A stretch of DNA of 64,000 nt, taken from positions 52,501 through 116,500 of the forward strand of contig JALSIB010000060.1 of assembly GCA_026981855.1 (NCBI GenBank), read 5' to 3'. How positions within the stretch are numbered: the stretch's first letter is position 1; the number at the start of each line of letters is the position of its first letter. This DNA is from Methylothermaceae bacterium (GTDB lineage: Bacteria > Pseudomonadota > Gammaproteobacteria > Methylococcales > Methylothermaceae). Both the position numbers and the translations under genes were made by a program. The notes beneath the pieces were generated by a model. That model had not been told where the DNA came from and did not search any database. It saw nothing but the letters and a program-made list of their open reading frames with translations. Shown one piece after another: positions 1 through 64,000 of the stretch.

Positions 1-15
1 GATTTACCATTTTGG

Positions 16-540
16 TCACAGACATAAAGACATCTCTGGCAATTGATCCCCGTTTTCCCGCTCGCAGATGAGTACTTTCGTTCCCGCCTGGATCAGGTCG
101 AACAACTCGATTATCTCCGCATTGCGCATCCGGATGCAGCCGCAGGAAGCCGGGGTGCCGTCGATCAAATGATCCGGACTGCCGTGGATATAGATGTATC
201 TGCGGAAAGTGTCCACTTTTCCCAAGCGGTTGAAACCCATTTCCAGGCCGCACAGCCAAAGAATCCGGCTCAGGATCCAGTCCCGTTCGGGGTATTCCAG
301 CGCCAGCCGGGCGCTGTAAATCTCCCCCGTGGGACGGCGGCCGACGAGCACTGACCCGGGGGGCAGTCCCGATCCTATTTTGGCACGGACATAGTGCCAG
401 CCACGAGGTGTGCAACCACTGTTCTCTTTCTCTCCCGGCCCGTTTCGTGCGGTCGAAATGGAATAGGATTTCAGTATTATACCGTTATCTATTAAATTTA
501 ATCGTTGATCCGGGATATGAATGTGCAGGACAGGTTTCAT
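16..540 (-). CDS. L,D-transpeptidase (YkuD family), no signal peptide
   Basis: Predicted 174-aa YkuD-fold L,D-transpeptidase, a family that makes 3-3 peptidoglycan crosslinks or anchors proteins to the wall. The catalytic block is visible: IHGSPDHLIDGTP (His near residue 119) followed by SCGCIRMRN, with the nucleophile being the second Cys near residue 136. The usual motif is S-H-G-C, and here the His is Cys. I chose the ATG at 540 because it starts at the domain (MKPVLHIHI) and overlaps the rlmD stop by 4 bases (ATGA), which implies translational coupling. No export signal is visible, which is odd for a wall enzyme. The codons for DNGII near residue 18 are a Ter-like site (477-490). The family call is firm; activity is less certain because of the altered motif. 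Confidence 0.8.
   Translation of the reverse strand: MKPVLHIHIPDQRLNLIDNGIILKSYSISTARNGPGEKENSGCTPRGWHYVRAKIGSGLPPGSVLVGRRPTGEIYSARLALEYPERDWILSRILWLCGLEMGFNRLGKVDTFRRYIYIHGSPDHLIDGTPASCGCIRMRNAEIIELFDLIQAGTKVLICERENGDQLPEMSLCL
477..490 (-). other. Ter-like site L3 (exact copy), inside the L,D-transpeptidase gene
   Basis: The minus strand reads AGATAACGGTATAA. It shares a 20-base identity (475-494) with site L2 at 3600-3619. It lies about 30 kb left of dif on the strand expected for a site arresting forks that have crossed dif leftward. In the gene it encodes DNGII, using two ATA codons. Confidence 0.7.
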
Positions 541-1859
541 CGTTCCAACAGTGCGATGGATTCCACGTGAGCGGTATGGGGGAACATATCCATGATACCT
601 GCCTTGATCAGCCGGTAGCCGTGTTCGTGAACCAATATCCCGAGATCCCGTGCCAGGGTGGCGGGGTTGCAGGAGACGTAGACCACCCGGCGGGGATTCC
701 AGCGGGGAATCCATTCCATGACCTCCTGCGCCCCTGGGCGGGCAGGATCGAGCAGTACCTTGTCATAAGGTTGCCGGGCCCAGGGGTGATCGTCCAGCTT
801 TCCGCTCAGATCGGCGCAATGAAATGAAACGTTATCCAGGGCATTGGCCCTGGCGTTGAGGATTCCACGTTCCACTGCCTGGGGATTGCCTTCGACACCC
901 GTGACCCTTCCCGTCCTCCTGGCCAGGGGCAGGGTGAAATTTCCCAGGCCACAGAACAAATCGAGGATGGATTCTTCCGCGCCAGGCTCCAGTGCCGTGA
1001 GGACCCGCTCGATCATTTTACGGTTGATGCCGGGATTGACCTGGGTGAAATCCAGAGGGGAAAACCACAGGGTCACGTTCTCCGGCAATTCATAGCACAG
1101 GAGGGAAGGCGCGTCGGGATGGATGCACTGCAGGCTGTCGGGGCCCTTGGGTTGGAGGTGGATATCGAAGCCGTGATTCCGCCCGAACGCGATCAGCGCA
1201 TCTTTATCGTCCTCGGTAGGGGGTGTCAGGGTTCTGAACACCAATGCGTGCCGGTTGTCCCCCAAGGCGATTTCGATCTGCGGAATCTGCTCGCGAATGC
1301 TCAGCCCGTCGATGAGTCCGGACAAGTCTTGAATCCTGTCTCCCACCGCTGGATGCAGGGTCAGGCAACGATCGATCTCCGCCACTTTGCCGCTGGCTCT
1401 TTCCCGGAACCCGACCAACACCCTTCCCTTGTTGCGGACGAACCGGACCCCCAGCCGGGCTTTGTGCCGATAGCCCCATTGAGGGCCGGTCAGGGGCGGC
1501 CAAAGTTCTAAATGCTCGATCTTTCCGATTCGGCGTAATTGCTCGAGCAAAAGGTCCTGTTTGATCCGTATCTGTGCCTCGGGGGCTACATGCTGGAAAC
1601 TGCAACCTCCGCATCTCCCGAAGGCGGTACATGGGGGGTCGACCCTGTCGGCAGCCGGCCGAATGACCTCCAGCGTTTTGCCACAGGCATAATCACGTCG
1701 CATCTGGGTGTAACGGAACAGAACGGTTTCACCCGGCAGTGCCCCTTCGACGAAAATCGCCTTGCCTTCCAGGTGGCCGATTCCCCGGCCATCATGGGTG
1801 AGTTTTTCGATGGTGATTTCCGCCGGCTGTTGGGGCAGGCGTTTTTTCCTTCTGCCCAT
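537..1859 (-). CDS. rlmD: 23S rRNA (uracil-1939-C5)-methyltransferase RlmD
   Basis: A 440-aa SAM-dependent rRNA methyltransferase of the TrmA/RlmD family, expected to make m5U1939 in 23S rRNA. An N-terminal TRAM domain (about residues 8-65) is followed by the iron-sulfur motif C-x5-CGGC. The Rossmann motif DLFCGLGNF, the catalytic SCNPATLARD and the terminal MFPHTAHVE are all present. The start at 1859 (MGRRKKR) was chosen because the upstream open frame is basic, low-complexity and antisense to the neighbour. It is fourth in a run cysM, ydbH-like, ydbL-like, rlmD, ldt, and its stop overlaps the ldt start. Confidence 0.93.
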   Translation of the reverse strand: MGRRKKRLPQQPAEITIEKLTHDGRGIGHLEGKAIFVEGALPGETVLFRYTQMRRDYACGKTLEVIRPAADRVDPPCTAFGRCGGCSFQHVAPEAQIRIKQDLLLEQLRRIGKIEHLELWPPLTGPQWGYRHKARLGVRFVRNKGRVLVGFRERASGKVAEIDRCLTLHPAVGDRIQDLSGLIDGLSIREQIPQIEIALGDNRHALVFRTLTPPTEDDKDALIAFGRNHGFDIHLQPKGPDSLQCIHPDAPSLLCYELPENVTLWFSPLDFTQVNPGINRKMIERVLTALEPGAEESILDLFCGLGNFTLPLARRTGRVTGVEGNPQAVERGILNARANALDNVSFHCADLSGKLDDHPWARQPYDKVLLDPARPGAQEVMEWIPRWNPRRVVYVSCNPATLARDLGILVHEHGYRLIKAGIMDMFPHTAHVESIALLER

Positions 1860-1863
1860 GAAA

Positions 1864-2439
1864 TTATTTTTGCCGCCAACGGCCATTCGTCTCCTGGATC
1901 CACCAGCCGGATTGGGCGTTGGCGATCCAGCGTTTGGCAAACGTTTCCCGGATGTCGTCTTCCCACTCCGGGTGGCCGTTGGCAAGGGCAATGGCTTTGT
2001 AGAGGGCTTTGCGGTCCCGGTTTTCCGCCGCCACCAGGCGTTCCACCGCGGCACGTTGTTTGAGGGGGATTTCATTCTTGTGGATGACCGCCACCAGGCC
2101 GTTGTTGGCGTATCCTACCCAGCCTTTGGCCAGATATTGCCGCAGTTTCGGGAAGCGTTTTTGCATCGAAGCCTTGAGGGTGCGAATTTCCGGACTGTCG
2201 ATATTGAGGTTGGCCGGGGCGGCGGCATGGGCACTGCTGATCCCGAGCAGATCGAGCAGGCTGATACGGATGCGTGCCGGTTCCGATCCAGTCTGGGGTT
2301 CTCCGCTTTTTTGAATGTCCTGGATGATTTTGTCAGCGGCCTTTTCCGCGGCCGCCGCGGGGAAATAGATGTTGATGGTGACGCACGAGGCGATCCCCAG
2401 GAGCATGAGAAAAGGAAAGGCGAAAAGTTTATTCTTCAT
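1864..2439 (-). CDS. YdbL-like DUF1318 lipoprotein/periplasmic protein
   Basis: A 191-aa exported protein with a lipoprotein signal (LLGIASC, Cys at residue 19), an Ala-rich stretch and a C-terminal DUF1318/YdbL domain (about residues 75-190, with the motif GWVGYANNGLVA). The segment after the Cys (VTINIYFP) resembles the small lipoprotein YnbE, so this may be a YnbE-YdbL fusion. In E. coli, YdbH-YnbE-YdbL form an envelope-spanning phospholipid route. Here the ydbH-like gene lies directly upstream with a 4-base overlap (2436-2439), which supports the same complex. The family call is good; the fusion reading is inference. Confidence 0.75.
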   Translation of the reverse strand: MKNKLFAFPFLMLLGIASCVTINIYFPAAAAEKAADKIIQDIQKSGEPQTGSEPARIRISLLDLLGISSAHAAAPANLNIDSPEIRTLKASMQKRFPKLRQYLAKGWVGYANNGLVAVIHKNEIPLKQRAAVERLVAAENRDRKALYKAIALANGHPEWEDDIRETFAKRWIANAQSGWWIQETNGRWRQK

Positions 2440-4553
2440 TGGACCACCGGTGTTTGAATTTGGGTAATGCGTTTCAGGCGCGCCAACAAGGTCGGCCAGT
2501 CGATGCGGCGATTATAGCCGATCACGTCGATGCGAGGCAGCCCGCCGCCCGTGACGATGTAGTAACCATGAGGGGCGGGGGCGACACCGCGTAACTGGCA
2601 GACTTGGTTGGAGAGCTTCAATCCCAGGCCAAGGCGGTCGTAACCGAAGTCCTCGAACACCTTCAGAAACGTTCTGGATATCAGTCCCGCGGCGCTTCCG
2701 CCTCCAAGGTCGGTCAGATTGTCGATGGCTTGCTGGCTGATACGGTGCCTGCCCGTATCGTCAGGCGGTGTTTCGATCCAGGCATCGAAGGCGACAGGTC
2801 GCCAATTCTCCAGGTACAGGGATTTGATGTGTCCTTCCACTTTCCCGGTGATCCTGCCAAAGGAAAAGTGGCGGGTGATCAGCTCCAGGTCCAGATTCTT
2901 GAAATGGATGTCCGCTCTGAGACGAGGAAGGGGACCGAACAGGTTGGTCACGACCAGATTTTCGACAGTGACCGTTCCATCGAACACTTCAATGGTTAGT
3001 TTACCCTCCAGTTCGAGGGTGTGGCTTTCATGATCGTATTTGACCCCCGGTACATTGCCCGACAAAGTGCCGGAAAGTGGCGGGATTCTCAGAACCCTGG
3101 TCAGAAGTTCCAGGGAAATCGTCTCGATATCTCCGGCAAAGCGTATTTGCGGCGTGGTGGTCAGGTTCAGGAAATCCAGGCGCTGAATACGCAATCTGCC
3201 ATCCAGCACAGGGAGGATGGCGGTGTGGATCAGGCGCAAGTCATCGTCGGTCAGGCGCAGGAAGACATTTGCTTCTCCAACAGGGATGGCGTAGAGGTGG
3301 GCGGCGTGCCAGCTGATCCAGGAAGTGGGGAAAAGTTTTCCATGATTGTGGAAGTTCTTCTGCCAGTACAAGCGGGCGTTCAGCCCGTTGACGCCGATCC
3401 GGTGTTCGGTATCGCTGAGGGTGACGTCATCGAGGACGATCCGGCCCTTTTCCGGCCTGCCTGAGACGATGAGGAATCTTCCATTGGCGCTTCCCTGGTT
3501 GATCTCGAGGGTTTGCCAGGTGCCTCCCTGCAGAAAAGGCATCACGTACAACCGGTAAAAGGAAGACAGGCGGGCTTGGAAACCTCCGGTCAACCCGGAT
3601 ATTATACCGTTATCTATTATTCCTGCGCCAACCACAGATCCCACACCCGTTTGCCGTACACTCAAATCCTGCAATTCAAGCCTTCGGGTGGATGGATTCC
3701 AGAGGAACGAAGATCGAAGTTTGATGGGATTGTCGGTCAACGGCAGGTAGATCGGGAGAAAGAGCGCTTCTCCCCGGTCAGCCCTGACATCCAGGTTTCC
3801 CGACCATGCTTGGCCGCCATGCGTGGCATCCAGCTTCAGCCCCAGCCTCAGCCTTTCCAGCACTTTGCTGTAGTTTTCATCATTCAGGGAAATCTTGTGG
3901 CCATCCACCCGCATATCGAAGTGGGTGGCGTGGGCCTTTCCTCTGGCGTGCAGCGTCAAGGCGAGCCATCCCGAGATTTGTTTTATCCAGTGCAGGGACC
4001 GGGGAAGGAGGGGCTTTATCCATCTTTTCGCCAGGGTTTGGCGCTGGCTTGTGAGATCGAAGCGCCATCTGTCGCCATGTTGGTTGTAGTGTATTTTCCA
4101 GCTTGAATCGCCAATCTCCAAGGGGGCGACCTCGACCGACTTTTTGTCGCCGCCGGCAAAGTCGAAACGGTATCGTCCCGCGAGGGGGAGGTGAAGGCGT
4201 GAAAGGTTTCCCGCCAATCGTCCCTGGCGGCAGCGTAAGGGGAGGAGGGTTTTATCCGTGTGCCCAAGGCAGGAAAGGGAGAGGGGTTCCACCTTCCAGG
4301 GGGGGAAAGGAAAAGTCAGCGAAGCGATGGTCAGTTTCCATTTTTCAGGGTCCACCCAACCCCTGAGTGCTTTGATGGAAATGGATTGATAATCGAGCCG
4401 GTCGAGCTGAATCCGAAAAGTTGCCGAAGATGCCGGGGCGGCGTGGAAAGCTAGGCAGATCCAAAGCACGAGGTGACGCTTGTGACTGGCCTGGCGGGGT
4501 TGGCCGTTACGCAGGAAAGACACCCGTGGAAAGATATCTGTCCCCACGGTCAC
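2436..4553 (-). CDS. ydbH: YdbH-like AsmA-superfamily envelope protein
   Basis: A 705-aa protein with an early hydrophobic segment (VLWICLAFHAAPASSA) and a long beta-rich body typical of the bridge-like TamB/AsmA/YdbH lipid-transport family. The C-terminal DUF748/YdbH-like part reads VPGVKYD, then GTVTVENLVVTNLFGPLPRL. Pairing with the ydbL-like gene downstream supports a role in moving phospholipid between inner and outer membranes. The start at 4553 overlaps the cysM stop by 47 bases; a GTG about 85 bases further in (before VLWICLAF) is an alternative. A Ter-like site (3602-3615) lies inside and encodes DNGII. Confidence 0.72.
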   Translation of the reverse strand: MTVGTDIFPRVSFLRNGQPRQASHKRHLVLWICLAFHAAPASSATFRIQLDRLDYQSISIKALRGWVDPEKWKLTIASLTFPFPPWKVEPLSLSCLGHTDKTLLPLRCRQGRLAGNLSRLHLPLAGRYRFDFAGGDKKSVEVAPLEIGDSSWKIHYNQHGDRWRFDLTSQRQTLAKRWIKPLLPRSLHWIKQISGWLALTLHARGKAHATHFDMRVDGHKISLNDENYSKVLERLRLGLKLDATHGGQAWSGNLDVRADRGEALFLPIYLPLTDNPIKLRSSFLWNPSTRRLELQDLSVRQTGVGSVVGAGIIDNGIISGLTGGFQARLSSFYRLYVMPFLQGGTWQTLEINQGSANGRFLIVSGRPEKGRIVLDDVTLSDTEHRIGVNGLNARLYWQKNFHNHGKLFPTSWISWHAAHLYAIPVGEANVFLRLTDDDLRLIHTAILPVLDGRLRIQRLDFLNLTTTPQIRFAGDIETISLELLTRVLRIPPLSGTLSGNVPGVKYDHESHTLELEGKLTIEVFDGTVTVENLVVTNLFGPLPRLRADIHFKNLDLELITRHFSFGRITGKVEGHIKSLYLENWRPVAFDAWIETPPDDTGRHRISQQAIDNLTDLGGGSAAGLISRTFLKVFEDFGYDRLGLGLKLSNQVCQLRGVAPAPHGYYIVTGGGLPRIDVIGYNRRIDWPTLLARLKRITQIQTPVVQ
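3602..3615 (-). other. Ter-like site L2 (exact copy), inside ydbH-like gene
   Basis: The minus strand reads AGATAACGGTATAA, 27.3 kb left of dif, in the same orientation as L1 and L3. It is locally AT-rich within a GC-rich gene and encodes DNGII with ATA codons. Confidence 0.7.
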
Positions 4554-5415
4554 AGATGATGGTGACGATCACGGCATCTTCGACCTGGGCGGACAGACGC
4601 AAGGCCGCGGCGACAGCGCCTCCGGAGGAGATGCCGCAGAAGATCCCCTCCCGCGCCGCCAGTTGGCGGGTGGTTTCCTCCGCTTCTTCCTGGGTGACAT
4701 CCAAAATTCTGTCCACCCTGGACGGATCGTATATCTTGGGAAGATATTCCTTGGGCCAGCGGCGGATGCCAGGAATTTTGGCGCCTTCTCCGGGTTGAAC
4801 GCCGACGATTTCTATTCCTGGTTTTTTTTCCTTGAGAAACAGGGAAGTCCCCATGATCGTACCGGTAGTGCCCATGGAACTGACAAAATGGGTGATGGTG
4901 CCTGAAGTGTCGCGCCAGATTTCAGGTCCCGTGCCTTCGTAATGGGCTCTGGGATTGTCCGGGTTGGAGAACTGGTTGAGAACTTTTCCCTCTCCCCGCC
5001 CCGCCATTTCATCGGCCAGATCCCGGGCCTCTTCCATTCCACCCGTGGCTGACACCAGAATGATTTCGGCGCCGAAGGCCTTCATCACCGCACGCCGTTC
5101 GACACTCATGTTTTCGGGCATGATCAGGGTCATGCGATAGCCCTTGATTGCCGCCACCATGGCCAGAGCGATACCGGTGTTGCCGCTGGTGGCCTCGATC
5201 AACCGCTCCCCCGGCCGAATCTCGCCGCGCTGTTCGGCGTGTTTGATCATGCTCAATGCGGGGCGGTCCTTGACCGATCCTGCCGGATTGTTTCCTTCCA
5301 GCTTTGCCAGGATCACATTGCCGGTATCGCCGGGCAGGCGCTGCAAGCGCACCAGAGGGGTGTTGCCCACACAGGATTCGAGGGTGGGGTAGAGGGAAAG
5401 ATCGGGCTTTGACAT
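4507..5415 (-). CDS. cysM: cysteine synthase B
   Basis: A 302-aa PLP-dependent O-acetylserine sulfhydrylase of the CysM type. The PLP lysine sits in NPAGSVKDRPA (about residue 49), with SGNTGIALAM and the phosphate-binding loop SSMGTTGTIMG. The C-terminal part ends in ICDRGDRYLSTGVF, as in CysM proteins. Length and start match the family. It is the first gene of the minus-strand run toward rlmD, and the cysM-rlmD neighbourhood is common in gammaproteobacteria. It is divergent from trhP across a 105-base gap. Confidence 0.93.
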   Translation of the reverse strand: MSKPDLSLYPTLESCVGNTPLVRLQRLPGDTGNVILAKLEGNNPAGSVKDRPALSMIKHAEQRGEIRPGERLIEATSGNTGIALAMVAAIKGYRMTLIMPENMSVERRAVMKAFGAEIILVSATGGMEEARDLADEMAGRGEGKVLNQFSNPDNPRAHYEGTGPEIWRDTSGTITHFVSSMGTTGTIMGTSLFLKEKKPGIEIVGVQPGEGAKIPGIRRWPKEYLPKIYDPSRVDRILDVTQEEAEETTRQLAAREGIFCGISSGGAVAAALRLSAQVEDAVIVTIICDRGDRYLSTGVFPA

Positions 5416-5520
5416 GTTTTGCTTGGTGTTTCGGCTGGCGCCTTCTTGTTCGGGATTGTCTGCTGATCGCGGAAATTATACCATCACTCACCCTTCATAC
5501 TTCGACCGGTCGATCACACG

Positions 5521-6789
5521 ATGTCTGCTACAGAACTCCTGTCCCCCGCTGGAACCCTCAAACACATGCACTATGCCTTTGCCTATGGGGCGGACGCGGT
5601 TTACGCCGGACTGCCCCGCTACAGTCTCAGGGTGCGCAACAATGAATTCAATCTGGAGACCTTGCGGGCCGGAATCGAAAAAGCCCATGAAATGGGAAAG
5701 AAGTTCTATCTGGCCGCCAATGTCCTGCCCCACAACAGTAAGGTTCAGACGTTCATCCGGGATTTCGAACCGATCGTTGCCGCAGGACCGGACGCCTTGA
5801 TCATGGCCGATCCCGGGCTCATTCTCCTGGTTCGGGAGACTTGGCCCGAGATGCCGGTGCATCTTTCCGTCCAGGCCAATACGATGAATCACGCCGCGGT
5901 CAGATTCTGGCAGGGAATCGGGGTCGAACGGGTGATCCTGTCGCGCGAATTGTCACTGGATGAGATCGGCGAGATCCGGCAGCGATGTCCGGATGTGGAA
6001 CTGGAAGTGTTCGTTCATGGCGCGCTGTGCATCGCCTATTCCGGGCGTTGCCTGTTGTCGGGGTATTTCAACCGCCGCGATCCCAATCAGGGAACCTGCA
6101 CCAACGCCTGTCGCTGGAAGTATTCGGTCCGGACGGCCGCCGCGGGCGGGGTGGCGCGCCATCCCGCCGCCGACCGGCCCTATGTGCTCGAAGACCCGGG
6201 CCGTCCCGGGGAATATATGCCGGTTCTCGAGGACGAGCACGGTACTTATATCCTCAATTCCAAGGATCTGAGAGCGGTGGAACACATCGGGCGGTTGCTC
6301 GAAATCGGCGTGGACTGCCTGAAGATCGAGGGCCGGACCAAGTCCCATTATTACGTCGCGCGTACCGCCCAGGTGTACCGTCAGGCCATCGACGACGCGG
6401 TGGCGGGGAAGAAATTCGATCCTGAATTGTTGGGGGTGCTGGAAAATCTGGCAAACCGGGGGTATACCGATGGTTTCTACCAGCGCCACCACAGCCACGA
6501 ATATCAGAATTATCTTCATGAGGCATCCCGCAGTCATCGTCAGCAATTCGTGGGGGAGGTGGAGGACTTCGACGCCGCCAGGGGTATGGCGAGCGTCCTG
6601 GTGAAAAACAAGTTACGGCTTGGGGACAGAATCGAATGGATTTCTCCCGCCGGCAATTCGGATCAGCTGGTGACATATATGGAAGATCTGGATGGCAGCC
6701 CTCTCGAAGAGGCACCCGGGGGAGGTTGGAAAATAAGGCTGCCCGTGGCGGAGGCCGGCCGGTACGATCTGGTGGCCAGATATTTATGA
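5521..6789 (+). CDS. trhP: tRNA 5-hydroxyuridine synthesis protein TrhP (U32 peptidase-like)
   Basis: A 422-aa U32-family protein (formerly YegQ) that in E. coli works in prephenate-dependent hydroxylation of U34 in tRNA. It begins with the family signature ELLSPAGTLKHMHYAFAYGADAVYAGLP, written here in two parts: ELLSPAGTLKHMHYAF then AYGADAVYAG. A Cys-rich centre (CIAYSGRCLLSGYFNRRDPN then QGTCTNACRW) fits the conserved cysteines of the family. The C-terminal beta domain is present, so the gene looks intact. It is transcribed alone between cysM and the signalling module. Confidence 0.9.
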   Translation: MSATELLSPAGTLKHMHYAFAYGADAVYAGLPRYSLRVRNNEFNLETLRAGIEKAHEMGKKFYLAANVLPHNSKVQTFIRDFEPIVAAGPDALIMADPGLILLVRETWPEMPVHLSVQANTMNHAAVRFWQGIGVERVILSRELSLDEIGEIRQRCPDVELEVFVHGALCIAYSGRCLLSGYFNRRDPNQGTCTNACRWKYSVRTAAAGGVARHPAADRPYVLEDPGRPGEYMPVLEDEHGTYILNSKDLRAVEHIGRLLEIGVDCLKIEGRTKSHYYVARTAQVYRQAIDDAVAGKKFDPELLGVLENLANRGYTDGFYQRHHSHEYQNYLHEASRSHRQQFVGEVEDFDAARGMASVLVKNKLRLGDRIEWISPAGNSDQLVTYMEDLDGSPLEEAPGGGWKIRLPVAEAGRYDLVARYL

Positions 6790-6905
6790 CGCTTTTCTCC
6801 ATCCCTTTTATCAGCTGTTTCTGATGTTTTCGGTGTTCCTGGTCATGGTGCCGACAGCTGCTATGCTTAATCACAAGCGAACAGTAATAAGCAGTGGCTG
6901 TTGTG

Positions 6906-7598
6906 ATGGATACCGAAGCTTGGCTGCCGGAGCCTGAATTTCATCGTGACGATTTCTTGTCACTGCGGCCGCCTTCCTTTCTGCGGGAGCAGGCTTACGA
7001 CTATCTGAGCAGACAGGTCAGTCACCATCCTGAAATCCTTTCGTACCATGTAGGCCGCATTCAGGCGGCTGTGACGCAAGGCGAGGAGGCCGTTTACGCT
7101 TCCTTGATCGATCTGCTCTGGGTTCTGGGAAACAGAGGACGATCTTTGCAAAAAAGACTGATCCATGCCGCCAGGAAATGGTTGTCCCAAGAGAAATATG
7201 ACGTGTTGACAAGGCATCTTTCGCGCCGGTCGCCTTCGCTTCCCCTTCCTTTTTCCTGCCGATGCGTCGTCCACGATGGAAGCTGGGGCAAGGTCGACTG
7301 GGCCATCGAAGGCCCGTCCGAGGAAGCGGAGAGCGTGGATTGGGTTCAGGCGGCCCAGGATTGTCTGGGCATGGGGCAAATCGATCAGGCCAGGGAAATT
7401 CTGGAGGGCTTGGTTGCCGAAACACCGGAAAATTCCCGGGCGCGCCAGGCCCTGCTGGAAATCTTTCGGGCGACCAACGAGACGGAGCGGTTTTTTCAAT
7501 TTTACGAGATGCTGAAAGACAAGGCGTGTCTGGACTCCGCGTGGCAGACAGCATTCGACCAGATAAAGGGAGTGGGAGCCTTGACATCCGATGAGTGA
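6906..7598 (+). CDS. FimV-like/TPR-containing protein, first gene of GTPase-roadblock module
   Basis: A protein of about 230 aa with no firm family assignment. The C-terminal half (from about residue 140) contains VDWVQAAQDCLGMGQIDQAR and EILEGLVAETPENSRARQAL, resembling the TPR-like tail of FimV, which carries polar signalling and pilus partners. The N-terminal half is helical and rich in aromatic residues. The start is ambiguous: GTG at 6894 or ATG at 6906 in the same frame; I give the ATG. Its stop overlaps the next start by 8 bases, so it is translated with the module. Confidence 0.6.
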   Translation: MDTEAWLPEPEFHRDDFLSLRPPSFLREQAYDYLSRQVSHHPEILSYHVGRIQAAVTQGEEAVYASLIDLLWVLGNRGRSLQKRLIHAARKWLSQEKYDVLTRHLSRRSPSLPLPFSCRCVVHDGSWGKVDWAIEGPSEEAESVDWVQAAQDCLGMGQIDQAREILEGLVAETPENSRARQALLEIFRATNETERFFQFYEMLKDKACLDSAWQTAFDQIKGVGALTSDE

Positions 7599-8727
7599 TA
7601 CGCCGCTGAAAATCGCCATCCTGGGGCCGCGGACCCCTTGCTATGATCTGCTGACCCATTTCATCGAACACAATTGTCAGTTTGGTTTGCTGGTGGAACC
7701 TGAGCAGGCCGATGTGTGCATCCTCAATCTCGATGGATTCGATGCCGAAAGACTGTTGCATGATCATCGGCAACGAAATTCCGGTCAGCCAATGATCGTA
7801 TTGGCGCTCAACAAGCCCGCGCAAGAGGGGTGTATCTGGGTCAAGAAACCGCTTCAATCCAGGCAGTTGATGGACGCTTTGGAAACAGTCAGGCACCTCA
7901 ATGGAAAGAACGATTCCGCCGCCCTCAAGGTCGTCCGCAACACGGATGAAACCACCGCTTTGAATCAGGCGGCGCGGCAGCTGGCCTCGAAGCATAGAGC
8001 CAATCACAAAGCGGTCCACACGGTTTCCGTTTCCAAGACCAAATATTACGAGCCGGTGGAATATCTGCAGGGAATCTTGATCAAGGCCTATCGGCAGGCG
8101 GTCACCACGGGCATCTCTCTCAGGATCGACACCGGTTGGGAACCCATATTCATCTATCCTCACAAGCGGCTGGTTTGGGTGGATGCCGATGACAAGAAAT
8201 TGCAGGCGTTCTGTCATCTTTCCATTCGTAAATTTTCCCATCTGACAGGGGAGCTGGCGTCGGGGCCGACCATCACGCCGGAGCCCGGGGGCGACATCGA
8301 TAAGCCGCCTGACGGCTGTCAGAGCATGGAGGCCTTTTTGTGGAAGGTCAGCTGGTGGAATTCGGCCGGCCGGCTTCCAAGAGGTGTGAAGTCATCCCAG
8401 CTTGTTCGTCTCAAGCGCTGGCCGAATCTGACCCGTCTCTGGTGTCCGGCTTCGGCGCTGCAGGTCGCATCGCTCCTCTATCAGACCGCGAAGTCGCCTG
8501 AAGACGCCGTCACCGCGCTGGCGTTGCCGCCTGCGGACGTGTACAGCTTTATCAGCGCCGCCCGCGCCACCGGGCTGATTGAGCGGGTGGAGGAAAAAAG
8601 GTCCGGCCCGCCTTCGAACCTGCCTGCAGAAAAGGAGCGGCGTTTCGACAGACGGCCCAGGCCCGAACCGGCGAGGTCTTCGGGGGGCTTTTTGCGCAAG
8701 ATTTTACGAAGTTTGAGGGGAGAGTGA
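7591..8727 (+). CDS. receiver-like two-domain protein of GTPase module (function unknown)
   Basis: A 378-aa soluble protein I do not recognise as a named family. The first 110 residues look like a degenerate response-regulator receiver fold: KIAILGP at strand 1, ADVCILNLDGFDA at the phosphoacceptor strand, and WVKKPLQSRQLMDAL where receivers carry the conserved Lys-Pro. The C-terminal third (LWCPASALQVASLLY through YSFISAARATGLIERV) reads like a winged-helix or four-helix segment followed by a basic, disordered tail. It overlaps the upstream gene and ends 7 bases before the GTPase gene, so it probably feeds into the same pathway. Confidence 0.6.
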   Translation: MSDTPLKIAILGPRTPCYDLLTHFIEHNCQFGLLVEPEQADVCILNLDGFDAERLLHDHRQRNSGQPMIVLALNKPAQEGCIWVKKPLQSRQLMDALETVRHLNGKNDSAALKVVRNTDETTALNQAARQLASKHRANHKAVHTVSVSKTKYYEPVEYLQGILIKAYRQAVTTGISLRIDTGWEPIFIYPHKRLVWVDADDKKLQAFCHLSIRKFSHLTGELASGPTITPEPGGDIDKPPDGCQSMEAFLWKVSWWNSAGRLPRGVKSSQLVRLKRWPNLTRLWCPASALQVASLLYQTAKSPEDAVTALALPPADVYSFISAARATGLIERVEEKRSGPPSNLPAEKERRFDRRPRPEPARSSGGFLRKILRSLRGE

Positions 8728-8734
8728 AAAATCC

Positions 8735-9304
8735 ATGGCGCTATACAACAAGTTGATCTTCACCGGCCCCGTGGGAGCCGGGAAAACCACGGCGATCGCG
8801 AGCCTGAGCGACGAGCCGCCGGTACGGACCGATGCCCTGGCCAGCGACATGACACGGAAGTTCAAGCAGGATACGACGGTGGCCCTGGATTATGGCGTCA
8901 TGACCCTGGAGGGGGGCGGAAAGCTCCATCTCTATGGCACGCCGGGACAGGAGCGGTTCGATTTTATGTGGGAGATCCTGACCGAAGGGGGGATCGGTCT
9001 GGCCTTGCTGATAGACAACAGCAGTCCGGATCCGTTTCGCGACCTTCGTTTTTTTCTCGGCCGTTTCCGGCCGTTCATAGACCAGTCCGGATTGGCGATC
9101 GGTATCACCCGGATGGATCTCAAATCCGATCCGACGCTGGAGGCCTATAACAGGGAAATAGAAAAGCTGGGATTGAAGGCGCCGGTCCTGGAAGTGGATG
9201 CGCGTAGCCGCCGGGATGTGTCATTGTTGGTACAAGCCTTGTTGTTTCATCTGGATCCCGGTTTGGTGGTGGAGGATGACGATGGCCAATTCGCAGTTTC
9301 CTGA
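8735..9304 (+). CDS. MglA/Ras-like small GTPase
   Basis: A 189-aa Ras-superfamily GTPase of the bacterial MglA-like group. G1 is GPVGAGKTT (residues 11-19). The switch II/G3 motif is GTPGQERFDF. The G4 position reads TRMD rather than NKxD, which may weaken guanine specificity and is worth noting. Small GTPases of this group act with roadblock/LC7 proteins that control GTP turnover, and two roadblock-type genes follow directly. The downstream gene overlaps its 3' end by 23 bases. Cytoplasmic. The family is clear; the process controlled (polarity, pili, motility or metabolism) is unknown. Confidence 0.85.
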   Translation: MALYNKLIFTGPVGAGKTTAIASLSDEPPVRTDALASDMTRKFKQDTTVALDYGVMTLEGGGKLHLYGTPGQERFDFMWEILTEGGIGLALLIDNSSPDPFRDLRFFLGRFRPFIDQSGLAIGITRMDLKSDPTLEAYNREIEKLGLKAPVLEVDARSRRDVSLLVQALLFHLDPGLVVEDDDGQFAVS

Positions 9305-9932
9305 GAACCCATATCTGCTGCCTACTCCCGGTGGGGCTTTTTATTCCGTCGCCGATACGGCGGTCAATCCGCCCAGGAGGTTTCTCCGCCATTTGCTCAG
9401 TCATTCCCGGACCCCGGCGCTGAACGCCGAATCGTTGGCCAGGGGGTGTGGCGAGGACGATCTGGATGCTTTTCTGGCAATGCTCCGCCGTATCCAGTCC
9501 ATGCGCTGGGTCCAGGCGCTGGATGAACCCATGCAGGTACTGGATGAGCCGCTGGAAGACATTCTCCCTGGCTTGCTCTCGGGTCTGGCCGAGAACGGCA
9601 AGGCGTTGCTGGCCGACCAACAGGGATTCTATCTGGGAACCAGCGGCTTTCCCCATGAAACGGTGGAAGAACTGGCGGCTTTGAGTGCCGATCTCATGAA
9701 TCTCCAGCAGCGCCACCGGGGGCTGTTGCAGGGCAACCTGAATCTGGGCAGCCAGGCGTGGGGTGTGGTGGATGCGGGGGGCCATACCCGCCTGGGAATC
9801 TGGCCGCTGCATGTTGGGAAACATTGTTTCGCCCTGGTGATGACCGGCACCCCTCATTTCAACCACCCGAGCTTTGTTCATCTGGTTTGGACTTTGATGA
9901 CCCGGTATACGCCGACGCCGGTAACAGAATGA
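9282..9932 (+). CDS. roadblock/LC7-like regulator, divergent
   Basis: A 216-aa protein. The start is set at ATG 9282 because GGAGG (9271-9275) sits 6 bases upstream; the open frame before it is only a shadow inside the GTPase gene. The first 100 residues look like a helical DNA-binding-like or adaptor domain (PRRFLRHLLSHSRT, ARGCGEDDLDAFLAMLRRIQ). The second half (KALLADQQGFYLGTSGF then ELAALSADLM and LGIWPLHVGKHCFALVMTG) has the strand-helix pattern of a roadblock/LC7 domain, which would make it a GTPase partner. No family name can be given with certainty. Confidence 0.6.
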   Translation: MANSQFPENPYLLPTPGGAFYSVADTAVNPPRRFLRHLLSHSRTPALNAESLARGCGEDDLDAFLAMLRRIQSMRWVQALDEPMQVLDEPLEDILPGLLSGLAENGKALLADQQGFYLGTSGFPHETVEELAALSADLMNLQQRHRGLLQGNLNLGSQAWGVVDAGGHTRLGIWPLHVGKHCFALVMTGTPHFNHPSFVHLVWTLMTRYTPTPVTE

Positions 9933-9963
9933 TTTCATGATGCCATTCAGGAGGTAAAAAAAC

Positions 9964-10326
9964 ATGCGTGCGGAAATGTTGACATCGATATTGACGGAAT
10001 TGAACGGCACTTCAGCCGATATCGAAGCGTCGGGGGTGATCTCCACCGATGGGCTGATGATGGCGGCGGTGCTTCCGGCCATGATGGACGAGGACAGGGT
10101 GGGAGCGATGAGCGCCGCGATGTTGTCTCTGGGGGACAGGACATCCCGGGAACTGGCGCGGGGCGAACTGGAGCAGGTGTTGATCAAGGGCAATCAGGGG
10201 TATGTGTTGATGACCCACGCCGGTAAGGAAGCGGTATTGACGGTCTTGGCGAAACCCCAGGCGAAGCTGGGATTGATCTTCCTGGATGTCAAACGCGCGG
10301 CGGAGAACATTTCCAAACTGATATAG
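9964..10326 (+). CDS. roadblock/LC7 domain protein (MglB-like)
   Basis: A 120-aa single-domain roadblock/LC7 protein. ADIEASGVISTDGLMMAAVL is the hallmark first strand pair, followed by a helix, then ELARGELEQVLIKGNQGYVL and a second helix. A strong Shine-Dalgarno site (caggaggt) precedes the ATG. MglB proteins of this fold act as GTPase-activating partners of MglA. Its position two genes after the GTPase supports that role here. Confidence 0.85.
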   Translation: MRAEMLTSILTELNGTSADIEASGVISTDGLMMAAVLPAMMDEDRVGAMSAAMLSLGDRTSRELARGELEQVLIKGNQGYVLMTHAGKEAVLTVLAKPQAKLGLIFLDVKRAAENISKLI

Positions 10327-10335
10327 GGGGCTGTC

Positions 10336-10839
10336 ATGATCGGCGATATGCATCCCGGCGATATCCTCGGGGAATACCATGAAGAGGTCATTCAACTTTA
10401 TGGCCTGGGGCCTCGCAAGGTTCTGGTGACAGAGCGGGAGGCGCCCTATCCGGATGGCCGTCTGATCGTCTCGAGAACCGATACCGACGGGATCATCACC
10501 CACGTCAATCGATCTTTCGTGGAAATGTCCGGCTACACCGAAGCCGAGCTGGTGGGTGCCCCCCATTCGATTCTCCGCCACCCCGACATGCCCAGGGCGG
10601 CGTTCAAGGATCTTTGGGAAACCATCGAGGCGGGAAAGATATGGCAGGGGTACGTCAAGAATTTGCGCAAGGACGGGGGTTTTTACTGGGTCAAGGCCAC
10701 GGTGATACCGAATGTCAGAAATGGAGAGATCGTGGGATATACCTCGGTGCGGCGCAAGCCTGACCGCCGCAAGGTGGAGGAATGCATCCCCCTTTATGCT
10801 TCCATGAAGGCGAAGGAAGAAGAGGAGGTGGCCCAGTGA
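10336..10839 (+). CDS. PAS-domain sensor protein (Aer-type PAS)
   Basis: A 167-aa protein with one PAS domain (about residues 45-150): DTDGIITHVNRSFVEMSGYT, HSILRHPDMPRAAFKDLW and YTSVRRKPDRRKV. This is the Aer-like PAS subtype, which in Aer binds FAD and senses redox state. No output domain or membrane segment is present, so it probably signals through partners in the module. It starts 9 bases after the roadblock gene and its stop overlaps the next GTG start. Confidence 0.82.
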   Translation: MIGDMHPGDILGEYHEEVIQLYGLGPRKVLVTEREAPYPDGRLIVSRTDTDGIITHVNRSFVEMSGYTEAELVGAPHSILRHPDMPRAAFKDLWETIEAGKIWQGYVKNLRKDGGFYWVKATVIPNVRNGEIVGYTSVRRKPDRRKVEECIPLYASMKAKEEEEVAQ

Positions 10840-11591
10840 CCTATCAATTTACCGTGAGCCCGGATTTCAGCCCCGATTATATTTCCGGGTGGTTCATTTT
10901 CAACACCTGGCTGCAGCGCGCCCTCGGTCAATCCATTCATCTGGAAATGATGGACGATTTCCAGCAACTGCATCAGGCTATCGAAGAAGACCGGGTGGAC
11001 CTGATCTACGCCAATCCCTACGATGCCTCGATGTTGGTGCGGGAGAAGGGTTTCACCCCTTTGGTGAAGCCCAGGGGGGGATCGGACGAAGCGGTCATCG
11101 CGGTCCGGGCCGACAGCGGCATAGACAAGGTGGAATCGCTACCGCCGGGAACCCGGGTCGCGACTACCGACGATCCGGATGTCCACCTCATGGGGATGAT
11201 CATGCTCGAGCCTGCCGGACTCGACCAAGGCAGTGTCGAACTCAAGCAATGTGGCAGTTATGTTCTGGTGGCAAAAGCCTTGTTGCAGGGGGCGTGTGAG
11301 GTTGGAATCTTTCTGGACAAGGCTTTCGACGAACTCAGTCGGCCGATCCAAAGCCAGCTGCGTCCTTTGGTCCGCAGTGAGATCCAGGTGATCCATCATT
11401 CTCTCATGGCCGGTCCCCGCCTGGATTCTGAGGTGGAGGAATTACAGCGTGTGTTGCTCGCGATGGACCAGGATCCCAGGGGCCGGAACGTATTGCAGGG
11501 ATTGGGGCTGGTGGGCTGGGAGCCCGTGGAAGAGGAAGAAGCTGAATTCATGATCGACCTGATGGAAACGCTGACCTACAGTCCGGGATAA
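10836..11591 (+). CDS. PhnD-like substrate-binding protein without signal peptide
   Basis: A 251-aa PhnD/phosphonate-type periplasmic-binding fold. Typical features are DFQQLHQAIEEDRVDLIYANP and KAFDELSRPIQSQ. It starts with GTG at 10836, overlapping the PAS stop (GTGA) and preceded by gaggaggt; no signal peptide is seen. It is therefore probably a cytoplasmic ligand sensor rather than an ABC transporter component, and no permease or ATPase genes are nearby. It closes the seven-gene module and is convergent with the CDF gene. Confidence 0.75.
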   Translation: MTYQFTVSPDFSPDYISGWFIFNTWLQRALGQSIHLEMMDDFQQLHQAIEEDRVDLIYANPYDASMLVREKGFTPLVKPRGGSDEAVIAVRADSGIDKVESLPPGTRVATTDDPDVHLMGMIMLEPAGLDQGSVELKQCGSYVLVAKALLQGACEVGIFLDKAFDELSRPIQSQLRPLVRSEIQVIHHSLMAGPRLDSEVEELQRVLLAMDQDPRGRNVLQGLGLVGWEPVEEEEAEFMIDLMETLTYSPG

Positions 11592-11612
11592 AGCCGGGCC
11601 AGGGGGGCATGC

Positions 11613-12521
11613 TCAGTCCTTGTCGTCGATTTCCATGAAACACCAGCGCACTTGGGGAACGGCTTGCTTGATCTTTTCTTCCAGGGCGTTGATGCGGGGA
11701 ACGGCCTCGGCGATTCTGAGATCGGGCGGCATGCAGATTTTCGCTGCGACCATGATGTCGGGCCCGAACTGCAGGGTGATCAAGTTCAACAATCCGGTGA
11801 CATGCGTGTCCCGTTGAATCACTTCCGTGATCACCCGTTCTTGCTCCGGTTCCGCCGACCGCCCGACCAGCAGTGTTTTGATATGGGTGGCGACGAATAT
11901 CGAGACCGCCACCAGCACCCCCCCGATCGCCATGGAGCCCATGGCGTCATAGGCGGCATCTCCGCTTACGGTGGCCAGACCCAGGCCGATCAGGGCAATG
12001 GTTAGACCCACGATTGCCGCCGTGTCTTCTCCCAGCACGACCACCAATTCCGCATTGCGGGTGGTGGCGAGCCATTCTCTCAGCGACTTGCCGCTGCGCA
12101 GGCGGGAGATTTCAGCCAGACAGCCCCTCAGGCTCATGGCTTCGAGGAGGACGGAGATGCCCAGAACCGCCATCCCCACCCAGGGCTGATGCAGCGGCTC
12201 CTGATTCGAGAGTTTGTGCCAACCCTCGTAGATGGAGAACAGGCCCCCGACGCTGAACAGCAGGATGGCGACGACGAAACTCCAAAAATAGCTCACTTTT
12301 CCATAGGCCATCGGGTGCTGCGCGTCGGCAGGCCGCCTGGACTGTCGGATTCCCAGGTACAGCAGCATCTGGTTGCCGCAATCGGCGAAAGAATGAATGG
12401 CTTCCGCCGTCATGCTGCCGGAACCGGTGAATATCGCCGCCCCGGTTTTGGCGATAGCGATGCCGAGGTTGGCCAGGAACGCATAGAGGATGGCCTTGTG
12501 GCCATGGGAAGGGGAACTCAT
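11613..12521 (-). CDS. cation diffusion facilitator family transporter
   Basis: A 302-aa inner-membrane CDF-type metal/proton antiporter. The metal site motif HSFADCGNQ lies in the second transmembrane helix (about residues 43-51) and the block DAQHPMAYGKVSYFWSF follows. A cytoplasmic C-terminal domain (about residues 210-300) is present. The Asn/Gln positions after HSFAD resemble the ZNT9-like branch rather than FieF, so the metal is unclear. It is transcribed alone, convergent with the signalling module. Confidence 0.85.
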   Translation of the reverse strand: MSSPSHGHKAILYAFLANLGIAIAKTGAAIFTGSGSMTAEAIHSFADCGNQMLLYLGIRQSRRPADAQHPMAYGKVSYFWSFVVAILLFSVGGLFSIYEGWHKLSNQEPLHQPWVGMAVLGISVLLEAMSLRGCLAEISRLRSGKSLREWLATTRNAELVVVLGEDTAAIVGLTIALIGLGLATVSGDAAYDAMGSMAIGGVLVAVSIFVATHIKTLLVGRSAEPEQERVITEVIQRDTHVTGLLNLITLQFGPDIMVAAKICMPPDLRIAEAVPRINALEEKIKQAVPQVRWCFMEIDDKD

Positions 12522-12707
12522 GATGGATTCTTGAATCTTTTAATGGGTTTGGGGTCCAAAGTGACGAATTATTTTTGCTTTCGAGGCAATATTTGCCCTA
12601 AAATCGGCCAACCACTCCGTTTAGTTTAGCCCGCACAGGGCAACGAACTGGATGATCCCGTTGCCTTGACTTATGGACATCGATTGACAGGAACCACCCA
12701 AAGCATT

Positions 12708-14138
12708 ATGCAGGCAAGTCAAATATACGTACAGAATCTGGAGAAACACCTCGCCGAGGAAAATCCCCTCCTGGTGGATGTGGCGAAGAATTTCCAGACC
12801 CTCGACACGGTCGCAAACGATCTTGGATTACTCAGGCCTGACCAGTCCACCGCCAGGCAGATTCCCTGGTGGCCCCTGATCTCCATTCTGGGGCTGTTTT
12901 CCGCCGGAAAATCCACCTTTATCAATCATTTCCTGGGGCAGAAGGTTCAACGTTCCGGCGTGCAGGCGGTCGACGACAAGTTCACCGTCCTGGTGTACAG
13001 CCCCGATCCCGAGGTCAAAACTTTACCCGGTTTGGCGCTCGACGTCGACCCCAGGTTTCCTTTCTACCAGATCAGCCGCGAGATCGAAGAGACCAGCGAG
13101 GGGGAAGGAAAACGCATCAACGCCTATCTCCAGCTCAAAACCTGCAACAGCGAGAACCTCAAAGGGAAGATCCTGATCGATTCCCCGGGCTTCGATGCCG
13201 ACGCCCAGCGCAGTTCGACCCTGAAGATCACCAAGCACATCATCGACGTCTCCGATCTGGTGTTGATCTTCTTCGATGCCCGCCGTCCCGAGCCGGGTGC
13301 GATGCGCGACACCCTGGAATACCTGGTGAAGACCTCCGTGGATCGCTACGATTCGGAGAAGTTCATCTACATCCTCAATCAGATCGACGTCACGGCCCGG
13401 GAAGACAGTCTGGCCGAGGTGGTGGCGGCCTGGAAGAGCGCCATGGCCGAAAGGGGGCTCAACGTCACTCATTTCTATACCATCTTCGCGCCGGATGTCG
13501 AACTGAAGGCCGAGCACGAATATGTCAAGCAACGGTTGGAGGCCCGCCGCGATCGGGATCTGGCGGAGATTCACAAGCGCATGAAACAAGTGGAGGTGAA
13601 ACGCGCCTACCGGATTCTCAACACCCTTGATCTGACCACCAAGGAACTTCGGGATCAGGCGATTCCCGTCTTGATGAAGGCCCTTACAGGGTGGCGAAAC
13701 TGGACTTTGCGCCTCGACACCATCGTCTTCGCGGGATTGGTCGCGGGCATCGTCTACGCGGGACTGGTGACCGGCTTCCTGTTCAACCCCATGGCCGATG
13801 CCATTGCTGTGGTAGCGGGAATGGTGGTTTTGATGTTGTTTCATCTGATCGTCTCCAGCCTGTTCAAGATGTATTACCGCAGCCGTCTGGCCAAGCGGCA
13901 GAAACAGTTGGGTCTTCGCTTCAATTTGGTGAAGGCATTCAATAAATGCGCGAATTGGCGTCTGTATGCCACCGGAAAGGTCAAGGGGTGGAGCGACAAG
14001 GTGCACAAACAGCTGGATGAGATCATCAATCGCGCCGATATCCTGATTCAGCGCTTGAACGACCAAATGACCAACCCTTCAGGCAAGCCGGAAGCGGCGT
14101 TGAAGGAGGATCTGGTCAAAGAGGAAGCCGTTTCCTGA
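12708..14138 (+). CDS. membrane-associated dynamin-like GTPase
   Basis: A 476-aa GTPase with P-loop GLFSAGKSTF (about residues 63-72), G3 motif DSPGFDAD and G4-like NQID. The nucleotide domain is followed by a helical segment and two transmembrane helices (AGLVAGIVYAGLVTGFLF; AVVAGMVVLMLFHLIVSSLF), then a cytoplasmic helical tail. This layout matches bacterial dynamin-superfamily proteins. A TTG at 12666 could extend it, but the ATG at 12708 precedes the first likely helix. It is followed by a clear terminator. Its relation to the GTPases at 36785 and 38505 is by architecture only. Confidence 0.75.
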   Translation: MQASQIYVQNLEKHLAEENPLLVDVAKNFQTLDTVANDLGLLRPDQSTARQIPWWPLISILGLFSAGKSTFINHFLGQKVQRSGVQAVDDKFTVLVYSPDPEVKTLPGLALDVDPRFPFYQISREIEETSEGEGKRINAYLQLKTCNSENLKGKILIDSPGFDADAQRSSTLKITKHIIDVSDLVLIFFDARRPEPGAMRDTLEYLVKTSVDRYDSEKFIYILNQIDVTAREDSLAEVVAAWKSAMAERGLNVTHFYTIFAPDVELKAEHEYVKQRLEARRDRDLAEIHKRMKQVEVKRAYRILNTLDLTTKELRDQAIPVLMKALTGWRNWTLRLDTIVFAGLVAGIVYAGLVTGFLFNPMADAIAVVAGMVVLMLFHLIVSSLFKMYYRSRLAKRQKQLGLRFNLVKAFNKCANWRLYATGKVKGWSDKVHKQLDEIINRADILIQRLNDQMTNPSGKPEAALKEDLVKEEAVS

Positions 14139-14161
14139 AGCGGAAACCAGCGAGCGTCGTA

Positions 14162-14190
14162 AACAGGCCGCATTCGCGGCCTGTTCATTT
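14162..14190 (+). terminator. intrinsic terminator after membrane GTPase gene
   Basis: A perfect 10-bp stem AACAGGCCGC/GCGGCCTGTT with loop ATTC, followed by CATTTTT. It overlaps the pfp stop codon on the other strand, so it may end transcription from both sides. Confidence 0.85.
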
Positions 14191-15462
14191 TTGGCCTGCC
14201 GCTATCTCGAAAGGCGTGTTCAATTTTCTGGCGACGGGCCGGTTTTCGAGTCGAACGTACCCGGGAATGCCTTTTTGATAAGGAGGGTAAGCTTCGCCGA
14301 AGGTCAAGGGACGAAGATAACGCCGGCATGCCTCGGTGATGCCATAGCCATCGTCGGCGATAAAATCCCTGGGCATTTTCTTTTCCACATTGGCGATCTT
14401 GTCCAAGGGGGCGCTCTCGATCGTCCACTGGTAAGGATCATCGGACTTTCGGACGATGATGGGCATGATGGCGTTTTCACCGGATACCGCCATTTCCACC
14501 GCCGCCTTGCCGACGCCGTAGGCCTGTTCCATATCGGTTTGCGAAGCGATATGCCTTGCCGAACGCTGGAGATAATCCGCAACCGCCCAATGACAACGGA
14601 ATCCCAGTTCGGTGTAGATCATTCTGGCGACGACCGGCGCGACCCCTCCCAGTTGGGTATGGCCGAAGGCGTCTTTGTACCCGGCATCGGCGAGAAATCC
14701 GCCTTCCGGGTTCCTGACACCTTCCGAGACCACCACCGAGCAATAGCCATGCGCGCTGACGGTCTCTCTGACACGGTCGAGGAAGCTTCGCTGATTGAAC
14801 GGAATTTCGGGAAACAGGATGACAATGGGGACGGGGAGCCCTTCGGTCGATGCCAGGCCGCCGGCGGCGGCGATCCATCCGGCGTGCCGGCCCATGACCT
14901 CGAAGACGAAAACCTTGGTGGAGGTGGCGCACATGGAGGCGACGTCCAGGCTGGCCTCCAGGGTCGAAAGGGCGACGTATTTCGCCGCCGAGCCGAATCC
15001 CGGGCAATTGTCGGTGATGGGAAGATCGTTGTCTACGGTTTTTGGGATATGCACGGCCCGGATGGGGTACCCCAAGGCTTCTGACAGTTGTGAAATCTTG
15101 TGGCAGGTATCGGCGGAGTCGTTGCCTCCGTTGTAGAAGAAATAGCCGATCTCGTGAGCCTTGAAGACTTCGATCAAGCGTTCATATTCGGCGCGGTTCT
15201 CTTCCAGCCCCTTCAGTTTGTAACGGCAGGAACCGAAGGCGGCGCCAGGGGTATGGCGTAATGCCGCAATGGCCTGCTGTGATTCCTTTGAGGTATCGAT
15301 GAGATCTTCGGTCAATGCGCCCACGATTCCGTTTCTTCCGGCATAGACCTTTCCGATCCGGCCTGGAAAGCGGCGCGCCGTTTCGATCACGCCGCAGGCG
15401 GAAGCGTTGATGACGGCGGTGACACCACCGGACTGGGCATAGAAAGCGTTTTTGACTGTCAT
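14185..15462 (-). CDS. pfp: pyrophosphate-dependent 6-phosphofructokinase
   Basis: A 425-aa phosphofructokinase-family enzyme, expected to interconvert fructose 6-phosphate and fructose 1,6-bisphosphate using PPi. Seen in the sequence: YAQSGGVTAVINAS at the N terminus, FFYNGGNDSADT in the nucleotide/PPi loop, and PKTVDNDL in the active site. The bulky residue after GG in the second loop is the usual mark of PPi enzymes over ATP enzymes; here it is Asn where many have Asp. Methanotrophs are known to use PPi-PFK. It lies downstream of trxB-aat-bpt. Confidence 0.88.
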   Translation of the reverse strand: MTVKNAFYAQSGGVTAVINASACGVIETARRFPGRIGKVYAGRNGIVGALTEDLIDTSKESQQAIAALRHTPGAAFGSCRYKLKGLEENRAEYERLIEVFKAHEIGYFFYNGGNDSADTCHKISQLSEALGYPIRAVHIPKTVDNDLPITDNCPGFGSAAKYVALSTLEASLDVASMCATSTKVFVFEVMGRHAGWIAAAGGLASTEGLPVPIVILFPEIPFNQRSFLDRVRETVSAHGYCSVVVSEGVRNPEGGFLADAGYKDAFGHTQLGGVAPVVARMIYTELGFRCHWAVADYLQRSARHIASQTDMEQAYGVGKAAVEMAVSGENAIMPIIVRKSDDPYQWTIESAPLDKIANVEKKMPRDFIADDGYGITEACRRYLRPLTFGEAYPPYQKGIPGYVRLENRPVARKLNTPFEIAAGQK

Positions 15463-15507
15463 GGGGATGAATATCCTTTGTCGAGGCGTTGAAAAAATGG
15501 GTGATTC

Positions 15508-16278
15508 TTAAATTCCATCAGGGGAAACATGGCTGGCCGGCGCCAACGGTTTTTGCCGAGGGGGAGCGCTGCGGGCGGGATTCGGGAAGCGATTTCCATT
15601 GCCCCTCCCTGAAAACCTCCAGGGGGCGAAGTTGCTTTTGTAGCGCATTTTGTCACAACGCTCGATCCAATATCCCAGATACAGCCGTTGTAACCCCATC
15701 CGCTTCACCGCCTCTATTTCACTGAGAATGGCGAAAGTCCCCAAGCCCCGCCGCTCATGAATGGGGTCGAAGAATGTGTAGACCGCCGACAAACCATCTT
15801 CCAGCAGGTCGGCTACTGCCACGGCCAGCAAGGAATCTCCCAGGCGGAATTCATAAAACAGGGTTTCACACCAAGGGCAGGTCAGGAAATCCAGGTAATC
15901 CTCAGGCGTCGATTCCACCATGGCTCCATCCCGATGGCGGGCCTTGAGATAGCGGATGTAGAGGTCGTAATGATCCTCACGAAATTCGGGGGCGCGGGCG
16001 ATGATCCGCAAATCTCGATTACGCTGCCCGCACCTTCGTTGATTTCGCTTCGGGGTGAAGCGATCGACCGGCACACGTGCCGGTATGCATGCCTGGCAAG
16101 CGGCGCAGTGCGGGCGATAGACCAACCGGCCGCTGCGTCTGAAGCCTTGGGCGACCAAGCGGCTATAGGTGCCGATCGACAGCGCTCGGTCCGGGGAAAG
16201 AAACAAAAACCGCGATATCTCTTCCGTCAGATAGTCGCAGGGATGGGGTTGGCTGAGATAGATTTCCCTGTTGTTCAT
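15508..16278 (-). CDS. bpt: aspartate/glutamate leucyltransferase (arginyltransferase-like Bpt)
   Basis: A 256-aa member of the ATE/Bpt family, which adds leucine from Leu-tRNA to proteins with N-terminal Asp or Glu for ClpS/ClpAP degradation. The metal/active-site cysteines CAACQACIPAR and the block GYWIERCDKMRYKSNFAP are present. The start overlaps the aat stop by 4 bases (16275-16278), so the two N-degron transferases are coupled. The C-terminal 25 residues are basic and Pro-rich, longer than I expect. Confidence 0.9.
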   Translation of the reverse strand: MNNREIYLSQPHPCDYLTEEISRFLFLSPDRALSIGTYSRLVAQGFRRSGRLVYRPHCAACQACIPARVPVDRFTPKRNQRRCGQRNRDLRIIARAPEFREDHYDLYIRYLKARHRDGAMVESTPEDYLDFLTCPWCETLFYEFRLGDSLLAVAVADLLEDGLSAVYTFFDPIHERRGLGTFAILSEIEAVKRMGLQRLYLGYWIERCDKMRYKSNFAPWRFSGRGNGNRFPNPARSAPPRQKPLAPASHVSPDGI

Positions 16279-16967
16279 ACCGACTCCCAGGCGGCGGGAG
16301 AAGGGGGTTCGTCACACCAGCGTCGGATCATCCGGACGAAACGGGATCTGGGAATTTCTTCCGCACCCAGGCTGGCCAGGTGCTCGGTACGCACTTGACA
16401 GTCGATCAGGGCGTAACGCCAATTCTGCAGCCACCGGCAGAGACCGACGATGGCGACCTTGGAGGCATTGCTGTAGCGATGGAACATGGATTCCCCGAAG
16501 AACACCCGGCCGATCGCGACACCATACAACCCGCCGACGAGCTCGCCCTGGCGCCAGCATTCCACCGAGTGGGCGAATCCCAGGTCATGGAGTTGCAGAT
16601 AGGCCGTTTTCATTTCGGGCGTGATCCAGGTTCCCTTTTCACCCCGCCGCGGGGCCGCGCATCCTTCGACGACTTCAGGGAACGCCTGGTTCCAGGTCAA
16701 GGTGAATTCGCCTTTTTTCAGAACCTTCCCGAGGCTGCGGGAAATTTTGAGTCTGCCGGGAAACAATATCAACCGTGGGTCGGGTGACCACCACAGAATG
16801 GGTTCGCCCGGGTTGTACCAGGGAAAGACTCCGTGACGATAGGCCCGCAGCAAACGCGGGGGAGAGAGATCCCCACCGACGGCCAGCAGACCGTCGGGAT
16901 CCTCCAGAGCCTGCTCCACCGGCGGGAAGTCATCGTGGGGATGTGTTGGATCGAGCAGTTTCAGCAT
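16275..16967 (-). CDS. aat: leucyl/phenylalanyl-tRNA--protein transferase
   Basis: A 230-aa aminoacyl transferase that adds Leu or Phe to N-terminal Lys or Arg. Family blocks GLLAVGGDLSPPRLLRAYRH, FPWYNPGEPILWWSPDPR and SVECWRQGELVGGLYGVAIG are intact. It lies 11 bases after trxB and overlaps bpt, forming a trxB-aat-bpt unit on the minus strand. Confidence 0.95.
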   Translation of the reverse strand: MLKLLDPTHPHDDFPPVEQALEDPDGLLAVGGDLSPPRLLRAYRHGVFPWYNPGEPILWWSPDPRLILFPGRLKISRSLGKVLKKGEFTLTWNQAFPEVVEGCAAPRRGEKGTWITPEMKTAYLQLHDLGFAHSVECWRQGELVGGLYGVAIGRVFFGESMFHRYSNASKVAIVGLCRWLQNWRYALIDCQVRTEHLASLGAEEIPRSRFVRMIRRWCDEPPSPAAWESV

Positions 16968-16978
16968 CCGTCAGTGGT

Positions 16979-17947
<969 letters not shown>

Positions 17948-18131
17948 CTATGCTCCCCTTGGAAGTTGAAACGATAAATAGTATCACCGCCCATGGCTTC
18001 CGAGGCAAAACCTCTTGTTCCATGCCGGGTGAGGTATTTTTTAACGACGTGGCCTTGCGTGCCTGGGGAAAGGTGCCTGCAGGGAAATTGTGGAAGCACC
18101 ATGCTTGCCATTCCTATCGTATTCATCAACA

Positions 18132-20570
18132 ATGATCAGCTTAATCCGTAACAGCAAAATGTCGACGCCGTTGTCACAAACCAAAAAAGCCATCTTCGAT
18201 GAGACCGTGGAGCGGGTGACGCACGGGCTGCGTGAAGTCTGGTTGTTTTGTTATTTCGCTTTCGCTTTGTATCTTCTGTTGTCGCTGGCGACCTTCGATC
18301 TGGAGGATCCGGGCTGGAGGCATAGCGGAAGTGGCCGCCCCCTGAGCAATTCCGGTGGCATGTTCGGGGCCTGGATCGCCGATCTTTTTCTTTCCTTCGT
18401 GGGACTCATGGCCTATTTGTTCCCGGTCATGATCGCCTGGCACGGCTGGCTGGTCTATCGGCAGCGGGTCAATACCCAGTGGGACTGGGGGATTCTCGCG
18501 CTCCGCTGGCTGGGTTTCGTGTTGACCGTGCTGGCCGGCGCCAGCCTCGCTTATATCCATTTCGGCCAGGCGGCATGGGATCTCCCTGAAACCACCGGGG
18601 GAATCCTGGGGGAGGAGATGGCGGAATGGCTGCTGGGGCGGTTCGGCGTTCTGGGTGCCTCGTTGTCGTTGCTGGTGGTTTTTCTGGCCGGCGTCACCCT
18701 CTTTACCGGGCTTTCCTGGCTCGATCTGATGGAAACGATCGGAAAATACGTGTTGATGGGCTGGGGTTTCGCTGCCGAGGCCATCGCCGGTCTACGGGAG
18801 CGGAGAAGCGCTCACGGCGCCGTCACTGGAAGTGGGGTGGCGGGAAAGCCCGAAGCGCCGGCCAGGCGCGAACCCAAGGTGGCATTCTCTCCCGGGGAGG
18901 ACGGCGATGAGAAGCGCTGTTCCAGCCAGGCTGAGGTTCGGAAGGGATCCGAGGTGGCCGCCGGCGGCAAAGGGGAGCGATCGGGCAGGGAGCCTTCCGG
19001 CCGCAAGCGGCGGCAGTCCGAGTCTCCCATCATACGCAAGAAGGCGGAGCCCCGGACGGTGAAGATGGATTCGTCCCTGGCGCCTGCATTGCCTTCGCTG
19101 GATTTTCTCGAAGAACCGGTCCTGGCCTCCCAAGGGTATTCCAAGGACGACCTCGAAGCCATGTCGGCCCAGCTGGAAGCGGTTCTTGCCGATTTCGGCG
19201 TCAAGGCCAAGGTCAGGGAGGTTCACCCAGGTCCCGTGATCACCCGCTTCGAGATCCAGCCCGGCCCCGGCATCAAAGGCAGCCGGATCTCGAACCTGGC
19301 GACCGATCTGGCCCGTTCTCTTTCGGTGCCCAGCGTGCGGGTGGTCGAGGTGATCCCCGGTAAATCCTACGTGGGCCTGGAAATTCCAAACCGGGAGCGG
19401 GAAACCGTCTATCTGCGCGAGATCTTCACCAGCAGGGAATACCGACAGGCCAAGTCGCCGGTGACCCTGGTTCTGGGCAAGGACATATCCGGGCGTCCGG
19501 TGGTGGCGGATTTGGCCAAAATGCCGCACCTGCTGGTGGCGGGGACGACCGGTTCCGGCAAGTCGGTGGCGATCAACGCCATGATATTGAGCCTCCTCTA
19601 CAAGGCCACGCCGCAGGAAGTGCGGTTGATCATGATCGACCCCAAGATGTTGGAACTTTCGGTTTACGAGGGCATTCCCCATCTTTTGAGCCCCGTGGTC
19701 ACCGACATGAAAGAGGCGGCTTCGGCCCTCCGATGGTGCGTGGCGGAGATGGACCGGCGTTATCGACTGATGTCCGCCTTGAAGGTGCGTAATCTGGCCG
19801 GATACAACCGCAAGGTCCAGGAAGCCATCGACCGGGGGGAGCCGATCAAGGATCCCTTTTTCCGCAGCGCCGACATGGAAGAGGGGGGGAGCTGGCCCGT
19901 TCTCGAACCCCTGCCGGTGATCGTGGTGGTGATCGACGAACTCGCCGACATGATGATGCTGGTGGGCAAGAAGGTGGAGGAGCTGATCGCCCGCCTGGCG
20001 CAAAAGGCGCGGGCGGCGGGGCTGCATTTGATCCTGGCGACCCAGCGGCCTTCCGTCGACGTGTTGACGGGGCTGATCAAGGCCAACGTTCCGACCCGGA
20101 TTGCTTTTCAGGTGTCCTCCAAGGTGGATTCACGAACCATCCTGGATCAGAGCGGGGCCGAAACCCTGTTGGGGAGCGGGGACATGTTGTTCCTTCCTCC
20201 AGGGACAGGGTTTCCCCTGCGTGCCCACGGCGCCTTCGTGGACGATCACGAAGTGCTGAGGGTGGTGGAATTCCTCAAACAGACCGGTCGGCCCCGCTAT
20301 GTCGAGGAGATCACCCGTTTTCACGACGATAGCGAGAATCAGACAGGGGAAGGGGAACCGGAGAGCGAGGCGGATGCCTTATATGACGAGGCGGTACGCT
20401 TCGTGACCGAAACCCGCCGGGTTTCCATTTCCAGCGTACAGCGCAAATTCAAGATCGGATACAACCGGGCGGCCAGAATCGTCGAGGAAATGGAACGGGC
20501 CGGGGTGGTCAGCCCCGCCGAAGGCAATGGCTCGCGGACCGTCCTGGCGCCACCGCCGGTGGAAGATTGA
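18132..20570 (+). CDS. ftsK: DNA translocase FtsK
   Basis: About 812 aa. It moves chromosomal DNA at the septum and activates XerCD recombination at dif. The N-terminal membrane region has four hydrophobic helices (within residues 35-190), then a low-complexity linker, then the RecA-like motor with Walker [16 protein letters not shown] and Walker [15 protein letters not shown]. The C-terminal gamma winged helix ([20 protein letters not shown]) reads KOPS and touches XerD. Starts at 18132 and 18159 are both possible. The order trxB/ftsK-lolA-rarA is a conserved gammaproteobacterial arrangement. Here the gene is only about 10 kb from dif. Confidence 0.93.
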
Positions 20571-20578
20571 GGAAGCCG

Positions 20579-21196
20579 ATGATCAGAATGATTCCTGCCT
20601 TGATGATGGTTCTGTGGATGGGGGTCGTGGTCGCGGCATCCAGTCCCGGCGAAGTGCTGGAAGCCTTTCTCGCCTCGGCCAGAACCCTGTCGGCGGATTT
20701 CGTCCAGCAGTCCATCGACGAAACGGGTCATGTCAGCCAGCAAAGCCGGGGCAGGTTCTATCTCAAGCGGCCGGGAAAATTCCGCTGGACTTATCAATCC
20801 CCCTACCGTCAGGAAATCGTGGCTGACGGGGACAAGGTCTGGTTTTACGATCCCGACCTGGAACAAGTCACCGTCAAGACGGTAGACAGCGCGTTGGGAT
20901 CGGCCCCCGCCCTCCTGCTCAGCGGGCAGTTGAAACTCTCGCAACGCTTCGAGATTGAAGATCAGGGAAGGGAGGGGAAGCGGCTGTGGTTGAAGTTGAA
21001 ACCCAAGGACGAAGAAGATGTTTTCCGTTACCTTCGGGTGGAGATGGAAGGGGGGAGGCTGGTTTCGATGGAGCTGGCCGATCATTTCGGGCAACTGACC
21101 CGGATCCGTTTTTCCGCCATGGAAATCAACCTTCCACTGGATGACGATCTCTTTACATTCACACCTCCGCCGGGGGTGGATGTCTTTGAAGGCTGA
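20579..21196 (+). CDS. lolA: outer-membrane lipoprotein carrier protein LolA
   Basis: A 205-aa periplasmic chaperone moving lipoproteins from LolCDE to LolB. The signal peptide [20 protein letters not shown] is followed by [39 protein letters not shown] and [15 protein letters not shown], which are family blocks. ATG 20579 is preferred over TTG 20567 because gagga lies 5 bases before it. It follows ftsK by 8 bases and its stop overlaps the rarA start. Confidence 0.93.
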
Positions 21197-22512
21197 TGGG
21201 CGGATCTGAAAATCAGCGGTTCCGCCCCCTCGCCGATCGCCTTCGCCCCCGGACACTGACCGATTTCATCGGTCAGCGGCACTTGCTTGCGCCGGGCAAG
21301 CCCTTGCACGATGCCATTTCGGGGGGGCATCTGCATTCGATGATTCTTTGGGGTCCGCCGGGGACGGGGAAGACCACTTTGGCGCGCATGATCGCCAAGT
21401 CCGTGAACGCGCAATTTATACCGTTATCTGCTGTATTATCCAACATCAAAGAAATCCGGGAAAAAATCGGGCAGGCCCGCATCAATCACGAGAGAGGGGA
21501 AGCGACCATCCTGTTTGTGGACGAAGTGCATCGTTTCAACAAAGCGCAGCAGGATGCCTTCCTGCCGCATATCGAGAACGGTATCATCCATTTCGTCGGC
21601 GCCACGACTGAAAATCCTTCCTTTGCCCTCAACAATGCCTTGCTGTCCCGGGCCAGGGTGTATGTTCTCAAATCCCTGAATCAGGAGGATTTGCGGCAAG
21701 TCATCGAGCGGGCGCTCGAGCACCCCGAGGGCTTTGCCGGTATCGACGTGGAGATTGGCGATCCGGTCCGTCACTGGCTGGTCGAGGCGGCCGACGGGGA
21801 CGCCCGCAGGCTTTTGAACCTGTTAGAGGTCATGGTCGATCTGGCACTGGATGATACGGGGAAAAAGGCCAGAATCGAAGAAGGGCTGGCACGCGATGTC
21901 CTCTCTGGTGGCAGTGTGCGCCGTTTCGATCGTCAGGGAGACGACTTCTATGACCAGATTTCCGCGCTCCACAAGACCATCCGCGGAAGCGATCCCGACG
22001 CGGCCTTGTATTGGTTGTGCCGAATGTTGGATGGCGGATGCGATCCTTTCTGTATCGCCCGTCGTTTGGTGAGGATCGCATCGGAGGATATCGGAAACGC
22101 CGATCCCAGAGCCCTGCAGTTGGCGTTGAATGCTTGGGAAGCTCAGGAACGGCTGGGATCGCCCGAAGGAGAATTGTCTTTGGCCCAGGCGGCGGTGTAT
22201 CTGGCCTGTGCCCCCAAGAGCAACGCCGTTTACCGGGCCTTTCAGGCAGCGCAACGGGACGCCGCCGCCACAGGCAGTCTCGAGGTTCCGATACACCTTC
22301 GCAATGCACCCACCAGGTTGATGAAGGAGCTGGGATATGGCAAGCGTTATCGCTATGCCCACGATGAACCCGAAGCCTACGCCGCGGGGGAATGTTACTT
22401 CCCCGAAACCATGAAACCGGTCCGTTATTACTGTCCGGTCGACCGGGGGTTGGAAATCAAGATCGCCGCCAAGCTGGCGCATTTGCGGGCGCTGGATGAG
22501 CGCGGCAAATGA
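21196..22512 (+). CDS. rarA: replication-associated recombination ATPase RarA
   Basis: A 438-aa AAA+ ATPase (MgsA/RarA) that acts at stalled replication forks. Walker [15 protein letters not shown] (about residues 52-65), Walker [21 protein letters not shown], sensor 1 [20 protein letters not shown], and the tetramerisation tail ending near [14 protein letters not shown]. It starts at ATG 21196, overlapping the lolA stop. A Ter-like site (21416-21429) encodes FIPLS near residues 75-79, where relatives usually have a different sequence. Confidence 0.94.
21416..21429 (-). other. Ter-like site L1 (exact copy), inside rarA
   Basis: The minus strand reads AGATAACGGTATAA, 9.5 kb left of dif; it is the left-hand site nearest dif. 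Read with the gene it encodes FIPLS, using ATA and TTA codons. Confidence 0.72.
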
Positions 22513-22628
22513 GCGGATCCGGCCCATTCCTGCAGAAGTGACAGGTGGCAAGCGCCCTGAAAGAGCCGTCTACAGGGGGAATGCGGTCTTTGTTACAATG
22601 GAAGCGGCCAACGCGGTTGGAGAATCAA

Positions 22629-23120
22629 TTGATCTGGATCGATTACGCAATCCTGGTGTTGATTATGGTTTCAGCGATCGTGGGGCTGCTGAGAGGGCTG
22701 GTTCAGGAAACGTTCTCCCTGCTTGGCTGGATCGCCGCAATGTGGGTGACCCTGCGTTACCATCAAGCGTTGGCTTTCCATCTGGCCGGTCTCATCACCC
22801 AGCCCGGTTTGCGTCTGGCGGCTGCGATGACCGGGCTTTTTCTGGCGACACTGATCGTGAGTAAAATCATTGGCTACCTGATCGCCACATTGATCGCGCG
22901 ATCTCCGTTGGGTTTCCTCAACAGGCTGGGGGGGCTGGCTTTCGGCGCTGCAAGGGGGGTATTGCTGATTCTGATTCTGATCCTGTTCGCTCAGGGCGCG
23001 GGTCTGACCGCCGAACCCTGGTGGAGCGAATCGCGTTTGATCCCTCCCCTGGAATCCTGGGCCCAGGCGCTTGGGCAGATTCATCCCGAAGCGTATTGGC
23101 AAAGGGTGCGGGCATCCTGA
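22629..23120 (+). CDS. cvpA: colicin V production family membrane protein CvpA
   Basis: A 163-aa inner-membrane protein of the CvpA family with four hydrophobic helices. The start is set at TTG 22629 (IWIDYAILVLIMVSAIVGLL): this matches the family's usual N terminus and length, and GGAG lies 6 bases before it. The open frame extends to GTG 22545, but a -10-like TACAAT at 22594-22599 argues that the transcript begins after that codon. It is followed by purF as in many gammaproteobacteria. Confidence 0.85.
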   Translation: MIWIDYAILVLIMVSAIVGLLRGLVQETFSLLGWIAAMWVTLRYHQALAFHLAGLITQPGLRLAAAMTGLFLATLIVSKIIGYLIATLIARSPLGFLNRLGGLAFGAARGVLLILILILFAQGAGLTAEPWWSESRLIPPLESWAQALGQIHPEAYWQRVRAS

Positions 23121-23163
23121 CTTCCTCTTTCAATTCATTTCAATCTAGGCGGATTTTGAATCT

Positions 23164-24672
23164 ATGTGTGGAATCGCTGGTATGGTGGCCCATTCACCGG
23201 TCAACCAGGCGCTCTATGAGGCGCTTACCGTTCTCCAGCATCGGGGACAGGATGCGGCGGGTATCGTCACTTACGAGGGTGGGCGCTTTTATCTCCGCAA
23301 GGACCGGGGGCTGGTGAGAGACGTGTTTCAGGCCGAACACATGCAACACCTGGCAGGCACCATGGGAATCGGCCATGTCCGTTATCCCACGGCCGGCTGC
23401 ACCAGTTCCGCCGAGGCCCAGCCTTTTTATGTCAACTCTCCTTATGGCATCACGCTCAGCCACAACGGTAACCTCACCAATGCGGAATTCCTCAAGCAGG
23501 AGCTGTTCCTACAGGATCAACGTCACATCAACACCGACTCCGATTCTGAAGTATTACTCAACGTTTTCGCCCACGAGCTGCAACGGCTCGGGAAACTGCG
23601 CCTGGACGTGGGGGATGTCTTCGATGCGGTCGCCGAAGTCCATCGCCGCTGCCGGGGCGCTTATGCCGTCACGGCGATGATCACGGGCTTCGGGGTGCTG
23701 GGTTTCCGGGATCCTTATGGCATTCGGCCGATGGTGATCGGCATCCGGGAAGCGCCAGAGGGGCCGGAATATATCATCGCTTCCGAGAGCGTGGCCCTGG
23801 ATGTGCTTGGGTTCGACAAGCTCAGGGACATCCGGCCCGGCGAGGCGGTATTCATCGAAAAAGACGGGCGGCTGCACAGCCGTCAGTGTGTCGAGCCGGT
23901 GAAACATGCGCCCTGCATCTTCGAATTCGTCTATTTCGCCCGCCCCGATTCGGTGATCGACGGAATTTCCGTTTACAAGGCCCGGTTGCAGATGGGGGAA
24001 AAGTTGGCGGAAAAGATTCTTCATCTCAATCCCGATCATGATATCGACGTGGTGATTCCCATTCCCGACACCAGCCGTACCGCGGCGTTGGAGCTGGCCA
24101 ACCGCCTGGGGGTCAAATACCGCGAAGGTTTCATGAAGAACCGCTATATCGGCCGGACTTTCATCATGCCCGGCCAGCAGCTGCGTCAACGTTCGGTTCG
24201 GCGCAAGCTCAACCCCATCGATGTGGAATTCAAGGGAAGGAACGTGCTTCTGGTGGACGACTCCATCGTCCGCGGGACCACCTCCAGGCAAATCATCCAG
24301 ATGGCCAGGGAGGCGGGGGCGAAAAAAGTCTATTTCGCTTCCGCTTCACCACCGGTGCGTTACCCTTACGTCTATGGAATCGATATGCCGGCATCGTCGG
24401 AACTGGTCGCCCATGGACGCACCGAGGAAGAGGTACAGAAAATTCTGGGCGCCGACTGGCTGATTTATCAGGATCTGGAGGATCTCACCGATGCGGTCCG
24501 GCGGGGGAATCCAGCGATAGAACACTTCGAAACCAGCTGTTTCAGTGGCCAGTACGTCACCGGTGACATCACCCCTGAATATCTGCAGCAGCTCAGCCTG
24601 CAACGAAACGATGACGCGAAAAACAGGCAGGGCAACAATCATCTCAACATCGATCTTCACAACTCCATCTGA
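23164..24672 (+). CDS. purF: amidophosphoribosyltransferase
   Basis: A 502-aa first enzyme of purine synthesis, converting PRPP and glutamine to phosphoribosylamine. The catalytic Cys is residue 2 (MCGIAGMV), with glutaminase blocks [15 protein letters not shown] and GHVRYPTAG. The PRPP loop [18 protein letters not shown] lies near residue 370. It is intact and lies between cvpA and metZ, the same order as in pseudomonads. Confidence 0.97.
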
Positions 24673-24675
24673 ATT

Positions 24676-25872
24676 ATGGCAAAAGACAATGTTCATCCAT
24701 GGCGGGCATACGGCTTGCAGACCCAAAGTATCCGGGCAGGGCAGGCGAGGACGCCGGAAAACGAGCATTCCGATCCCATTTTCGTCACCTCCAGCTACGT
24801 TTTCGACAACGCCAGCCAGGCCCAGGCCCGATTCTCCGGTCAAGAGCCGGGAAATATCTATTCCCGCTTCACCAATCCCACGGTGCGTACCTTCGAGGAA
24901 CGTCTGGCGCTGATGGAGGGCGGGGAAAGGTGCATTGCCACCGCCTCGGGCATGGCGGCCATCATGACGCTGTGCATGGGGATATTGCAGGCCGGCGATC
25001 ATGTACTCTGCTCGCGTTCGGTTTTCGGCAACACGATCCTGCTGCTGAAGAATTTCATGTCCAAATTCGGGGTCGATACCGAATTCGTCCCATTGACCGA
25101 TCTGGACGCCTGGCGGGGGGGCGTCCGCCCTTCCACCCGCTTCCTGTTCCTGGAGACGCCCTCCAATCCATTGACCGAGGTGGCCGATATCCGGGCTTTG
25201 GCCGACATCGCCCACGATGCCGGCGCCTTGCTGGTGGTGGACAACGTGTTTTGCACGCCCGCGCTGCAGAAACCCTTGGCCCTGGGAGCCGATATCGTGG
25301 TCCATTCCGCCACCAAATATCTCGATGGGCAGGGCCGCTGCGTGGGGGGTGCCATCGTGGGGAGGGAGGAATTGCTGGAAAAACACACTTATCCCTTTCT
25401 GCGCACTGGTGGCGCCAGCATGAGCCCTTTCAACGCCTGGGTGTTTCTGACCGGTCTGGAAACCCTGGCGCTGCGAATGGCAGGCCATTGTGACAACGCC
25501 CTGAAACTGGCCCGCTGGCTGGAATCCCAACCCGGCGTACGGCGCGTTTTCTATCCCGGCCTGCCGTCCCATCCGCAATATGAGCTGGCGGCAAAACAAC
25601 AGAGTGGGGCGGGGGGGATAGTCAGTTTCGTGGTCGAGGGCGGCCAGCAAGCGGCCTGGAATCTGATAGACAGCACCAAGATGGTGTCCATCACCGCCAA
25701 TCTCGGTGATGTCAAAACCACCATCACCCATCCCGCGACCACGACCCACGGCCGTCTGTCCCCGGAAGAAAGGGACCGGGCCGGCATCGACGACGGCCTG
25801 ATCAGAATATCGGTCGGGCTCGAGAACGTGGAGGACATTCAACGAGACCTGGAAAGAGGACTGCCCTCGTGA
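24676..25872 (+). CDS. metZ: O-succinylhomoserine sulfhydrylase
   Basis: A 398-aa Cys/Met metabolism PLP enzyme that makes homocysteine directly from O-succinylhomoserine and sulfide. Blocks: TSSYVFDNASQAQARFSG, YSRFTNPTVRTFEERLALME, and the PLP lysine in SATKYLDGQGRCVGGA. It begins 3 bases after the purF stop, so the two are co-transcribed. The purF-metZ pairing supports MetZ over cystathionine gamma-synthase. Confidence 0.92.
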   Translation: MAKDNVHPWRAYGLQTQSIRAGQARTPENEHSDPIFVTSSYVFDNASQAQARFSGQEPGNIYSRFTNPTVRTFEERLALMEGGERCIATASGMAAIMTLCMGILQAGDHVLCSRSVFGNTILLLKNFMSKFGVDTEFVPLTDLDAWRGGVRPSTRFLFLETPSNPLTEVADIRALADIAHDAGALLVVDNVFCTPALQKPLALGADIVVHSATKYLDGQGRCVGGAIVGREELLEKHTYPFLRTGGASMSPFNAWVFLTGLETLALRMAGHCDNALKLARWLESQPGVRRVFYPGLPSHPQYELAAKQQSGAGGIVSFVVEGGQQAAWNLIDSTKMVSITANLGDVKTTITHPATTTHGRLSPEERDRAGIDDGLIRISVGLENVEDIQRDLERGLPS

Positions 25873-25904
25873 GTTCGCTTTCAGGGGCAATACTTTGAGT
25901 CGCC

Positions 25905-26702
25905 GTGGTTTCCGTATTCGAACTGGCTAAGCGGTGCCTGCTCCATCCGGATTTGCACGTCAAATTGGAGATCACCGCCGAGGCGAAAGAAGCCCTGGTT
26001 TCCGGCTTGCTGAGTTTCGAGCGCTGCGCGCCTCCCATGCCGATCGACCAGGTGCGATTGCCGGCCTGTTTGCGGTTCGTCGAACCCAGACGGTTGCCGC
26101 GGCGAAAATTGAATGCTTCAGCCGGTCGTATCGCCCTGCTTCACGCCATCGCCCATATCGAATTCAGTGCCATCATGCTTCATTGGGACGGCTTGTATCG
26201 CTTCCAGGGCATGCCGCAGAGCTATTACCGGGATTGGTTGACGGTCACTCTGGAAGAGCTTTCCCATTTCAATCTGTTGCGGACACGCCTCAACGAATTG
26301 GGCGCCGACTATGGCCAATTGCCGGTCCATGGCGGACTGTGGCAGGTGGCGCTGGAAACGGCCCACGACGTCATGGCCAGGATGGCGTTGGTGCCACGTC
26401 ATACCGAGGCCAGGGGCCTGGATGTGACGCCAGCGATGATCGATGGCCTGGAAAGGGTGGGAGATACGGACAGCGCGGCCATTCTGAAAAAAATTCTGGC
26501 CGATGAGGTTGGCCATGTCCGCCTGGGCTCCAAGTGGTTCAACCGGATCGCCACGGAAAGGGGGCTGTCCCCGGAGCGGGAATATTTCGAATTGGTCGGC
26601 CGTCATTTCAAGACAGGCGCCAAGGGGCCGTTCAACCGGGCCTTGCGCCTGCGGGCCGGTTTTTCCCCGGCGGAGATCGACCGTCTCGAGCAACCATCTT
26701 GA
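25905..26702 (+). CDS. DUF455 ferritin-like protein
   Basis: A 265-aa ferritin-like helical-bundle protein of the DUF455 family. Likely metal ligands are seen in HAIAHIEFSA (about residues 80-89), LEELSHFNLL and DEVGHVRLGSKWF, the paired E-x2-H pattern of di-iron carboxylate proteins. The start is GTG 25905. Some relatives act in tRNA hydroxylation or oxygenase chemistry, but the reaction is unknown here. Cytoplasmic. Confidence 0.78.
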   Translation: MVSVFELAKRCLLHPDLHVKLEITAEAKEALVSGLLSFERCAPPMPIDQVRLPACLRFVEPRRLPRRKLNASAGRIALLHAIAHIEFSAIMLHWDGLYRFQGMPQSYYRDWLTVTLEELSHFNLLRTRLNELGADYGQLPVHGGLWQVALETAHDVMARMALVPRHTEARGLDVTPAMIDGLERVGDTDSAAILKKILADEVGHVRLGSKWFNRIATERGLSPEREYFELVGRHFKTGAKGPFNRALRLRAGFSPAEIDRLEQPS

Positions 26703-26724
26703 AGAAAAAAAAGGGAGTACCGCC

Positions 26725-28164
26725 ATGATTGAATTCAAACCGGTTATTTTGTCGGGTGGATCGGGAACCCGCATGTGGCCGCTATCCCGGGAGGCCTATC
26801 CCAAGCAGTTCTTGTCTCTTGGCGGCTCCCACAGTCTGCTGCAACAGACCGTTCTCCGGGTCAATGGGATCCAGCGGTATGCCGAGGACGTCCGCCTGCA
26901 TCCCCCCCTGTTCATCTGCAACGAAGCCCACCGCTTTCTGGTGGCGGAGCAATTACGGGAGCTGGACCTGCCGATGGACAGGATCGTGCTGGAGCCTGTG
27001 GGGCGCAATACCGCGCCCGCACTGACCTGCGCCGCCCTGGTGGCGGCCCGGGAGGAACAGGATCCGGTGCTTGCGGTGATGCCTTCCGATCACGTGGTGC
27101 GTGACGGCGAAGCGTTCCGCAGAACCATGGCGGAGGCGGTGCGTCTGGCCGGCCAGGGCCATATCGTCACCTTCGGTATCGTTCCGACCCGGCCGGAGAC
27201 GGGGTTCGGTTATCTGCGCTCTGGGGAGCCTCTGACGGAACGGGCCAGGATATTGGAAGCGTTCGTGGAAAAGCCGGATGCCGAAAAAGCCCGGTCCTAT
27301 CTGGCGTCGGGCAACTATCTTTGGAACAGTGGTATCTTCGTTCTGGGTGCGAGGGTATGGCTGGAAGCCATCGGCCGTTTCCGGCCGGACATACTCGAGG
27401 CCTGTGAAGCCGCCGTGTCCGCCGGCTCCCCGGATCGCGACTTTTTCCGTCTCGACCGGCAAGCATTCGAGCAGTCTCCTTCCGATTCCATCGACTATGC
27501 GGTGATGGAAAAGATCGCGGGGCAAGGGCGGACGGCCCTCGTTCTGCCGTTGGATGCCGGGTGGTCGGATCTGGGCTCGTGGCCCGCCTTGTGGGAAGTC
27601 GAGGACAGCGACGACCACGGGAATATCGTTCAGGGCGATGCCTTCGTCGAGGAGGTCACCGATACCCTGATCCATGCCGACGGGCGTTTCGTGGCCGCTT
27701 TGGGCGTTTCCGATCTCATCATCGCCGAGACGCCGGATGCCGTTCTGGTGTCCCACAAGGACAACGCCCAACAGGTCCGCGATGTGGTCGATTATCTGAG
27801 ACGAAGCGGGCGCCACGAGCACCGGCATCACCTGAAGAGGCACCGCCTCTGGGGAACCATCGAGACCATCGGAAAGGGAGAGCGCTATCAGGTCAATCGC
27901 CTGACGGTTCTGCCGGGCGCCCACGTGGTGACCCAGCTGCACCATCATCGTGCGGAACACTGGATCGTCGTGAAAGGGACGGCCAGGATCACCCGCGGGG
28001 AAACAGAAACTTTTCTGCTGACCGAAAATCAATCGACCTACATTCCGGTAGGGGTCAAGCATCGTCTGGAAAATCCCGGCAAGCTCCCGCTTGAGCTGAT
28101 CGAAGTGCAGTCAGGCGCCTATCTGGGGGAGGACGATATTCTCAGATTCGAGGAACCGGACTGA
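26725..28164 (+). CDS. mannose-1-phosphate guanylyltransferase/mannose-6-phosphate isomerase
   Basis: A 479-aa bifunctional enzyme of the AlgA/ManC (CpsB) type that makes GDP-mannose for polysaccharide. The nucleotidyltransferase signature GGSGTRMWPLSREAYPKQFL lies at residues 11-30, VEKPDAEKA follows, and the C-terminal cupin isomerase domain has QLHHHRAEHWIVVKGTARIT. The start is ATG 26725 with gggag 8 bases before it; the longer open frame upstream is a shadow of the DUF455 gene. Confidence 0.93.
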   Translation: MIEFKPVILSGGSGTRMWPLSREAYPKQFLSLGGSHSLLQQTVLRVNGIQRYAEDVRLHPPLFICNEAHRFLVAEQLRELDLPMDRIVLEPVGRNTAPALTCAALVAAREEQDPVLAVMPSDHVVRDGEAFRRTMAEAVRLAGQGHIVTFGIVPTRPETGFGYLRSGEPLTERARILEAFVEKPDAEKARSYLASGNYLWNSGIFVLGARVWLEAIGRFRPDILEACEAAVSAGSPDRDFFRLDRQAFEQSPSDSIDYAVMEKIAGQGRTALVLPLDAGWSDLGSWPALWEVEDSDDHGNIVQGDAFVEEVTDTLIHADGRFVAALGVSDLIIAETPDAVLVSHKDNAQQVRDVVDYLRRSGRHEHRHHLKRHRLWGTIETIGKGERYQVNRLTVLPGAHVVTQLHHHRAEHWIVVKGTARITRGETETFLLTENQSTYIPVGVKHRLENPGKLPLELIEVQSGAYLGEDDILRFEEPD

Positions 28165-28170
28165 TTGAAT

Positions 28171-28199
28171 TTGGTCCTTTGTCAGGATTCCCGTAGAAT
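28171..28199 (+). promoter_or_regulatory. probable sigma-70 promoter of ychF
   Basis: TTGGTC (28171-28176) and TAGAAT (28194-28199) are separated by 17 bases, 34 bases before the ychF start. Confidence 0.5.
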
Positions 28200-28232
28200 C
28201 ACGTTTCCTTTTCATCTATCGAACACCTGCTC

Positions 28233-29324
28233 ATGGCTTTACACTGTGGTATCGTCGGCTTGCCCAACGTGGGCAAGTCCACGCTTTTCAACGCATTGAC
28301 CCGCGCCGAGATCGCGGCCGAGAATTACCCTTTCTGTACCATCGATCCCAACGTGGGTGTGGTGCCGGTGCCCGATCCACGGCTCGACACGCTGGCGGAG
28401 ATCGTCCATCCCCAAAGAACCCTGCCCACCACCATCGAGTTCGTGGATATTGCCGGGCTGGTGGCCGGCGCCTCCAGGGGAGAAGGGCTCGGGAACCAGT
28501 TTCTGGGTCACATTCGGGAAACAGACGCCATCGCCCACGTGGTGCGTTGTTTCGAAGACGAAGACGTGACCCATGTGGCGGGATCGGTCGATCCGATACG
28601 CGATATCGAGATCATCAATACCGAATTGATGCTCGCCGACATGGAAACGGTGGAAAAAGCGTTGCAACGGGCACAAAGGAGTGCCAAATCCGGAGACAAG
28701 GAGGCCCTGGCGCAAAAAGCCCTGCTGGAAAAACTTGCCGCCCATCTCGATGGCGGCAAACCGGTCCGCAGTCTGGCGCTGAATGACGAGGAGCGGGCCC
28801 GCCTCAAGACCCTGCATCTTCTGACAGCCAAGCCCACCTTGTATGTCGCCAACGTGCTCGAGGACGGATTCAGCGGCAACCCCTTGTTACAGAAAGTGCA
28901 ACGATATGCTGAAGAGGAGGGGGCCCGGGTGGTGCCGGTCTGCGCCGCCATGGAGGCCGAAATCGCCCTGTTGGAGGATAAAGACAAGGCGGCCTTTCTC
29001 GATGAAATGGGGCTGGATGAGCCGGGCCTCGACCGGGTCGTGCGGGCGGCTTACCGGCTGCTCGATTTGCAGACCTTCTTCACCGCCGGCGTCAAGGAAG
29101 TCAGGGCATGGACCGTCAGGGTCGGGGCCACGGCGCCGCAGGCGGCCGGCGTCATCCACACGGATTTCGAGAAGGGATTCATTCGCGCCGAAGTCATCGC
29201 CTACGAGGACTTCGTTCGCCATGGCGGTGAACAGGGCGCCAAGGAAGCCGGAAAATGGCGCCTGGAGGGTAAGGAATACTTGATGCAGGAAGGCGACGTG
29301 GTGCACTTCCGCTTCAATGTCTGA
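28233..29324 (+). CDS. ychF: ribosome-binding ATPase/GTPase YchF
   Basis: A 363-aa Obg-family P-loop ATPase. G1 motif [19 protein letters not shown] (residues 9-27), [20 protein letters not shown] (G3), a coiled-coil insertion in the middle, and the C-terminal TGS domain (about residues 280-363: [20 protein letters not shown]). It is a near-universal housekeeping gene, complete and with normal length. Confidence 0.97.
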
Positions 29325-29330
29325 GCAAAA

Positions 29331-29360
29331 AGAAAGCCCCGCCAGAGGCAGGGCTTTCTC
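29331..29360 (-). terminator. intrinsic terminator between ychF and the 54-aa gene
   Basis: AGAAAGCCCCGCC pairs with GGCAGGGCTTTCT across an AGA loop with one mismatch. On the minus strand it is followed by TTTTT, so it fits best as the terminator of the 54-aa gene; on the plus strand the tail has no T run. Confidence 0.7.
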
Positions 29361-29383
29361 TCGTAAGGGGGAAAAGCCGGGCG

Positions 29384-29548
29384 TTATTTTGCCTTCGCTT
29401 TTTCCTCGGCCCGGATTTCTTCCCAGGCTTCATACGCCACGGTAGAGGTTTCCCGCTTCTTGAGCAGAATGACGCCCACCACCACAGCGGCGATCAAAAC
29501 GCCGATGATCAACCAAAAATTGTCTTTTTCTTGAGTTTCGTCTGCCAT
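29384..29548 (-). CDS. 54-aa single-pass membrane protein (hypothetical)
   Basis: A small gene with ATG at 29548 and TAA at 29384. The protein starts MADETQEKDN, has one strong membrane helix (FWLIIGVLIAAVVVGVILL, residues 11-29), then KKRETS and an acidic/basic tail ending AEEKAKAK. taggaaa lies just before the start and a terminator follows the stop, so it looks like a real monocistronic gene. I do not recognise a family; the positive charge after the helix predicts the C terminus in the cytoplasm. The 235 bases between it and thiO hold no other convincing gene. Confidence 0.65.
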   Translation of the reverse strand: MADETQEKDNFWLIIGVLIAAVVVGVILLKKRETSTVAYEAWEEIRAEEKAKAK

Positions 29549-29783
29549 TTTCCTACCTCAACAGTCAGTTAGTTGTTATATCCCACGAATCGCGGGTTTC
29601 CAGATCGGTTACAATCTGGTTCCGTCGAAGCAATCGACGTAGTGAATTTTAAGCAAAAAACCGATCCTATGTCTATAGTCAAAACGTTCTTTGTCGATAC
29701 AGGCGCGTTCCGAAACCGCTTCCTGGAGCTTTCTCAACCCCGACATTCATCAATAACCCTATTGTAAACAGGAGATTACAGTT

Positions 29784-30872
29784 ATGGAGTGCATCATCGC
29801 GGGAGGTGGGATCAGCGGCCTTTTATCCGCCCGGGAACTGGTCGCTGCCGGGTGGAAGGTCAAGGTCGTCGAGCGTAATGTGGTCGGTGCCGAGGCATCG
29901 TGGGCCGGTGGTGGTATTCTGTCACCGCTGTATCCCTGGCGCCAACCTCTCGCAGTTCAGAGAATGTCCCGATGGAGCCAGCGTTTTTACCCCGATCTTG
30001 CCCAGTCCCTGAAAAACCATACCGGAATCGATCCCCAGTGGAATCGCTGTGGGCTTCTTTGGCTCGATTTGCCAGATCTGGAGACGGCCCTGGACTGGTG
30101 CAGACGAAACGGGATCGGTTGCCAAATACCGCGTGAGGAAGAAATCGAGGCGTTGCAACCGGGTCTTCACGTGCTCCGCGGCGGGCGACATCTTTGGATC
30201 GAGGGTATCGCCCAGATACGCAATCCAAGATTGTTGAAGGCCTTGCGGCGGGAGCTTGCGGCAAGCGGTGTGGAGATACTGGAACATCGAGCGGTGCTTG
30301 ATTGGCGGATACAGGGGGAAAGAATCACCGCCATGGTGACATCACAGGGAAACCTTCAGGGAGATTCGTTCCTGATCGCGGCCGGTGCCTGGTCGGAAAG
30401 GATAAGCCCCCAAGGTTATTGGCGGCCGCAAATTCGTCCAGTCAAGGGGCAAATGCTTCTGTTCAAGGCGGAACCCGGCGTTCTCACCGCCATGGTTCAA
30501 CGCGGCGAACATTACCTGATCCCGCGAATGGATGGCCGAATCCTGGTGGGCAGCACCGTCGAAGAAGCGGATTTCGACAAAAGACCCACCAAAGCGGCTT
30601 ATGAGAAATTGTATCGTTTTGCCGTGGAAACGCTTCCCCGGCTGGCCGACTATCCTCTGGAGCTTCACTGGGCCGGCATGAGACCTGCCGCCCCGGAAGG
30701 CGTACCGTATATCGGCCCTCATCCAAAGCTGAAAAATCTCTACTACGATTGCGGACATTTCCGCAATGGCGTGGTCATGGCACCGGCTGCGGCAAGGCTT
30801 TTGGCCGATCTGATACTGGCGCGAAATCCCATCCTGGATCCCGAACCGTATCTGCCGCGGCAACGACGCTGA
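29784..30872 (+). CDS. thiO: glycine oxidase ThiO
   Basis: A 362-aa FAD-dependent amino-acid oxidase of the DAO family; the ThiO group makes iminoglycine for the thiamin thiazole ring. FAD motif IIAGGGISGLLSARELVAAG (residues 4-23), GAEASWAGGGILSPLYPW and the C-terminal YYDCGHFRNGVVMAPAAARL. caggag lies 8 bases before the ATG. It is the last gene before dif; other thi genes are not in the window. Confidence 0.88.
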   Translation: MECIIAGGGISGLLSARELVAAGWKVKVVERNVVGAEASWAGGGILSPLYPWRQPLAVQRMSRWSQRFYPDLAQSLKNHTGIDPQWNRCGLLWLDLPDLETALDWCRRNGIGCQIPREEEIEALQPGLHVLRGGRHLWIEGIAQIRNPRLLKALRRELAASGVEILEHRAVLDWRIQGERITAMVTSQGNLQGDSFLIAAGAWSERISPQGYWRPQIRPVKGQMLLFKAEPGVLTAMVQRGEHYLIPRMDGRILVGSTVEEADFDKRPTKAAYEKLYRFAVETLPRLADYPLELHWAGMRPAAPEGVPYIGPHPKLKNLYYDCGHFRNGVVMAPAAARLLADLILARNPILDPEPYLPRQRR

Positions 30873-30911
30873 TCAAGCGTCATCCATGATGATATCCGGG
30901 ATATCGCCATA

Positions 30912-30939
30912 ACTTCGCATAATGTATATTATGTTAAAT
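30912..30939 (+). other. dif: chromosome dimer resolution site dif
   Basis: Twenty-eight bases: ACTT, then CGCATAATGTATATTATG, then TTAAAT. From position 5 to 28 it is identical to E. coli dif as I recall it; only the first four bases (ACTT against GGTG) in the XerC outer arm differ. The XerC arm, 6-bp centre and XerD arm are intact with the inverted CATAAT/ATTATG core. It lies in a short AT-rich intergenic gap between thiO and tus, as expected for a terminus site. Confidence 0.95.
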
Positions 30940-30962
30940 TTAAGATTATTTCCGCCGCCGCT

Positions 30963-31793
30963 TCAGTTGCAATAACGATGTCCCCTGATCGACGGCAGAA
31001 AAGCTTCCCGCTCGATTTTGACATCCGCCCTGGGCTTCCTGGGTTTGCGTTCGTCCGGGAACGCGGCCGAAACTTCCGGCAAGGCCTCTCCAGGATCGAG
31101 CGGTATCAATATAGCCAGGGCGGCACTGATCATTTTCCGGCTCACCTTCTTTTCCTTTCCTTCTCGCTCTATCCAACAAACGTTGGCTTTGATATGAGGC
31201 TTTAGATCCTGCACGATGGCGATGGGCTCGTCTCTTGGATGCCGCTGCAGAAGCTCCAGTTGCTTCTGGTAGCCGATCGAGGGCTCTTCTCCGGCAAGCC
31301 TGAGCAATCTTTGCAAGGCTTCCTGGCGGGATATTTTCTTGATCGACCGTGTCGCTCCCCAGGTGAAACGAACCGAGTCCGGCTTTTTCAGCAGAATGGG
31401 AAGATGCCGGTACGACTGCTTGAAATGCAGCCTGGGATAACCGAGCTCCGCCATGAGGTTTCTTGCCCTCTGGGGATCTTTGCGGTTGACCTGCAATACC
31501 GCCTGCTTGAATTCGTCACGGTAAAGATTGGTCGCCGCAGCCAGTTTGATCAGCCTCCCCGAGGCACCGACGATACCTGGGCAGATATCGGTTTCCCTGC
31601 CGTCCCGCTCGTCCTGGAACTGGAGTCGTTCCAGCACTTCGACCAGTTTTCTCCGGGCCGCTTCATCGTGGTAGGTTTTTTTTCCCAGATCGAATACCCA
31701 GGCAGATCGTCTCTCCTGCAAGATCTGGATTGTCAACTGGTCCAGTGAGGATCTCAGTTTTTTGAACGAGATGGTAAGTTTTTGGGTATTCAT
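30963..31793 (-). CDS. tus: Tus-like DNA replication terminus site-binding protein
   Basis: A 276-aa protein, against about 309 aa for E. coli Tus. Residues 138-163 (PDSVRFTWGATRSIKK, then ISRQEALQRL) match the E. coli PATLRFGWANKHIIKN, then LHRDEVLAQL block at about 10 of 26 positions, from memory. YRHLPILL (128-135) matches YRTLTVLH. The C-terminal part (VCWIEREGKEKKVSRKM then AALAILI) matches the Tus VWYKG-QKQV and LIALI strands. It is strongly basic. I chose ATG 31793 because the frame above it is antisense to the fnr gene. It sits 23 bases from dif, with a Ter-like site 16 bases upstream of its start, the same arrangement as E. coli tus/TerB. No good Shine-Dalgarno site is seen, so expression may be low. 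Confidence 0.87.
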   Translation of the reverse strand: MNTQKLTISFKKLRSSLDQLTIQILQERRSAWVFDLGKKTYHDEAARRKLVEVLERLQFQDERDGRETDICPGIVGASGRLIKLAAATNLYRDEFKQAVLQVNRKDPQRARNLMAELGYPRLHFKQSYRHLPILLKKPDSVRFTWGATRSIKKISRQEALQRLLRLAGEEPSIGYQKQLELLQRHPRDEPIAIVQDLKPHIKANVCWIEREGKEKKVSRKMISAALAILIPLDPGEALPEVSAAFPDERKPRKPRADVKIEREAFLPSIRGHRYCN

Positions 31794-31795
31794 TT

Positions 31796-31824
31796 TTGAA
31801 AAAGTGAAAAATAACGGTATAAAT
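31796..31824 (+). promoter_or_regulatory. possible rightward promoter toward fnr-type gene, overlapping Ter site
   Basis: TTGAAA (31796-31801), a 16-base gap and TATAAAT (31818-31824). The -10 lies inside the Ter-like site, so bound Tus would cover it. The Ter motif itself contains TATAA, so part of the match is built in. Confidence 0.45.
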
Positions 31825-31836
31825 ATGGTACAGCAA
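31808..31836 (-). promoter_or_regulatory. possible tus promoter, overlapping Ter site
   Basis: Read leftward: TTGCTG (31836-31831), 17 bases, TATTTT (31813-31808). The spacer contains most of the Ter-like site. The predicted RNA start would be only about 8 bases before the ATG, which makes this placement tentative. Confidence 0.35.
31809..31822 (+). other. Ter-like site R1 (one change) in tus/fnr divergent region
   Basis: It reads AAATAACGGTATAA on the plus strand, 870 bases right of dif. It differs from the other five copies only at the second base (A for G), the position that aligns with G-C(6) of E. coli Ter. It is the only copy outside coding sequence and is suited to autoregulation. Confidence 0.7.
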
Positions 31837-31910
31837 TATTTAGGAGTTTCCGACTTAAATAGTCGTGTATCATTTGTCGCAGTGCTCAATGATGGTTTGA
31901 CAGGACGCCA

Positions 31911-32633
31911 ATGACTCCCATGCAACCCGAATTGCAGGTCACTTGCCACAACTGTGGTTTCAACAGCGTATGCTTTCCCCGTGGCCTGTCCAAGGATGAA
32001 ATCAATCAGCTTGAAGACGTGGTGCAGCGCCGCAAAGTGTTGCACAAAGGAGAGTTTCTTTTCCGCAACGGGGATGCCTTCCAGGGCTTGATTGCCATCA
32101 AGTCGGGGATGGCCAAGTTGGTCTTTCACAACGAACAGGGCGAAGAGCACATCGTTCAGATCCTGCTGCCCGGGGAGATTCTGGGGTTTGGAGCGATCGC
32201 CGAACAACGTCATCACTGTTCCGCCATCGCCCTCGATACCCTGAGTTACTGCGAACTGCCGGCGGATCAGCTGCATCGGATCTGCTTCCGCATCCCTACC
32301 CTGCTGGACGAAATCCTGCGTCATGCCAGCGACGCCATTGGTAACCAGAGAACCCAGACCCTCTATATCAAAAAGCCCGCGGAGCAGCGCCTGGCCGCTT
32401 TCCTGCTGGATCTTTCCCAGCGATACGCCTATCGGGGGTTTTCCAGCGACCACTTTTCCATCGGTTTCACCAGGCAGGAACTGGGGAATTACCTCGACCT
32501 GGCCCTGGCCACCGTCAGCCGGACCCTCAAGCAATTCGAAAAGAACGGGTGGCTGGAAGTCCGCGGAAAGTGGATCCGGATACGGGACCGGCAACCTCTG
32601 GAAACGCTCGTTTCCGGCAATCAGTCACAATAG
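31911..32633 (+). CDS. fnr: FNR/Anr-type oxygen-responsive transcription regulator
   Basis: A 240-aa Crp/Fnr-family activator. The N-terminal cysteines C-x2-C-x5-C (CHNCGFNSVC) and a fourth Cys in RHHCSAIALD match the [4Fe-4S] ligands of FNR. A cyclic-nucleotide-binding-like beta barrel is followed by the helix-turn-helix FTRQELGNYLDLALATVSRT, with recognition residues E--S-R typical of TTGAT boxes. Start ATG 31911 has acagga 6 bases before it. It is divergent from tus and shares a 117-base control region that includes Ter site R1. Confidence 0.92.
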   Translation: MTPMQPELQVTCHNCGFNSVCFPRGLSKDEINQLEDVVQRRKVLHKGEFLFRNGDAFQGLIAIKSGMAKLVFHNEQGEEHIVQILLPGEILGFGAIAEQRHHCSAIALDTLSYCELPADQLHRICFRIPTLLDEILRHASDAIGNQRTQTLYIKKPAEQRLAAFLLDLSQRYAYRGFSSDHFSIGFTRQELGNYLDLALATVSRTLKQFEKNGWLEVRGKWIRIRDRQPLETLVSGNQSQ

Positions 32634-32651
32634 CATGTCCGTTCGCGGAAT

Positions 32652-33419
32652 CTAGTGCTTGATTCCCACCCCGCGATGCAACAGCCACCAGGCGATTCCC
32701 CCCAATCCCATGATCATCGCCCCGACCAGCAGGAACGCGGTATCGACAGCTACGTCGGCGATTCCCAGAAAGCCGAAGCGGAACGCGTTGATCATGTAGA
32801 GAATCGGGTTGAAAAGCGACAGGGTGTGCCAGGTTGGTGGCAGCAGTTTCACCGAATAGAACACTCCACCCAAATACACCAAAGGGGTGAGAATGAAATT
32901 GGGGACAATCGAAATGTCGTCGAAACTGTTGGCGAAGGTGGCGTTGATGAGACCGGCCAGGGAGAACAGGAGCGAAGTCAGGACCGCCATGACGACCGCC
33001 AGCGCTGGATGGGAGATGTGGGGATGGGTGAACAACAGCGCCACGCCCAACACCATGGCGCCGATCAACAATCCCCGGAACATTCCCCCCGTCACGTAAC
33101 CTGCCAGAATCACCCAGCTGGGCATGGGTGCGATCAATACCTCCTCGATGTGACGCTGGAATTTGGCGGAAAAGAAAGAGGACACGACATTGGCGTAAGA
33201 GTGGTTGATCACCGCCATCAGCACGATGCCGGGCACGATGTAGTCCATATAATGAACCCCGCCCATGGGCCCGATGCGTGGTCCCATCAAAGCGCCGAAG
33301 ATCAGGAAATACAGCGAGGTCGTGACCAGTGGCGGCAGCAAGGTCTGTGGCCAGATACGCAGAAAGCGGTGAATTTCCCTGCCGGCCAGGGTACGGTAAG
33401 CAATCCAGTACTGCAACAT
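32652..33419 (-). CDS. ABC-2 type transporter permease
   Basis: A 255-aa membrane protein with six predicted helices of the ABC-2 (YadH/NodJ) type; conserved GGVHYMDYIVPGIVLM and FILTPLVYLGGVFYSVKLLP. It follows its ATPase by 1 base, making a two-gene exporter. The substrate cannot be told from sequence; relatives export polysaccharides or small molecules. Confidence 0.88.
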   Translation of the reverse strand: MLQYWIAYRTLAGREIHRFLRIWPQTLLPPLVTTSLYFLIFGALMGPRIGPMGGVHYMDYIVPGIVLMAVINHSYANVVSSFFSAKFQRHIEEVLIAPMPSWVILAGYVTGGMFRGLLIGAMVLGVALLFTHPHISHPALAVVMAVLTSLLFSLAGLINATFANSFDDISIVPNFILTPLVYLGGVFYSVKLLPPTWHTLSLFNPILYMINAFRFGFLGIADVAVDTAFLLVGAMIMGLGGIAWWLLHRGVGIKH

Positions 33420-33420
33420 C

Positions 33421-34353
33421 TCAGGCGACTCGTTCCAGATCCCCGGAGCCCCGCACCCGCTGCAGAAACAGCTGCTCCAGACGGTTGCTGCGGGGACGGA
33501 GATTGACGACCTCGATCCCGTGGCCGGAAAGGGCGTTGAACAGCTCGTTCAAACCGGATTGTCTGGGAACCGCCACCGACCAGGTGTGATCGTCCAGCGC
33601 CTCGATCCGGTATCCGGCAATGTCGGGCACCCTGGATGAGGGGTGACGGAGGTCGAGAAAATATTCGCTGTATTCCAGTTTGTCCAGTAACCGGGACATC
33701 GAAGTGGATTCAACGATACGGCCATGATCGATGATGGCGACGTTGCGGCACAATTGTTCGGCTTCCTCCAGATAATGGGTGGTCAGGATGATGGTGGTTC
33801 CCTCCCCGTTGAGTCTGCGCAGGAAATCCCACATTGAACGGCGGACTTCAAGATCCACCCCCGCCGTGGGTTCGTCGAGAATCAGCAGCCTTGGCGAATG
33901 GACCAGCGCTCTTGCTATCATCAGGCGCCGTTTCATGCCGCCGGAAAGATAGCGGGAAACCTGGTTCCGCCGGTCCCACAATTCCAGTTGTCTGAGGACG
34001 GTTTCCATCCGCTTTCTGGCGGCCCGTCTGGGCACACCGTAGAATCCCGCCTGGTTGAGGACGATGTTTCCAACCTTCTCGAACTGGTTGAAGTTGATTT
34101 CCTGTGGCACCAACCCAAGGCAGCGTTTGGCCAGTACCCAGTCGCGGTCGAGATCATGGCCACACACCTCCACCGTTCCCGAACTCTTTCTGACCAGGGA
34201 AGTCACAATGCCGATAGTGGTGGACTTCCCGGCCCCGTTGGGACCCAGCAGGGCGAAAAAATCCCCCTCCCCGACCGTCAGATCGATCCCCTTCAGGGCC
34301 TCGAAGCCGTTTCCATAAATCTTGCGGAGATTGCGTAATTTGAGTGCGGACAT
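33421..34353 (-). CDS. ABC transporter ATP-binding protein (YadG-like)
   Basis: A 310-aa ATPase: Walker A LLGPNGAGKSTTIGIV, signature YLSGGMKRRLMIARAL, Walker B LLILDEPTAGVDLEVRRSMW and a C-terminal domain of about 70 residues typical of ABC-2 exporters. It is the first gene of the exporter pair, divergent from the HtrA gene. Confidence 0.93.
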   Translation of the reverse strand: MSALKLRNLRKIYGNGFEALKGIDLTVGEGDFFALLGPNGAGKSTTIGIVTSLVRKSSGTVEVCGHDLDRDWVLAKRCLGLVPQEINFNQFEKVGNIVLNQAGFYGVPRRAARKRMETVLRQLELWDRRNQVSRYLSGGMKRRLMIARALVHSPRLLILDEPTAGVDLEVRRSMWDFLRRLNGEGTTIILTTHYLEEAEQLCRNVAIIDHGRIVESTSMSRLLDKLEYSEYFLDLRHPSSRVPDIAGYRIEALDDHTWSVAVPRQSGLNELFNALSGHGIEVVNLRPRSNRLEQLFLQRVRGSGDLERVA

Positions 34354-34505
34354 GAGGTGGCGAACGGCCGACTATGTGGCAACGAAACCGATATTGTAGC
34401 AGAATAGCCACAGCCCCTGACCGGCCGACAGGGTCGATCCTTTCCCGTTTTCCCGGGAACGAAAAGTCAGAGGTTTCCCATTGCTTAACTTCCCATAAGG
34501 ATCTC

Positions 34506-35933
34506 ATGATGAATTTGACTCGAAGTGGTCTCTGGTTACGTGTCTTGATATTGACAGGCCTGCTGATTCCCAAAGTTCAGGCGGATATCATTCCCTGGTT
34601 GAAAGGCCTCGGTGGGCAAAACAAGGACGCCCAAAGCTTGTCTTCCCCTCAGGAAGCACCGGTACCCTCGTTGGCGCCCATGCTCAAGAACGTGTTGCCG
34701 GCTGTGGTCAACATCGCCGCCTCCGGCAAAGTGGTGGTTCAGGACAACCCTTTGCTCAACGATCCCTTCTTTCGCTATTTCTTCCGCGGCATGCCCCCGG
34801 TTCCGCGTGAACGCCGCACCCAAAGCGTGGGCTCAGGGGTCATCGTGGACAGTGACGACGGCTATATCCTGACCAATCATCATGTGGTCAAGAACGCGGA
34901 GATCATCTATGTGGTCCTCAAGGACAAACGCCGCCTGAAGGCCAAGCTGGTGGGTTCGGATCCGGCGACCGACATCGCCGTTTTGAAAGTGGAACCCGAT
35001 CACCTGACGGCATTGCCGATGGCGGATTCCGACACGCTCCAGGTGGGTGATTTCGTGGTCGCCATCGGCAACCCCTTCGGGCTCGGGCAAACGGTCACCT
35101 CCGGAATCGTCAGCGCCCTGGGAAGAACGGGGCTGGGCATAGAAGGATACGAAAACTTCATCCAGACGGACGCCTCCATCAATCCCGGAAACTCCGGTGG
35201 CGCCTTGATCGATCTCAGGGGGCGCCTGGTGGGAATCAACACCGCCATCGTGGCCCCTTCCGGTGGCAACGTCGGAATCGGTTTCGCCATCCCCGTGAAC
35301 ATGGCGCGGGGGGTGATGGAACAGATCGTCGAGCACGGATCGGTCAAACGAGGCATGCTGGGGGTCCAGGTCCAGGATCTCACGCCCGAGTTGGCCAATG
35401 CCATGGGGCTGAAGACCACGGAAGGGGCGCTCATCGCAGCGGTGACCAAAGGCAGTGCCGCCGAAAAAGCCGGTATCCAGGCGGGTGATGTGGTCGTCGG
35501 CTTCGATGGCAAAAAAGTCAGAAACTCGGCCCAGTTGAGAAATCTGGTCGGCCTCAAACGAGTGGGCGACAAGGCCAGGATCGAACTGATTCGCAACGGC
35601 AAGCGCCTCACGGTGACTGCCACCATCGCCAAGGCGGGACCGGGCGGGATGGTATCGGGGGAAATCCCTTTGCTGGAGGGCGCCAGTTTTTCCGCCATTC
35701 CGTCCAATCATCCTCTTTACGGAAAGGTCAAAGGGGTGATGGTGGCCGCGATCGAACTTGGCAGCCCGGCCTGGCAGGCGGGGTTACGCGAGGGAGATGT
35801 CATCGTCTCGGTCAACCGCAAGCCGGTCCAGTCGGTGGACGAGTTCCTCAAAATTGCCAGCAAGTCCCCCAACCGGTTGCTGCTTCGTATCCAGCGCGGT
35901 AACTTCTCCTTGTTCCTGGTCCTGGAAAAGTAA
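34506..35933 (+). CDS. DegQ/HtrA-type periplasmic serine protease
   Basis: A 475-aa protein with a signal peptide (WLRVLILTGLLIPKVQA), a trypsin-like domain with His (LTNHHVVKNA), Asp (DPATDIAVLKVE) and Ser (NPGNSGGALIDL), then two PDZ domains (about residues 280-370 and 390-470). This matches DegP/DegQ quality-control proteases. Start ATG 34506 has aagga 6 bases before it; ATG 34509 is also possible. Confidence 0.93.
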   Translation: MMNLTRSGLWLRVLILTGLLIPKVQADIIPWLKGLGGQNKDAQSLSSPQEAPVPSLAPMLKNVLPAVVNIAASGKVVVQDNPLLNDPFFRYFFRGMPPVPRERRTQSVGSGVIVDSDDGYILTNHHVVKNAEIIYVVLKDKRRLKAKLVGSDPATDIAVLKVEPDHLTALPMADSDTLQVGDFVVAIGNPFGLGQTVTSGIVSALGRTGLGIEGYENFIQTDASINPGNSGGALIDLRGRLVGINTAIVAPSGGNVGIGFAIPVNMARGVMEQIVEHGSVKRGMLGVQVQDLTPELANAMGLKTTEGALIAAVTKGSAAEKAGIQAGDVVVGFDGKKVRNSAQLRNLVGLKRVGDKARIELIRNGKRLTVTATIAKAGPGGMVSGEIPLLEGASFSAIPSNHPLYGKVKGVMVAAIELGSPAWQAGLREGDVIVSVNRKPVQSVDEFLKIASKSPNRLLLRIQRGNFSLFLVLEK

Positions 35934-35954
35934 CCTTTCAACCAAATCGAAAGC

Positions 35955-35978
35955 GCCCCCCGGTGGTTTGCCGGGGGC
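35955..35978 (+). terminator. GC-rich stem-loop after HtrA gene
   Basis: GCCCCCCGG pairs with CCGGGGGC with one bulged C. No T run follows, so it may be an mRNA 3' stabiliser rather than an intrinsic terminator. Confidence 0.4.
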
Positions 35979-36081
35979 ATCGCGCGCCAATGGATGCATC
36001 AATTGTGGGAGTTTCCCGGTCTGATCGACACCACTGGTGTTAGAATAATACGGAACAATTGTCATTGTACCCCGCGCTTCC

Positions 36082-36768
36082 ATGAAACTTCCTGCCAAAC
36101 CCGCCCCCCGAATGGGTATTTCCCGTCGCTTGGGACGCTTCCTGGTGGGGCGTTGCAGAAAGGTCTATTATCGTTTGGCGGAATCGACCACCGGGGCCCA
36201 CAAACGAGACTTTCTGGTCACCCGGGTCGAGGACGCCCGCTCGGGACTGGAAGACACCAAAGAACAATTCCAGAGCGCTCTGGAGCAATTCGGGGCGTTG
36301 GTGGAATTCGACGGCGGAAATCTCGGTAGCCTTTATCACGCTTTGAAAAGGGAATTCGACCGCAGCGAGCGACTGGCCAACGCGGTTCACACCCACATCG
36401 ACACCATCGAGGAGCTGGCCCAGGCTCTGTTCGTGGAGTGGGAGATGGAGCTGGATCTTTACACCAATCGCAGCCTCAGGGCCAAAAGCCGGCAAAAGCT
36501 CAAACTGACCCAGCGCCATTATCAGAACCTCATCAAAGCGATGCGCAAGGCCGAAAGCCGCATCGATCCGGTTCTTGGCGCCTTCCGCGATCAAGTGCTG
36601 TTTCTCAAACACAATCTCAACGCCCAGGCTATCGCCGCGTTGCAGCACGAACTGGTCAGCGTCAGCAACGACATCGCCGCCATGATCCAGGTGATGGAAC
36701 ATTCCATTCTCCAGGCGGACCAATTCATCCGCACTCTGGAAGAACCCAGAGCCCTTCCAAAAAAGTAA
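36082..36768 (+). CDS. DUF2959 family protein
   Basis: A 228-aa, almost wholly helical protein of the DUF2959 family. Family blocks seen: VEDARSGLEDTKEQFQSALE, FGALVEFDGGNLGSLYHAL and FRDQVLFLKHNLNAQAIAAL. The highly charged heptad pattern implies coiled coils. The function of the family is unknown. It lies 16 bases before a pair of large GTPase genes, so it may be a partner or scaffold for them. Confidence 0.75.
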   Translation: MKLPAKPAPRMGISRRLGRFLVGRCRKVYYRLAESTTGAHKRDFLVTRVEDARSGLEDTKEQFQSALEQFGALVEFDGGNLGSLYHALKREFDRSERLANAVHTHIDTIEELAQALFVEWEMELDLYTNRSLRAKSRQKLKLTQRHYQNLIKAMRKAESRIDPVLGAFRDQVLFLKHNLNAQAIAALQHELVSVSNDIAAMIQVMEHSILQADQFIRTLEEPRALPKK

Positions 36769-36784
36769 GCGGAATTTCATCGTT

Positions 36785-38524
36785 TTGAACTTGAGAACCT
36801 TTTTCGAACACATCCAGGACCGGCGCCGATCCCTGCTGGAGATGCCGCAGCTATCCCCCCAGGTGGTGGAACGGCTGGAGGCAATGGAGCCCTCCCTGGC
36901 ACTGGCCTCGGCCTCCCTGATGAAACGGGATCTGCCGCGACATCCGCCCCAGCTGGTGGTGTTGGGGCCCACCCAGGCCGGAAAAAGCACGGTGGTCAAT
37001 CTGCTTCTCGGCCAAAACGCCGCCGGCGTCAGTCCACTGGCGGGTTTCACCATTCACCCCCACGGCTTTTTTCATCGGCTGGAGGCAGACCGGCTTCAAT
37101 GGCTGGACGATTTCTTCTCCCCCTACCGCCGCCTTCCCCTCGAAGCCTTGCCCAGGGATCGCTTCGATTGTTTCACTACCAGGGAAATCGCCCACTCCAG
37201 CTCCAGGCTCCCCCCCTGTGTCGTCTGGGACACCCCGGACTTCGATTCCGTGAGGGCGCGCCATTACCGCCAAAGCCTGATGAAGACCGCCGCACTGGCC
37301 GATCTTCTGATCCTGGTGGTCAGCAAGGACAAGTATGCCGACCAGGCGGTGTGGGATCTGTTGAAGCTGCTCGAGCCTTTGGCGCACCCCATGCTGGTAT
37401 GCCTCAACAAGGTCAACCCCGACAATCAGGCCACCCTCCTCCATTCGTGGGAGGAAAAGTGGCGCAATCACCGCCACGATCCTCCACCTCCCCTTGCCGT
37501 TCTGCCTTATCGGAGCGACCCTGAACAACTGCGGCAAGAGGGGGAGGAAATACTGACCCGGATCGAGCCTTTGTTGAAGAAGATGACGCCGGGGAGAAGA
37601 CCGGCGAAAGAAACGGCCAACCATCTTATCCGTATCCATTGGGATCTGTGGACCGCGCCGGTGAGAGCGGAACACGAGGCGGAACGCCGCTGGAAGGAGC
37701 TGGTGGAAGCCACATTGGCGCAAGCGCTCGACATTTACCAGCACGATTTCCTCGATCATCCGGTCGCCTACGAAACCTTGCAGCGGGCACTGGCGGAATT
37801 GCTCATCCTGCTGGAAATACCGGGTCTCGCCCGTCCCATGTCCTATTTCCGCAGAGTAATCACCTGGCCGCTGCGTGCCGCCTTCCGCCGGCGCCCTGCC
37901 GGCAAGGATGAAAAGAGCGGCGAGTTGCTGGTCCTCAATCGCAGCGTCGAGCATGCGTTGTTACAGCTTAGGCAGGCCCTCATGGAACGGAGACAGCGGC
38001 ACGATCAGCCCGGGCACTGGTGGCAGGCGCTCGATTCCCTCTATGAGCAGGCCCTGACGGAAATCAAGCGCCAATTCCGCGACGACGCCGGGCGCTATTA
38101 CCAGGATTTCCAGCCCCAGGTGGAGGAAGCGGCCAGAAGTCTCTACCTGCGTCTCAAGGAAATGCCGGTCACCCTAAACGGTTTACGGGCCGCCCGGGCC
38201 AGTGCCGATGCTGCGGGACTGGCCCTGCTGGTGCAGACGGGCGGTATCGGCCCGCACGATCTGGTTTTGGCCCCCGCCATGCTCTCCATGACTTCATGGC
38301 TTTCCGAGAGCGCCCTGGGGAAATATATGGACCGGGTCGCGGCCGACCTCAAAAAACGTCAGCGGGAGGCGGTCCGCGCCCTCCTTGAGCAACGGCTGGA
38401 AGCGACACTGCTGGCGCTTCCAGGACAAATCGACAGCCGCCTCAGGTTCGACGTTCCGGCCGAAGCGCTGAAGGAGCTGGAACAACAAATCAAGGAACGC
38501 CGCCATGGACTCAAGCTTTTCTGA
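36785..38524 (+). CDS. large dynamin-like GTPase, first of a pair
   Basis: A 579-aa P-loop GTPase: LGPTQAGKSTVVNLLLGQNA (about residues 59-78), WDTPDFDSV as G3 and CLNKVN as G4. A long helical region follows, with a weakly hydrophobic stretch near residues 470-500 (GLALLVQTGGIGPHDLVLAP). The start is TTG 36785 (another TTG at 36791). It overlaps the next GTPase gene by 20 bases, suggesting a hetero-pair. I do not recognise a named protein; the closest description is dynamin-superfamily or YeeP/Era-like. Confidence 0.7.
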   Translation: MNLRTFFEHIQDRRRSLLEMPQLSPQVVERLEAMEPSLALASASLMKRDLPRHPPQLVVLGPTQAGKSTVVNLLLGQNAAGVSPLAGFTIHPHGFFHRLEADRLQWLDDFFSPYRRLPLEALPRDRFDCFTTREIAHSSSRLPPCVVWDTPDFDSVRARHYRQSLMKTAALADLLILVVSKDKYADQAVWDLLKLLEPLAHPMLVCLNKVNPDNQATLLHSWEEKWRNHRHDPPPPLAVLPYRSDPEQLRQEGEEILTRIEPLLKKMTPGRRPAKETANHLIRIHWDLWTAPVRAEHEAERRWKELVEATLAQALDIYQHDFLDHPVAYETLQRALAELLILLEIPGLARPMSYFRRVITWPLRAAFRRRPAGKDEKSGELLVLNRSVEHALLQLRQALMERRQRHDQPGHWWQALDSLYEQALTEIKRQFRDDAGRYYQDFQPQVEEAARSLYLRLKEMPVTLNGLRAARASADAAGLALLVQTGGIGPHDLVLAPAMLSMTSWLSESALGKYMDRVAADLKKRQREAVRALLEQRLEATLLALPGQIDSRLRFDVPAEALKELEQQIKERRHGLKLF

Positions 38525-40109
38525 GCGTCTCCAGTCCTGGCTCAGCCGGGTGAGCCGGCAGGGCTGGATGGACGAGAAAGAGATCGAAACCCTGTTCGAT
38601 GCCGGGGAAGAACCCCGGGCGTCCTTGTTTTCCAGGGGGGAAAAGCCGCTCGTGGTCGCCTTTTTCGGCGGCACCGGCGTAGGCAAGAGCACGCTTCTCA
38701 ACCGATTGGCGGGAGAGGAGGTGGCCAGAACCGGAATCGAACGTCCCACTTCCAGGGAAGTGACCGTCTATCTCCATCACACCCTGCCACGGGAGCAAAT
38801 CCAGGCCCGCCTGCCCTGGGAAAGGGTCAGGATCGCCGCCCACCACAACGACCATCGCCGCAACGTCGTCTGGATCGACATGCCGGACATCGACAGCGTC
38901 GAACGGGGGAACCGGGAACTGGTGCTGCAATGTATTCCCCACGTGGACGTCCTGTTGTATGTGGTCAGCCCCGAGCGCTACCGGGACGACAGCGGCTGGC
39001 GTCTGTTGCGCGAGCAGGCGCAAAAGCACGCCTGGCTTTTCGTGATGAACAAATGGGATCAGGGCGACGAGATCCAGATCGAGGATTTCGTTTCCCTGCT
39101 CCGCCAGGATGGCTTTGCCGACCCGCTGGTGATCCGCTGTGACAGCCGGCAGAACCTGGCTGAGCGGAAACCGGACGATTTTGGCAAACTGGAGGAAATC
39201 ATCAGCCGTCTCGAGCACAGCGGCGGGGTGGAGCGGCTGGCATCGCATCAACGGCAGCTGATGCAACAAACCCGGCATCGGCAGATCCGGCAGGTCTTGC
39301 AACACATCGGTGAGCCGGGAAGGCTCGACCAGGTGGCCGGTGAATGGAAAAAGCTGTGGAAAGAAACCCTCGTTCAGCTGGAACCCTCGTTACAATGGTC
39401 GGCGCAATCGCTGGCCATCGAGCTTACCGGAAAAAAGAAGCGCCAAGCCGATCTTTCCACACCGGGCGATGCCTTGTCGCTCGATTTGTGGGCCCGCAAA
39501 TCCCTTGCCGACAGCCTGGACCGGCTGACCCTGGAAGCGGCACGCCAGGGGTTGCCGACCGCGCCTTTGAAACGGCGGCTGGAGGGCATTCAAGGCCAGC
39601 TCGAAGCCCGGCTGCAACAGCAGGTGCAACGCTTTCTGCGTCAGGCCCTGGCCAGACCCGGAAGGAGGTGGCGGCGGGCCATGCTGTGGATCTTCGGGGG
39701 GCTGCGTTATCTCCTTCCCCTGGCCGCCAGTGGTTGGGTCGCTTGGCAGGTGGTGCTCGGCTATTACCGGGGGTTTCAGCATGGCGACGGATTTCTTGGG
39801 GTGGATTTTGCCGTTCACAGCCTGCTTTTGATCGGTCTCGCCTGGCTGATTCCTTTTCTGTCCCACAGGCTGTTGCAACCTTCGGTGGAAAAAGCCGCGG
39901 CTGCGGGAATCCGCCAGGGATATCAAGCGGGGCTGGAGAAAATCGACCGGGAGGTGAATGAAATCCTGCTCGCCGTGAAAACGGAGCTGGAAACCCTGAG
40001 GGCCGAGGGAGACGAACTGCTTGCCCGGCTCGGATCGGAAATGGCCATCGCCGATGAACGCCCCAACGATCCCCTGCTGGAGAGGATGATGATTCACAAG
40101 CCGTCCTGA
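38505..40109 (+). CDS. large membrane GTPase, second of a pair
   Basis: A 534-aa P-loop GTPase: FFGGTGVGKSTLLNRLAGEE (about residues 53-72), IDMPDIDSVERGN as G3 and VMNKWDQGDE as G4. The C-terminal region has two transmembrane segments (LLPLAASGWVAWQVVLGYY; VDFAVHSLLLIGLAWLIPF) and a final coiled coil. A soluble GTPase overlapping a membrane-anchored one suggests they work as a complex at the inner membrane. No named family recognised. Confidence 0.72.
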   Translation: MDSSFSERLQSWLSRVSRQGWMDEKEIETLFDAGEEPRASLFSRGEKPLVVAFFGGTGVGKSTLLNRLAGEEVARTGIERPTSREVTVYLHHTLPREQIQARLPWERVRIAAHHNDHRRNVVWIDMPDIDSVERGNRELVLQCIPHVDVLLYVVSPERYRDDSGWRLLREQAQKHAWLFVMNKWDQGDEIQIEDFVSLLRQDGFADPLVIRCDSRQNLAERKPDDFGKLEEIISRLEHSGGVERLASHQRQLMQQTRHRQIRQVLQHIGEPGRLDQVAGEWKKLWKETLVQLEPSLQWSAQSLAIELTGKKKRQADLSTPGDALSLDLWARKSLADSLDRLTLEAARQGLPTAPLKRRLEGIQGQLEARLQQQVQRFLRQALARPGRRWRRAMLWIFGGLRYLLPLAASGWVAWQVVLGYYRGFQHGDGFLGVDFAVHSLLLIGLAWLIPFLSHRLLQPSVEKAAAAGIRQGYQAGLEKIDREVNEILLAVKTELETLRAEGDELLARLGSEMAIADERPNDPLLERMMIHKPS

Positions 40110-40202
40110 GCGGCCGGTCCATGCTTTCGAAGCGGACTACCTGCCTCCTGAATCAAGGCGTTGCAGGTTTTGAGGATGCGGACCTGTCTCCGCAAGCAGG
40201 GA

Positions 40203-41615
40203 TCAGCGCCGCTTTTTGGCGTGTTTGATCAAACGACGGCGCTTGCGGATCTGTCTTTCGGTCAATTTGTTGTAACGGCCGGCGAAGGGGTTTTCGCTGG
40301 AACGGAACTCCAGCCTGACCGGTGTCCCCTTCAGCCCCAGCAGATCCCGGAAGGTATGATTGAGATAACGCCGGTAACCGGCGGGAATACGTTCGGTTTG
40401 ATTGCCATGGATGACGATGACCGGGGGGTTCTTGCCGCCTTGGTGGGCGAATTTCAGTTTAATCCGGCGGCCCCGGACCAATGGCGGAGGATAGCCTTCC
40501 ACGGCCTGCTGGAGAATCCGGGTCAGCTGCGAGGTGGAGAATTCCGAAAGGGCCTGGCGGTAGATGGGAACGATGCGGTCGAAAAGATCGCCGACCCCGG
40601 TTCCATGCAGTGCCGAAAGCGTCAGTTTGTCGGCGAAATCGACGAATCGCAGCCGGCTTTCCAGCTGATCGCGCACCTTGCGTTTCTGCTCGGCGGGCAA
40701 GCCGTCCCATTTGTTGAGCCCGATGACCAAGGCCCTGCCTGATTCGATCACCATGCCGAGCAGCCGGGCATCCTGATCGGTCACCCCCTCCCGACAGTCC
40801 AGCAGACAGACCACCACATGGGCCTCCTCCATGGCCTGGATCGCCTTGATCACGCTGAATTTTTCGACCGCCTCGTCCACCCGGGCCCGCCGCCGGATCC
40901 CGGCGGTGTCGATGAGCACGAATCGCTTTCCGTCTCTTTCGAAAGGGATTTCAATGGCGTCGCGGGTGGTGCCGGGATGGTCCGCGACCACGACCCGTTC
41001 TTCCCCCAGGAGTCTGTTGATCAGGGTGGATTTGCCTACGTTGGGACGACCGATGACGGCTACCCGGATCGCGCCTTCCGTCTCCTCTTCCTCCGGCTCA
41101 GGCGATGCTGGCAAAGGTGGCAGACAGCGTTCGATTCTTTCCACCAGGCGGGTCACGCCGCGGCCGTGGGCGGCGGCGATCATCACCGGATCCTCGAAAC
41201 CCAGGCCTGAGAATTCGGCGGCCGCCAAGGCTGGATCCTCCCCGTCGATCTTGTTGATCACCATCAGGATCGGCAAACCCCGTCGCCGCAGCATTTCGGC
41301 GATGTCTTCGTCGGCTGCGGTCAGGCCATCCCGCCCGTCCACCAGAAACAGCACCAGATCGGCTTCGTCCAGGGCCAGGGAAACCTGGCGCAGGGAAGCC
41401 TCGTTGACGATTTCACCGGCTTCATCGATGCCACCGGTGTCGACCACCAGAAAATCACGCTCCCCACGGCTGCAACGGCCATAGCGGCGGTCGCGGGTCA
41501 AGCCGGGATAATCGGCCACCAACGCATCCCTCGAACGGGTCAGTTGATTGAAGAGTGTCGATTTCCCAACGTTCGGTCGGCCGACCAAAGCCACGACTGG
41601 TATCGATTTATTCAC
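40203..41615 (-). CDS. der: ribosome biogenesis GTPase Der (EngA)
   Basis: A 470-aa protein with two tandem Era-like G domains: [20 protein letters not shown] (residue 12 on) and [20 protein letters not shown] (about residue 190), each with DTGG/DTAG and NKxD motifs, then a KH-like C-terminal domain and a basic tail ending IKHAKKRR. It acts in 50S subunit maturation. It is the last gene of the ndk-to-der run, overlapping bamB by 8 bases. Confidence 0.97.
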
Positions 41616-42819
41616 TTTCCAGTGCTTCTATCTTGAGTACGGCGACGGTGCCGTCGCTTGCGTAAACGGCCAAAAGGGAGCCCAACACCTTGGGTGGCAC
41701 CTGAATGGGGCTGCGGCATACCCGGATCCGCCCCACCTGATGGCCATCCTCCCGGGAAAGGAAATGCACATATCCCTTGTAATCCCCCACCGCAAGATAG
41801 TCGCCGAAGACGACCGGGCCGGTCACCCGGCGTCGGTGCAGGGCGGTCTGTTTCCAATAGGCGCGGCCGGAGGCTTCCTCCAGGCTCCAGATATCTCCGT
41901 AAATGTCGGTGACGAACACGGACTTCCAGGTCACGGCGGGGCTGGACTGGGAGATGACTTTCTCGTTCTGCCAGATGACTTCGCCATCGAGAAGGGAGGC
42001 GGCGATCACGCCCCCATGATAGGTGGTGACGTACAACATGCCGTTCTGGACTGCGGGCTCGGAATCGGCATCGACCACCCGCTCCAACTCGGTGACGCCG
42101 GTGGGAAGGGTGATCTGCCTTTCCCATATCACCTTGCCGTCGTGAAGCCTGAGGGCCGCCATTCTTCCTTTGGCGAATCCCACCAATACCGTATCATCGA
42201 CTATCTTCGGCGCGGCCGCGCCCCGCAAGGACAAGCGGGAAACCGGCTGACCGAAACTCCAGAGCACCTTGCCCGTTTCCTCTTCCAGGGCGAAGACTGC
42301 CCCGTCACCGGTATGGACCACCACGACTCCGTCACCGGCTGCAGGCTGTGCCGCCACTTCACTGGAAACCGTGGTCTGCCACAGGGTTTCTCCCGTGCTC
42401 CGATCCAGCGCCAGAACCTGTGCCTCGGAAGTCCCCACAAGGATCGAATCCAGGCCCAGAGAGGGCCCTGCGGACAATGGAAGGTCGAGATCCAGCTCGA
42501 AGATTTCGTCCCCCGACTGAAGGTTCCACGCCGCCACTTCCCCGTCGTGACTGGCGGCGAAGACCGCTTCGTCGTCACCTGCGAGCGTCAGTGCGAATTG
42601 ATAGCCACCGGTGCCGGAACCGACATCGTCGTCCCACAACTCGGTGATTTCGATCTCGGGTTCGATCGGAACCAGTTCGTTCGGTGGCTCGAGATCACCT
42701 CCTCCGCCTGTCACCAAATCGATGGCGCCTGTCACGGTATTGCTGAACGCAGCCCCCATGGACTGGCAGCCACAAAGGATGAGAACAGCCGGGAAAAGGA
42801 AAAGGAAGTTCCGCATCAC
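41608..42819 (-). CDS. bamB: outer-membrane assembly lipoprotein BamB
   Basis: A 403-aa lipoprotein (lipobox LILCGCQ, Cys near residue 19) with an eight-bladed beta-propeller. PQQ-like repeats recur, for example [23 protein letters not shown] and [11 protein letters not shown]. It is a scaffold for BamA in beta-barrel insertion. It overlaps yfgM by 4 bases and der by 8. Confidence 0.93.
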
Positions 42820-43460
42820 TTGTCTACAGACGAAGCCGGCGCCAGATCGTTCAGTTTGGTTTCCAGCCAGGCATGGGTACGTCCCAATGCGATGGCCTTG
42901 CGGTAGGCTTCTCGCGCTTGGGGAATTTTTCCCAGGGCGTAGTACAAATCACCTTTGATTTCCTCGTACTGGCCGGCGAACCTTCCGGGATTCACGGCTT
43001 CGCCGGAACTCAGAACCTTCAGTCCATCGTCCGGGTTTCCCATGGCCAAAAACACCCGCGCCTGACGCATCCGGGCGATGTGGCGAAAGTTGATGTCGTG
43101 ACTGGATGTCAACAGCATCCCGAGAGATTTCTTGGCCTCTTCCAACTGACCTTTTTCCACCGCCACCTTGGCCTGAAAGAGCCGGGCGAAGTCAGCATAA
43201 GCCGTTTTTCCATATTCACTCGTCAACCGCTGGGCAATCCCTTCGGCGAGTTCGTATTGCTTCTGTTCTACGGCACCGAGCAGCTGGCTGTAGAGCTGTG
43301 AGGATTGCTGGGCCTGGGTTCTTTGATGGTTCTGCCACGTATTCCAGCCGAATATCCCCGCCAACCCCAAGACCACTCCGGCAATGATCGAACTGCCATT
43401 GGCCTTCCACCAGCGTTTTAGCGCTTCGACTTGTGCTTCTTCTTCAAGATGAGTCGCCAT
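42816..43460 (-). CDS. yfgM: YfgM-like TPR membrane protein
   Basis: A 214-aa protein: a cytoplasmic N terminus, one membrane helix (SSIIAGVVLGLAGIFGWNTW) and periplasmic TPR-like repeats (EEAKKSLGMLLTSS; GKIPQAREAYRKAI). In E. coli, YfgM works with the translocon-linked chaperone PpiD. Position between hisS and bamB matches the conserved operon. Confidence 0.9.
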   Translation of the reverse strand: MATHLEEEAQVEALKRWWKANGSSIIAGVVLGLAGIFGWNTWQNHQRTQAQQSSQLYSQLLGAVEQKQYELAEGIAQRLTSEYGKTAYADFARLFQAKVAVEKGQLEEAKKSLGMLLTSSHDINFRHIARMRQARVFLAMGNPDDGLKVLSSGEAVNPGRFAGQYEEIKGDLYYALGKIPQAREAYRKAIALGRTHAWLETKLNDLAPASSVDK

Positions 43461-43468
43461 GGTTCTCC

Positions 43469-44749
43469 CTATTGGAAATTGAATTCCGATTGTAAAAACT
43501 CGATCAGCCGGTCGAAATCCAACATCTGCTGAATTCCCTCCTTGCGTAAGGGTTTGACCGACACCTGTTGCCGTGAAGCTTCCTCTTCACCCATGATCAG
43601 AGCATACGGGGCACCGCTTTTGTCCGCCTTCTTGAACTGGCTCTTGAAGCTTCCCCCCCCGGCATGGACCACCAGTCGCAACCCGGGCAAACGTTCACGC
43701 AGCCGTTCGGCCAATACCAGCCCGGCTTTTTCTGCTGCGGCGCCCACCCGGATCATATATCCATGGGGCGGTGCTGGCTGGGCCAGGGAAGAATGCGCCA
43801 GCAAGGAAACCAGTCGCTCCATTCCCAGGGCGAAACCTGCCGCCGGGGTGGGGGTGCCACCGAGTTGTTCCACCAGGGAATCATAGCGTCCCCCCGCGCA
43901 AACGGTTCCCTGAGCGCCCAATTCGCCGGTCACCCATTCGAACACGGTCAGGCAATAATAGTCCAGCCCCCGGACCAGCCGGGGGTTGACGGAATAAACG
44001 ATACCCGCCGCGTCAAGCAGATCGGTGAATCCCCGAAAATGGGCCCGGGAAGATTCGCCCAGATAGTCGATCAGTTTCGGCGCTCCCTCGATCAAAGACT
44101 GCATGTCCGGGTTCTTGCTATCGAGGATTCGCAGCGGGTTGCTGTGCAGGCGCCTTTTGCTGTCTTCGTCGAGTGCGTGCTCGAAGGTGGAAAAGTAGGC
44201 GACCAGCTCCTGCCGGTAGGCTTGTCGCTCCCCCAGCGTACCGAGGGAATTGATCTGTAATTCCAGCTTGTCGGCTATGCCCAATTCCCGCCACCACTGG
44301 CGAGCCAGCAGGATCAGCTCGGCATCGATATCGGGTCCCTTTGGTCCGTAGGTTTCGACGCCCAGTTGATGAAACTGGCGATAGCGGCCTTTTTGCGGGC
44401 GTTCATGACGAAACATGGGGCCCTGGTACCAAAGACGGAGGTTGGCGCCGCGCAAAAGACCGTGTTCGATACATGCCCGCACGCAGCCGGCTGTGCCTTC
44501 GGGGCGCAGGGTGAGCGATTCACCGTTCCTGTCGGTGAAGGTGTACATCTCTTTTTCGACAATGTCGGTCACTTCCCCGATAGAACGTTTGAACAACTCG
44601 GTTTTTTCCACGATCGGCAGGCGAATCTGCCGGTAGCCATAATTGTCCAGGCCCCGCCGCAGTATCGATTCGACCGCCTGCCACAAGGGGGTGTCTTGCG
44701 GCAGAATGTCGTGCATTCCCCGCACGGACTGCAATTTGCTTCCTGTCAT
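43469..44749 (-). CDS. hisS: histidyl-tRNA synthetase
   Basis: A 426-aa class II synthetase: motif 2 block [20 protein letters not shown], histidine-binding [15 protein letters not shown], and motif 3 [14 protein letters not shown], with a C-terminal anticodon-binding domain. It is complete and lies 8 bases before yfgM. Confidence 0.97.
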
Positions 44750-44789
44750 GGTTCAGATTCCAAAAAATTCGGTCTTTCCGTGTTCACGA

Positions 44790-45536
44790 TCAGTCTTCAC
44801 CCAGTTTCAGCCGGTAGGACCGGGCGGCTTCTTCATCTCCAAGCGCTGTTTCGATTTCGACGCCGAGCCGCAGCATCAAGGGCGGTAACGTTTTCACCCG
44901 GGATTCGTAGCGCTGGAGAAAAGCCCGGGCGGAGAAATACTCGCCCTGTTTCGCTTTCAGCCTTGCCATGGTGGCCAGGGCGTGGGGGGAGTCGGGGTTG
45001 AGTTCGAGCGCTTGCCGCAGCCACTTCTCTGACTGTTCCAAATCCCCGGCTTTCAAGGCGCACTCTCCCGCATTGATCATGGGCACCCAGCGGTTGACAT
45101 AGAGGCGGTCGTTCGCTGCCCGGGCAAGCAATTTCAAGCCTTTTCGAGGTTCCCCCTGCTCACAGAGAAAACGGCCGTAGTTGTTCACGATGCGGGGATC
45201 GTCCGGCTGCAGCTTGATGGCCAGCCGGTAATGTCGGCGCGCCTTGTCCTCCATCTCCAGCTTTTCATACAGAACCGCGATGGAACCGTGGGCGCCGGCG
45301 TTGTCCGGATCCAGGTCGATCGCTTTTTGCAGTTCCTTGATCGCGATGTGGGGCTGACCTTCCGCCAGATAGGCGGCGCCCATCTCGGTATAGATCTTCG
45401 ACAGCTTTTGCTTGTCGATGGGTTTTCGTTCCGGAATCTCCGGTTCGCTTTTCGATGCGCACCCGGCCAGGCCGAACGCCAGGAAAAAGGCCAACCCACA
45501 GAGGGCCTGTTTACCGTGACGCGGCATCGATTTCAT
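44790..45536 (-). CDS. pilW: type IV pilus biogenesis/stability protein PilW (PilF)
   Basis: A 248-aa lipoprotein (FGLAGC, Cys near residue 26) with about six TPR units (AYLAEGQPHIAIKELQKAID; VLYEKLEMEDKARRHYRLAI). PilW/PilF is the pilotin for the PilQ secretin. Its start overlaps the rlmN stop (ATGA at 45533-45536). Position after rlmN fits the conserved operon. Confidence 0.92.
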   Translation of the reverse strand: MKSMPRHGKQALCGLAFFLAFGLAGCASKSEPEIPERKPIDKQKLSKIYTEMGAAYLAEGQPHIAIKELQKAIDLDPDNAGAHGSIAVLYEKLEMEDKARRHYRLAIKLQPDDPRIVNNYGRFLCEQGEPRKGLKLLARAANDRLYVNRWVPMINAGECALKAGDLEQSEKWLRQALELNPDSPHALATMARLKAKQGEYFSARAFLQRYESRVKTLPPLMLRLGVEIETALGDEEAARSYRLKLGED

Positions 45537-46663
45537 CCTGCGGCAGCTTCCAGGCGCCGGGGGCGGGATTTGGCCTTGACCTTGCCCACCAGCTGTCCAC
45601 AGGCGGCATCGATGTCGTCGCCGCGGGTCCTGCGGACGGTGGTCAGGTAACCTGCTTGCTGCAGGGTGGCCTGGAAATGGTCGATGGCGGCCTGGGACGA
45701 GCGCTTGAAACCACTCCCCTCGAAGCGGTTGAAGGGAATCAGATTGATTTTGGAGGGAATGCGGCTGAGCAGTCTGACCAAGCGCCTGGCATCTGCTGCC
45801 GAATCGTTGACGCCGTCGATCATCACATATTCCCAGGTGATTTTCCGCCCCTGTTGACGCTCGCTGTGGATGAAGCGGTCGCAGGCTTCGAGCAATTGCG
45901 ACAAGGGATACTTGCGATTGATCGGTACCAGTTCATCGCGCACCTCGTCGGTGGTCGCATGGAGGGAAACCGCCAAACTGGCGTCGGAGACTCGCGCCAG
46001 TTTGTCGATGGCCGGCACCAGACCGGCGGTGGAAACGGTCACCCGGCGTTTGGCCAGCCCGTAAGCGAGATCGTCCATCATCAGATCCAGGGCGGGGATC
46101 ACGGCATCGAAATTGAGCAACGGTTCCCCCATTCCCATCAGCACGATATTGGTGATCCTGCCCCGTTCCAGCTGACGATGAGCCTGCCATACCTGGCCGA
46201 TGATTTCGGCGGTGGTCAGATTACGGCTGAAACCTTGCCTGGCGGTGGCGCAAAAAGCGCAGTTCAATGCACACCCCACCTGGGAAGAGACGCACAGGGT
46301 TCCCCGGTTGGCCTCGGGGATGAAGACGGTCTCGATCCGGTTGCCATCCTCCAGCGCCATCAACCATTTGGTGGTTCCGTCTCGGGAAACCTGGGCGCGG
46401 ACGATCTGCGGCAGTTGCAGGCACGTTTCGTCCATGAGCCGTGCCCTCAGGGACTTGCCCAGATCGGTCATGGCGGAAAAATCCACCACACCGCGGCCAT
46501 GAATCCACTTCAGCAGTTGGCGTGCCCGGTAGCTTTTCTCTCCCTGCTGCAGAAACCAGGATTCCATGGCTTTTCTGTCCAGGCCGATCAGGTTCACCGG
46601 ACCGGCCTGAGCTGGAAGAGATGACGCGATTGTTTCAGGCGCCAAAGCGGGGATAGATTTCAT
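45533..46663 (-). CDS. rlmN: dual-specificity rRNA/tRNA adenine-C2 methyltransferase RlmN
   Basis: A 376-aa radical-SAM enzyme that methylates A2503 of 23S rRNA and A37 of some tRNAs. The cluster motif C-x3-C-x2-C lies in [15 protein letters not shown], with [14 protein letters not shown] following and the C-terminal catalytic Cys in AACGQL. ATG 46663 gives the normal length; the frame above it runs inside ndk, and the chosen start overlaps the ndk end by 29 bases. Confidence 0.95.
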
Positions 46664-47069
46664 TTTCACTGAAGAAATAGCGAATTTCCCATGCCGCCGT
46701 ATCCGGCCCATCGGAACCATGAACCGCATTGGCGTCGATACTGTCGGCAAAATCTGCCCGGATGGTTCCCGGTGCCGCTTCTTTCGGATCGGTTGCGCCC
46801 ATCAGTTCACGGTTTTTGGCGATGGCGTTTTCGCCTTCGAGCACTTGCACGACGACAGGGCCCGAAATCATGAATTCCACCAGCTCTCCAAAGAAAGGGC
46901 GTTCCTTGTGGACCGCGTAGAAACCTTCCGCCTGCTCACGGGTCAGGTGAACCATCTTCATGGCGGCGATGGCCAGCCCGGCTTTCTCGAAGCGGCTGAT
47001 GATTTCGCCGATGACGTTCTTGGCCACCGCATCGGGTTTGATGATCGAAAGCGTGCGTTCAATTGCCAT
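46635..47069 (-). CDS. ndk: nucleoside diphosphate kinase
   Basis: A 144-aa enzyme that balances NTP pools. [18 protein letters not shown] at the N terminus and the active-site His in [16 protein letters not shown] (about residue 117) are intact. It is the first gene of the minus-strand run ndk-rlmN-pilW-hisS-yfgM-bamB-der and is divergent from mcl across 237 bases. Confidence 0.97.
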
Positions 47070-47199
47070 GGATCCCTCTTGATCTTTATATACGATTGTT
47101 GATAAAAACTCTTCATTTTAACCCTTATCCTCCCGGTTGGGAAACCAGGAGCGTTCCTCATCCCTGTCAGCCTGTTCCTGCATTCCCTGCTTTTCATCG

Positions 47200-47205
47200 T
47201 ATAAT
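47200..47205 (+). promoter_or_regulatory. possible -10 element for mcl
   Basis: A perfect TATAAT about 100 bases upstream of the mcl start in an AT-richer divergent gap. The -35 is poor (TTCCTG with a 19-base spacer), so an activator or another sigma factor might be involved. Confidence 0.35.
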
Positions 47206-47306
47206 GGAGGATTTTCAGGCGTCTGCAGACCAGGCCGGCCCTTTTGAATGAAGCCGCCCGCCGCCTGCTGTAGCGAATAACACGAACGCTTAGGATGAGA
47301 TCGAAC

Positions 47307-48272
47307 ATGGCCGTAAAAAACCGTCTCCATCGCAGTGAGCTCGCCGTTCCCGGCAGCAACCCGAGAATGCTCGAAAAAGCGCCACAGGCCGGCGCGGATG
47401 TGGTCTTCCTGGACCTGGAAGATGCCGTCGCGCCTGACGACAAGGATCAGGCCCGACTGAACGTGATCGATGCCCTTAGACGTTACGACTGGTCGAAATG
47501 TTCGGTTTCGGTGCGGATCAACGGGCTCGATACCCATTTTTGCTACCGTGACATTGTCGAAGTGGTCGAACAGGCGGGCGACAAGCTCGACACCATTCTG
47601 ATCCCGAAAGTGAATGGCCCGGAAGACATCTATTTCGTCGCCACCTTGCTCGATCAGATCGAACAGGCCAAGGGGCTCGAACCGATCAACTTGCACATCC
47701 TGATTGAGACCGCAGCCGGTATGGACAACGTCCGGGAGATTGCCCGGGCCTGTCCCGAAAGGCTGGAAGCGATGGTGTTCGGGGTGGCCGACTATGCCGC
47801 TTCCGTTCAGGCCCGCACCACCAATATCGGGGGCGCCAATCCGGATTATGCGATATTGACCGATCCTTTGGAAGACGGTCATCGTCAGCGTCACTGGGGA
47901 GACCAATGGCATTTCGCCATCGCCCGGATGGTGGTCGCCTGCCGTGCCAATGGACTGCGCCCCATCGACGGCCCCTTCGGGGATTTCAGCGATCCGGAAG
48001 GATACACCGCCGCCGCCCGACGGGCGGCGGCATTGGGGTGTGAAGGCAAGTGGGCCATCCATCCCTCCCAGATCACCCTTGCCAACGAGGTGTTTACCCC
48101 CTCCGAAGCCGAGGTGGACAGGGCCCGTCGTATCCTCAGCGCCATGGAGGAAGCCGCCAAGGAAGGCAAGGGCGCGGTGTCACTGGACGGGCGCCTGATC
48201 GATGCGGCATCGATCAAGATGGCGGAAAACCTGATTGCAAAAATAGACCAGATCAACGCCCGTCACCGATGA
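47307..48272 (+). CDS. mcl: malyl-CoA lyase (serine cycle)
   Basis: A 321-aa HpcH/HpaI/CitE-family lyase that splits malyl-CoA into acetyl-CoA and glyoxylate. It opens with RLHRSELAVPGSNPRMLEKA, very close to methylotroph MclA. The metal-binding region VVFLDLEDAVAPDDKDQA and the CoA-binding KWAIHPSQITLANEVF follow. ATG 47307 is preferred over 47295 (which would overlap the tagg). It is followed by mtkA and mtkB, so the three form the malyl-CoA branch. Confidence 0.93.
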   Translation: MAVKNRLHRSELAVPGSNPRMLEKAPQAGADVVFLDLEDAVAPDDKDQARLNVIDALRRYDWSKCSVSVRINGLDTHFCYRDIVEVVEQAGDKLDTILIPKVNGPEDIYFVATLLDQIEQAKGLEPINLHILIETAAGMDNVREIARACPERLEAMVFGVADYAASVQARTTNIGGANPDYAILTDPLEDGHRQRHWGDQWHFAIARMVVACRANGLRPIDGPFGDFSDPEGYTAAARRAAALGCEGKWAIHPSQITLANEVFTPSEAEVDRARRILSAMEEAAKEGKGAVSLDGRLIDAASIKMAENLIAKIDQINARHR

Positions 48273-48281
48273 CGGGTTTTT
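48259..48281 (+). terminator. intrinsic terminator between mcl and mtkA
   Basis: CCCGTCA, loop CCGA, TGACGGG, then TTTTT. The second stem arm contains the mcl stop codon. It would reduce mtkAB transcription relative to mcl unless translation to the stop disrupts the stem. Confidence 0.85.
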
Positions 48282-48303
48282 CGTATCCAAGGAGTTGTAA
48301 ACG

Positions 48304-49479
48304 GTGAATATACACGAATATCAAGCCAAGGAACTGCTCAGATCCTACGGGGTCGCGGTTCCTGCGGGCAATGTTGCCTTTTCCGACAGTCAGGCCCAGG
48401 CGGTGGCCGAGCAGATCGGCGGACAGAAATGGGTCGTAAAGGCGCAAATCCATGCCGGCGGCCGGGGCAAGGCCGGGGGCGTCAAGGTGGCCGATTCCAT
48501 CGAGGAGGTGGGGCGCCTGACCGACGACATGATCGGCATGACCCTGGTAACCCACCAGACCGGTCCTCAGGGGAGGATCGTCAAACGGGTATTGATAGAG
48601 GAAGCCAGTGACATTCAGGACGAACTGTATTTGAGCTTCGTCATCGACAGGGCGAGCCAGCGGGTCACCATCGTCGCATCCAGGGAAGGCGGCACCGAGA
48701 TCGAGGAAGTGGCCAAACGAAGCCCTGACAAGATCATCACCGAGACAATCGATCCGGCCCTGGGACTGGCGGACTTTCAATGCCGCAAGGTAGCCGCCGC
48801 CCTGGGGATGAACGACAAGCATCGCATGACCCAGCTGGTCAGGATCATGAAGCGATTGTACCGCTGTTTCCGCGACAAGGATGCCCTGCAGGTGGAGATC
48901 AATCCCCTGGCTCAGGTTGCGGGCGAAAAGCTGATCTGCCTCGACGCGAAATTCAATTTCGACGACAACGCCTTGTACCGTCATCCCGACATCAACGAAC
49001 TGCGCGACCTGGAGGAGGAAGATCCCAAGGAAGTCGAAGCGTCAGGTCACGACCTCAACTATATCGCCCTCGATGGTGACATCGGATGCATCGTCAACGG
49101 AGCGGGGCTGGCCATGGCCACCATGGACGCCATCACTCTTCACGGCGGCAGACCAGCCAATTTTCTCGACGTCGGGGGCGGCGCCTCGCCGGAGAAAGTC
49201 ACCAACGCCTGCCGCATCGTGATGGAAGACCCCAACGTCAAGGCGTTGCTCATCAATATCTTCGCCGGCATCAATCGCTGCGACTGGATTGCCAAGGGAC
49301 TGATCCAGGCCTATACCACCCTCGATATCGATCTGCCCATGGTGGTGCGGCTGGCGGGCACCAACGTGGAAGCGGGACGGAAGATTCTCGAAGATTCAAA
49401 ACTGCCTTTCCTGCAGGCGGACAATCTCGACGACGCTGCCGCCAAGGCGGTGGCAACCGTGAAGGGGGAACAAGCATGA
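48304..49479 (+). CDS. mtkA: malate--CoA ligase beta subunit (malate thiokinase)
   Basis: A 391-aa ATP-grasp subunit of the succinyl-CoA synthetase family. VNIHEYQAKELLRSYGVAVP opens the protein, with WVVKAQIHAGGRGKAGGVKV for ATP binding and GGGASPEKVTNACRI near the C terminus. Next to mcl, malate is the likely substrate (MtkA). GTG start at 48304 with aaggag 9 bases before. Its stop overlaps the mtkB start (ATGA). Confidence 0.92.
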   Translation: MNIHEYQAKELLRSYGVAVPAGNVAFSDSQAQAVAEQIGGQKWVVKAQIHAGGRGKAGGVKVADSIEEVGRLTDDMIGMTLVTHQTGPQGRIVKRVLIEEASDIQDELYLSFVIDRASQRVTIVASREGGTEIEEVAKRSPDKIITETIDPALGLADFQCRKVAAALGMNDKHRMTQLVRIMKRLYRCFRDKDALQVEINPLAQVAGEKLICLDAKFNFDDNALYRHPDINELRDLEEEDPKEVEASGHDLNYIALDGDIGCIVNGAGLAMATMDAITLHGGRPANFLDVGGGASPEKVTNACRIVMEDPNVKALLINIFAGINRCDWIAKGLIQAYTTLDIDLPMVVRLAGTNVEAGRKILEDSKLPFLQADNLDDAAAKAVATVKGEQA

Positions 49480-50378
49480 GCATATTCGTCAACCGGCAAT
49501 CGAAAGTCATCTTCCAGGGTTTCACCGGTCAACACGCCACTTTTCACGCCGAGGAAGCCATCAAGACCGGCACCCAGGTGGTGGGTGGCGTCACACCGGG
49601 AAAAGGCGGCACGACCCATCTGGGGCTGCCGGTATTCGACACCGTCGCCGAGGCGGTTCGCGAAACCGGCGCCGATGTCTCGGCCATTTTCGTTCCTCCG
49701 GCTTTTGCCGCCGACGCCATCATGGAGGCGATCGACGCCGGCATCAAGGTCGCGGTCAGCATCGCCGACGGCATTCCGGTTCAGGATATGATCCGCGTCC
49801 AGCGTTACCGCCAGGTTCGCTGGGAGACCGAGGGTGACACTTGCCTGGTGATCGGTCCCAACACCCCGGGCATCATCACCCCCAGGCAATGCAAGGTGGG
49901 CATCATGCCGGCGCATATTTACCAGCCGGGCCGCATTGGTGTCGTTTCGCGTTCGGGAACCCTCAATTACGAGGCTGTGGAGCAAATGACCGCCCTGGGT
50001 CTGGGGCAGTCCACTTCCGTGGGCATCGGCGGCGACCCGGTCAACGGGACGGATTTCGTCACCGTCCTCAAGGCCTTCGAAAAGGATCCGGACACCGATG
50101 CCGTGGTCATGATCGGCGAGATCGGCGGTCCTCAGGAAGTCACCGCCGCACGTTGGGCCCGGGACAACATGAAAAAGCCCGTCATCGGTTTCGTCGCCGG
50201 CCTTTCCGCTCCCCCTGGACGGCGGATGGGGCATGCGGGCGCCATCATCGCCGGCGAAGACGATACCGCCAAGGCGAAAATGGATGTCATGGAGGAACTT
50301 GGCCTCTACGTCGCCCGCAACCCGGCCCAGATCGGGGAAACCGTCATGAGGGCGCTGCGGGAGAACGGCATTTCCTGA
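49476..50378 (+). CDS. mtkB: malate--CoA ligase alpha subunit (malate thiokinase)
   Basis: A 300-aa CoA-binding subunit: [40 protein letters not shown] and the phosphohistidine loop [13 protein letters not shown] (His near residue 250). The start at 49476 is fixed by the mtkA overlap and by the family N terminus; the longer open frame is a shadow inside mtkA. It completes the serine-cycle trio. Confidence 0.93.
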
Positions 50379-50408
50379 CAGCGTGTTGCAGGCGCTTTTC
50401 GCCCCCCG

Positions 50409-51011
50409 TCAGGTTTCCTGGCAGGGGGTGATTTCCCGAGCGACGAGATGCATCTGTTCTTGCAACACGCCAAACTGGCTGCAATGGTAACAGCGGAAGC
50501 GGATGCCTTCGGGCAGCCAGGCCGGGAATTCAGGATCGACGATACCCGCCCTTCGCAACCCGCCAGGATCTTGACAGGGCGGCTCAACCGATTTCACCAG
50601 ACTTAATGCCCTGGCGCCCAGCTTTCCTGCCAGCCAGGCCGAAAGGCTGTCCGAAGTCACCTTCCAGCTGGCCGGTACGCCGTCTCGATCCAGTTCCTCA
50701 GGGTCCGGCAGCCATACGGGCGTGATGCCTTGCCCTACGAGTTCCAGGACGTCCGCCACGCTTGGTGCAGGTTTCAATCCCGGCTCGAGGGCCGAATACA
50801 TCCTTCCCATTTGCTGCATGGCAAGCAGTGCCATGTGGTGAGCTGTCCGGTCACCGAAGCGCCACTGCTTTTGAGCCTGCCTCACCTGATCGGCGAACCG
50901 CCCTCCTCCTGGCACCACGACGGCTTTTTCGGGCGTCTGACTCAGCACCTTCAACCAGCGAAGCAGAACCGCCTCACCGGAGAAGCTGCCTCCGAGTTTA
51001 ACCACCCACAC
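50409..51011 (-). CDS. MfnE-like small-molecule kinase (amino-acid kinase fold)
   Basis: A 200-aa amino-acid-kinase-fold protein: VVKLGGSFSGEAVLLRWL, VVPGGGRFADQVRQ and WKVTSDSLSAWLAGKLGA. This small form resembles archaeal MfnE, which phosphorylates aminomethylfuran phosphate in methanofuran synthesis, and its homologues in H4MPT-using methylotrophs. A Cys-x2-Cys-like end (YHCSQFG) is present. It overlaps pabB by 14 bases. The assignment to methylofuran is inference from fold and neighbours. Confidence 0.7.
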   Translation of the reverse strand: MWVVKLGGSFSGEAVLLRWLKVLSQTPEKAVVVPGGGRFADQVRQAQKQWRFGDRTAHHMALLAMQQMGRMYSALEPGLKPAPSVADVLELVGQGITPVWLPDPEELDRDGVPASWKVTSDSLSAWLAGKLGARALSLVKSVEPPCQDPGGLRRAGIVDPEFPAWLPEGIRFRCYHCSQFGVLQEQMHLVAREITPCQET

Positions 51012-52377
51012 GATCTGAAGCCAATTGGAATTTGGAGAGCACCTGGATCAAGGCCGCCGCCTTGTCGAAACTTTCCTGATATTCACGGCGGGCGTCCGAA
51101 TCGGCGACGATGCCGCCACCGGCCCAGAAATGGATCGAGTTGTTGGCATGAACCAGGGTACGAATGGCAATGTTGGTATCCATCCCGCCATCGAAACCGA
51201 CATAGCCGATCGAACCACAATAGACGCCACGGCGGGAATTTTCCAATTCTTCGATAATCTCCATGGCCCGGATTTTGGGCGCGCCGGTAATCGATCCACC
51301 TGGAAAGCATCCCCTGAGAAGATCGAGCGCATGACGACCGGGTTCCAGTTCGCCCACCACGGTACTGACCAGATGATGGACGGTGGCGAAAGTTTCCACT
51401 TCGAACAGTTTCGGGACTTTCACGGAACCCAAATGGCAATTTTTACTGAGATCGTTACGCAACAGATCCACGATCATCAGATTCTCCGCCCGGTCCTTGA
51501 TGCTTTCGGAAAGCGCCTCGATCAAGTAAAAATCTTCTTCAGGCGTCATGCCCCGGGGTCGGGTTCCCTTGATGGGCTTGGTTTCCACCTTGCCCTCCCG
51601 GACCTTGAGAAAGCGTTCCGGTGAAGAACTGAGAATCGTCAGCTGAGGGAGGCGAAGAAAGGCGCCAAACGGGGCGGGATTGGTTTGCCTTAAATCCAGG
51701 TAGGCTCGCCAGGGATCGCCGGACGCCAGCGCGGCGAAACGTTGGGCAAAGTTGACCTGGTAACAATCCCCTTCGTGAATGTAATGCTGGATACGCTCGA
51801 AGGCATGGCGATAGTCGGGCCAGGACATGTCGGAGCGAATGGCGCTGTGGAGCCGGAACCCTCCCGCAGGCCGGGGGCGGGGCTGTCGCAAAACGGTCAT
51901 GATTTCACGCCACGCCGCCCGGGTGGCGGTATTGTCGCGGCCGGCCAGAAAGCTCTTTTTTGAGCGGTGGTCCGTGACGATGGCCCAATCATAGATCCCG
52001 ACCGCCATCTCCGGAATGGATTCGGTTTCCCGCGCAATGCTCGGCAACCTTTCCAGCCTCCTCGCAAGATCATAGGAGAAAAAACCGATCGCCCCACCGG
52101 AAAAAGGCAGCGATTCGACAGCGTGTGTTTCCCCCAAGGCCTGTTTGACCAGGCAGAAGGGATCCTCGGGAGAAAGCCGGATGCCCTCCCCGTCTCTGAC
52201 CTCGGTCAAATGTCCTCGCGTGACCAAGGTGGTGCGGGGACGGACCGCGATAATATCGTAACGTCCCTGGGGGGTATGGGAATGATTGCTGTCCAGAAAC
52301 ACCGCCCAGGGCTCCCGGGACCAATGGGAAAAGAGACCGGCGCTATCTTCCCGATATGGCAGTTCGGCAATGAACAT
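50998..52377 (-). CDS. pabB: aminodeoxychorismate synthase component I
   Basis: A 459-aa chorismate-utilising enzyme. TKPIKGTRPRGMTPEED, SSSPERFLKVREGKVETKPI and the C-terminal FPGGSITGAPKIRAMEIIEE carry the PIKGT and GAPK motifs that favour PabB over TrpE. ATG 52377 is chosen since the frame above is a shadow. It makes p-aminobenzoate precursor, needed for folate and also for H4MPT through beta-RFAP synthase, encoded 8 kb away in the same C1 block. Confidence 0.9.
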   Translation of the reverse strand: MFIAELPYREDSAGLFSHWSREPWAVFLDSNHSHTPQGRYDIIAVRPRTTLVTRGHLTEVRDGEGIRLSPEDPFCLVKQALGETHAVESLPFSGGAIGFFSYDLARRLERLPSIARETESIPEMAVGIYDWAIVTDHRSKKSFLAGRDNTATRAAWREIMTVLRQPRPRPAGGFRLHSAIRSDMSWPDYRHAFERIQHYIHEGDCYQVNFAQRFAALASGDPWRAYLDLRQTNPAPFGAFLRLPQLTILSSSPERFLKVREGKVETKPIKGTRPRGMTPEEDFYLIEALSESIKDRAENLMIVDLLRNDLSKNCHLGSVKVPKLFEVETFATVHHLVSTVVGELEPGRHALDLLRGCFPGGSITGAPKIRAMEIIEELENSRRGVYCGSIGYVGFDGGMDTNIAIRTLVHANNSIHFWAGGGIVADSDARREYQESFDKAAALIQVLSKFQLASDRVGG

Positions 52378-52447
52378 GAGTCTCTGCTGTTGGAATCGGA
52401 CTTTCCGGCATCTTAGCAAGTGTGATCGGAGTATGAAAGGAAAACCA

Positions 52448-53482
52448 TTATTCCCGAAGGCGTAATTCCAGCAACAAAGCCAAGGCCACGGCCGGGGCGC
52501 AGTCGGCCGGGGAAAAAGAACTGTTTTCCCCGGAACAGGGAATGAACTCCGAGAAATCACGATAAGGCACAGCGAGGCGGCGTGCGATTTCAGGCAATAG
52601 AAACCGCCCTACTCCGGCGCCCACCAGCTCAATCGGCTCTTCGGGAATCGTTGACAGTTGCCGCATGATGGCCAGCATCAACCGCTGGATCTGTAATTCC
52701 ATGAAGTATTCGGCCAACCTGCTCCAGGCCGATTCCGCCGCGTCGTTCTTGTCACACCCTATCATCCGCGCCAGCCGCCTCATGCTGGCAGGGACGGTTT
52801 TTGGGCCGCCATCGGCGGTTTCCGCCTGATCGGTATGGGGAGGCAACAACGCCAATATCCGGTAGATATCGGCGCTTGTGGCAAAATGTTCGGCCATCAA
52901 GGGATGCCATTTGCCGCCGAAAGGCACCTGTTCGGCCAAGGCCATCAAGGGGGTACGGATCACCCCCATATACAACAATTCTTCCGATTCAAGACGCTCG
53001 CGATCGTTGAGCCCTTTGCTGACAACGTGTTTCTGCTGAAGGGGGACGATATCGGTAGTGGTACTGCCGATATCGATGAAAATGCCGGTCTGGCATGAGT
53101 GGGCAATCCACAGAGCAGGTAATATCCAGTTTTGTGAAGCTATTTTTTTGATTTGGGGATTGCCAAAAGATAACGGTATAAATTCTGGGTTTTCAAATAT
53201 CCGAAGGTCCGCCTCAGGAAGCAATTTAACCATCCTCTCAAGAATCGCCCGCCCCCCCTGCTGGCGATCGGGAAAAGCATCCACCATTTCTCCCGTCATG
53301 GTCACACCATGAACGCAACTGGATGGAATTTGGCGAGCAATTACGGAAACCGCCTCCCCAAGCCTTTCGATTCCCCGCCACAAGGGACAAGGCACCTGCC
53401 ATACCGCCTCGACGTTGCCCTCATGCACCCATGCTGCCTTGACATGGGCCCCACCCAAGTCCCAACCGATCACATCCTTCAT
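52448..53482 (-). CDS. MfnF-like hydantoinase/oxoprolinase-fold protein (H4MPT-linked C1 pathway)
   Basis: A 344-aa ASKHA/hydantoinase-like protein: VIGWDLGGAHVKAAWV at the N terminus and GIFIDIGSTTTDIVPL near residue 125, both phosphate-binding loops. The family is known as H4MPT-linked C1 transfer pathway protein; the archaeal member MfnF condenses the furan and tyramine parts of methanofuran. The start at 53482 overlaps the upstream ATP-grasp stop by 4 bases. Ter site R2 lies inside and encodes FIPLS. Confidence 0.75.
   Translation of the reverse strand: MKDVIGWDLGGAHVKAAWVHEGNVEAVWQVPCPLWRGIERLGEAVSVIARQIPSSCVHGVTMTGEMVDAFPDRQQGGRAILERMVKLLPEADLRIFENPEFIPLSFGNPQIKKIASQNWILPALWIAHSCQTGIFIDIGSTTTDIVPLQQKHVVSKGLNDRERLESEELLYMGVIRTPLMALAEQVPFGGKWHPLMAEHFATSADIYRILALLPPHTDQAETADGGPKTVPASMRRLARMIGCDKNDAAESAWSRLAEYFMELQIQRLMLAIMRQLSTIPEEPIELVGAGVGRFLLPEIARRLAVPYRDFSEFIPCSGENSSFSPADCAPAVALALLLELRLRE
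53168..53181 (+). other. Ter-like site R2 (exact copy), inside MfnF-like gene
   Basis: Plus strand AGATAACGGTATAA, 22.2 kb right of dif, opposite in orientation to the left-hand sites. Read with the gene it encodes FIPLS with ATA and TTA codons. Confidence 0.7.
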
Positions 53483-54465
53483 TTCGCACTCACCCACACT
53501 CGCCGCCCCTTCCACCCTTCCCGCCAGGCGGCAATCCGTTCCAACTCAGTGTCACCCGCCGCCATCGCCACCACCATTTCCGCTACCGAACGTCCCAGCG
53601 CCCGGCTCAGCCCGGCATAGGAGAGCGTCAAACGCGGATTGATTTCCAGCACCCACAGACGGCCATCCTCACTTCGTATCAGGTCCACACCGGCATATCC
53701 CCAAAGGCCGGGAATGGCCGCGGCGATCCGCCGACACAGGTTCTGAAGCGATCCATCGTCGTCAGACAGGGCATTGACTTCGCACCCTGAAAGAACAAGG
53801 CGATTTTCCAATACTTCGACGCGCTGGCGGTTGACACTCAACAATACGGTTTTTCCACAATCGAAAAGGGCGCTCAGACTCAGGGACTCGCCATCGATGA
53901 ATGGCTGGACGAGCAGCTTGTCATGCCTGTCAGGCTGGCGGCATGTCCTGAAGGTTCCCTCACATCCCACACCGTCCACGGGTTTGACGATCCAGGGTGG
54001 GGGAAACTGAAAGTCGAACTCCAGGCCGTGGCAGCACGGAACCGTATCGATACCCGCCCTCCGGAGATGCTCGAGGGTGCGGTATTTGTCCGCCGTCAAG
54101 GCCACCGCATCCACATCGGATCCCAGCAATTTCTTTCCGCTTAAAACCACCTGTCTGCTCAGGCTTGCCAGGATGCCACCGGTCTCCGGGGCAATGGGCC
54201 AGACCGCATCAGCCCATGCCAGGGCATGACAGAATGAGGTCTCCAGCGGGTTCGAACGATCCACGGTAAAAACCCTCACCTTGGCAGCGGAAAGGAACGC
54301 CTCCGCCAGCGGCAACCTGTAATCGACCAGAACGCCCAAAGATACGCCCGGCAGATCCCGCAAGAGCGCATCCAGCATGGCCCTTCCTTCTCCAGCCAGA
54401 TGCATCGGCAGATCTTCCTCGAGCAGCCCGCCACCAGTAATATATTCAAAAAGGAGGACATTCAT
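53479..54465 (-). CDS. ATP-grasp ligase, MfnD-like
   Basis: About 328 aa. An ATP-grasp fold with WIVKPVDGVGCEGTF as the ATP loop and WVLEINPRLTLSYAGLSRAL as the metal-binding C-terminal block. It begins MNVLLFEYITGGG, a start typical of this family, which includes archaeal tyramine-glutamate ligase MfnD. Overlap with the MfnF-like gene supports methylofuran synthesis. The start codon (54465) overlaps the start codon of the divergent HisA-like gene; a start at 54483 would lengthen the overlap. Confidence 0.75.
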   Translation of the reverse strand: MNVLLFEYITGGGLLEEDLPMHLAGEGRAMLDALLRDLPGVSLGVLVDYRLPLAEAFLSAAKVRVFTVDRSNPLETSFCHALAWADAVWPIAPETGGILASLSRQVVLSGKKLLGSDVDAVALTADKYRTLEHLRRAGIDTVPCCHGLEFDFQFPPPWIVKPVDGVGCEGTFRTCRQPDRHDKLLVQPFIDGESLSLSALFDCGKTVLLSVNRQRVEVLENRLVLSGCEVNALSDDDGSLQNLCRRIAAAIPGLWGYAGVDLIRSEDGRLWVLEINPRLTLSYAGLSRALGRSVAEMVVAMAAGDTELERIAAWREGWKGRRVWVSAK

Positions 54466-55171
54466 GGAGCTGATTCCGGTCATCGATCTATTGCACGGGC
54501 AAGCCGTTCTGGCCTGTCAGGGGCGGCGCGACCAGTATCGTCCACTGACCACTTCCCTGTGTCCCAGCAGCGATCCGCTGGAGGTCATCGCCGCTTATCT
54601 CACCCTGGCCCCTTTCCGCAAATTTTATATCGCTGATGTTGATGCGATAGAAAAAATGGGAGATAACGGTATAATAATCGATTCTGTACGTCGAGCCTTC
54701 CCCGCGCTCACCTTTTGGATAGATCGTGGTTGGCCTCCCGTTTGCCGGCAGGCGAATCAAATCCCCGTCATCGGCAGCGAATCGCTGGAAAACGATTGGC
54801 GTGAGAACCTGAGCGCCATGAACGAGCCGTGGATTTTATCTCTCGATTTCGATGCCGACAAATTGCGGGGACCATCGGAAATCCTTGAGGAAGCCAGTCT
54901 GTGGCCAAGAACGGTCGTCTTGATGTCCCTGTCCCGAGTGGGCGGTGAATGCGGCCCCGACTGGCACCGCCTGAGCCATTTCATCAACCTTCATCCCAAC
55001 CGCCACTGGATCGCTTCCGGCGGCATCCGCCAACAACAGGACTTATCCAGGCTGGAGCGAATGGGCATCCGTCAGGCCCTGGTCGCCAGCGCCCTTCACC
55101 GCGGCACCCTCATCCCCGGCGAAACCAAAGAAAAAAGCCGCCACCCAAGCGGCAGCGGCTTATTTCGATAA
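54464..55171 (+). CDS. HisA/HisF-like TIM-barrel protein of the C1 cluster
   Basis: A 235-aa protein. MELIPVIDLLHGQAVLACQG resembles the HisA first strand, FYIADVDAIEKMG matches the second and HWIASGGIRQQQDLSRLERM the phosphate site. It is not ordinary HisA, since the middle is divergent and no his genes are near. HisA-like proteins recur in H4MPT gene clusters of methylotrophs with unproven roles. A strong Shine-Dalgarno AAGGAGG (54451-54457) lies within the divergent gene. Ter site R3 encodes DNGII. Confidence 0.72.
   Translation: MELIPVIDLLHGQAVLACQGRRDQYRPLTTSLCPSSDPLEVIAAYLTLAPFRKFYIADVDAIEKMGDNGIIIDSVRRAFPALTFWIDRGWPPVCRQANQIPVIGSESLENDWRENLSAMNEPWILSLDFDADKLRGPSEILEEASLWPRTVVLMSLSRVGGECGPDWHRLSHFINLHPNRHWIASGGIRQQQDLSRLERMGIRQALVASALHRGTLIPGETKEKSRHPSGSGLFR
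54661..54674 (+). other. Ter-like site R3 (exact copy), inside HisA-like gene
   Basis: Plus strand AGATAACGGTATAA followed by TAAT, 23.7 kb right of dif and 1.5 kb beyond R2. It encodes DNGII with ATA codons, as at L2 and L3. Confidence 0.7.
55131..55161 (-). terminator. intrinsic terminator of fae
   Basis: On the minus strand AAGCCGC pairs with GCGGCTT across a 13-base loop and is followed by six T. It lies inside the 3' end of the convergent HisA-like gene. Confidence 0.78.
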
Positions 55172-55189
55172 CAGGACTAATTCGCCAAA

Positions 55190-55702
55190 TCAGTCGTGGG
55201 CGGCAAACGGATGATGAACCCTTTTGGCGTTTTCCACAACTTCCCCTGCGTTGGGCTTGCCAGCGACAGCGTTTTTGATGGCTTCCTTGGTCGCTTCGTA
55301 GTTGTAATCCTGGATTTTGGCGTCGTCTTCTGCCAACCAGTGGATGAACACACCCACGCAGATGAACACGTCGTCCGCCTCGTCCAGGGGAATCGTGCCA
55401 TCTTCCACGCATTCGGTCACCGCCATGGCGACGCCACGCTGAGCCGGTCCGAACATCTGAGTGGCCTGCTTGCCATTTTTGATGGTCACTTTGTTGAACA
55501 TCACGGTGGCGGGTTTACACATCAGGTTGGGTGCCACCACCGCCAACAGCGAGGTGAAACCGTCTTTGTTGTTCGTCAGGGTGTTCGCGAACGCGCTTTC
55601 GACAGCACTCCCGCGGGGACCGATGATGAGGTCGATGTGAGCAACCTCATTGCCCTCGCCCTTCAGGGACTCACCGATCAGCATCTTGTTGATTTTTGCC
55701 AT
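55190..55702 (-). CDS. fae: formaldehyde-activating enzyme
   Basis: A 170-aa enzyme that condenses formaldehyde with H4[23 protein letters not shown] and [18 protein letters not shown] (catalytic His in AHIDLI) open the protein, and [12 protein letters not shown] and [10 protein letters not shown] are typical. The start at 55702 gives the canonical N terminus with gaggaaac upstream. An in-frame ATG at 55765, also with a strong Shine-Dalgarno sequence, would add 21 residues (see findings). It follows the CitG-like gene and ends in a terminator. Confidence 0.96.
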
Positions 55703-55755
55703 TCCTACTGTTTCCTCTTTGGTTGACGTTGAAAATAACGACAGAATTTTCTCAA

Positions 55756-56682
55756 TTAACGACATGGTTGCCCTCCCCTTGAGAGTGTTGGGCTCCTTTC
55801 CCCAGCCACTCCACCTGACCCCTTTCTGTCAATCGAGGCCATCAGTTTTTCCAGACGCACTGCCAACAAACTGGCAACGGTCAGATCCGCCGTGGTGCCT
55901 GGATTGATGCCTGCCTTCTTGAACCGCGCATCGATCTCCCGGATCTCTGACACGATTTTTTCCGGCTCGGCGGTTTCAAACAGCGTCTTTTCAAGACGCC
56001 CCATTTCAGCCTGGATCATCCCTGTAAAGCGCTTTCCATGCTTCCTTTCGACATGAGTATCGGGAATCCGGCGCAACAAAGTCACGAAAACCGCCACCGC
56101 TGCCCAACGCTCATCATCCCATCGATAAACTCCATTATGATAACCGGGAATGGCCCGTTCATAAATATCTTCATAGGAAAAAGTATAGTTGTAAGCAACG
56201 CGATCGTGGTTTTTCGCCAACTTCATCGCCTCGAGCAACGTCACAGAGGGCGGTTCATGGACGTCCTCCTTCCCCACCCGGCCCAACCCTCCCGGCTGGA
56301 CATGACGGATGGCGCGGTAGACCCACTCGGCGTCCTCCCGGCCGGATCGCTCCAGAACCTGGACCAGTCTGGATCTCACATCGCCTGTCCCCGCCCTCTG
56401 TACAGCCTCCATCAAGGGCGCGGCAAGCAGGACGATTCCCAGATTGGTGTTGAATCCCAGCGCATCGAAGCTGGCAACGGCCCCCTGATAAATCTTCTGC
56501 CCCAGTGACAGATCCGGGTCACAGAGAAAAGGGGCGCTCACCTCGGCGCCAAGGATGAAATCTTTCGCCCGCATTCCGTGACCGGGGGAGTAGACGCTCA
56601 CGTTTCCGGGTTTGAACGATTCCACATCCAGTGCGCAGGCCTCCAGATAGGCCTTTTCCAGAGCCTGCCGATCAGGTTTCAT
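55756..56682 (-). CDS. triphosphoribosyl-dephospho-CoA synthase family (CitG-like) protein
   Basis: A 308-aa CitG/MdcB-family protein: [20 protein letters not shown] is the family start, with [16 protein letters not shown] and [16 protein letters not shown]. Outside citrate/malonate loci, homologues sit in H4MPT gene sets of methylotrophs, suggesting a phosphoribosyl transfer in cofactor synthesis; not demonstrated here. Possible starts are GTG 56691, TTG 56685 and ATG 56682. It overlaps the RimK-like gene. Confidence 0.75.
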
Positions 56683-57565
56683 CAAGACCACTCAGGCGAA
56701 TGAAATCCTCCACCAGCAGGCTGGTGACGTCCAGGTCACACACGCCCTGCAACCCCTTCCAGGCCGGGATACCATTGACTTCCAACACCCATGCTCTGGA
56801 ATGGCCGTCACAGATGATATCCACGCCCGCATAGTCCAAAAGCAATGTTCGTGCCGATTTTTCCGCCATGGCTGACAAAGTGTTATCGAGTTTCACCCGC
56901 TCGCAACGCCCGCCTTGCGCCACATTGGTGCGCCACCCCGCCCCATGACGGCACATGGCGGCCACCGCCTTGCCAGCCACGACGAACACCCGGTAATCCC
57001 TGGGGGGGTGACTGCCGACAAAACGCTGCAGATAGTAAACCTTCCCCGCAGGCGTCAGTTCCGCGATTGAATCGGCGCGATCGTGCAACACCACGCCCTC
57101 GCCCTGGGATCCGAACAGGGGCTTGGAAACCAGCCGGTGACCGGCGGAAAATTCGGCGGCCGCGATGGCGAGGGCCTCGTGTGAATCCGCCGTGACCCAT
57201 GTGGGCGGCGTGGGAACCCCGGCGCGCGCCAGCAAGGCGCTGGCGATCCCCTTGTCGACACTCAATTCGATCCCCCGGGTGGGGTTGTAAACCTTGACTC
57301 CACAGGTTTCCAGCAAATGGAGCAAATCCAGCCGCAGGATCAATTGCTCCAGAGAGCCGCCGGAGATTCCCCGGACGAAAACCCCGGCCGGCAGGGCGTC
57401 ATCAAAGCCGGGAAAGCGGACAGGCGCGCCGTCGCCCCGCACCTCGAGCCTTCCTGCCGCCAGGGAAACGAAGACGGCCTCCAGCCCTCTGGCGGCGAAA
57501 ACGGCTTTGAGACGCTTGCCATGCCATCCCGGTTCGTCGGTGACGACGGCTATCCGCCTCCTCAT
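56672..57565 (-). CDS. RimK-like ATP-grasp ligase (possible H4MPT glutamate ligase)
   Basis: A 297-aa RimK-family ATP-grasp protein: [33 protein letters not shown] for ATP binding and [20 protein letters not shown] for Mg2+. Archaeal MptN, of the same family, adds glutamate to H4MPT precursors. Position between a CitG-like gene and mch supports a cofactor role. It overlaps mch by 4 bases. Confidence 0.8.
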
Positions 57566-58536
57566 GCACCAAACGAACGGGCCAGGAGGTCTTCGTCCAT
57601 CCGGCCGGCGCGGAAACTGCGCCCCGTTTCCACCGCCGTCACCATCACGCTGGCGGGACTGAACAGCATCGGATCGACCTTGAAGAAATCATATTCGTAT
57701 TCCTTGAATACCTGGGCGAACGGCTTGCCATAATCCCGTGAAGTGGAGCTTGGCAGGTCATGGGCCAGCTTTTCCGCTTCCTCATTGCCTCCCTTGACGA
57801 ACAAATGCACCTGTCCGGCAAACAGGATCGCGTCGTTGGTACGCCCCATGGCGGTGATGAAATCCGGGGCCGGGGGCGGGACAGGGGCGCTTCCCGAGCC
57901 ATCGAGAATGTTTTCCAGGGGAAAGCCCAATTCGTGGGCCTTGTGCATGGCCACTTCGAGCACCCGGGCCACCACTTGCAACCCTCCGGCAAGACTGGAG
58001 GTGGGTGTGAGGACCACGGTCAGATCCGAGGGTTTGATGTTGCAGTCCGAAGCGATGTTGTCGAGCAGTTCAAGCGGCGGCCGTTTGTCCACCTCCATCA
58101 CCAGGACGGTGGCATCCGCACGGTCGATATAATCCAGCTCCTTGAACAACGCCTCTTTCACGCACAAGGATCTCGCCGGACCAGAACCCAGGGCGTAAAA
58201 AGCCTCCTTTCCTTTCCCATGCGACAGACTCCAGCCCGCATACTGGCTGCCCAGACACGACAACACCGGATCAGTGGCATGCACATGGACCCGCAAGGGC
58301 CAGGCGGGCGTCAGGGCCGAGTGCGCCAGCGTCACCGTCCCCATCCCCCCCATGCAAATCTCGGCGATCCGCCTGCCGGCCTCCAGACCACCATCGGCCC
58401 CGATGCCGGCATCGACCAGGGTCACGCCATTGTCCAGTTCAACGACCTCTATCCGCAACAGGGCGGCGTCCCGTATCAGTGATTCCACCAATGGCCGGCT
58501 GCTGAAATTGATGCTGACCCCTACTTTTTCCGTCAT
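57562..58536 (-). CDS. mch: methenyl-H4MPT cyclohydrolase
   Basis: A 324-aa cyclohydrolase that converts methenyl-H4MPT to formyl-H4MPT in formaldehyde oxidation. Blocks: [34 protein letters not shown] and [17 protein letters not shown]. Normal length. It overlaps both neighbours by 4 bases. Confidence 0.96.
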
Positions 58537-59699
58537 GATTCGTCCACCTCTGCTGTCGTTCGATTGAAAAGTCTTCGTTCAAGCCAATTGGCACGTTGTC
58601 GCAGGATGTTTTCCACCGCCCCCACCGTCTCCCCTTCGGCATGGAGACTGCACACGGGCCGGCCCGCTGAAATGCGGCTGCCAGGCGCCGGCAGATCGGA
58701 ACACCAGACCGGCCATCTCCAGTCTTCGGGGATCCGAAGCGAATCGGGTGCATACAGAATCCGGAAGGCGCGCACGCCGCCGGCCGGGCGGGCACGAACG
58801 GCTCCCGCCTCACATCCACGCAGATGCGCCTCGAGCGCCGACCACCCCGGCTGTTCCCACAGTTCCAAAGCCGCACCCGGTCGGGGGTTCAATTCGAGAA
58901 CCCGAGGATGGCCGGTTGCATCCAACATAAAGTCCAGACCATGCCAGCCTTGAAGATCCAGATATTTGCCAAGGCGCCGGGCATATTCGCCGACGATGTT
59001 TCTGACCGGGGCGTCCAGGCCGGTTCGATTGATGGCCCCGGCAAACAAAAAACACAATCGGCTATTATAAGCCTTGGTATAGAGCCTGTTAAAGCCGGAC
59101 CAGAGCAGCCGCCCGCCCCCTGCAACGAAAGCGAGGGTATAAGCCGGACCAGGCAACCACTTTTGGTAATATCCCTCCCCGGCACAACCATCGTCCCCCT
59201 CCGCCACCATAACGCCCAAACCGCCCTCTCCCCCCCGCTTGATCAACCAGCCAGGTTCGCGGGGAGGATCCCAACGGATTTCCGGATAGGCGATATCGAG
59301 CCGATCCAAAAGCGAAAAGAAACGCCGGGGACGGGTGCAGATTTCGGCAACCTCCGCCCGATTTCCAAAGAGCCGGCAGCGGCGGGCCAGATCCGAGATC
59401 ACCCGGGACAACCTGTCGACGCCACTGCCGTACACCCACCCCACCGGCTCATGTTCGTCGATGACACGCCGGGCCGTCTGCAACAGAGCCTCGGCATCGA
59501 ACCCCCCTTCCGCCCCGCTCCGGACCTGCCAGACGCCTCCCAACGCCCTGGTATCGCAATCGGCGAACAGATCCACCACCAGCGGCGTGTGGCCGGCCGC
59601 CCTGGCCGACGCAGCCAGCGCCCTGCCCGAATGGGCGAGTATCAGCAAAGGCCCTTTCACGCCTCGATCGAGGCGCCATGATTCCGGGTCGTCACCCAT
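58533..59699 (-). CDS. ATP-grasp domain protein of H4MPT gene cluster
   Basis: A 388-aa ATP-grasp protein: [19 protein letters not shown] as the ATP loop and [20 protein letters not shown] then [11 protein letters not shown] as the metal site. Members of this family are regular neighbours of mch in methylotrophs with unproven function. The start at 59699 overlaps the upstream gene by 43 bases; the GTG in [10 protein letters not shown] is an alternative. Confidence 0.75.
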
Positions 59700-60643
59700 T
59701 GGAACCGGAGTCCGGAACCTTCGAAACGCTTTTGCAGCGCCGTCATTTCACCGGCTGCGGTTTCAGCATCCGGAAACAGGCAGAACCCGGTCGGCCCCCA
59801 GGAACTCTGCCCCAGCCCCACCCAGCCCCGCCGCTCCAGCCATGCCTGGGCCGCAGCCACTTTGGGGCTGATGTATCGTCCGCCCTGGGCCGGCGCGAAA
59901 TACCCTCCATTGACACGTTGGATCTCGGCAAGGGTTTCGCAGAATCCCTCATAATGACCTTCGACCAGGGCCGGAAGCCCCTGAACCAACAGGTGATGAC
60001 AGAGATGGGCCGCCTTTTCCCGCGGAAAGGGCGCCAACCGGCGAAAGGCTTCCGTTTCCCTGCGCCCGTGCAGCCCCTGGTAGGTGGGGTCGAAAAGCAG
60101 CAACCAGCTCCATGGCGCGGGGACTGGATGCCGTGCCAGCAAGGGCGGCGTTTCGGTAGCGGTTCCGCGCCCCCCGTCGACGATGAAACCTCCCTGCTCG
60201 AAAGCGGCGATGCCGATCCCGGAGCGCCCACCGCGCTCACACAAGCGGGCAATTTCACGCAGAGAAATCCGCTTCCCCCAATATCTGCAAACCGCGATAC
60301 CGACAGCCAACGCCATTTGGGTGCCCGAACCCAGACCCGCATGAGGCGGAATCCGTCTTGAAACGTGAACGTGTATTTCCGCCGGCAGACCGAGGGCATG
60401 CTCCAACCGCCCCAGCAAACGCCGCACCCGATCCTGCTCTTCTCCAGAAAGGATCAAATTCCGGGCCGGTGTCACCTGTATCTCTGTCGAGATGCCGTCA
60501 ACGGCAACGCCCACGCTCCCGAAACGTCTACCCAGATGCCCCCCGGGGTCCAGAAAACCCAGGTGAAGACGCGCCGGCGCACGCACACATACCCGCCTCC
60601 CTGTTTCCGGAGGGTCGATCGATACGAGCTTGGCAGATTCCAT
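59657..60643 (-). CDS. beta-ribofuranosylaminobenzene 5'-phosphate synthase
   Basis: A 328-aa GHMP-type enzyme that joins p-aminobenzoate to PRPP as the first step in building the arylamine part of H4MPT. RVCVRAPARLHLGFLDPGG, the Gly-rich loop PPHAGLGSGTQMALAVGIA and GRSGIGIAAFEQGGFIVDG are visible. ATG 60643 is chosen over GTG 60646. It is the first gene of the minus-strand H4MPT run. Confidence 0.92.
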   Translation of the reverse strand: MESAKLVSIDPPETGRRVCVRAPARLHLGFLDPGGHLGRRFGSVGVAVDGISTEIQVTPARNLILSGEEQDRVRRLLGRLEHALGLPAEIHVHVSRRIPPHAGLGSGTQMALAVGIAVCRYWGKRISLREIARLCERGGRSGIGIAAFEQGGFIVDGGRGTATETPPLLARHPVPAPWSWLLLFDPTYQGLHGRRETEAFRRLAPFPREKAAHLCHHLLVQGLPALVEGHYEGFCETLAEIQRVNGGYFAPAQGGRYISPKVAAAQAWLERRGWVGLGQSSWGPTGFCLFPDAETAAGEMTALQKRFEGSGLRFQWVTTRNHGASIEA

Positions 60644-60765
60644 CACTAAGATACGGTCACAGCAAACATGAAGGTTTCATTCGGACATCGTCTCCCCGGA
60701 ATGCCGCCCGCCGACGATCCCCTCCGATCTGGACCGGCGGGCGGGAATTTCGCAGTGGCAGGGTA

Positions 60766-63700
60766 TCACAGGCCGAAACGTTCGCGCCAATGCTCGTAGA
60801 CCCCCAGCAGCGAAGGGATCACCAGCAACACCAGCGCGGTCGCGAACACCAGACCGAAAGCGATGGAGACCGCCATGGGAATCAGAAACCTGGCCTGGAG
60901 CGAGGTCTCGAACAGCAGGGGCAGCAACCCGGCGATGGTGGTCAGGGAGGTCAAAAGCACCGCCCGCAGACGCTGACAAGCGGCCTCTTCCAGCGCTTCC
61001 ACCAGATTCATTCCCTGATTCCGCAGATCGCGATAAAAACTCACCAGAATGATGGAATCGTTCACCACGATACCGGACAACCCGAATATACCGAACAGGG
61101 ACAGGATGGTCAGATCGATTCCCATCACCACATGCCCGAGAATGGCGCCGATCAAGCCAAAGGGAATGGCCGTCATCACCACCAGAGGCCAGCCGTAGGA
61201 ACCGAATATCCAGGCCAGGATGAGATATATCAGGATCAACCCCAATATTCCCCCTTTTTTCATATCGGCAATCGTTTCGCTCCGATCTTCGGCCCGCCCC
61301 GAAGTTTCGAAATCCACACCATAGCGACGCGCCAATTCCGGCAGTGTCTGCCCGAGCAAAGTTTCCATGACCCTGCCGGGTTTGTTGACATGGATATCGA
61401 TCTCGGCCGAAACATCCACCGCAAGATTGGCTTCGGAATGGCGCAGAACCTCGAACCCCTGATATCTTCCCGCCCGGGCCACGGTGGAGAGAGGCACGCT
61501 GACACCGGATGGCAGACGGATCTGCAGCTCTTCCATCACACTCAGATATTCGCGCTGCCGTTCGTCCAAACGCACCCGCACTTCCACCTCGTCGGGGCCG
61601 TCCTGGAAAATCTGCACCAACCTGCCGGCGAAGGCGGTACGCAACTGCCGCCCCAGCTCGGCAGGGGTCAGGCCCAGCATTTCCCCGGTGGGGGTCAAAT
61701 GGTAGATCCACTGTTCCCTGCCATAAGGTAGATCGTCGGTGACATCGCTCAGCCCCGGTATCGCTTTCATGGTCTCCACCAGATCAAGCGCCGCCCGCTT
61801 GAGCGCCACGGCATCGTTGCCGAGTAGCCGGACACTGACATCCCGGCCGGGCGGTCCGACCTGTCGCGCCATGATGAGCAAGGTGTCCAACCCGGGGGCA
61901 GAGGGAATCGCTTCGCGCCAAGCCTTGATGAATTCCCAACTCCTGACCTCGCGCTCCTCGGAAGGCATCAGTTCAATCACCATGGCACCAAGATTGTCTC
62001 CCTGCTGCTGCATGACCCCCACCGCCGACAAAGCGCGGCCCTGGATTCTCAACGCGGTGCGCACCAATGGCTTGGCAGGGGAAAGCGCCGATTCGGTTTC
62101 CCTCAGCGCGGCTTCCATTCGGACGAGAAAACGTTCGACCTCTTCCCTTGGGGTTCCAGGAACGAAGACGACGCTGGCATAAAGCATGTCCGCTTCGGGC
62201 GCGGTGAAAAAGATGAACGGCACCCGGCCTCCCGCCACCAGTCCCAGGGTCGCGACGAACAGCGCCACAGCGGCACTGAGCGTGACCGCCCGGTTCCTGA
62301 GGCTGGCCCGGGCCAGGGGACGAAACCAGTTTTCCCTGAAATCGACAAATGCCTGGTCGAAACGCCGGCGCCAGGGGCCGGGATCGGCTTTCATCTTGCT
62401 GGCGAAAGCGTGGCGCAAATGCGCCGGCAGCACCCAGAAGCTCTCCAGCAGTGAAGCGAGGATAACCGCCACCACGACCACAGGGAGGGCGAACAGGATC
62501 TTGCCGGTAGGCCCAGAAACCAGCATGAGAGGCAGAAAAGCGGCGATCGTGGTCATCGAGGAAGCCGCCACTGGCGCCAACATTCGTTTCGCCCCGCCTT
62601 CCGCCGCCATCAAGGGGGATTCGCCCATTTGATAATGGGTCAGCGCATCCTCCCCTACCACGATCGCATCGTCCACGATAATTCCCAGGGCCATGATCAA
62701 ACCGAACAGGCTGATCATGTTGATGCTGCCACCACTGAAATAGAGGATCAGCAAGGTCGCCATGAAGGACACCGGAATGCCGAAGGCCACCCAAAAGGCC
62801 ACCCGACCGCTGAGAAATATATAGAGAATCGCCACCACCAACACCAAGCCCCCGGCGCCATTTTTGAGCAGCAACTCGATACGTTGGCGGATCATTCTCC
62901 AGGCTTGGTGATAGAGATGAATCTTCACACTGGATGGAAGGGTCTGCCTGGTTTCCTGCAACCACTGCTGCAGAGCCTCCGCGGACTTGAAGGTGTCGCC
63001 GTGCTCGGCCCGCGAGATCTTCAGTTCGACCGCCGCCTGTCCCCGGAAAGTCAGCAGCGCCCCATCCTTGCGTGGCACCCGGTGAATGCGCGCCACGCTG
63101 CCCAATTCGATCCGCTCGCTGCCGGCGGTCAATGGGATTTTGGCAAATTGCCAGGGTGCCCGCCGCTGATCCAGTACCCGCACCACCTTCTGGACATCCT
63201 GATCGCCGAAAGTCCCGGCAGGGACATCGCGGCTGAAGACATCGATACGCTGGGCAATGTCGTCGAGACTCATACCCAGCGCATTGAGATCCGCCGGCGA
63301 CAATTCGATGGAAATTTCCTCCTCCGGCAAGCCGATGATGTCCACTTTGTCGATTCCCCGTTGCAGCAGTTCCCGCTCGAAGCGGTGAGCCAGGGGACGC
63401 AATTCATCCAGGGAGACACCATAGATCAGCAAATGGGCCATCGGCTCATAACGTGCGACATGGATCACCTGGGGATCCTCCGCATCCCGGGGAAGATTAC
63501 GGAATTCATCCACCCGTTGCCTCACCTGACTGAGGGCTTTGAGAATATCGGTCCCCTCCCTGAACTGGAGAGTGATGGCACAGATTCCTTCGCTCGAGGT
63601 GGAAGTCATGCGGCGCAAATCGTCAACCGACTTCAGCACCTGCTCCAAAGGGGTGGTCAGGCTGCGTTCCACGTCCTCGGCGCTCGCGCCCCGCCACGCG

Positions 63701-63891
63701 ACCGTGACACGGATGATATCGAGGGTGAAATTGGGGAAGAACTGGACATTCATCCGGTCGAGCGCGAACAGGCCGCCCAGGATCATGATCACCAGCAGAA
63801 GGTTGGCCGCCACCGAATGGCGGACGAAGTAGCTGATCCAACCATTTCCGCCGCTTGAATTCAACCCCGCCCCCCGCTGGCGTCTCCCCAT
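60766..63891 (-). CDS. RND family efflux transporter permease
   Basis: A 1041-aa inner-membrane pump with two sets of transmembrane helices and periplasmic loops. The first helix is HSVAANLLLVIMILGGLFAL, followed by FPNFTLDIIRVTVAW. GIIVDDAIVVGEDAL in helix 4 resembles the hydrophobic-export or sterol/hopanoid group, and GIVVNDSIILVSFYRDLRNQ lies in the second half. ATG 63891 has aggtg 5 bases upstream. The partner adaptor is not complete in the window. Confidence 0.9.
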   Translation of the reverse strand: MGRRQRGAGLNSSGGNGWISYFVRHSVAANLLLVIMILGGLFALDRMNVQFFPNFTLDIIRVTVAWRGASAEDVERSLTTPLEQVLKSVDDLRRMTSTSSEGICAITLQFREGTDILKALSQVRQRVDEFRNLPRDAEDPQVIHVARYEPMAHLLIYGVSLDELRPLAHRFERELLQRGIDKVDIIGLPEEEISIELSPADLNALGMSLDDIAQRIDVFSRDVPAGTFGDQDVQKVVRVLDQRRAPWQFAKIPLTAGSERIELGSVARIHRVPRKDGALLTFRGQAAVELKISRAEHGDTFKSAEALQQWLQETRQTLPSSVKIHLYHQAWRMIRQRIELLLKNGAGGLVLVVAILYIFLSGRVAFWVAFGIPVSFMATLLILYFSGGSINMISLFGLIMALGIIVDDAIVVGEDALTHYQMGESPLMAAEGGAKRMLAPVAASSMTTIAAFLPLMLVSGPTGKILFALPVVVVAVILASLLESFWVLPAHLRHAFASKMKADPGPWRRRFDQAFVDFRENWFRPLARASLRNRAVTLSAAVALFVATLGLVAGGRVPFIFFTAPEADMLYASVVFVPGTPREEVERFLVRMEAALRETESALSPAKPLVRTALRIQGRALSAVGVMQQQGDNLGAMVIELMPSEEREVRSWEFIKAWREAIPSAPGLDTLLIMARQVGPPGRDVSVRLLGNDAVALKRAALDLVETMKAIPGLSDVTDDLPYGREQWIYHLTPTGEMLGLTPAELGRQLRTAFAGRLVQIFQDGPDEVEVRVRLDERQREYLSVMEELQIRLPSGVSVPLSTVARAGRYQGFEVLRHSEANLAVDVSAEIDIHVNKPGRVMETLLGQTLPELARRYGVDFETSGRAEDRSETIADMKKGGILGLILIYLILAWIFGSYGWPLVVMTAIPFGLIGAILGHVVMGIDLTILSLFGIFGLSGIVVNDSIILVSFYRDLRNQGMNLVEALEEAACQRLRAVLLTSLTTIAGLLPLLFETSLQARFLIPMAVSIAFGLVFATALVLLVIPSLLGVYEHWRERFGL

Positions 63892-63895
63892 TTTT

Positions 63896-64000
63896 TCACC
63901 TGATTCCCGCCAACAAGCCACCGGATTCGTTGAAAAGGTCGTCAATGGGAGGGTCAGTGATGCCAGGAGCGGGGTGTCGCCGCCACCAGTGGTAAAAGAT
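63896..64000 (-). CDS. possible 3' end of an upstream gene (partial)
   Basis: A 34-codon open frame runs off the window and stops at 63896-63898, 4 bases before the RND start. Position suggests the end of an adaptor-protein gene, but the residues seen (PGITDPPIDDLFNESG) are not diagnostic, and another frame is open here too. Confidence 0.25.
   Translation of the reverse strand: MFYHWWRRHPAPGITDPPIDDLFNESGGLLAGIR

Follow-up and report, generated by a model that had tools for sequence, protein, structure and literature searches.

We found that a 14-base word occurring six times in the window (the whole 64-kb stretch of Methylothermaceae DNA analysed here) changes strand at dif, next to a gene for a Tus-like protein. 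The evidence supports these words as candidate Ter sites. Very probably they are bound by the Tus-like protein and act as a fork trap, halting replication forks that leave dif and letting pass those that approach it.

The original prediction held that six copies of the motif flip exactly at dif and that its 12-base core is rare. A search of the window recovered all six, five of them exact and one with a single change, in the order three minus, dif, three plus (Table 1), and a second-order Markov model gives 0.0006 expected copies of the core ATAACGGTATAA on both strands of the window. None of 100 shuffles gave the eight matches (at most three mismatches) seen in the window. The two matches beyond the six, at 21573 (+) and 48973 (-), have three mismatches each, and we treat them as chance because the core is absent from both. 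When we scanned words with at least five copies and at least two on either side of dif, perfect strand flips of 11 bases or more came from this one motif only (4/6 words at k=11, 3/4 at k=12, 2/2 at k=13 and 1/1 at k=14); among shorter words (8-10 bases) other perfect flippers exist (119/3357 words at k=8).

Table 1. Features of the window; identity to dif is counted against letters that we take to be those of E. coli dif.
Feature	Position	Strand	Description
Ter-like site, left arm	477-490	-	exact AGATAACGGTATAA; within L,D-transpeptidase (YkuD) ORF 16-714
Ter-like site, left arm	3602-3615	-	exact copy; within 705-aa ORF 2436-4553 (no match to Pfam or NCBIfam)
ftsK-like gene	18090-20570	+	putative DNA translocase partner of dif; NF007615 FtsK 826 bits, below curated cut-off of 1566
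Ter-like site, left arm, innermost	21416-21429	-	exact copy; within rarA 21196-22512 (MgsA/RarA match)
dif, XerCD dimer-resolution site	30912-30939	+	25/28 bases as in E. coli dif; sole such site in window
tus-like gene	30963-31793	-	encodes P0001 (276 aa); runs towards dif, with its stop codon 23 bp short of it
Ter-like site, tus-vicinal, right arm, innermost	31809-31822	+	AAATAACGGTATAA, one change; 15 bp upstream of tus start
fnr-like regulator gene	31911-32633	+	divergent from tus; NF008365 210 bits, below cut-off of 228
Ter-like site, right arm	53168-53181	+	exact copy; within H4MPT-linked C1 pathway gene 52448-53515 (TIGR03123 above cut-off)
Ter-like site, right arm	54661-54674	+	exact copy; within HisA/HisF-family ORF 54377-55171 (TIGR00734 match below cut-off)

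The prediction further expected the copies to be confined to the terminus and oriented by replichore. Across the host genome (2.75 Mb, 60 contigs) the word is indeed rare, near the terminus and oriented in this way: exact TAACGGTATAA occurs eight times, six in the window and two on contig C46, and the reversed control word occurs once. GC skew on C46 is negative, as in the right replichore, and the sequence surrounding its sites matches a region to the right of dif in the relative G005, so both plus copies there are trap-oriented. With one mismatch permitted in the 12-base core, five more copies appear on five other contigs, a number that the control matches or exceeds (seven in all).

Relatives that keep the tus-like gene were expected to keep the word, and all ten family genomes with the gene do, at three to nine exact copies per genome. 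Each of the ten has one matching dif site (at most three mismatches), and on dif-bearing contigs 45 of 45 copies flank dif in opposite orientation. Three genomes have every copy within the terminus, spread over 7-8% of the main contig; in G012 the copies extend over 410 kb. The reversed-word control is not always low, reaching five copies in G012 and three in G030 against eight real copies in each. An exact 11-base core stands upstream of tus in nine of the nine family genomes having upstream DNA, and the tus-vicinal site is the innermost of its arm in the window and in G005, G012, G018, G022 and G038.

Site flanks were compared for 62 of 71 sites (leaving out eight of G030 and one of G042). 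The rarA site, which spells FIPLS, is at the same place in six of ten family genomes (those six being the ones examined), and the 53168-type and 54661-type sites are each at the same place in eight of ten. Across the six species, the rarA site codons are identical in 4/4 cases, compared with 4/74 other amino-acid-invariant codons. The corresponding figures for the 54661-type gene are 4/4 and 4/28, while in the 53168-type gene 3/4 site codons are identical, with only two invariant residues outside the site for comparison. We rejected this codon identity as independent proof and give it supporting value only, because the genomes were chosen for carrying the exact word.

P0001 is the single match to PF05472 in the whole genome (32.8 bits against a cut-off of 22), and structure prediction suggests that it has the full Tus fold. 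Homologues with 59-73% identity to it are present in all ten family genomes. In a Tus tree the eight Methylothermaceae rows form a firm clade (100/100), with E. coli Tus on a very long branch; a clear placement of the clade within the Tus family was rejected, as the tree does not resolve its neighbours. Our alignment holds 34 of 40 homologues (P0007, P0008, P0021, P0025, P0035 and P0037 were left out, four of them short). The cytosine pocket of E. coli Tus is made up, we assume, of I79, F140, H144 and G149. Judged from alignment, the eight family rows appear to carry F/Y, R/N, a variable residue (H in one of eight) and R at these positions, and 37 of the 42 rows outside E. coli appear to have R at the G149 position; the alignment near residues 140-149 is of moderate certainty. 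F140, H144 and G149 are thus not conserved in it, nor is R198, and this, together with Ter letters unlike those of E. coli, counts against a trap.

One part of the original prediction failed. It took polarity from an alignment to E. coli Ter (AGNATGTTGTAACTAA) in which AG at positions 1-2 and GTA at 9-11 agree. Against TerB, the motif does no better than column-shuffled motifs (p 0.35 dif-facing, 0.54 reversed), AG is absent from five of nine tus-vicinal copies, and we rejected the base-by-base alignment as evidence of polarity. The blocking end is placed instead by geometry, since forks could not reach dif in the other orientation. Sense by simple homology through relatives was rejected too. 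The motif of family f4, from the same order, fits the Methylothermaceae motif better reversed (8.81 vs 5.68), as does that of genus g28 of family f8 (4.26 vs 3.02, neither of which beats shuffles), whereas the dif-facing sense is the better fit for genus g37 of f8 (6.37 vs 3.29) and the f38 vicinal word shares 7/9 core letters in that sense by eye. The site is nearly palindromic. Moreover, in Methylothermaceae tus is directed at dif and the vicinal site is read opposite to the gene, while tus points away from dif in E. coli (given the dif position that we presume there), in 3/3 f4 genomes and in six of eight placeable f8 genomes, and f4 and f8 sites read along tus. Because tus direction and site sense differ between families, sense is not transferable by simple homology. 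The f8 words were sought within stretches near dif and tus. Among relatives, discordance is seen for a single weak copy in G029 and for one member of the inverted pair found at or near tus in each of G057, G179, G099 and G139; G190 has a palindrome only, and no good match to dif was found in 400 kb of G424 (f38).

We infer that the Tus-like protein would bind these sites and arrest forks in one direction. A fork coming from the left would reach the left sites from the TATAA end, predicted to be permissive, and go on across dif; beyond dif, the site at 31809, 53168 or 54661 would stop the fork, its AGATA end facing it. In the mirror case, forks from the right would be held at 21416, 3602 and 477. 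The vicinal copy would let Tus repress its own gene; no sigma-70 promoter was recognised over this site upstream of tus.

Could the words be operators of a transcription factor, either the divergent Fnr-like regulator or the Tus-like protein as a repressor only, with the flip following the gene orientation of the replichores? One copy does fall between tus and fnr, and promoters could be oriented by replichore gene bias. However, five of the six copies are within ORFs, not promoters; they read against rarA and 52448-53515 and along 54377-55171, yet all placed copies are trap-oriented, and the confinement of every copy to the terminus in three genomes likewise makes operators highly improbable. 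We also consider it very unlikely that the words are other polar terminus signals, like FtsK-orienting KOPS or MatP sites, with the Tus-like protein marking or anchoring the terminus for segregation without stopping forks. The words do point at dif from close by, and the KOPS-like octamer GGGNAGGG flips as well (eight plus and four minus left of dif, one plus and eight minus right of it), but there are 21 such octamers in the window alone against the few exact words per genome. The predicted fold, moreover, belongs to a family in which the member tested does arrest forks, and, as in E. coli, a site immediately precedes tus.

A relic trap, whose sites and protein persist with arrest lost or weak because the lock pocket is gone, would fit the unconserved pocket residues and R198, the changed base in the innermost right site, and a GC skew that becomes strongly negative only at the next site, 53168. 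It is an extremely unlikely reading given that tus is retained in all ten family genomes and that the 11-base core is kept at the same rarA codons in six species where few other invariant codons are identical, albeit in genomes picked by the word.

The portion of a published survey available to us accepts only three gammaproteobacterial clades with resident tus, which it reads as three recent domestications (PMC6549158). In our class sample, Tus homologues occur in 24 of 369 genomes from 15 families, some of the genes being broken or partial; the tree of this sample includes 19 of the 24 hits, omitting the hit in the window and four genes that are broken or partial. A further order, likely Methylococcales, shows the whole trap anatomy, and Ter words vary from family to family. 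A wider view, which we put forward tentatively and would not yet favour, is that Tus-Ter traps might be old and widespread in Gammaproteobacteria, and not three recent domestications. Each lineage would have rewritten its Ter word with its Tus; most Tus proteins would lack the E. coli cytosine pocket, with a near-invariant arginine at G149, so that polar arrest here would depend on another kind of lock; and the site sense relative to tus would have turned round with the gene in Methylothermaceae. The Tus homologues and Ter words seen here supply a natural series of co-diverged protein-site pairs that could show which elements of the Tus-Ter lock one-way arrest needs, along with chromosomes whose replichores are very unequal, on which a trap should be of most consequence (in G005, dif lies 0.80 of the way from dnaA around the chromosome). 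In the open-access PMC literature we found no report of Tus in Methylothermaceae, of a terminus site-binding protein in methanotrophs or of fork traps in Methylococcales and similarly named taxa, which does not prove absence.

Compared with E. coli Tus-Ter (TerA-J, Tus, PF05472), the Methylothermaceae system is alike in having a Tus-family protein whose predicted fold is the same, a site directly ahead of the tus gene, opposite orientations across dif and several sites per arm. It differs in its core (ACGGTATAA here, ATGTTGTAA in E. coli), which does not match the canonical enterobacterial consensus, in a tus that lies 23 bp from dif and runs towards it, in a vicinal site reversed relative to the gene, and apparently in the residues of the C6 lock. 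The type I trap of Edwardsiella, Dickeya and other Enterobacterales (Toft et al.), as described in the sections of PMC8707476 consulted, is similar in that the tus-vicinal site is innermost of its arm and the trap is narrow (innermost sites are 10.4 kb apart in the window). According to the same sections, the type I vicinal sites examined are 74-83% identical to TerB and the C6-contacting residues are conserved in the orthologues checked, neither of which holds in Methylothermaceae, and type I traps often have one or two sites, in contrast to three to six per arm in Methylothermaceae genomes with long contigs (PMC8707476). As in plasmid-borne Tus-Ter of the R1 type, in the part of PMC10331603 consulted, distant Tus relatives occur on plasmids: we found them on 18 of 72,556 plasmid records, including Halomonas and Methylophaga, with at most about 31% identity among the ten matches listed. 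Methylothermaceae tus, unlike these, is chromosomal and near dif in every family genome. Finally, RTP-Ter of Bacillus subtilis is alike in that both would work as polar barriers around the terminus with an autoregulated gene, but its protein is unrelated to the predicted Tus fold here.

The window covers the replication terminus, since its cumulative GC skew climbs until about 30-36 kb and then declines, and since dif lies within it. The source genome comprises 2.75 Mb in 60 contigs, of which contig C60 carries the window. It had been proposed from the sequence that a 14-base word flanks dif as candidate Ter sites, and this was borne out: AGATAACGGTATAA occurs at five places and a variant, AAATAACGGTATAA, at 31809, next to the tus-like gene, with three minus-strand copies to the left of dif and three plus-strand copies to the right. 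The chance expectation for the 12-base core is 0.0006 occurrences in the window. When the exact core TAACGGTATAA was counted over the whole genome, eight copies were found: the six in the window and two on contig C46, both on the plus strand, in DNA that carries right-replichore skew and that, around the sites, resembles the region to the right of dif in a relative. KOPS-like octamers (GGGNAGGG) in the window also switch strand at dif, with 8 plus and 4 minus on the left and 1 plus and 8 minus on the right.

Terminus features, GC skew and site cores (the 5' end of each core faces dif, except in f38, where it faces the skew switch; register picked by eye)
Feature	Sequence or value	Position or arrangement	Strand	Source
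dif		30912-30939		window
Ter-like word, exact	AGATAACGGTATAA	477, 3602, 21416	minus	window
Ter-like word, exact	AGATAACGGTATAA	53168, 54661	plus	window
Variant word	AAATAACGGTATAA	31809	plus	window
GC skew	+0.08 to +0.11	left of outermost left site		window's genome
GC skew	+0.03 to +0.06	from left sites to 31809		window's genome
GC skew	-0.012	from 31809 to 53168		window's genome
GC skew	-0.10 to -0.17	past 53168		window's genome
Word copies	span 205 kb	4 minus, dif, 4 plus		G018
Word copies	span 167 kb	6 left, 3 right of dif		G005
Word copies	span 217 kb	4 left, 3 right of dif		G022
Word copies	span 410 kb	3 left, 4 right of dif; one additional copy on separate contig		G012
tus and word pair	TTATGGGATAA	G424:C1:269732-380919 (L227-L246); G280 C4; G530 C32		f38
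Core	ATGTTGTAA			E. coli TerB
Core	ATGATATAA			f8
Core	ATGGGATAA			f38
Core	ACGGTATAA			Methylothermaceae (window)
Core	CTGTTATCA			f4
Core	CTATTATCA			f8

The arrangement recurs in relatives, as the original prediction called for. The tus-like gene, the word and a single dif are each present in all ten Methylothermaceae genomes, which hold 71 word copies in total, counts that are not independent between genomes because some sites are orthologous. All 45 copies that share a contig with dif are minus to its left and plus to its right; the other 26 sit on contigs without dif, with orientation assigned for the two C46 copies only. A reversed control word was found at most once per genome, apart from G030 with three copies and G012 with five. 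The exact 11-base core lies upstream of tus in 9/9 genomes that include that DNA, the contig of the tenth stopping at tus. In 16 genomes from other families of the order, of which six carry a tus homologue, the family word has 0-4 copies each, scattered over contigs, and the control is about as frequent.

Five of the six window copies are internal to ORFs. One lies in a 705-aa ORF (2436-4553, minus strand) that has no Pfam or NCBIfam match. The rarA site falls at identical codons in six family genomes, and the 53168-type and 54661-type sites at equivalent codons in eight genomes apiece. Codon identity in rarA is 4/4 at the site versus 4/74 among other amino-acid-invariant codons. Such conservation supports selection on the DNA of the site, short of proof because the genomes were picked by exact word. 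Two unrelated proteins, rarA (21416-21429) and a C1-pathway gene (53168-53181), share the peptide FIPLS because the word is read in one and the same frame; in the latter, the peptide lies within a weakly conserved stretch (FIPLS in 7/8, IIPLS in 1/8). The DNA site thus seems to dictate protein sequence in both.

Forks may often slip past the altered vicinal site at 31809 and then be stopped at 53168. The skew profile fits passage of the one and hold at the other, though skew alone is no proof of arrest; in G018, regions well beyond the trap show no stronger skew than the trap itself. Replichores are very unequal in three genomes with tus and Ter-like words, dif lying 0.80 (G005), 0.83 (G057) and 0.72 (G185) of the way round from dnaA.

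Which end of the site blocks is a separate question. The earlier use of E. coli Ter letters as a polarity guide did not hold up (p 0.35 versus TerB). Compared with the motif of Methylothermaceae, that of f4 fits better reversed, that of f8 genus g37 better dif-facing, and that of f8 genus g28 neither way clearly. Under a by-eye register, letters seven and nine are common to all six cores, and five of them have G at the third position. Letter homology does not decide which end blocks. From viability we infer that it is the AGATA end of the family site, because only that orientation allows origin forks to reach dif. In Methylothermaceae, tus is directed towards dif and the vicinal site is reversed relative to the gene; tus is directed away from dif in E. 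coli, in 3/3 f4 genomes and in 6/8 f8 genomes that could be placed, G190 and G222 being the other two. Either the sense of the site turned when the gene was inverted, or the reading of a near-palindrome varies between families.

Tus-like proteins were matched in 22/251 genomes of the order sample. In f4, another family of the order, TGATACTGTTATC lies upstream of tus and switches strand at dif (5/6 copies in G029 and 4/4 in G066, allowing two mismatches); in G057 the word is limited to one inverted pair, to one side of dif. Genome-wide, G029 and G066 each contain three copies of the exact 12-base form, always close to dif; with one mismatch, further copies appear elsewhere at control level. 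For f8, words were sought within fetched stretches around dif and tus: TGTCTATGATATAAW switches at dif in 7/7 (G185) and 5/5 (G249) copies, and TCTATTATCA in 6/7 (G179), the odd copy being one half of an inverted pair that lies at the promoter of tus. Four further genomes (G093, G099, G139, G222) have 1-3 copies each, too few or one-sided. G190 has only a palindrome: the 16-base near-palindrome TAGTATAAATATACTA occurs twice, at G190:C2:2865672 and 2866512, upstream of a tus homologue, which differs from the polar words of its relatives.

Across the class sample, tus homologues were found in 24/369 genomes of 15 families (E <= 1e-5), part of them broken or partial. Those at G520:C1:3012212-3013047 and G568:C1:2431484-2432336 look broken, with internal stops or a split over two frames, which suggests loss in certain lineages. 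Distant Tus relatives occur on 18 of 72,556 plasmids. A gammaproteobacterial group outside the order, f38 (1.4-1.6 Mb), carries a tus homologue, and in 3/3 genomes two copies of TTATGGGATAA in inverted orientation lie beside it, within roughly 200 bp. In G424, GC skew switches sign at this pair; four of nine genome copies are in trap order around the switch and five lie elsewhere. A search of 400 kb gave no convincing match to dif.

The cytosine pocket of E. coli Tus consists of I79, F140, H144 and G149. This Tus halts forks by holding C6 in that pocket (PMC8707476). In an alignment of 43 Tus sequences, eight from Methylothermaceae, the G149 position is R in 37/42 non-E. coli rows, including all eight Methylothermaceae rows, in which F140 is replaced by R or N and R198 by P. 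H144 is retained in 4/42 non-E. coli rows, and I79 is replaced by Y or F in 36/42. The pocket has likely been lost in Methylothermaceae Tus, a grade set by the moderate certainty of the alignment around 140-149.

In the open-access literature we found no paper linking Tus or fork traps to Methylothermaceae or Methylococcales methanotrophs. According to PMC6549158, tus is resident in most Enterobacteriales, in Pseudoalteromonas and in Aeromonadales, and was domesticated from plasmids three times, as its authors propose; PMC10331603 restates both, and PMC8707476 defines type I and type II traps within Enterobacterales. We place the Methylothermaceae system among Tus-dependent fork traps, broadly defined, as a new variant, with arrest itself predicted. 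It differs from canonical enterobacterial Tus-Ter in that its sites are without that letter consensus and its Tus, judged by residues, would not form the canonical pocket.
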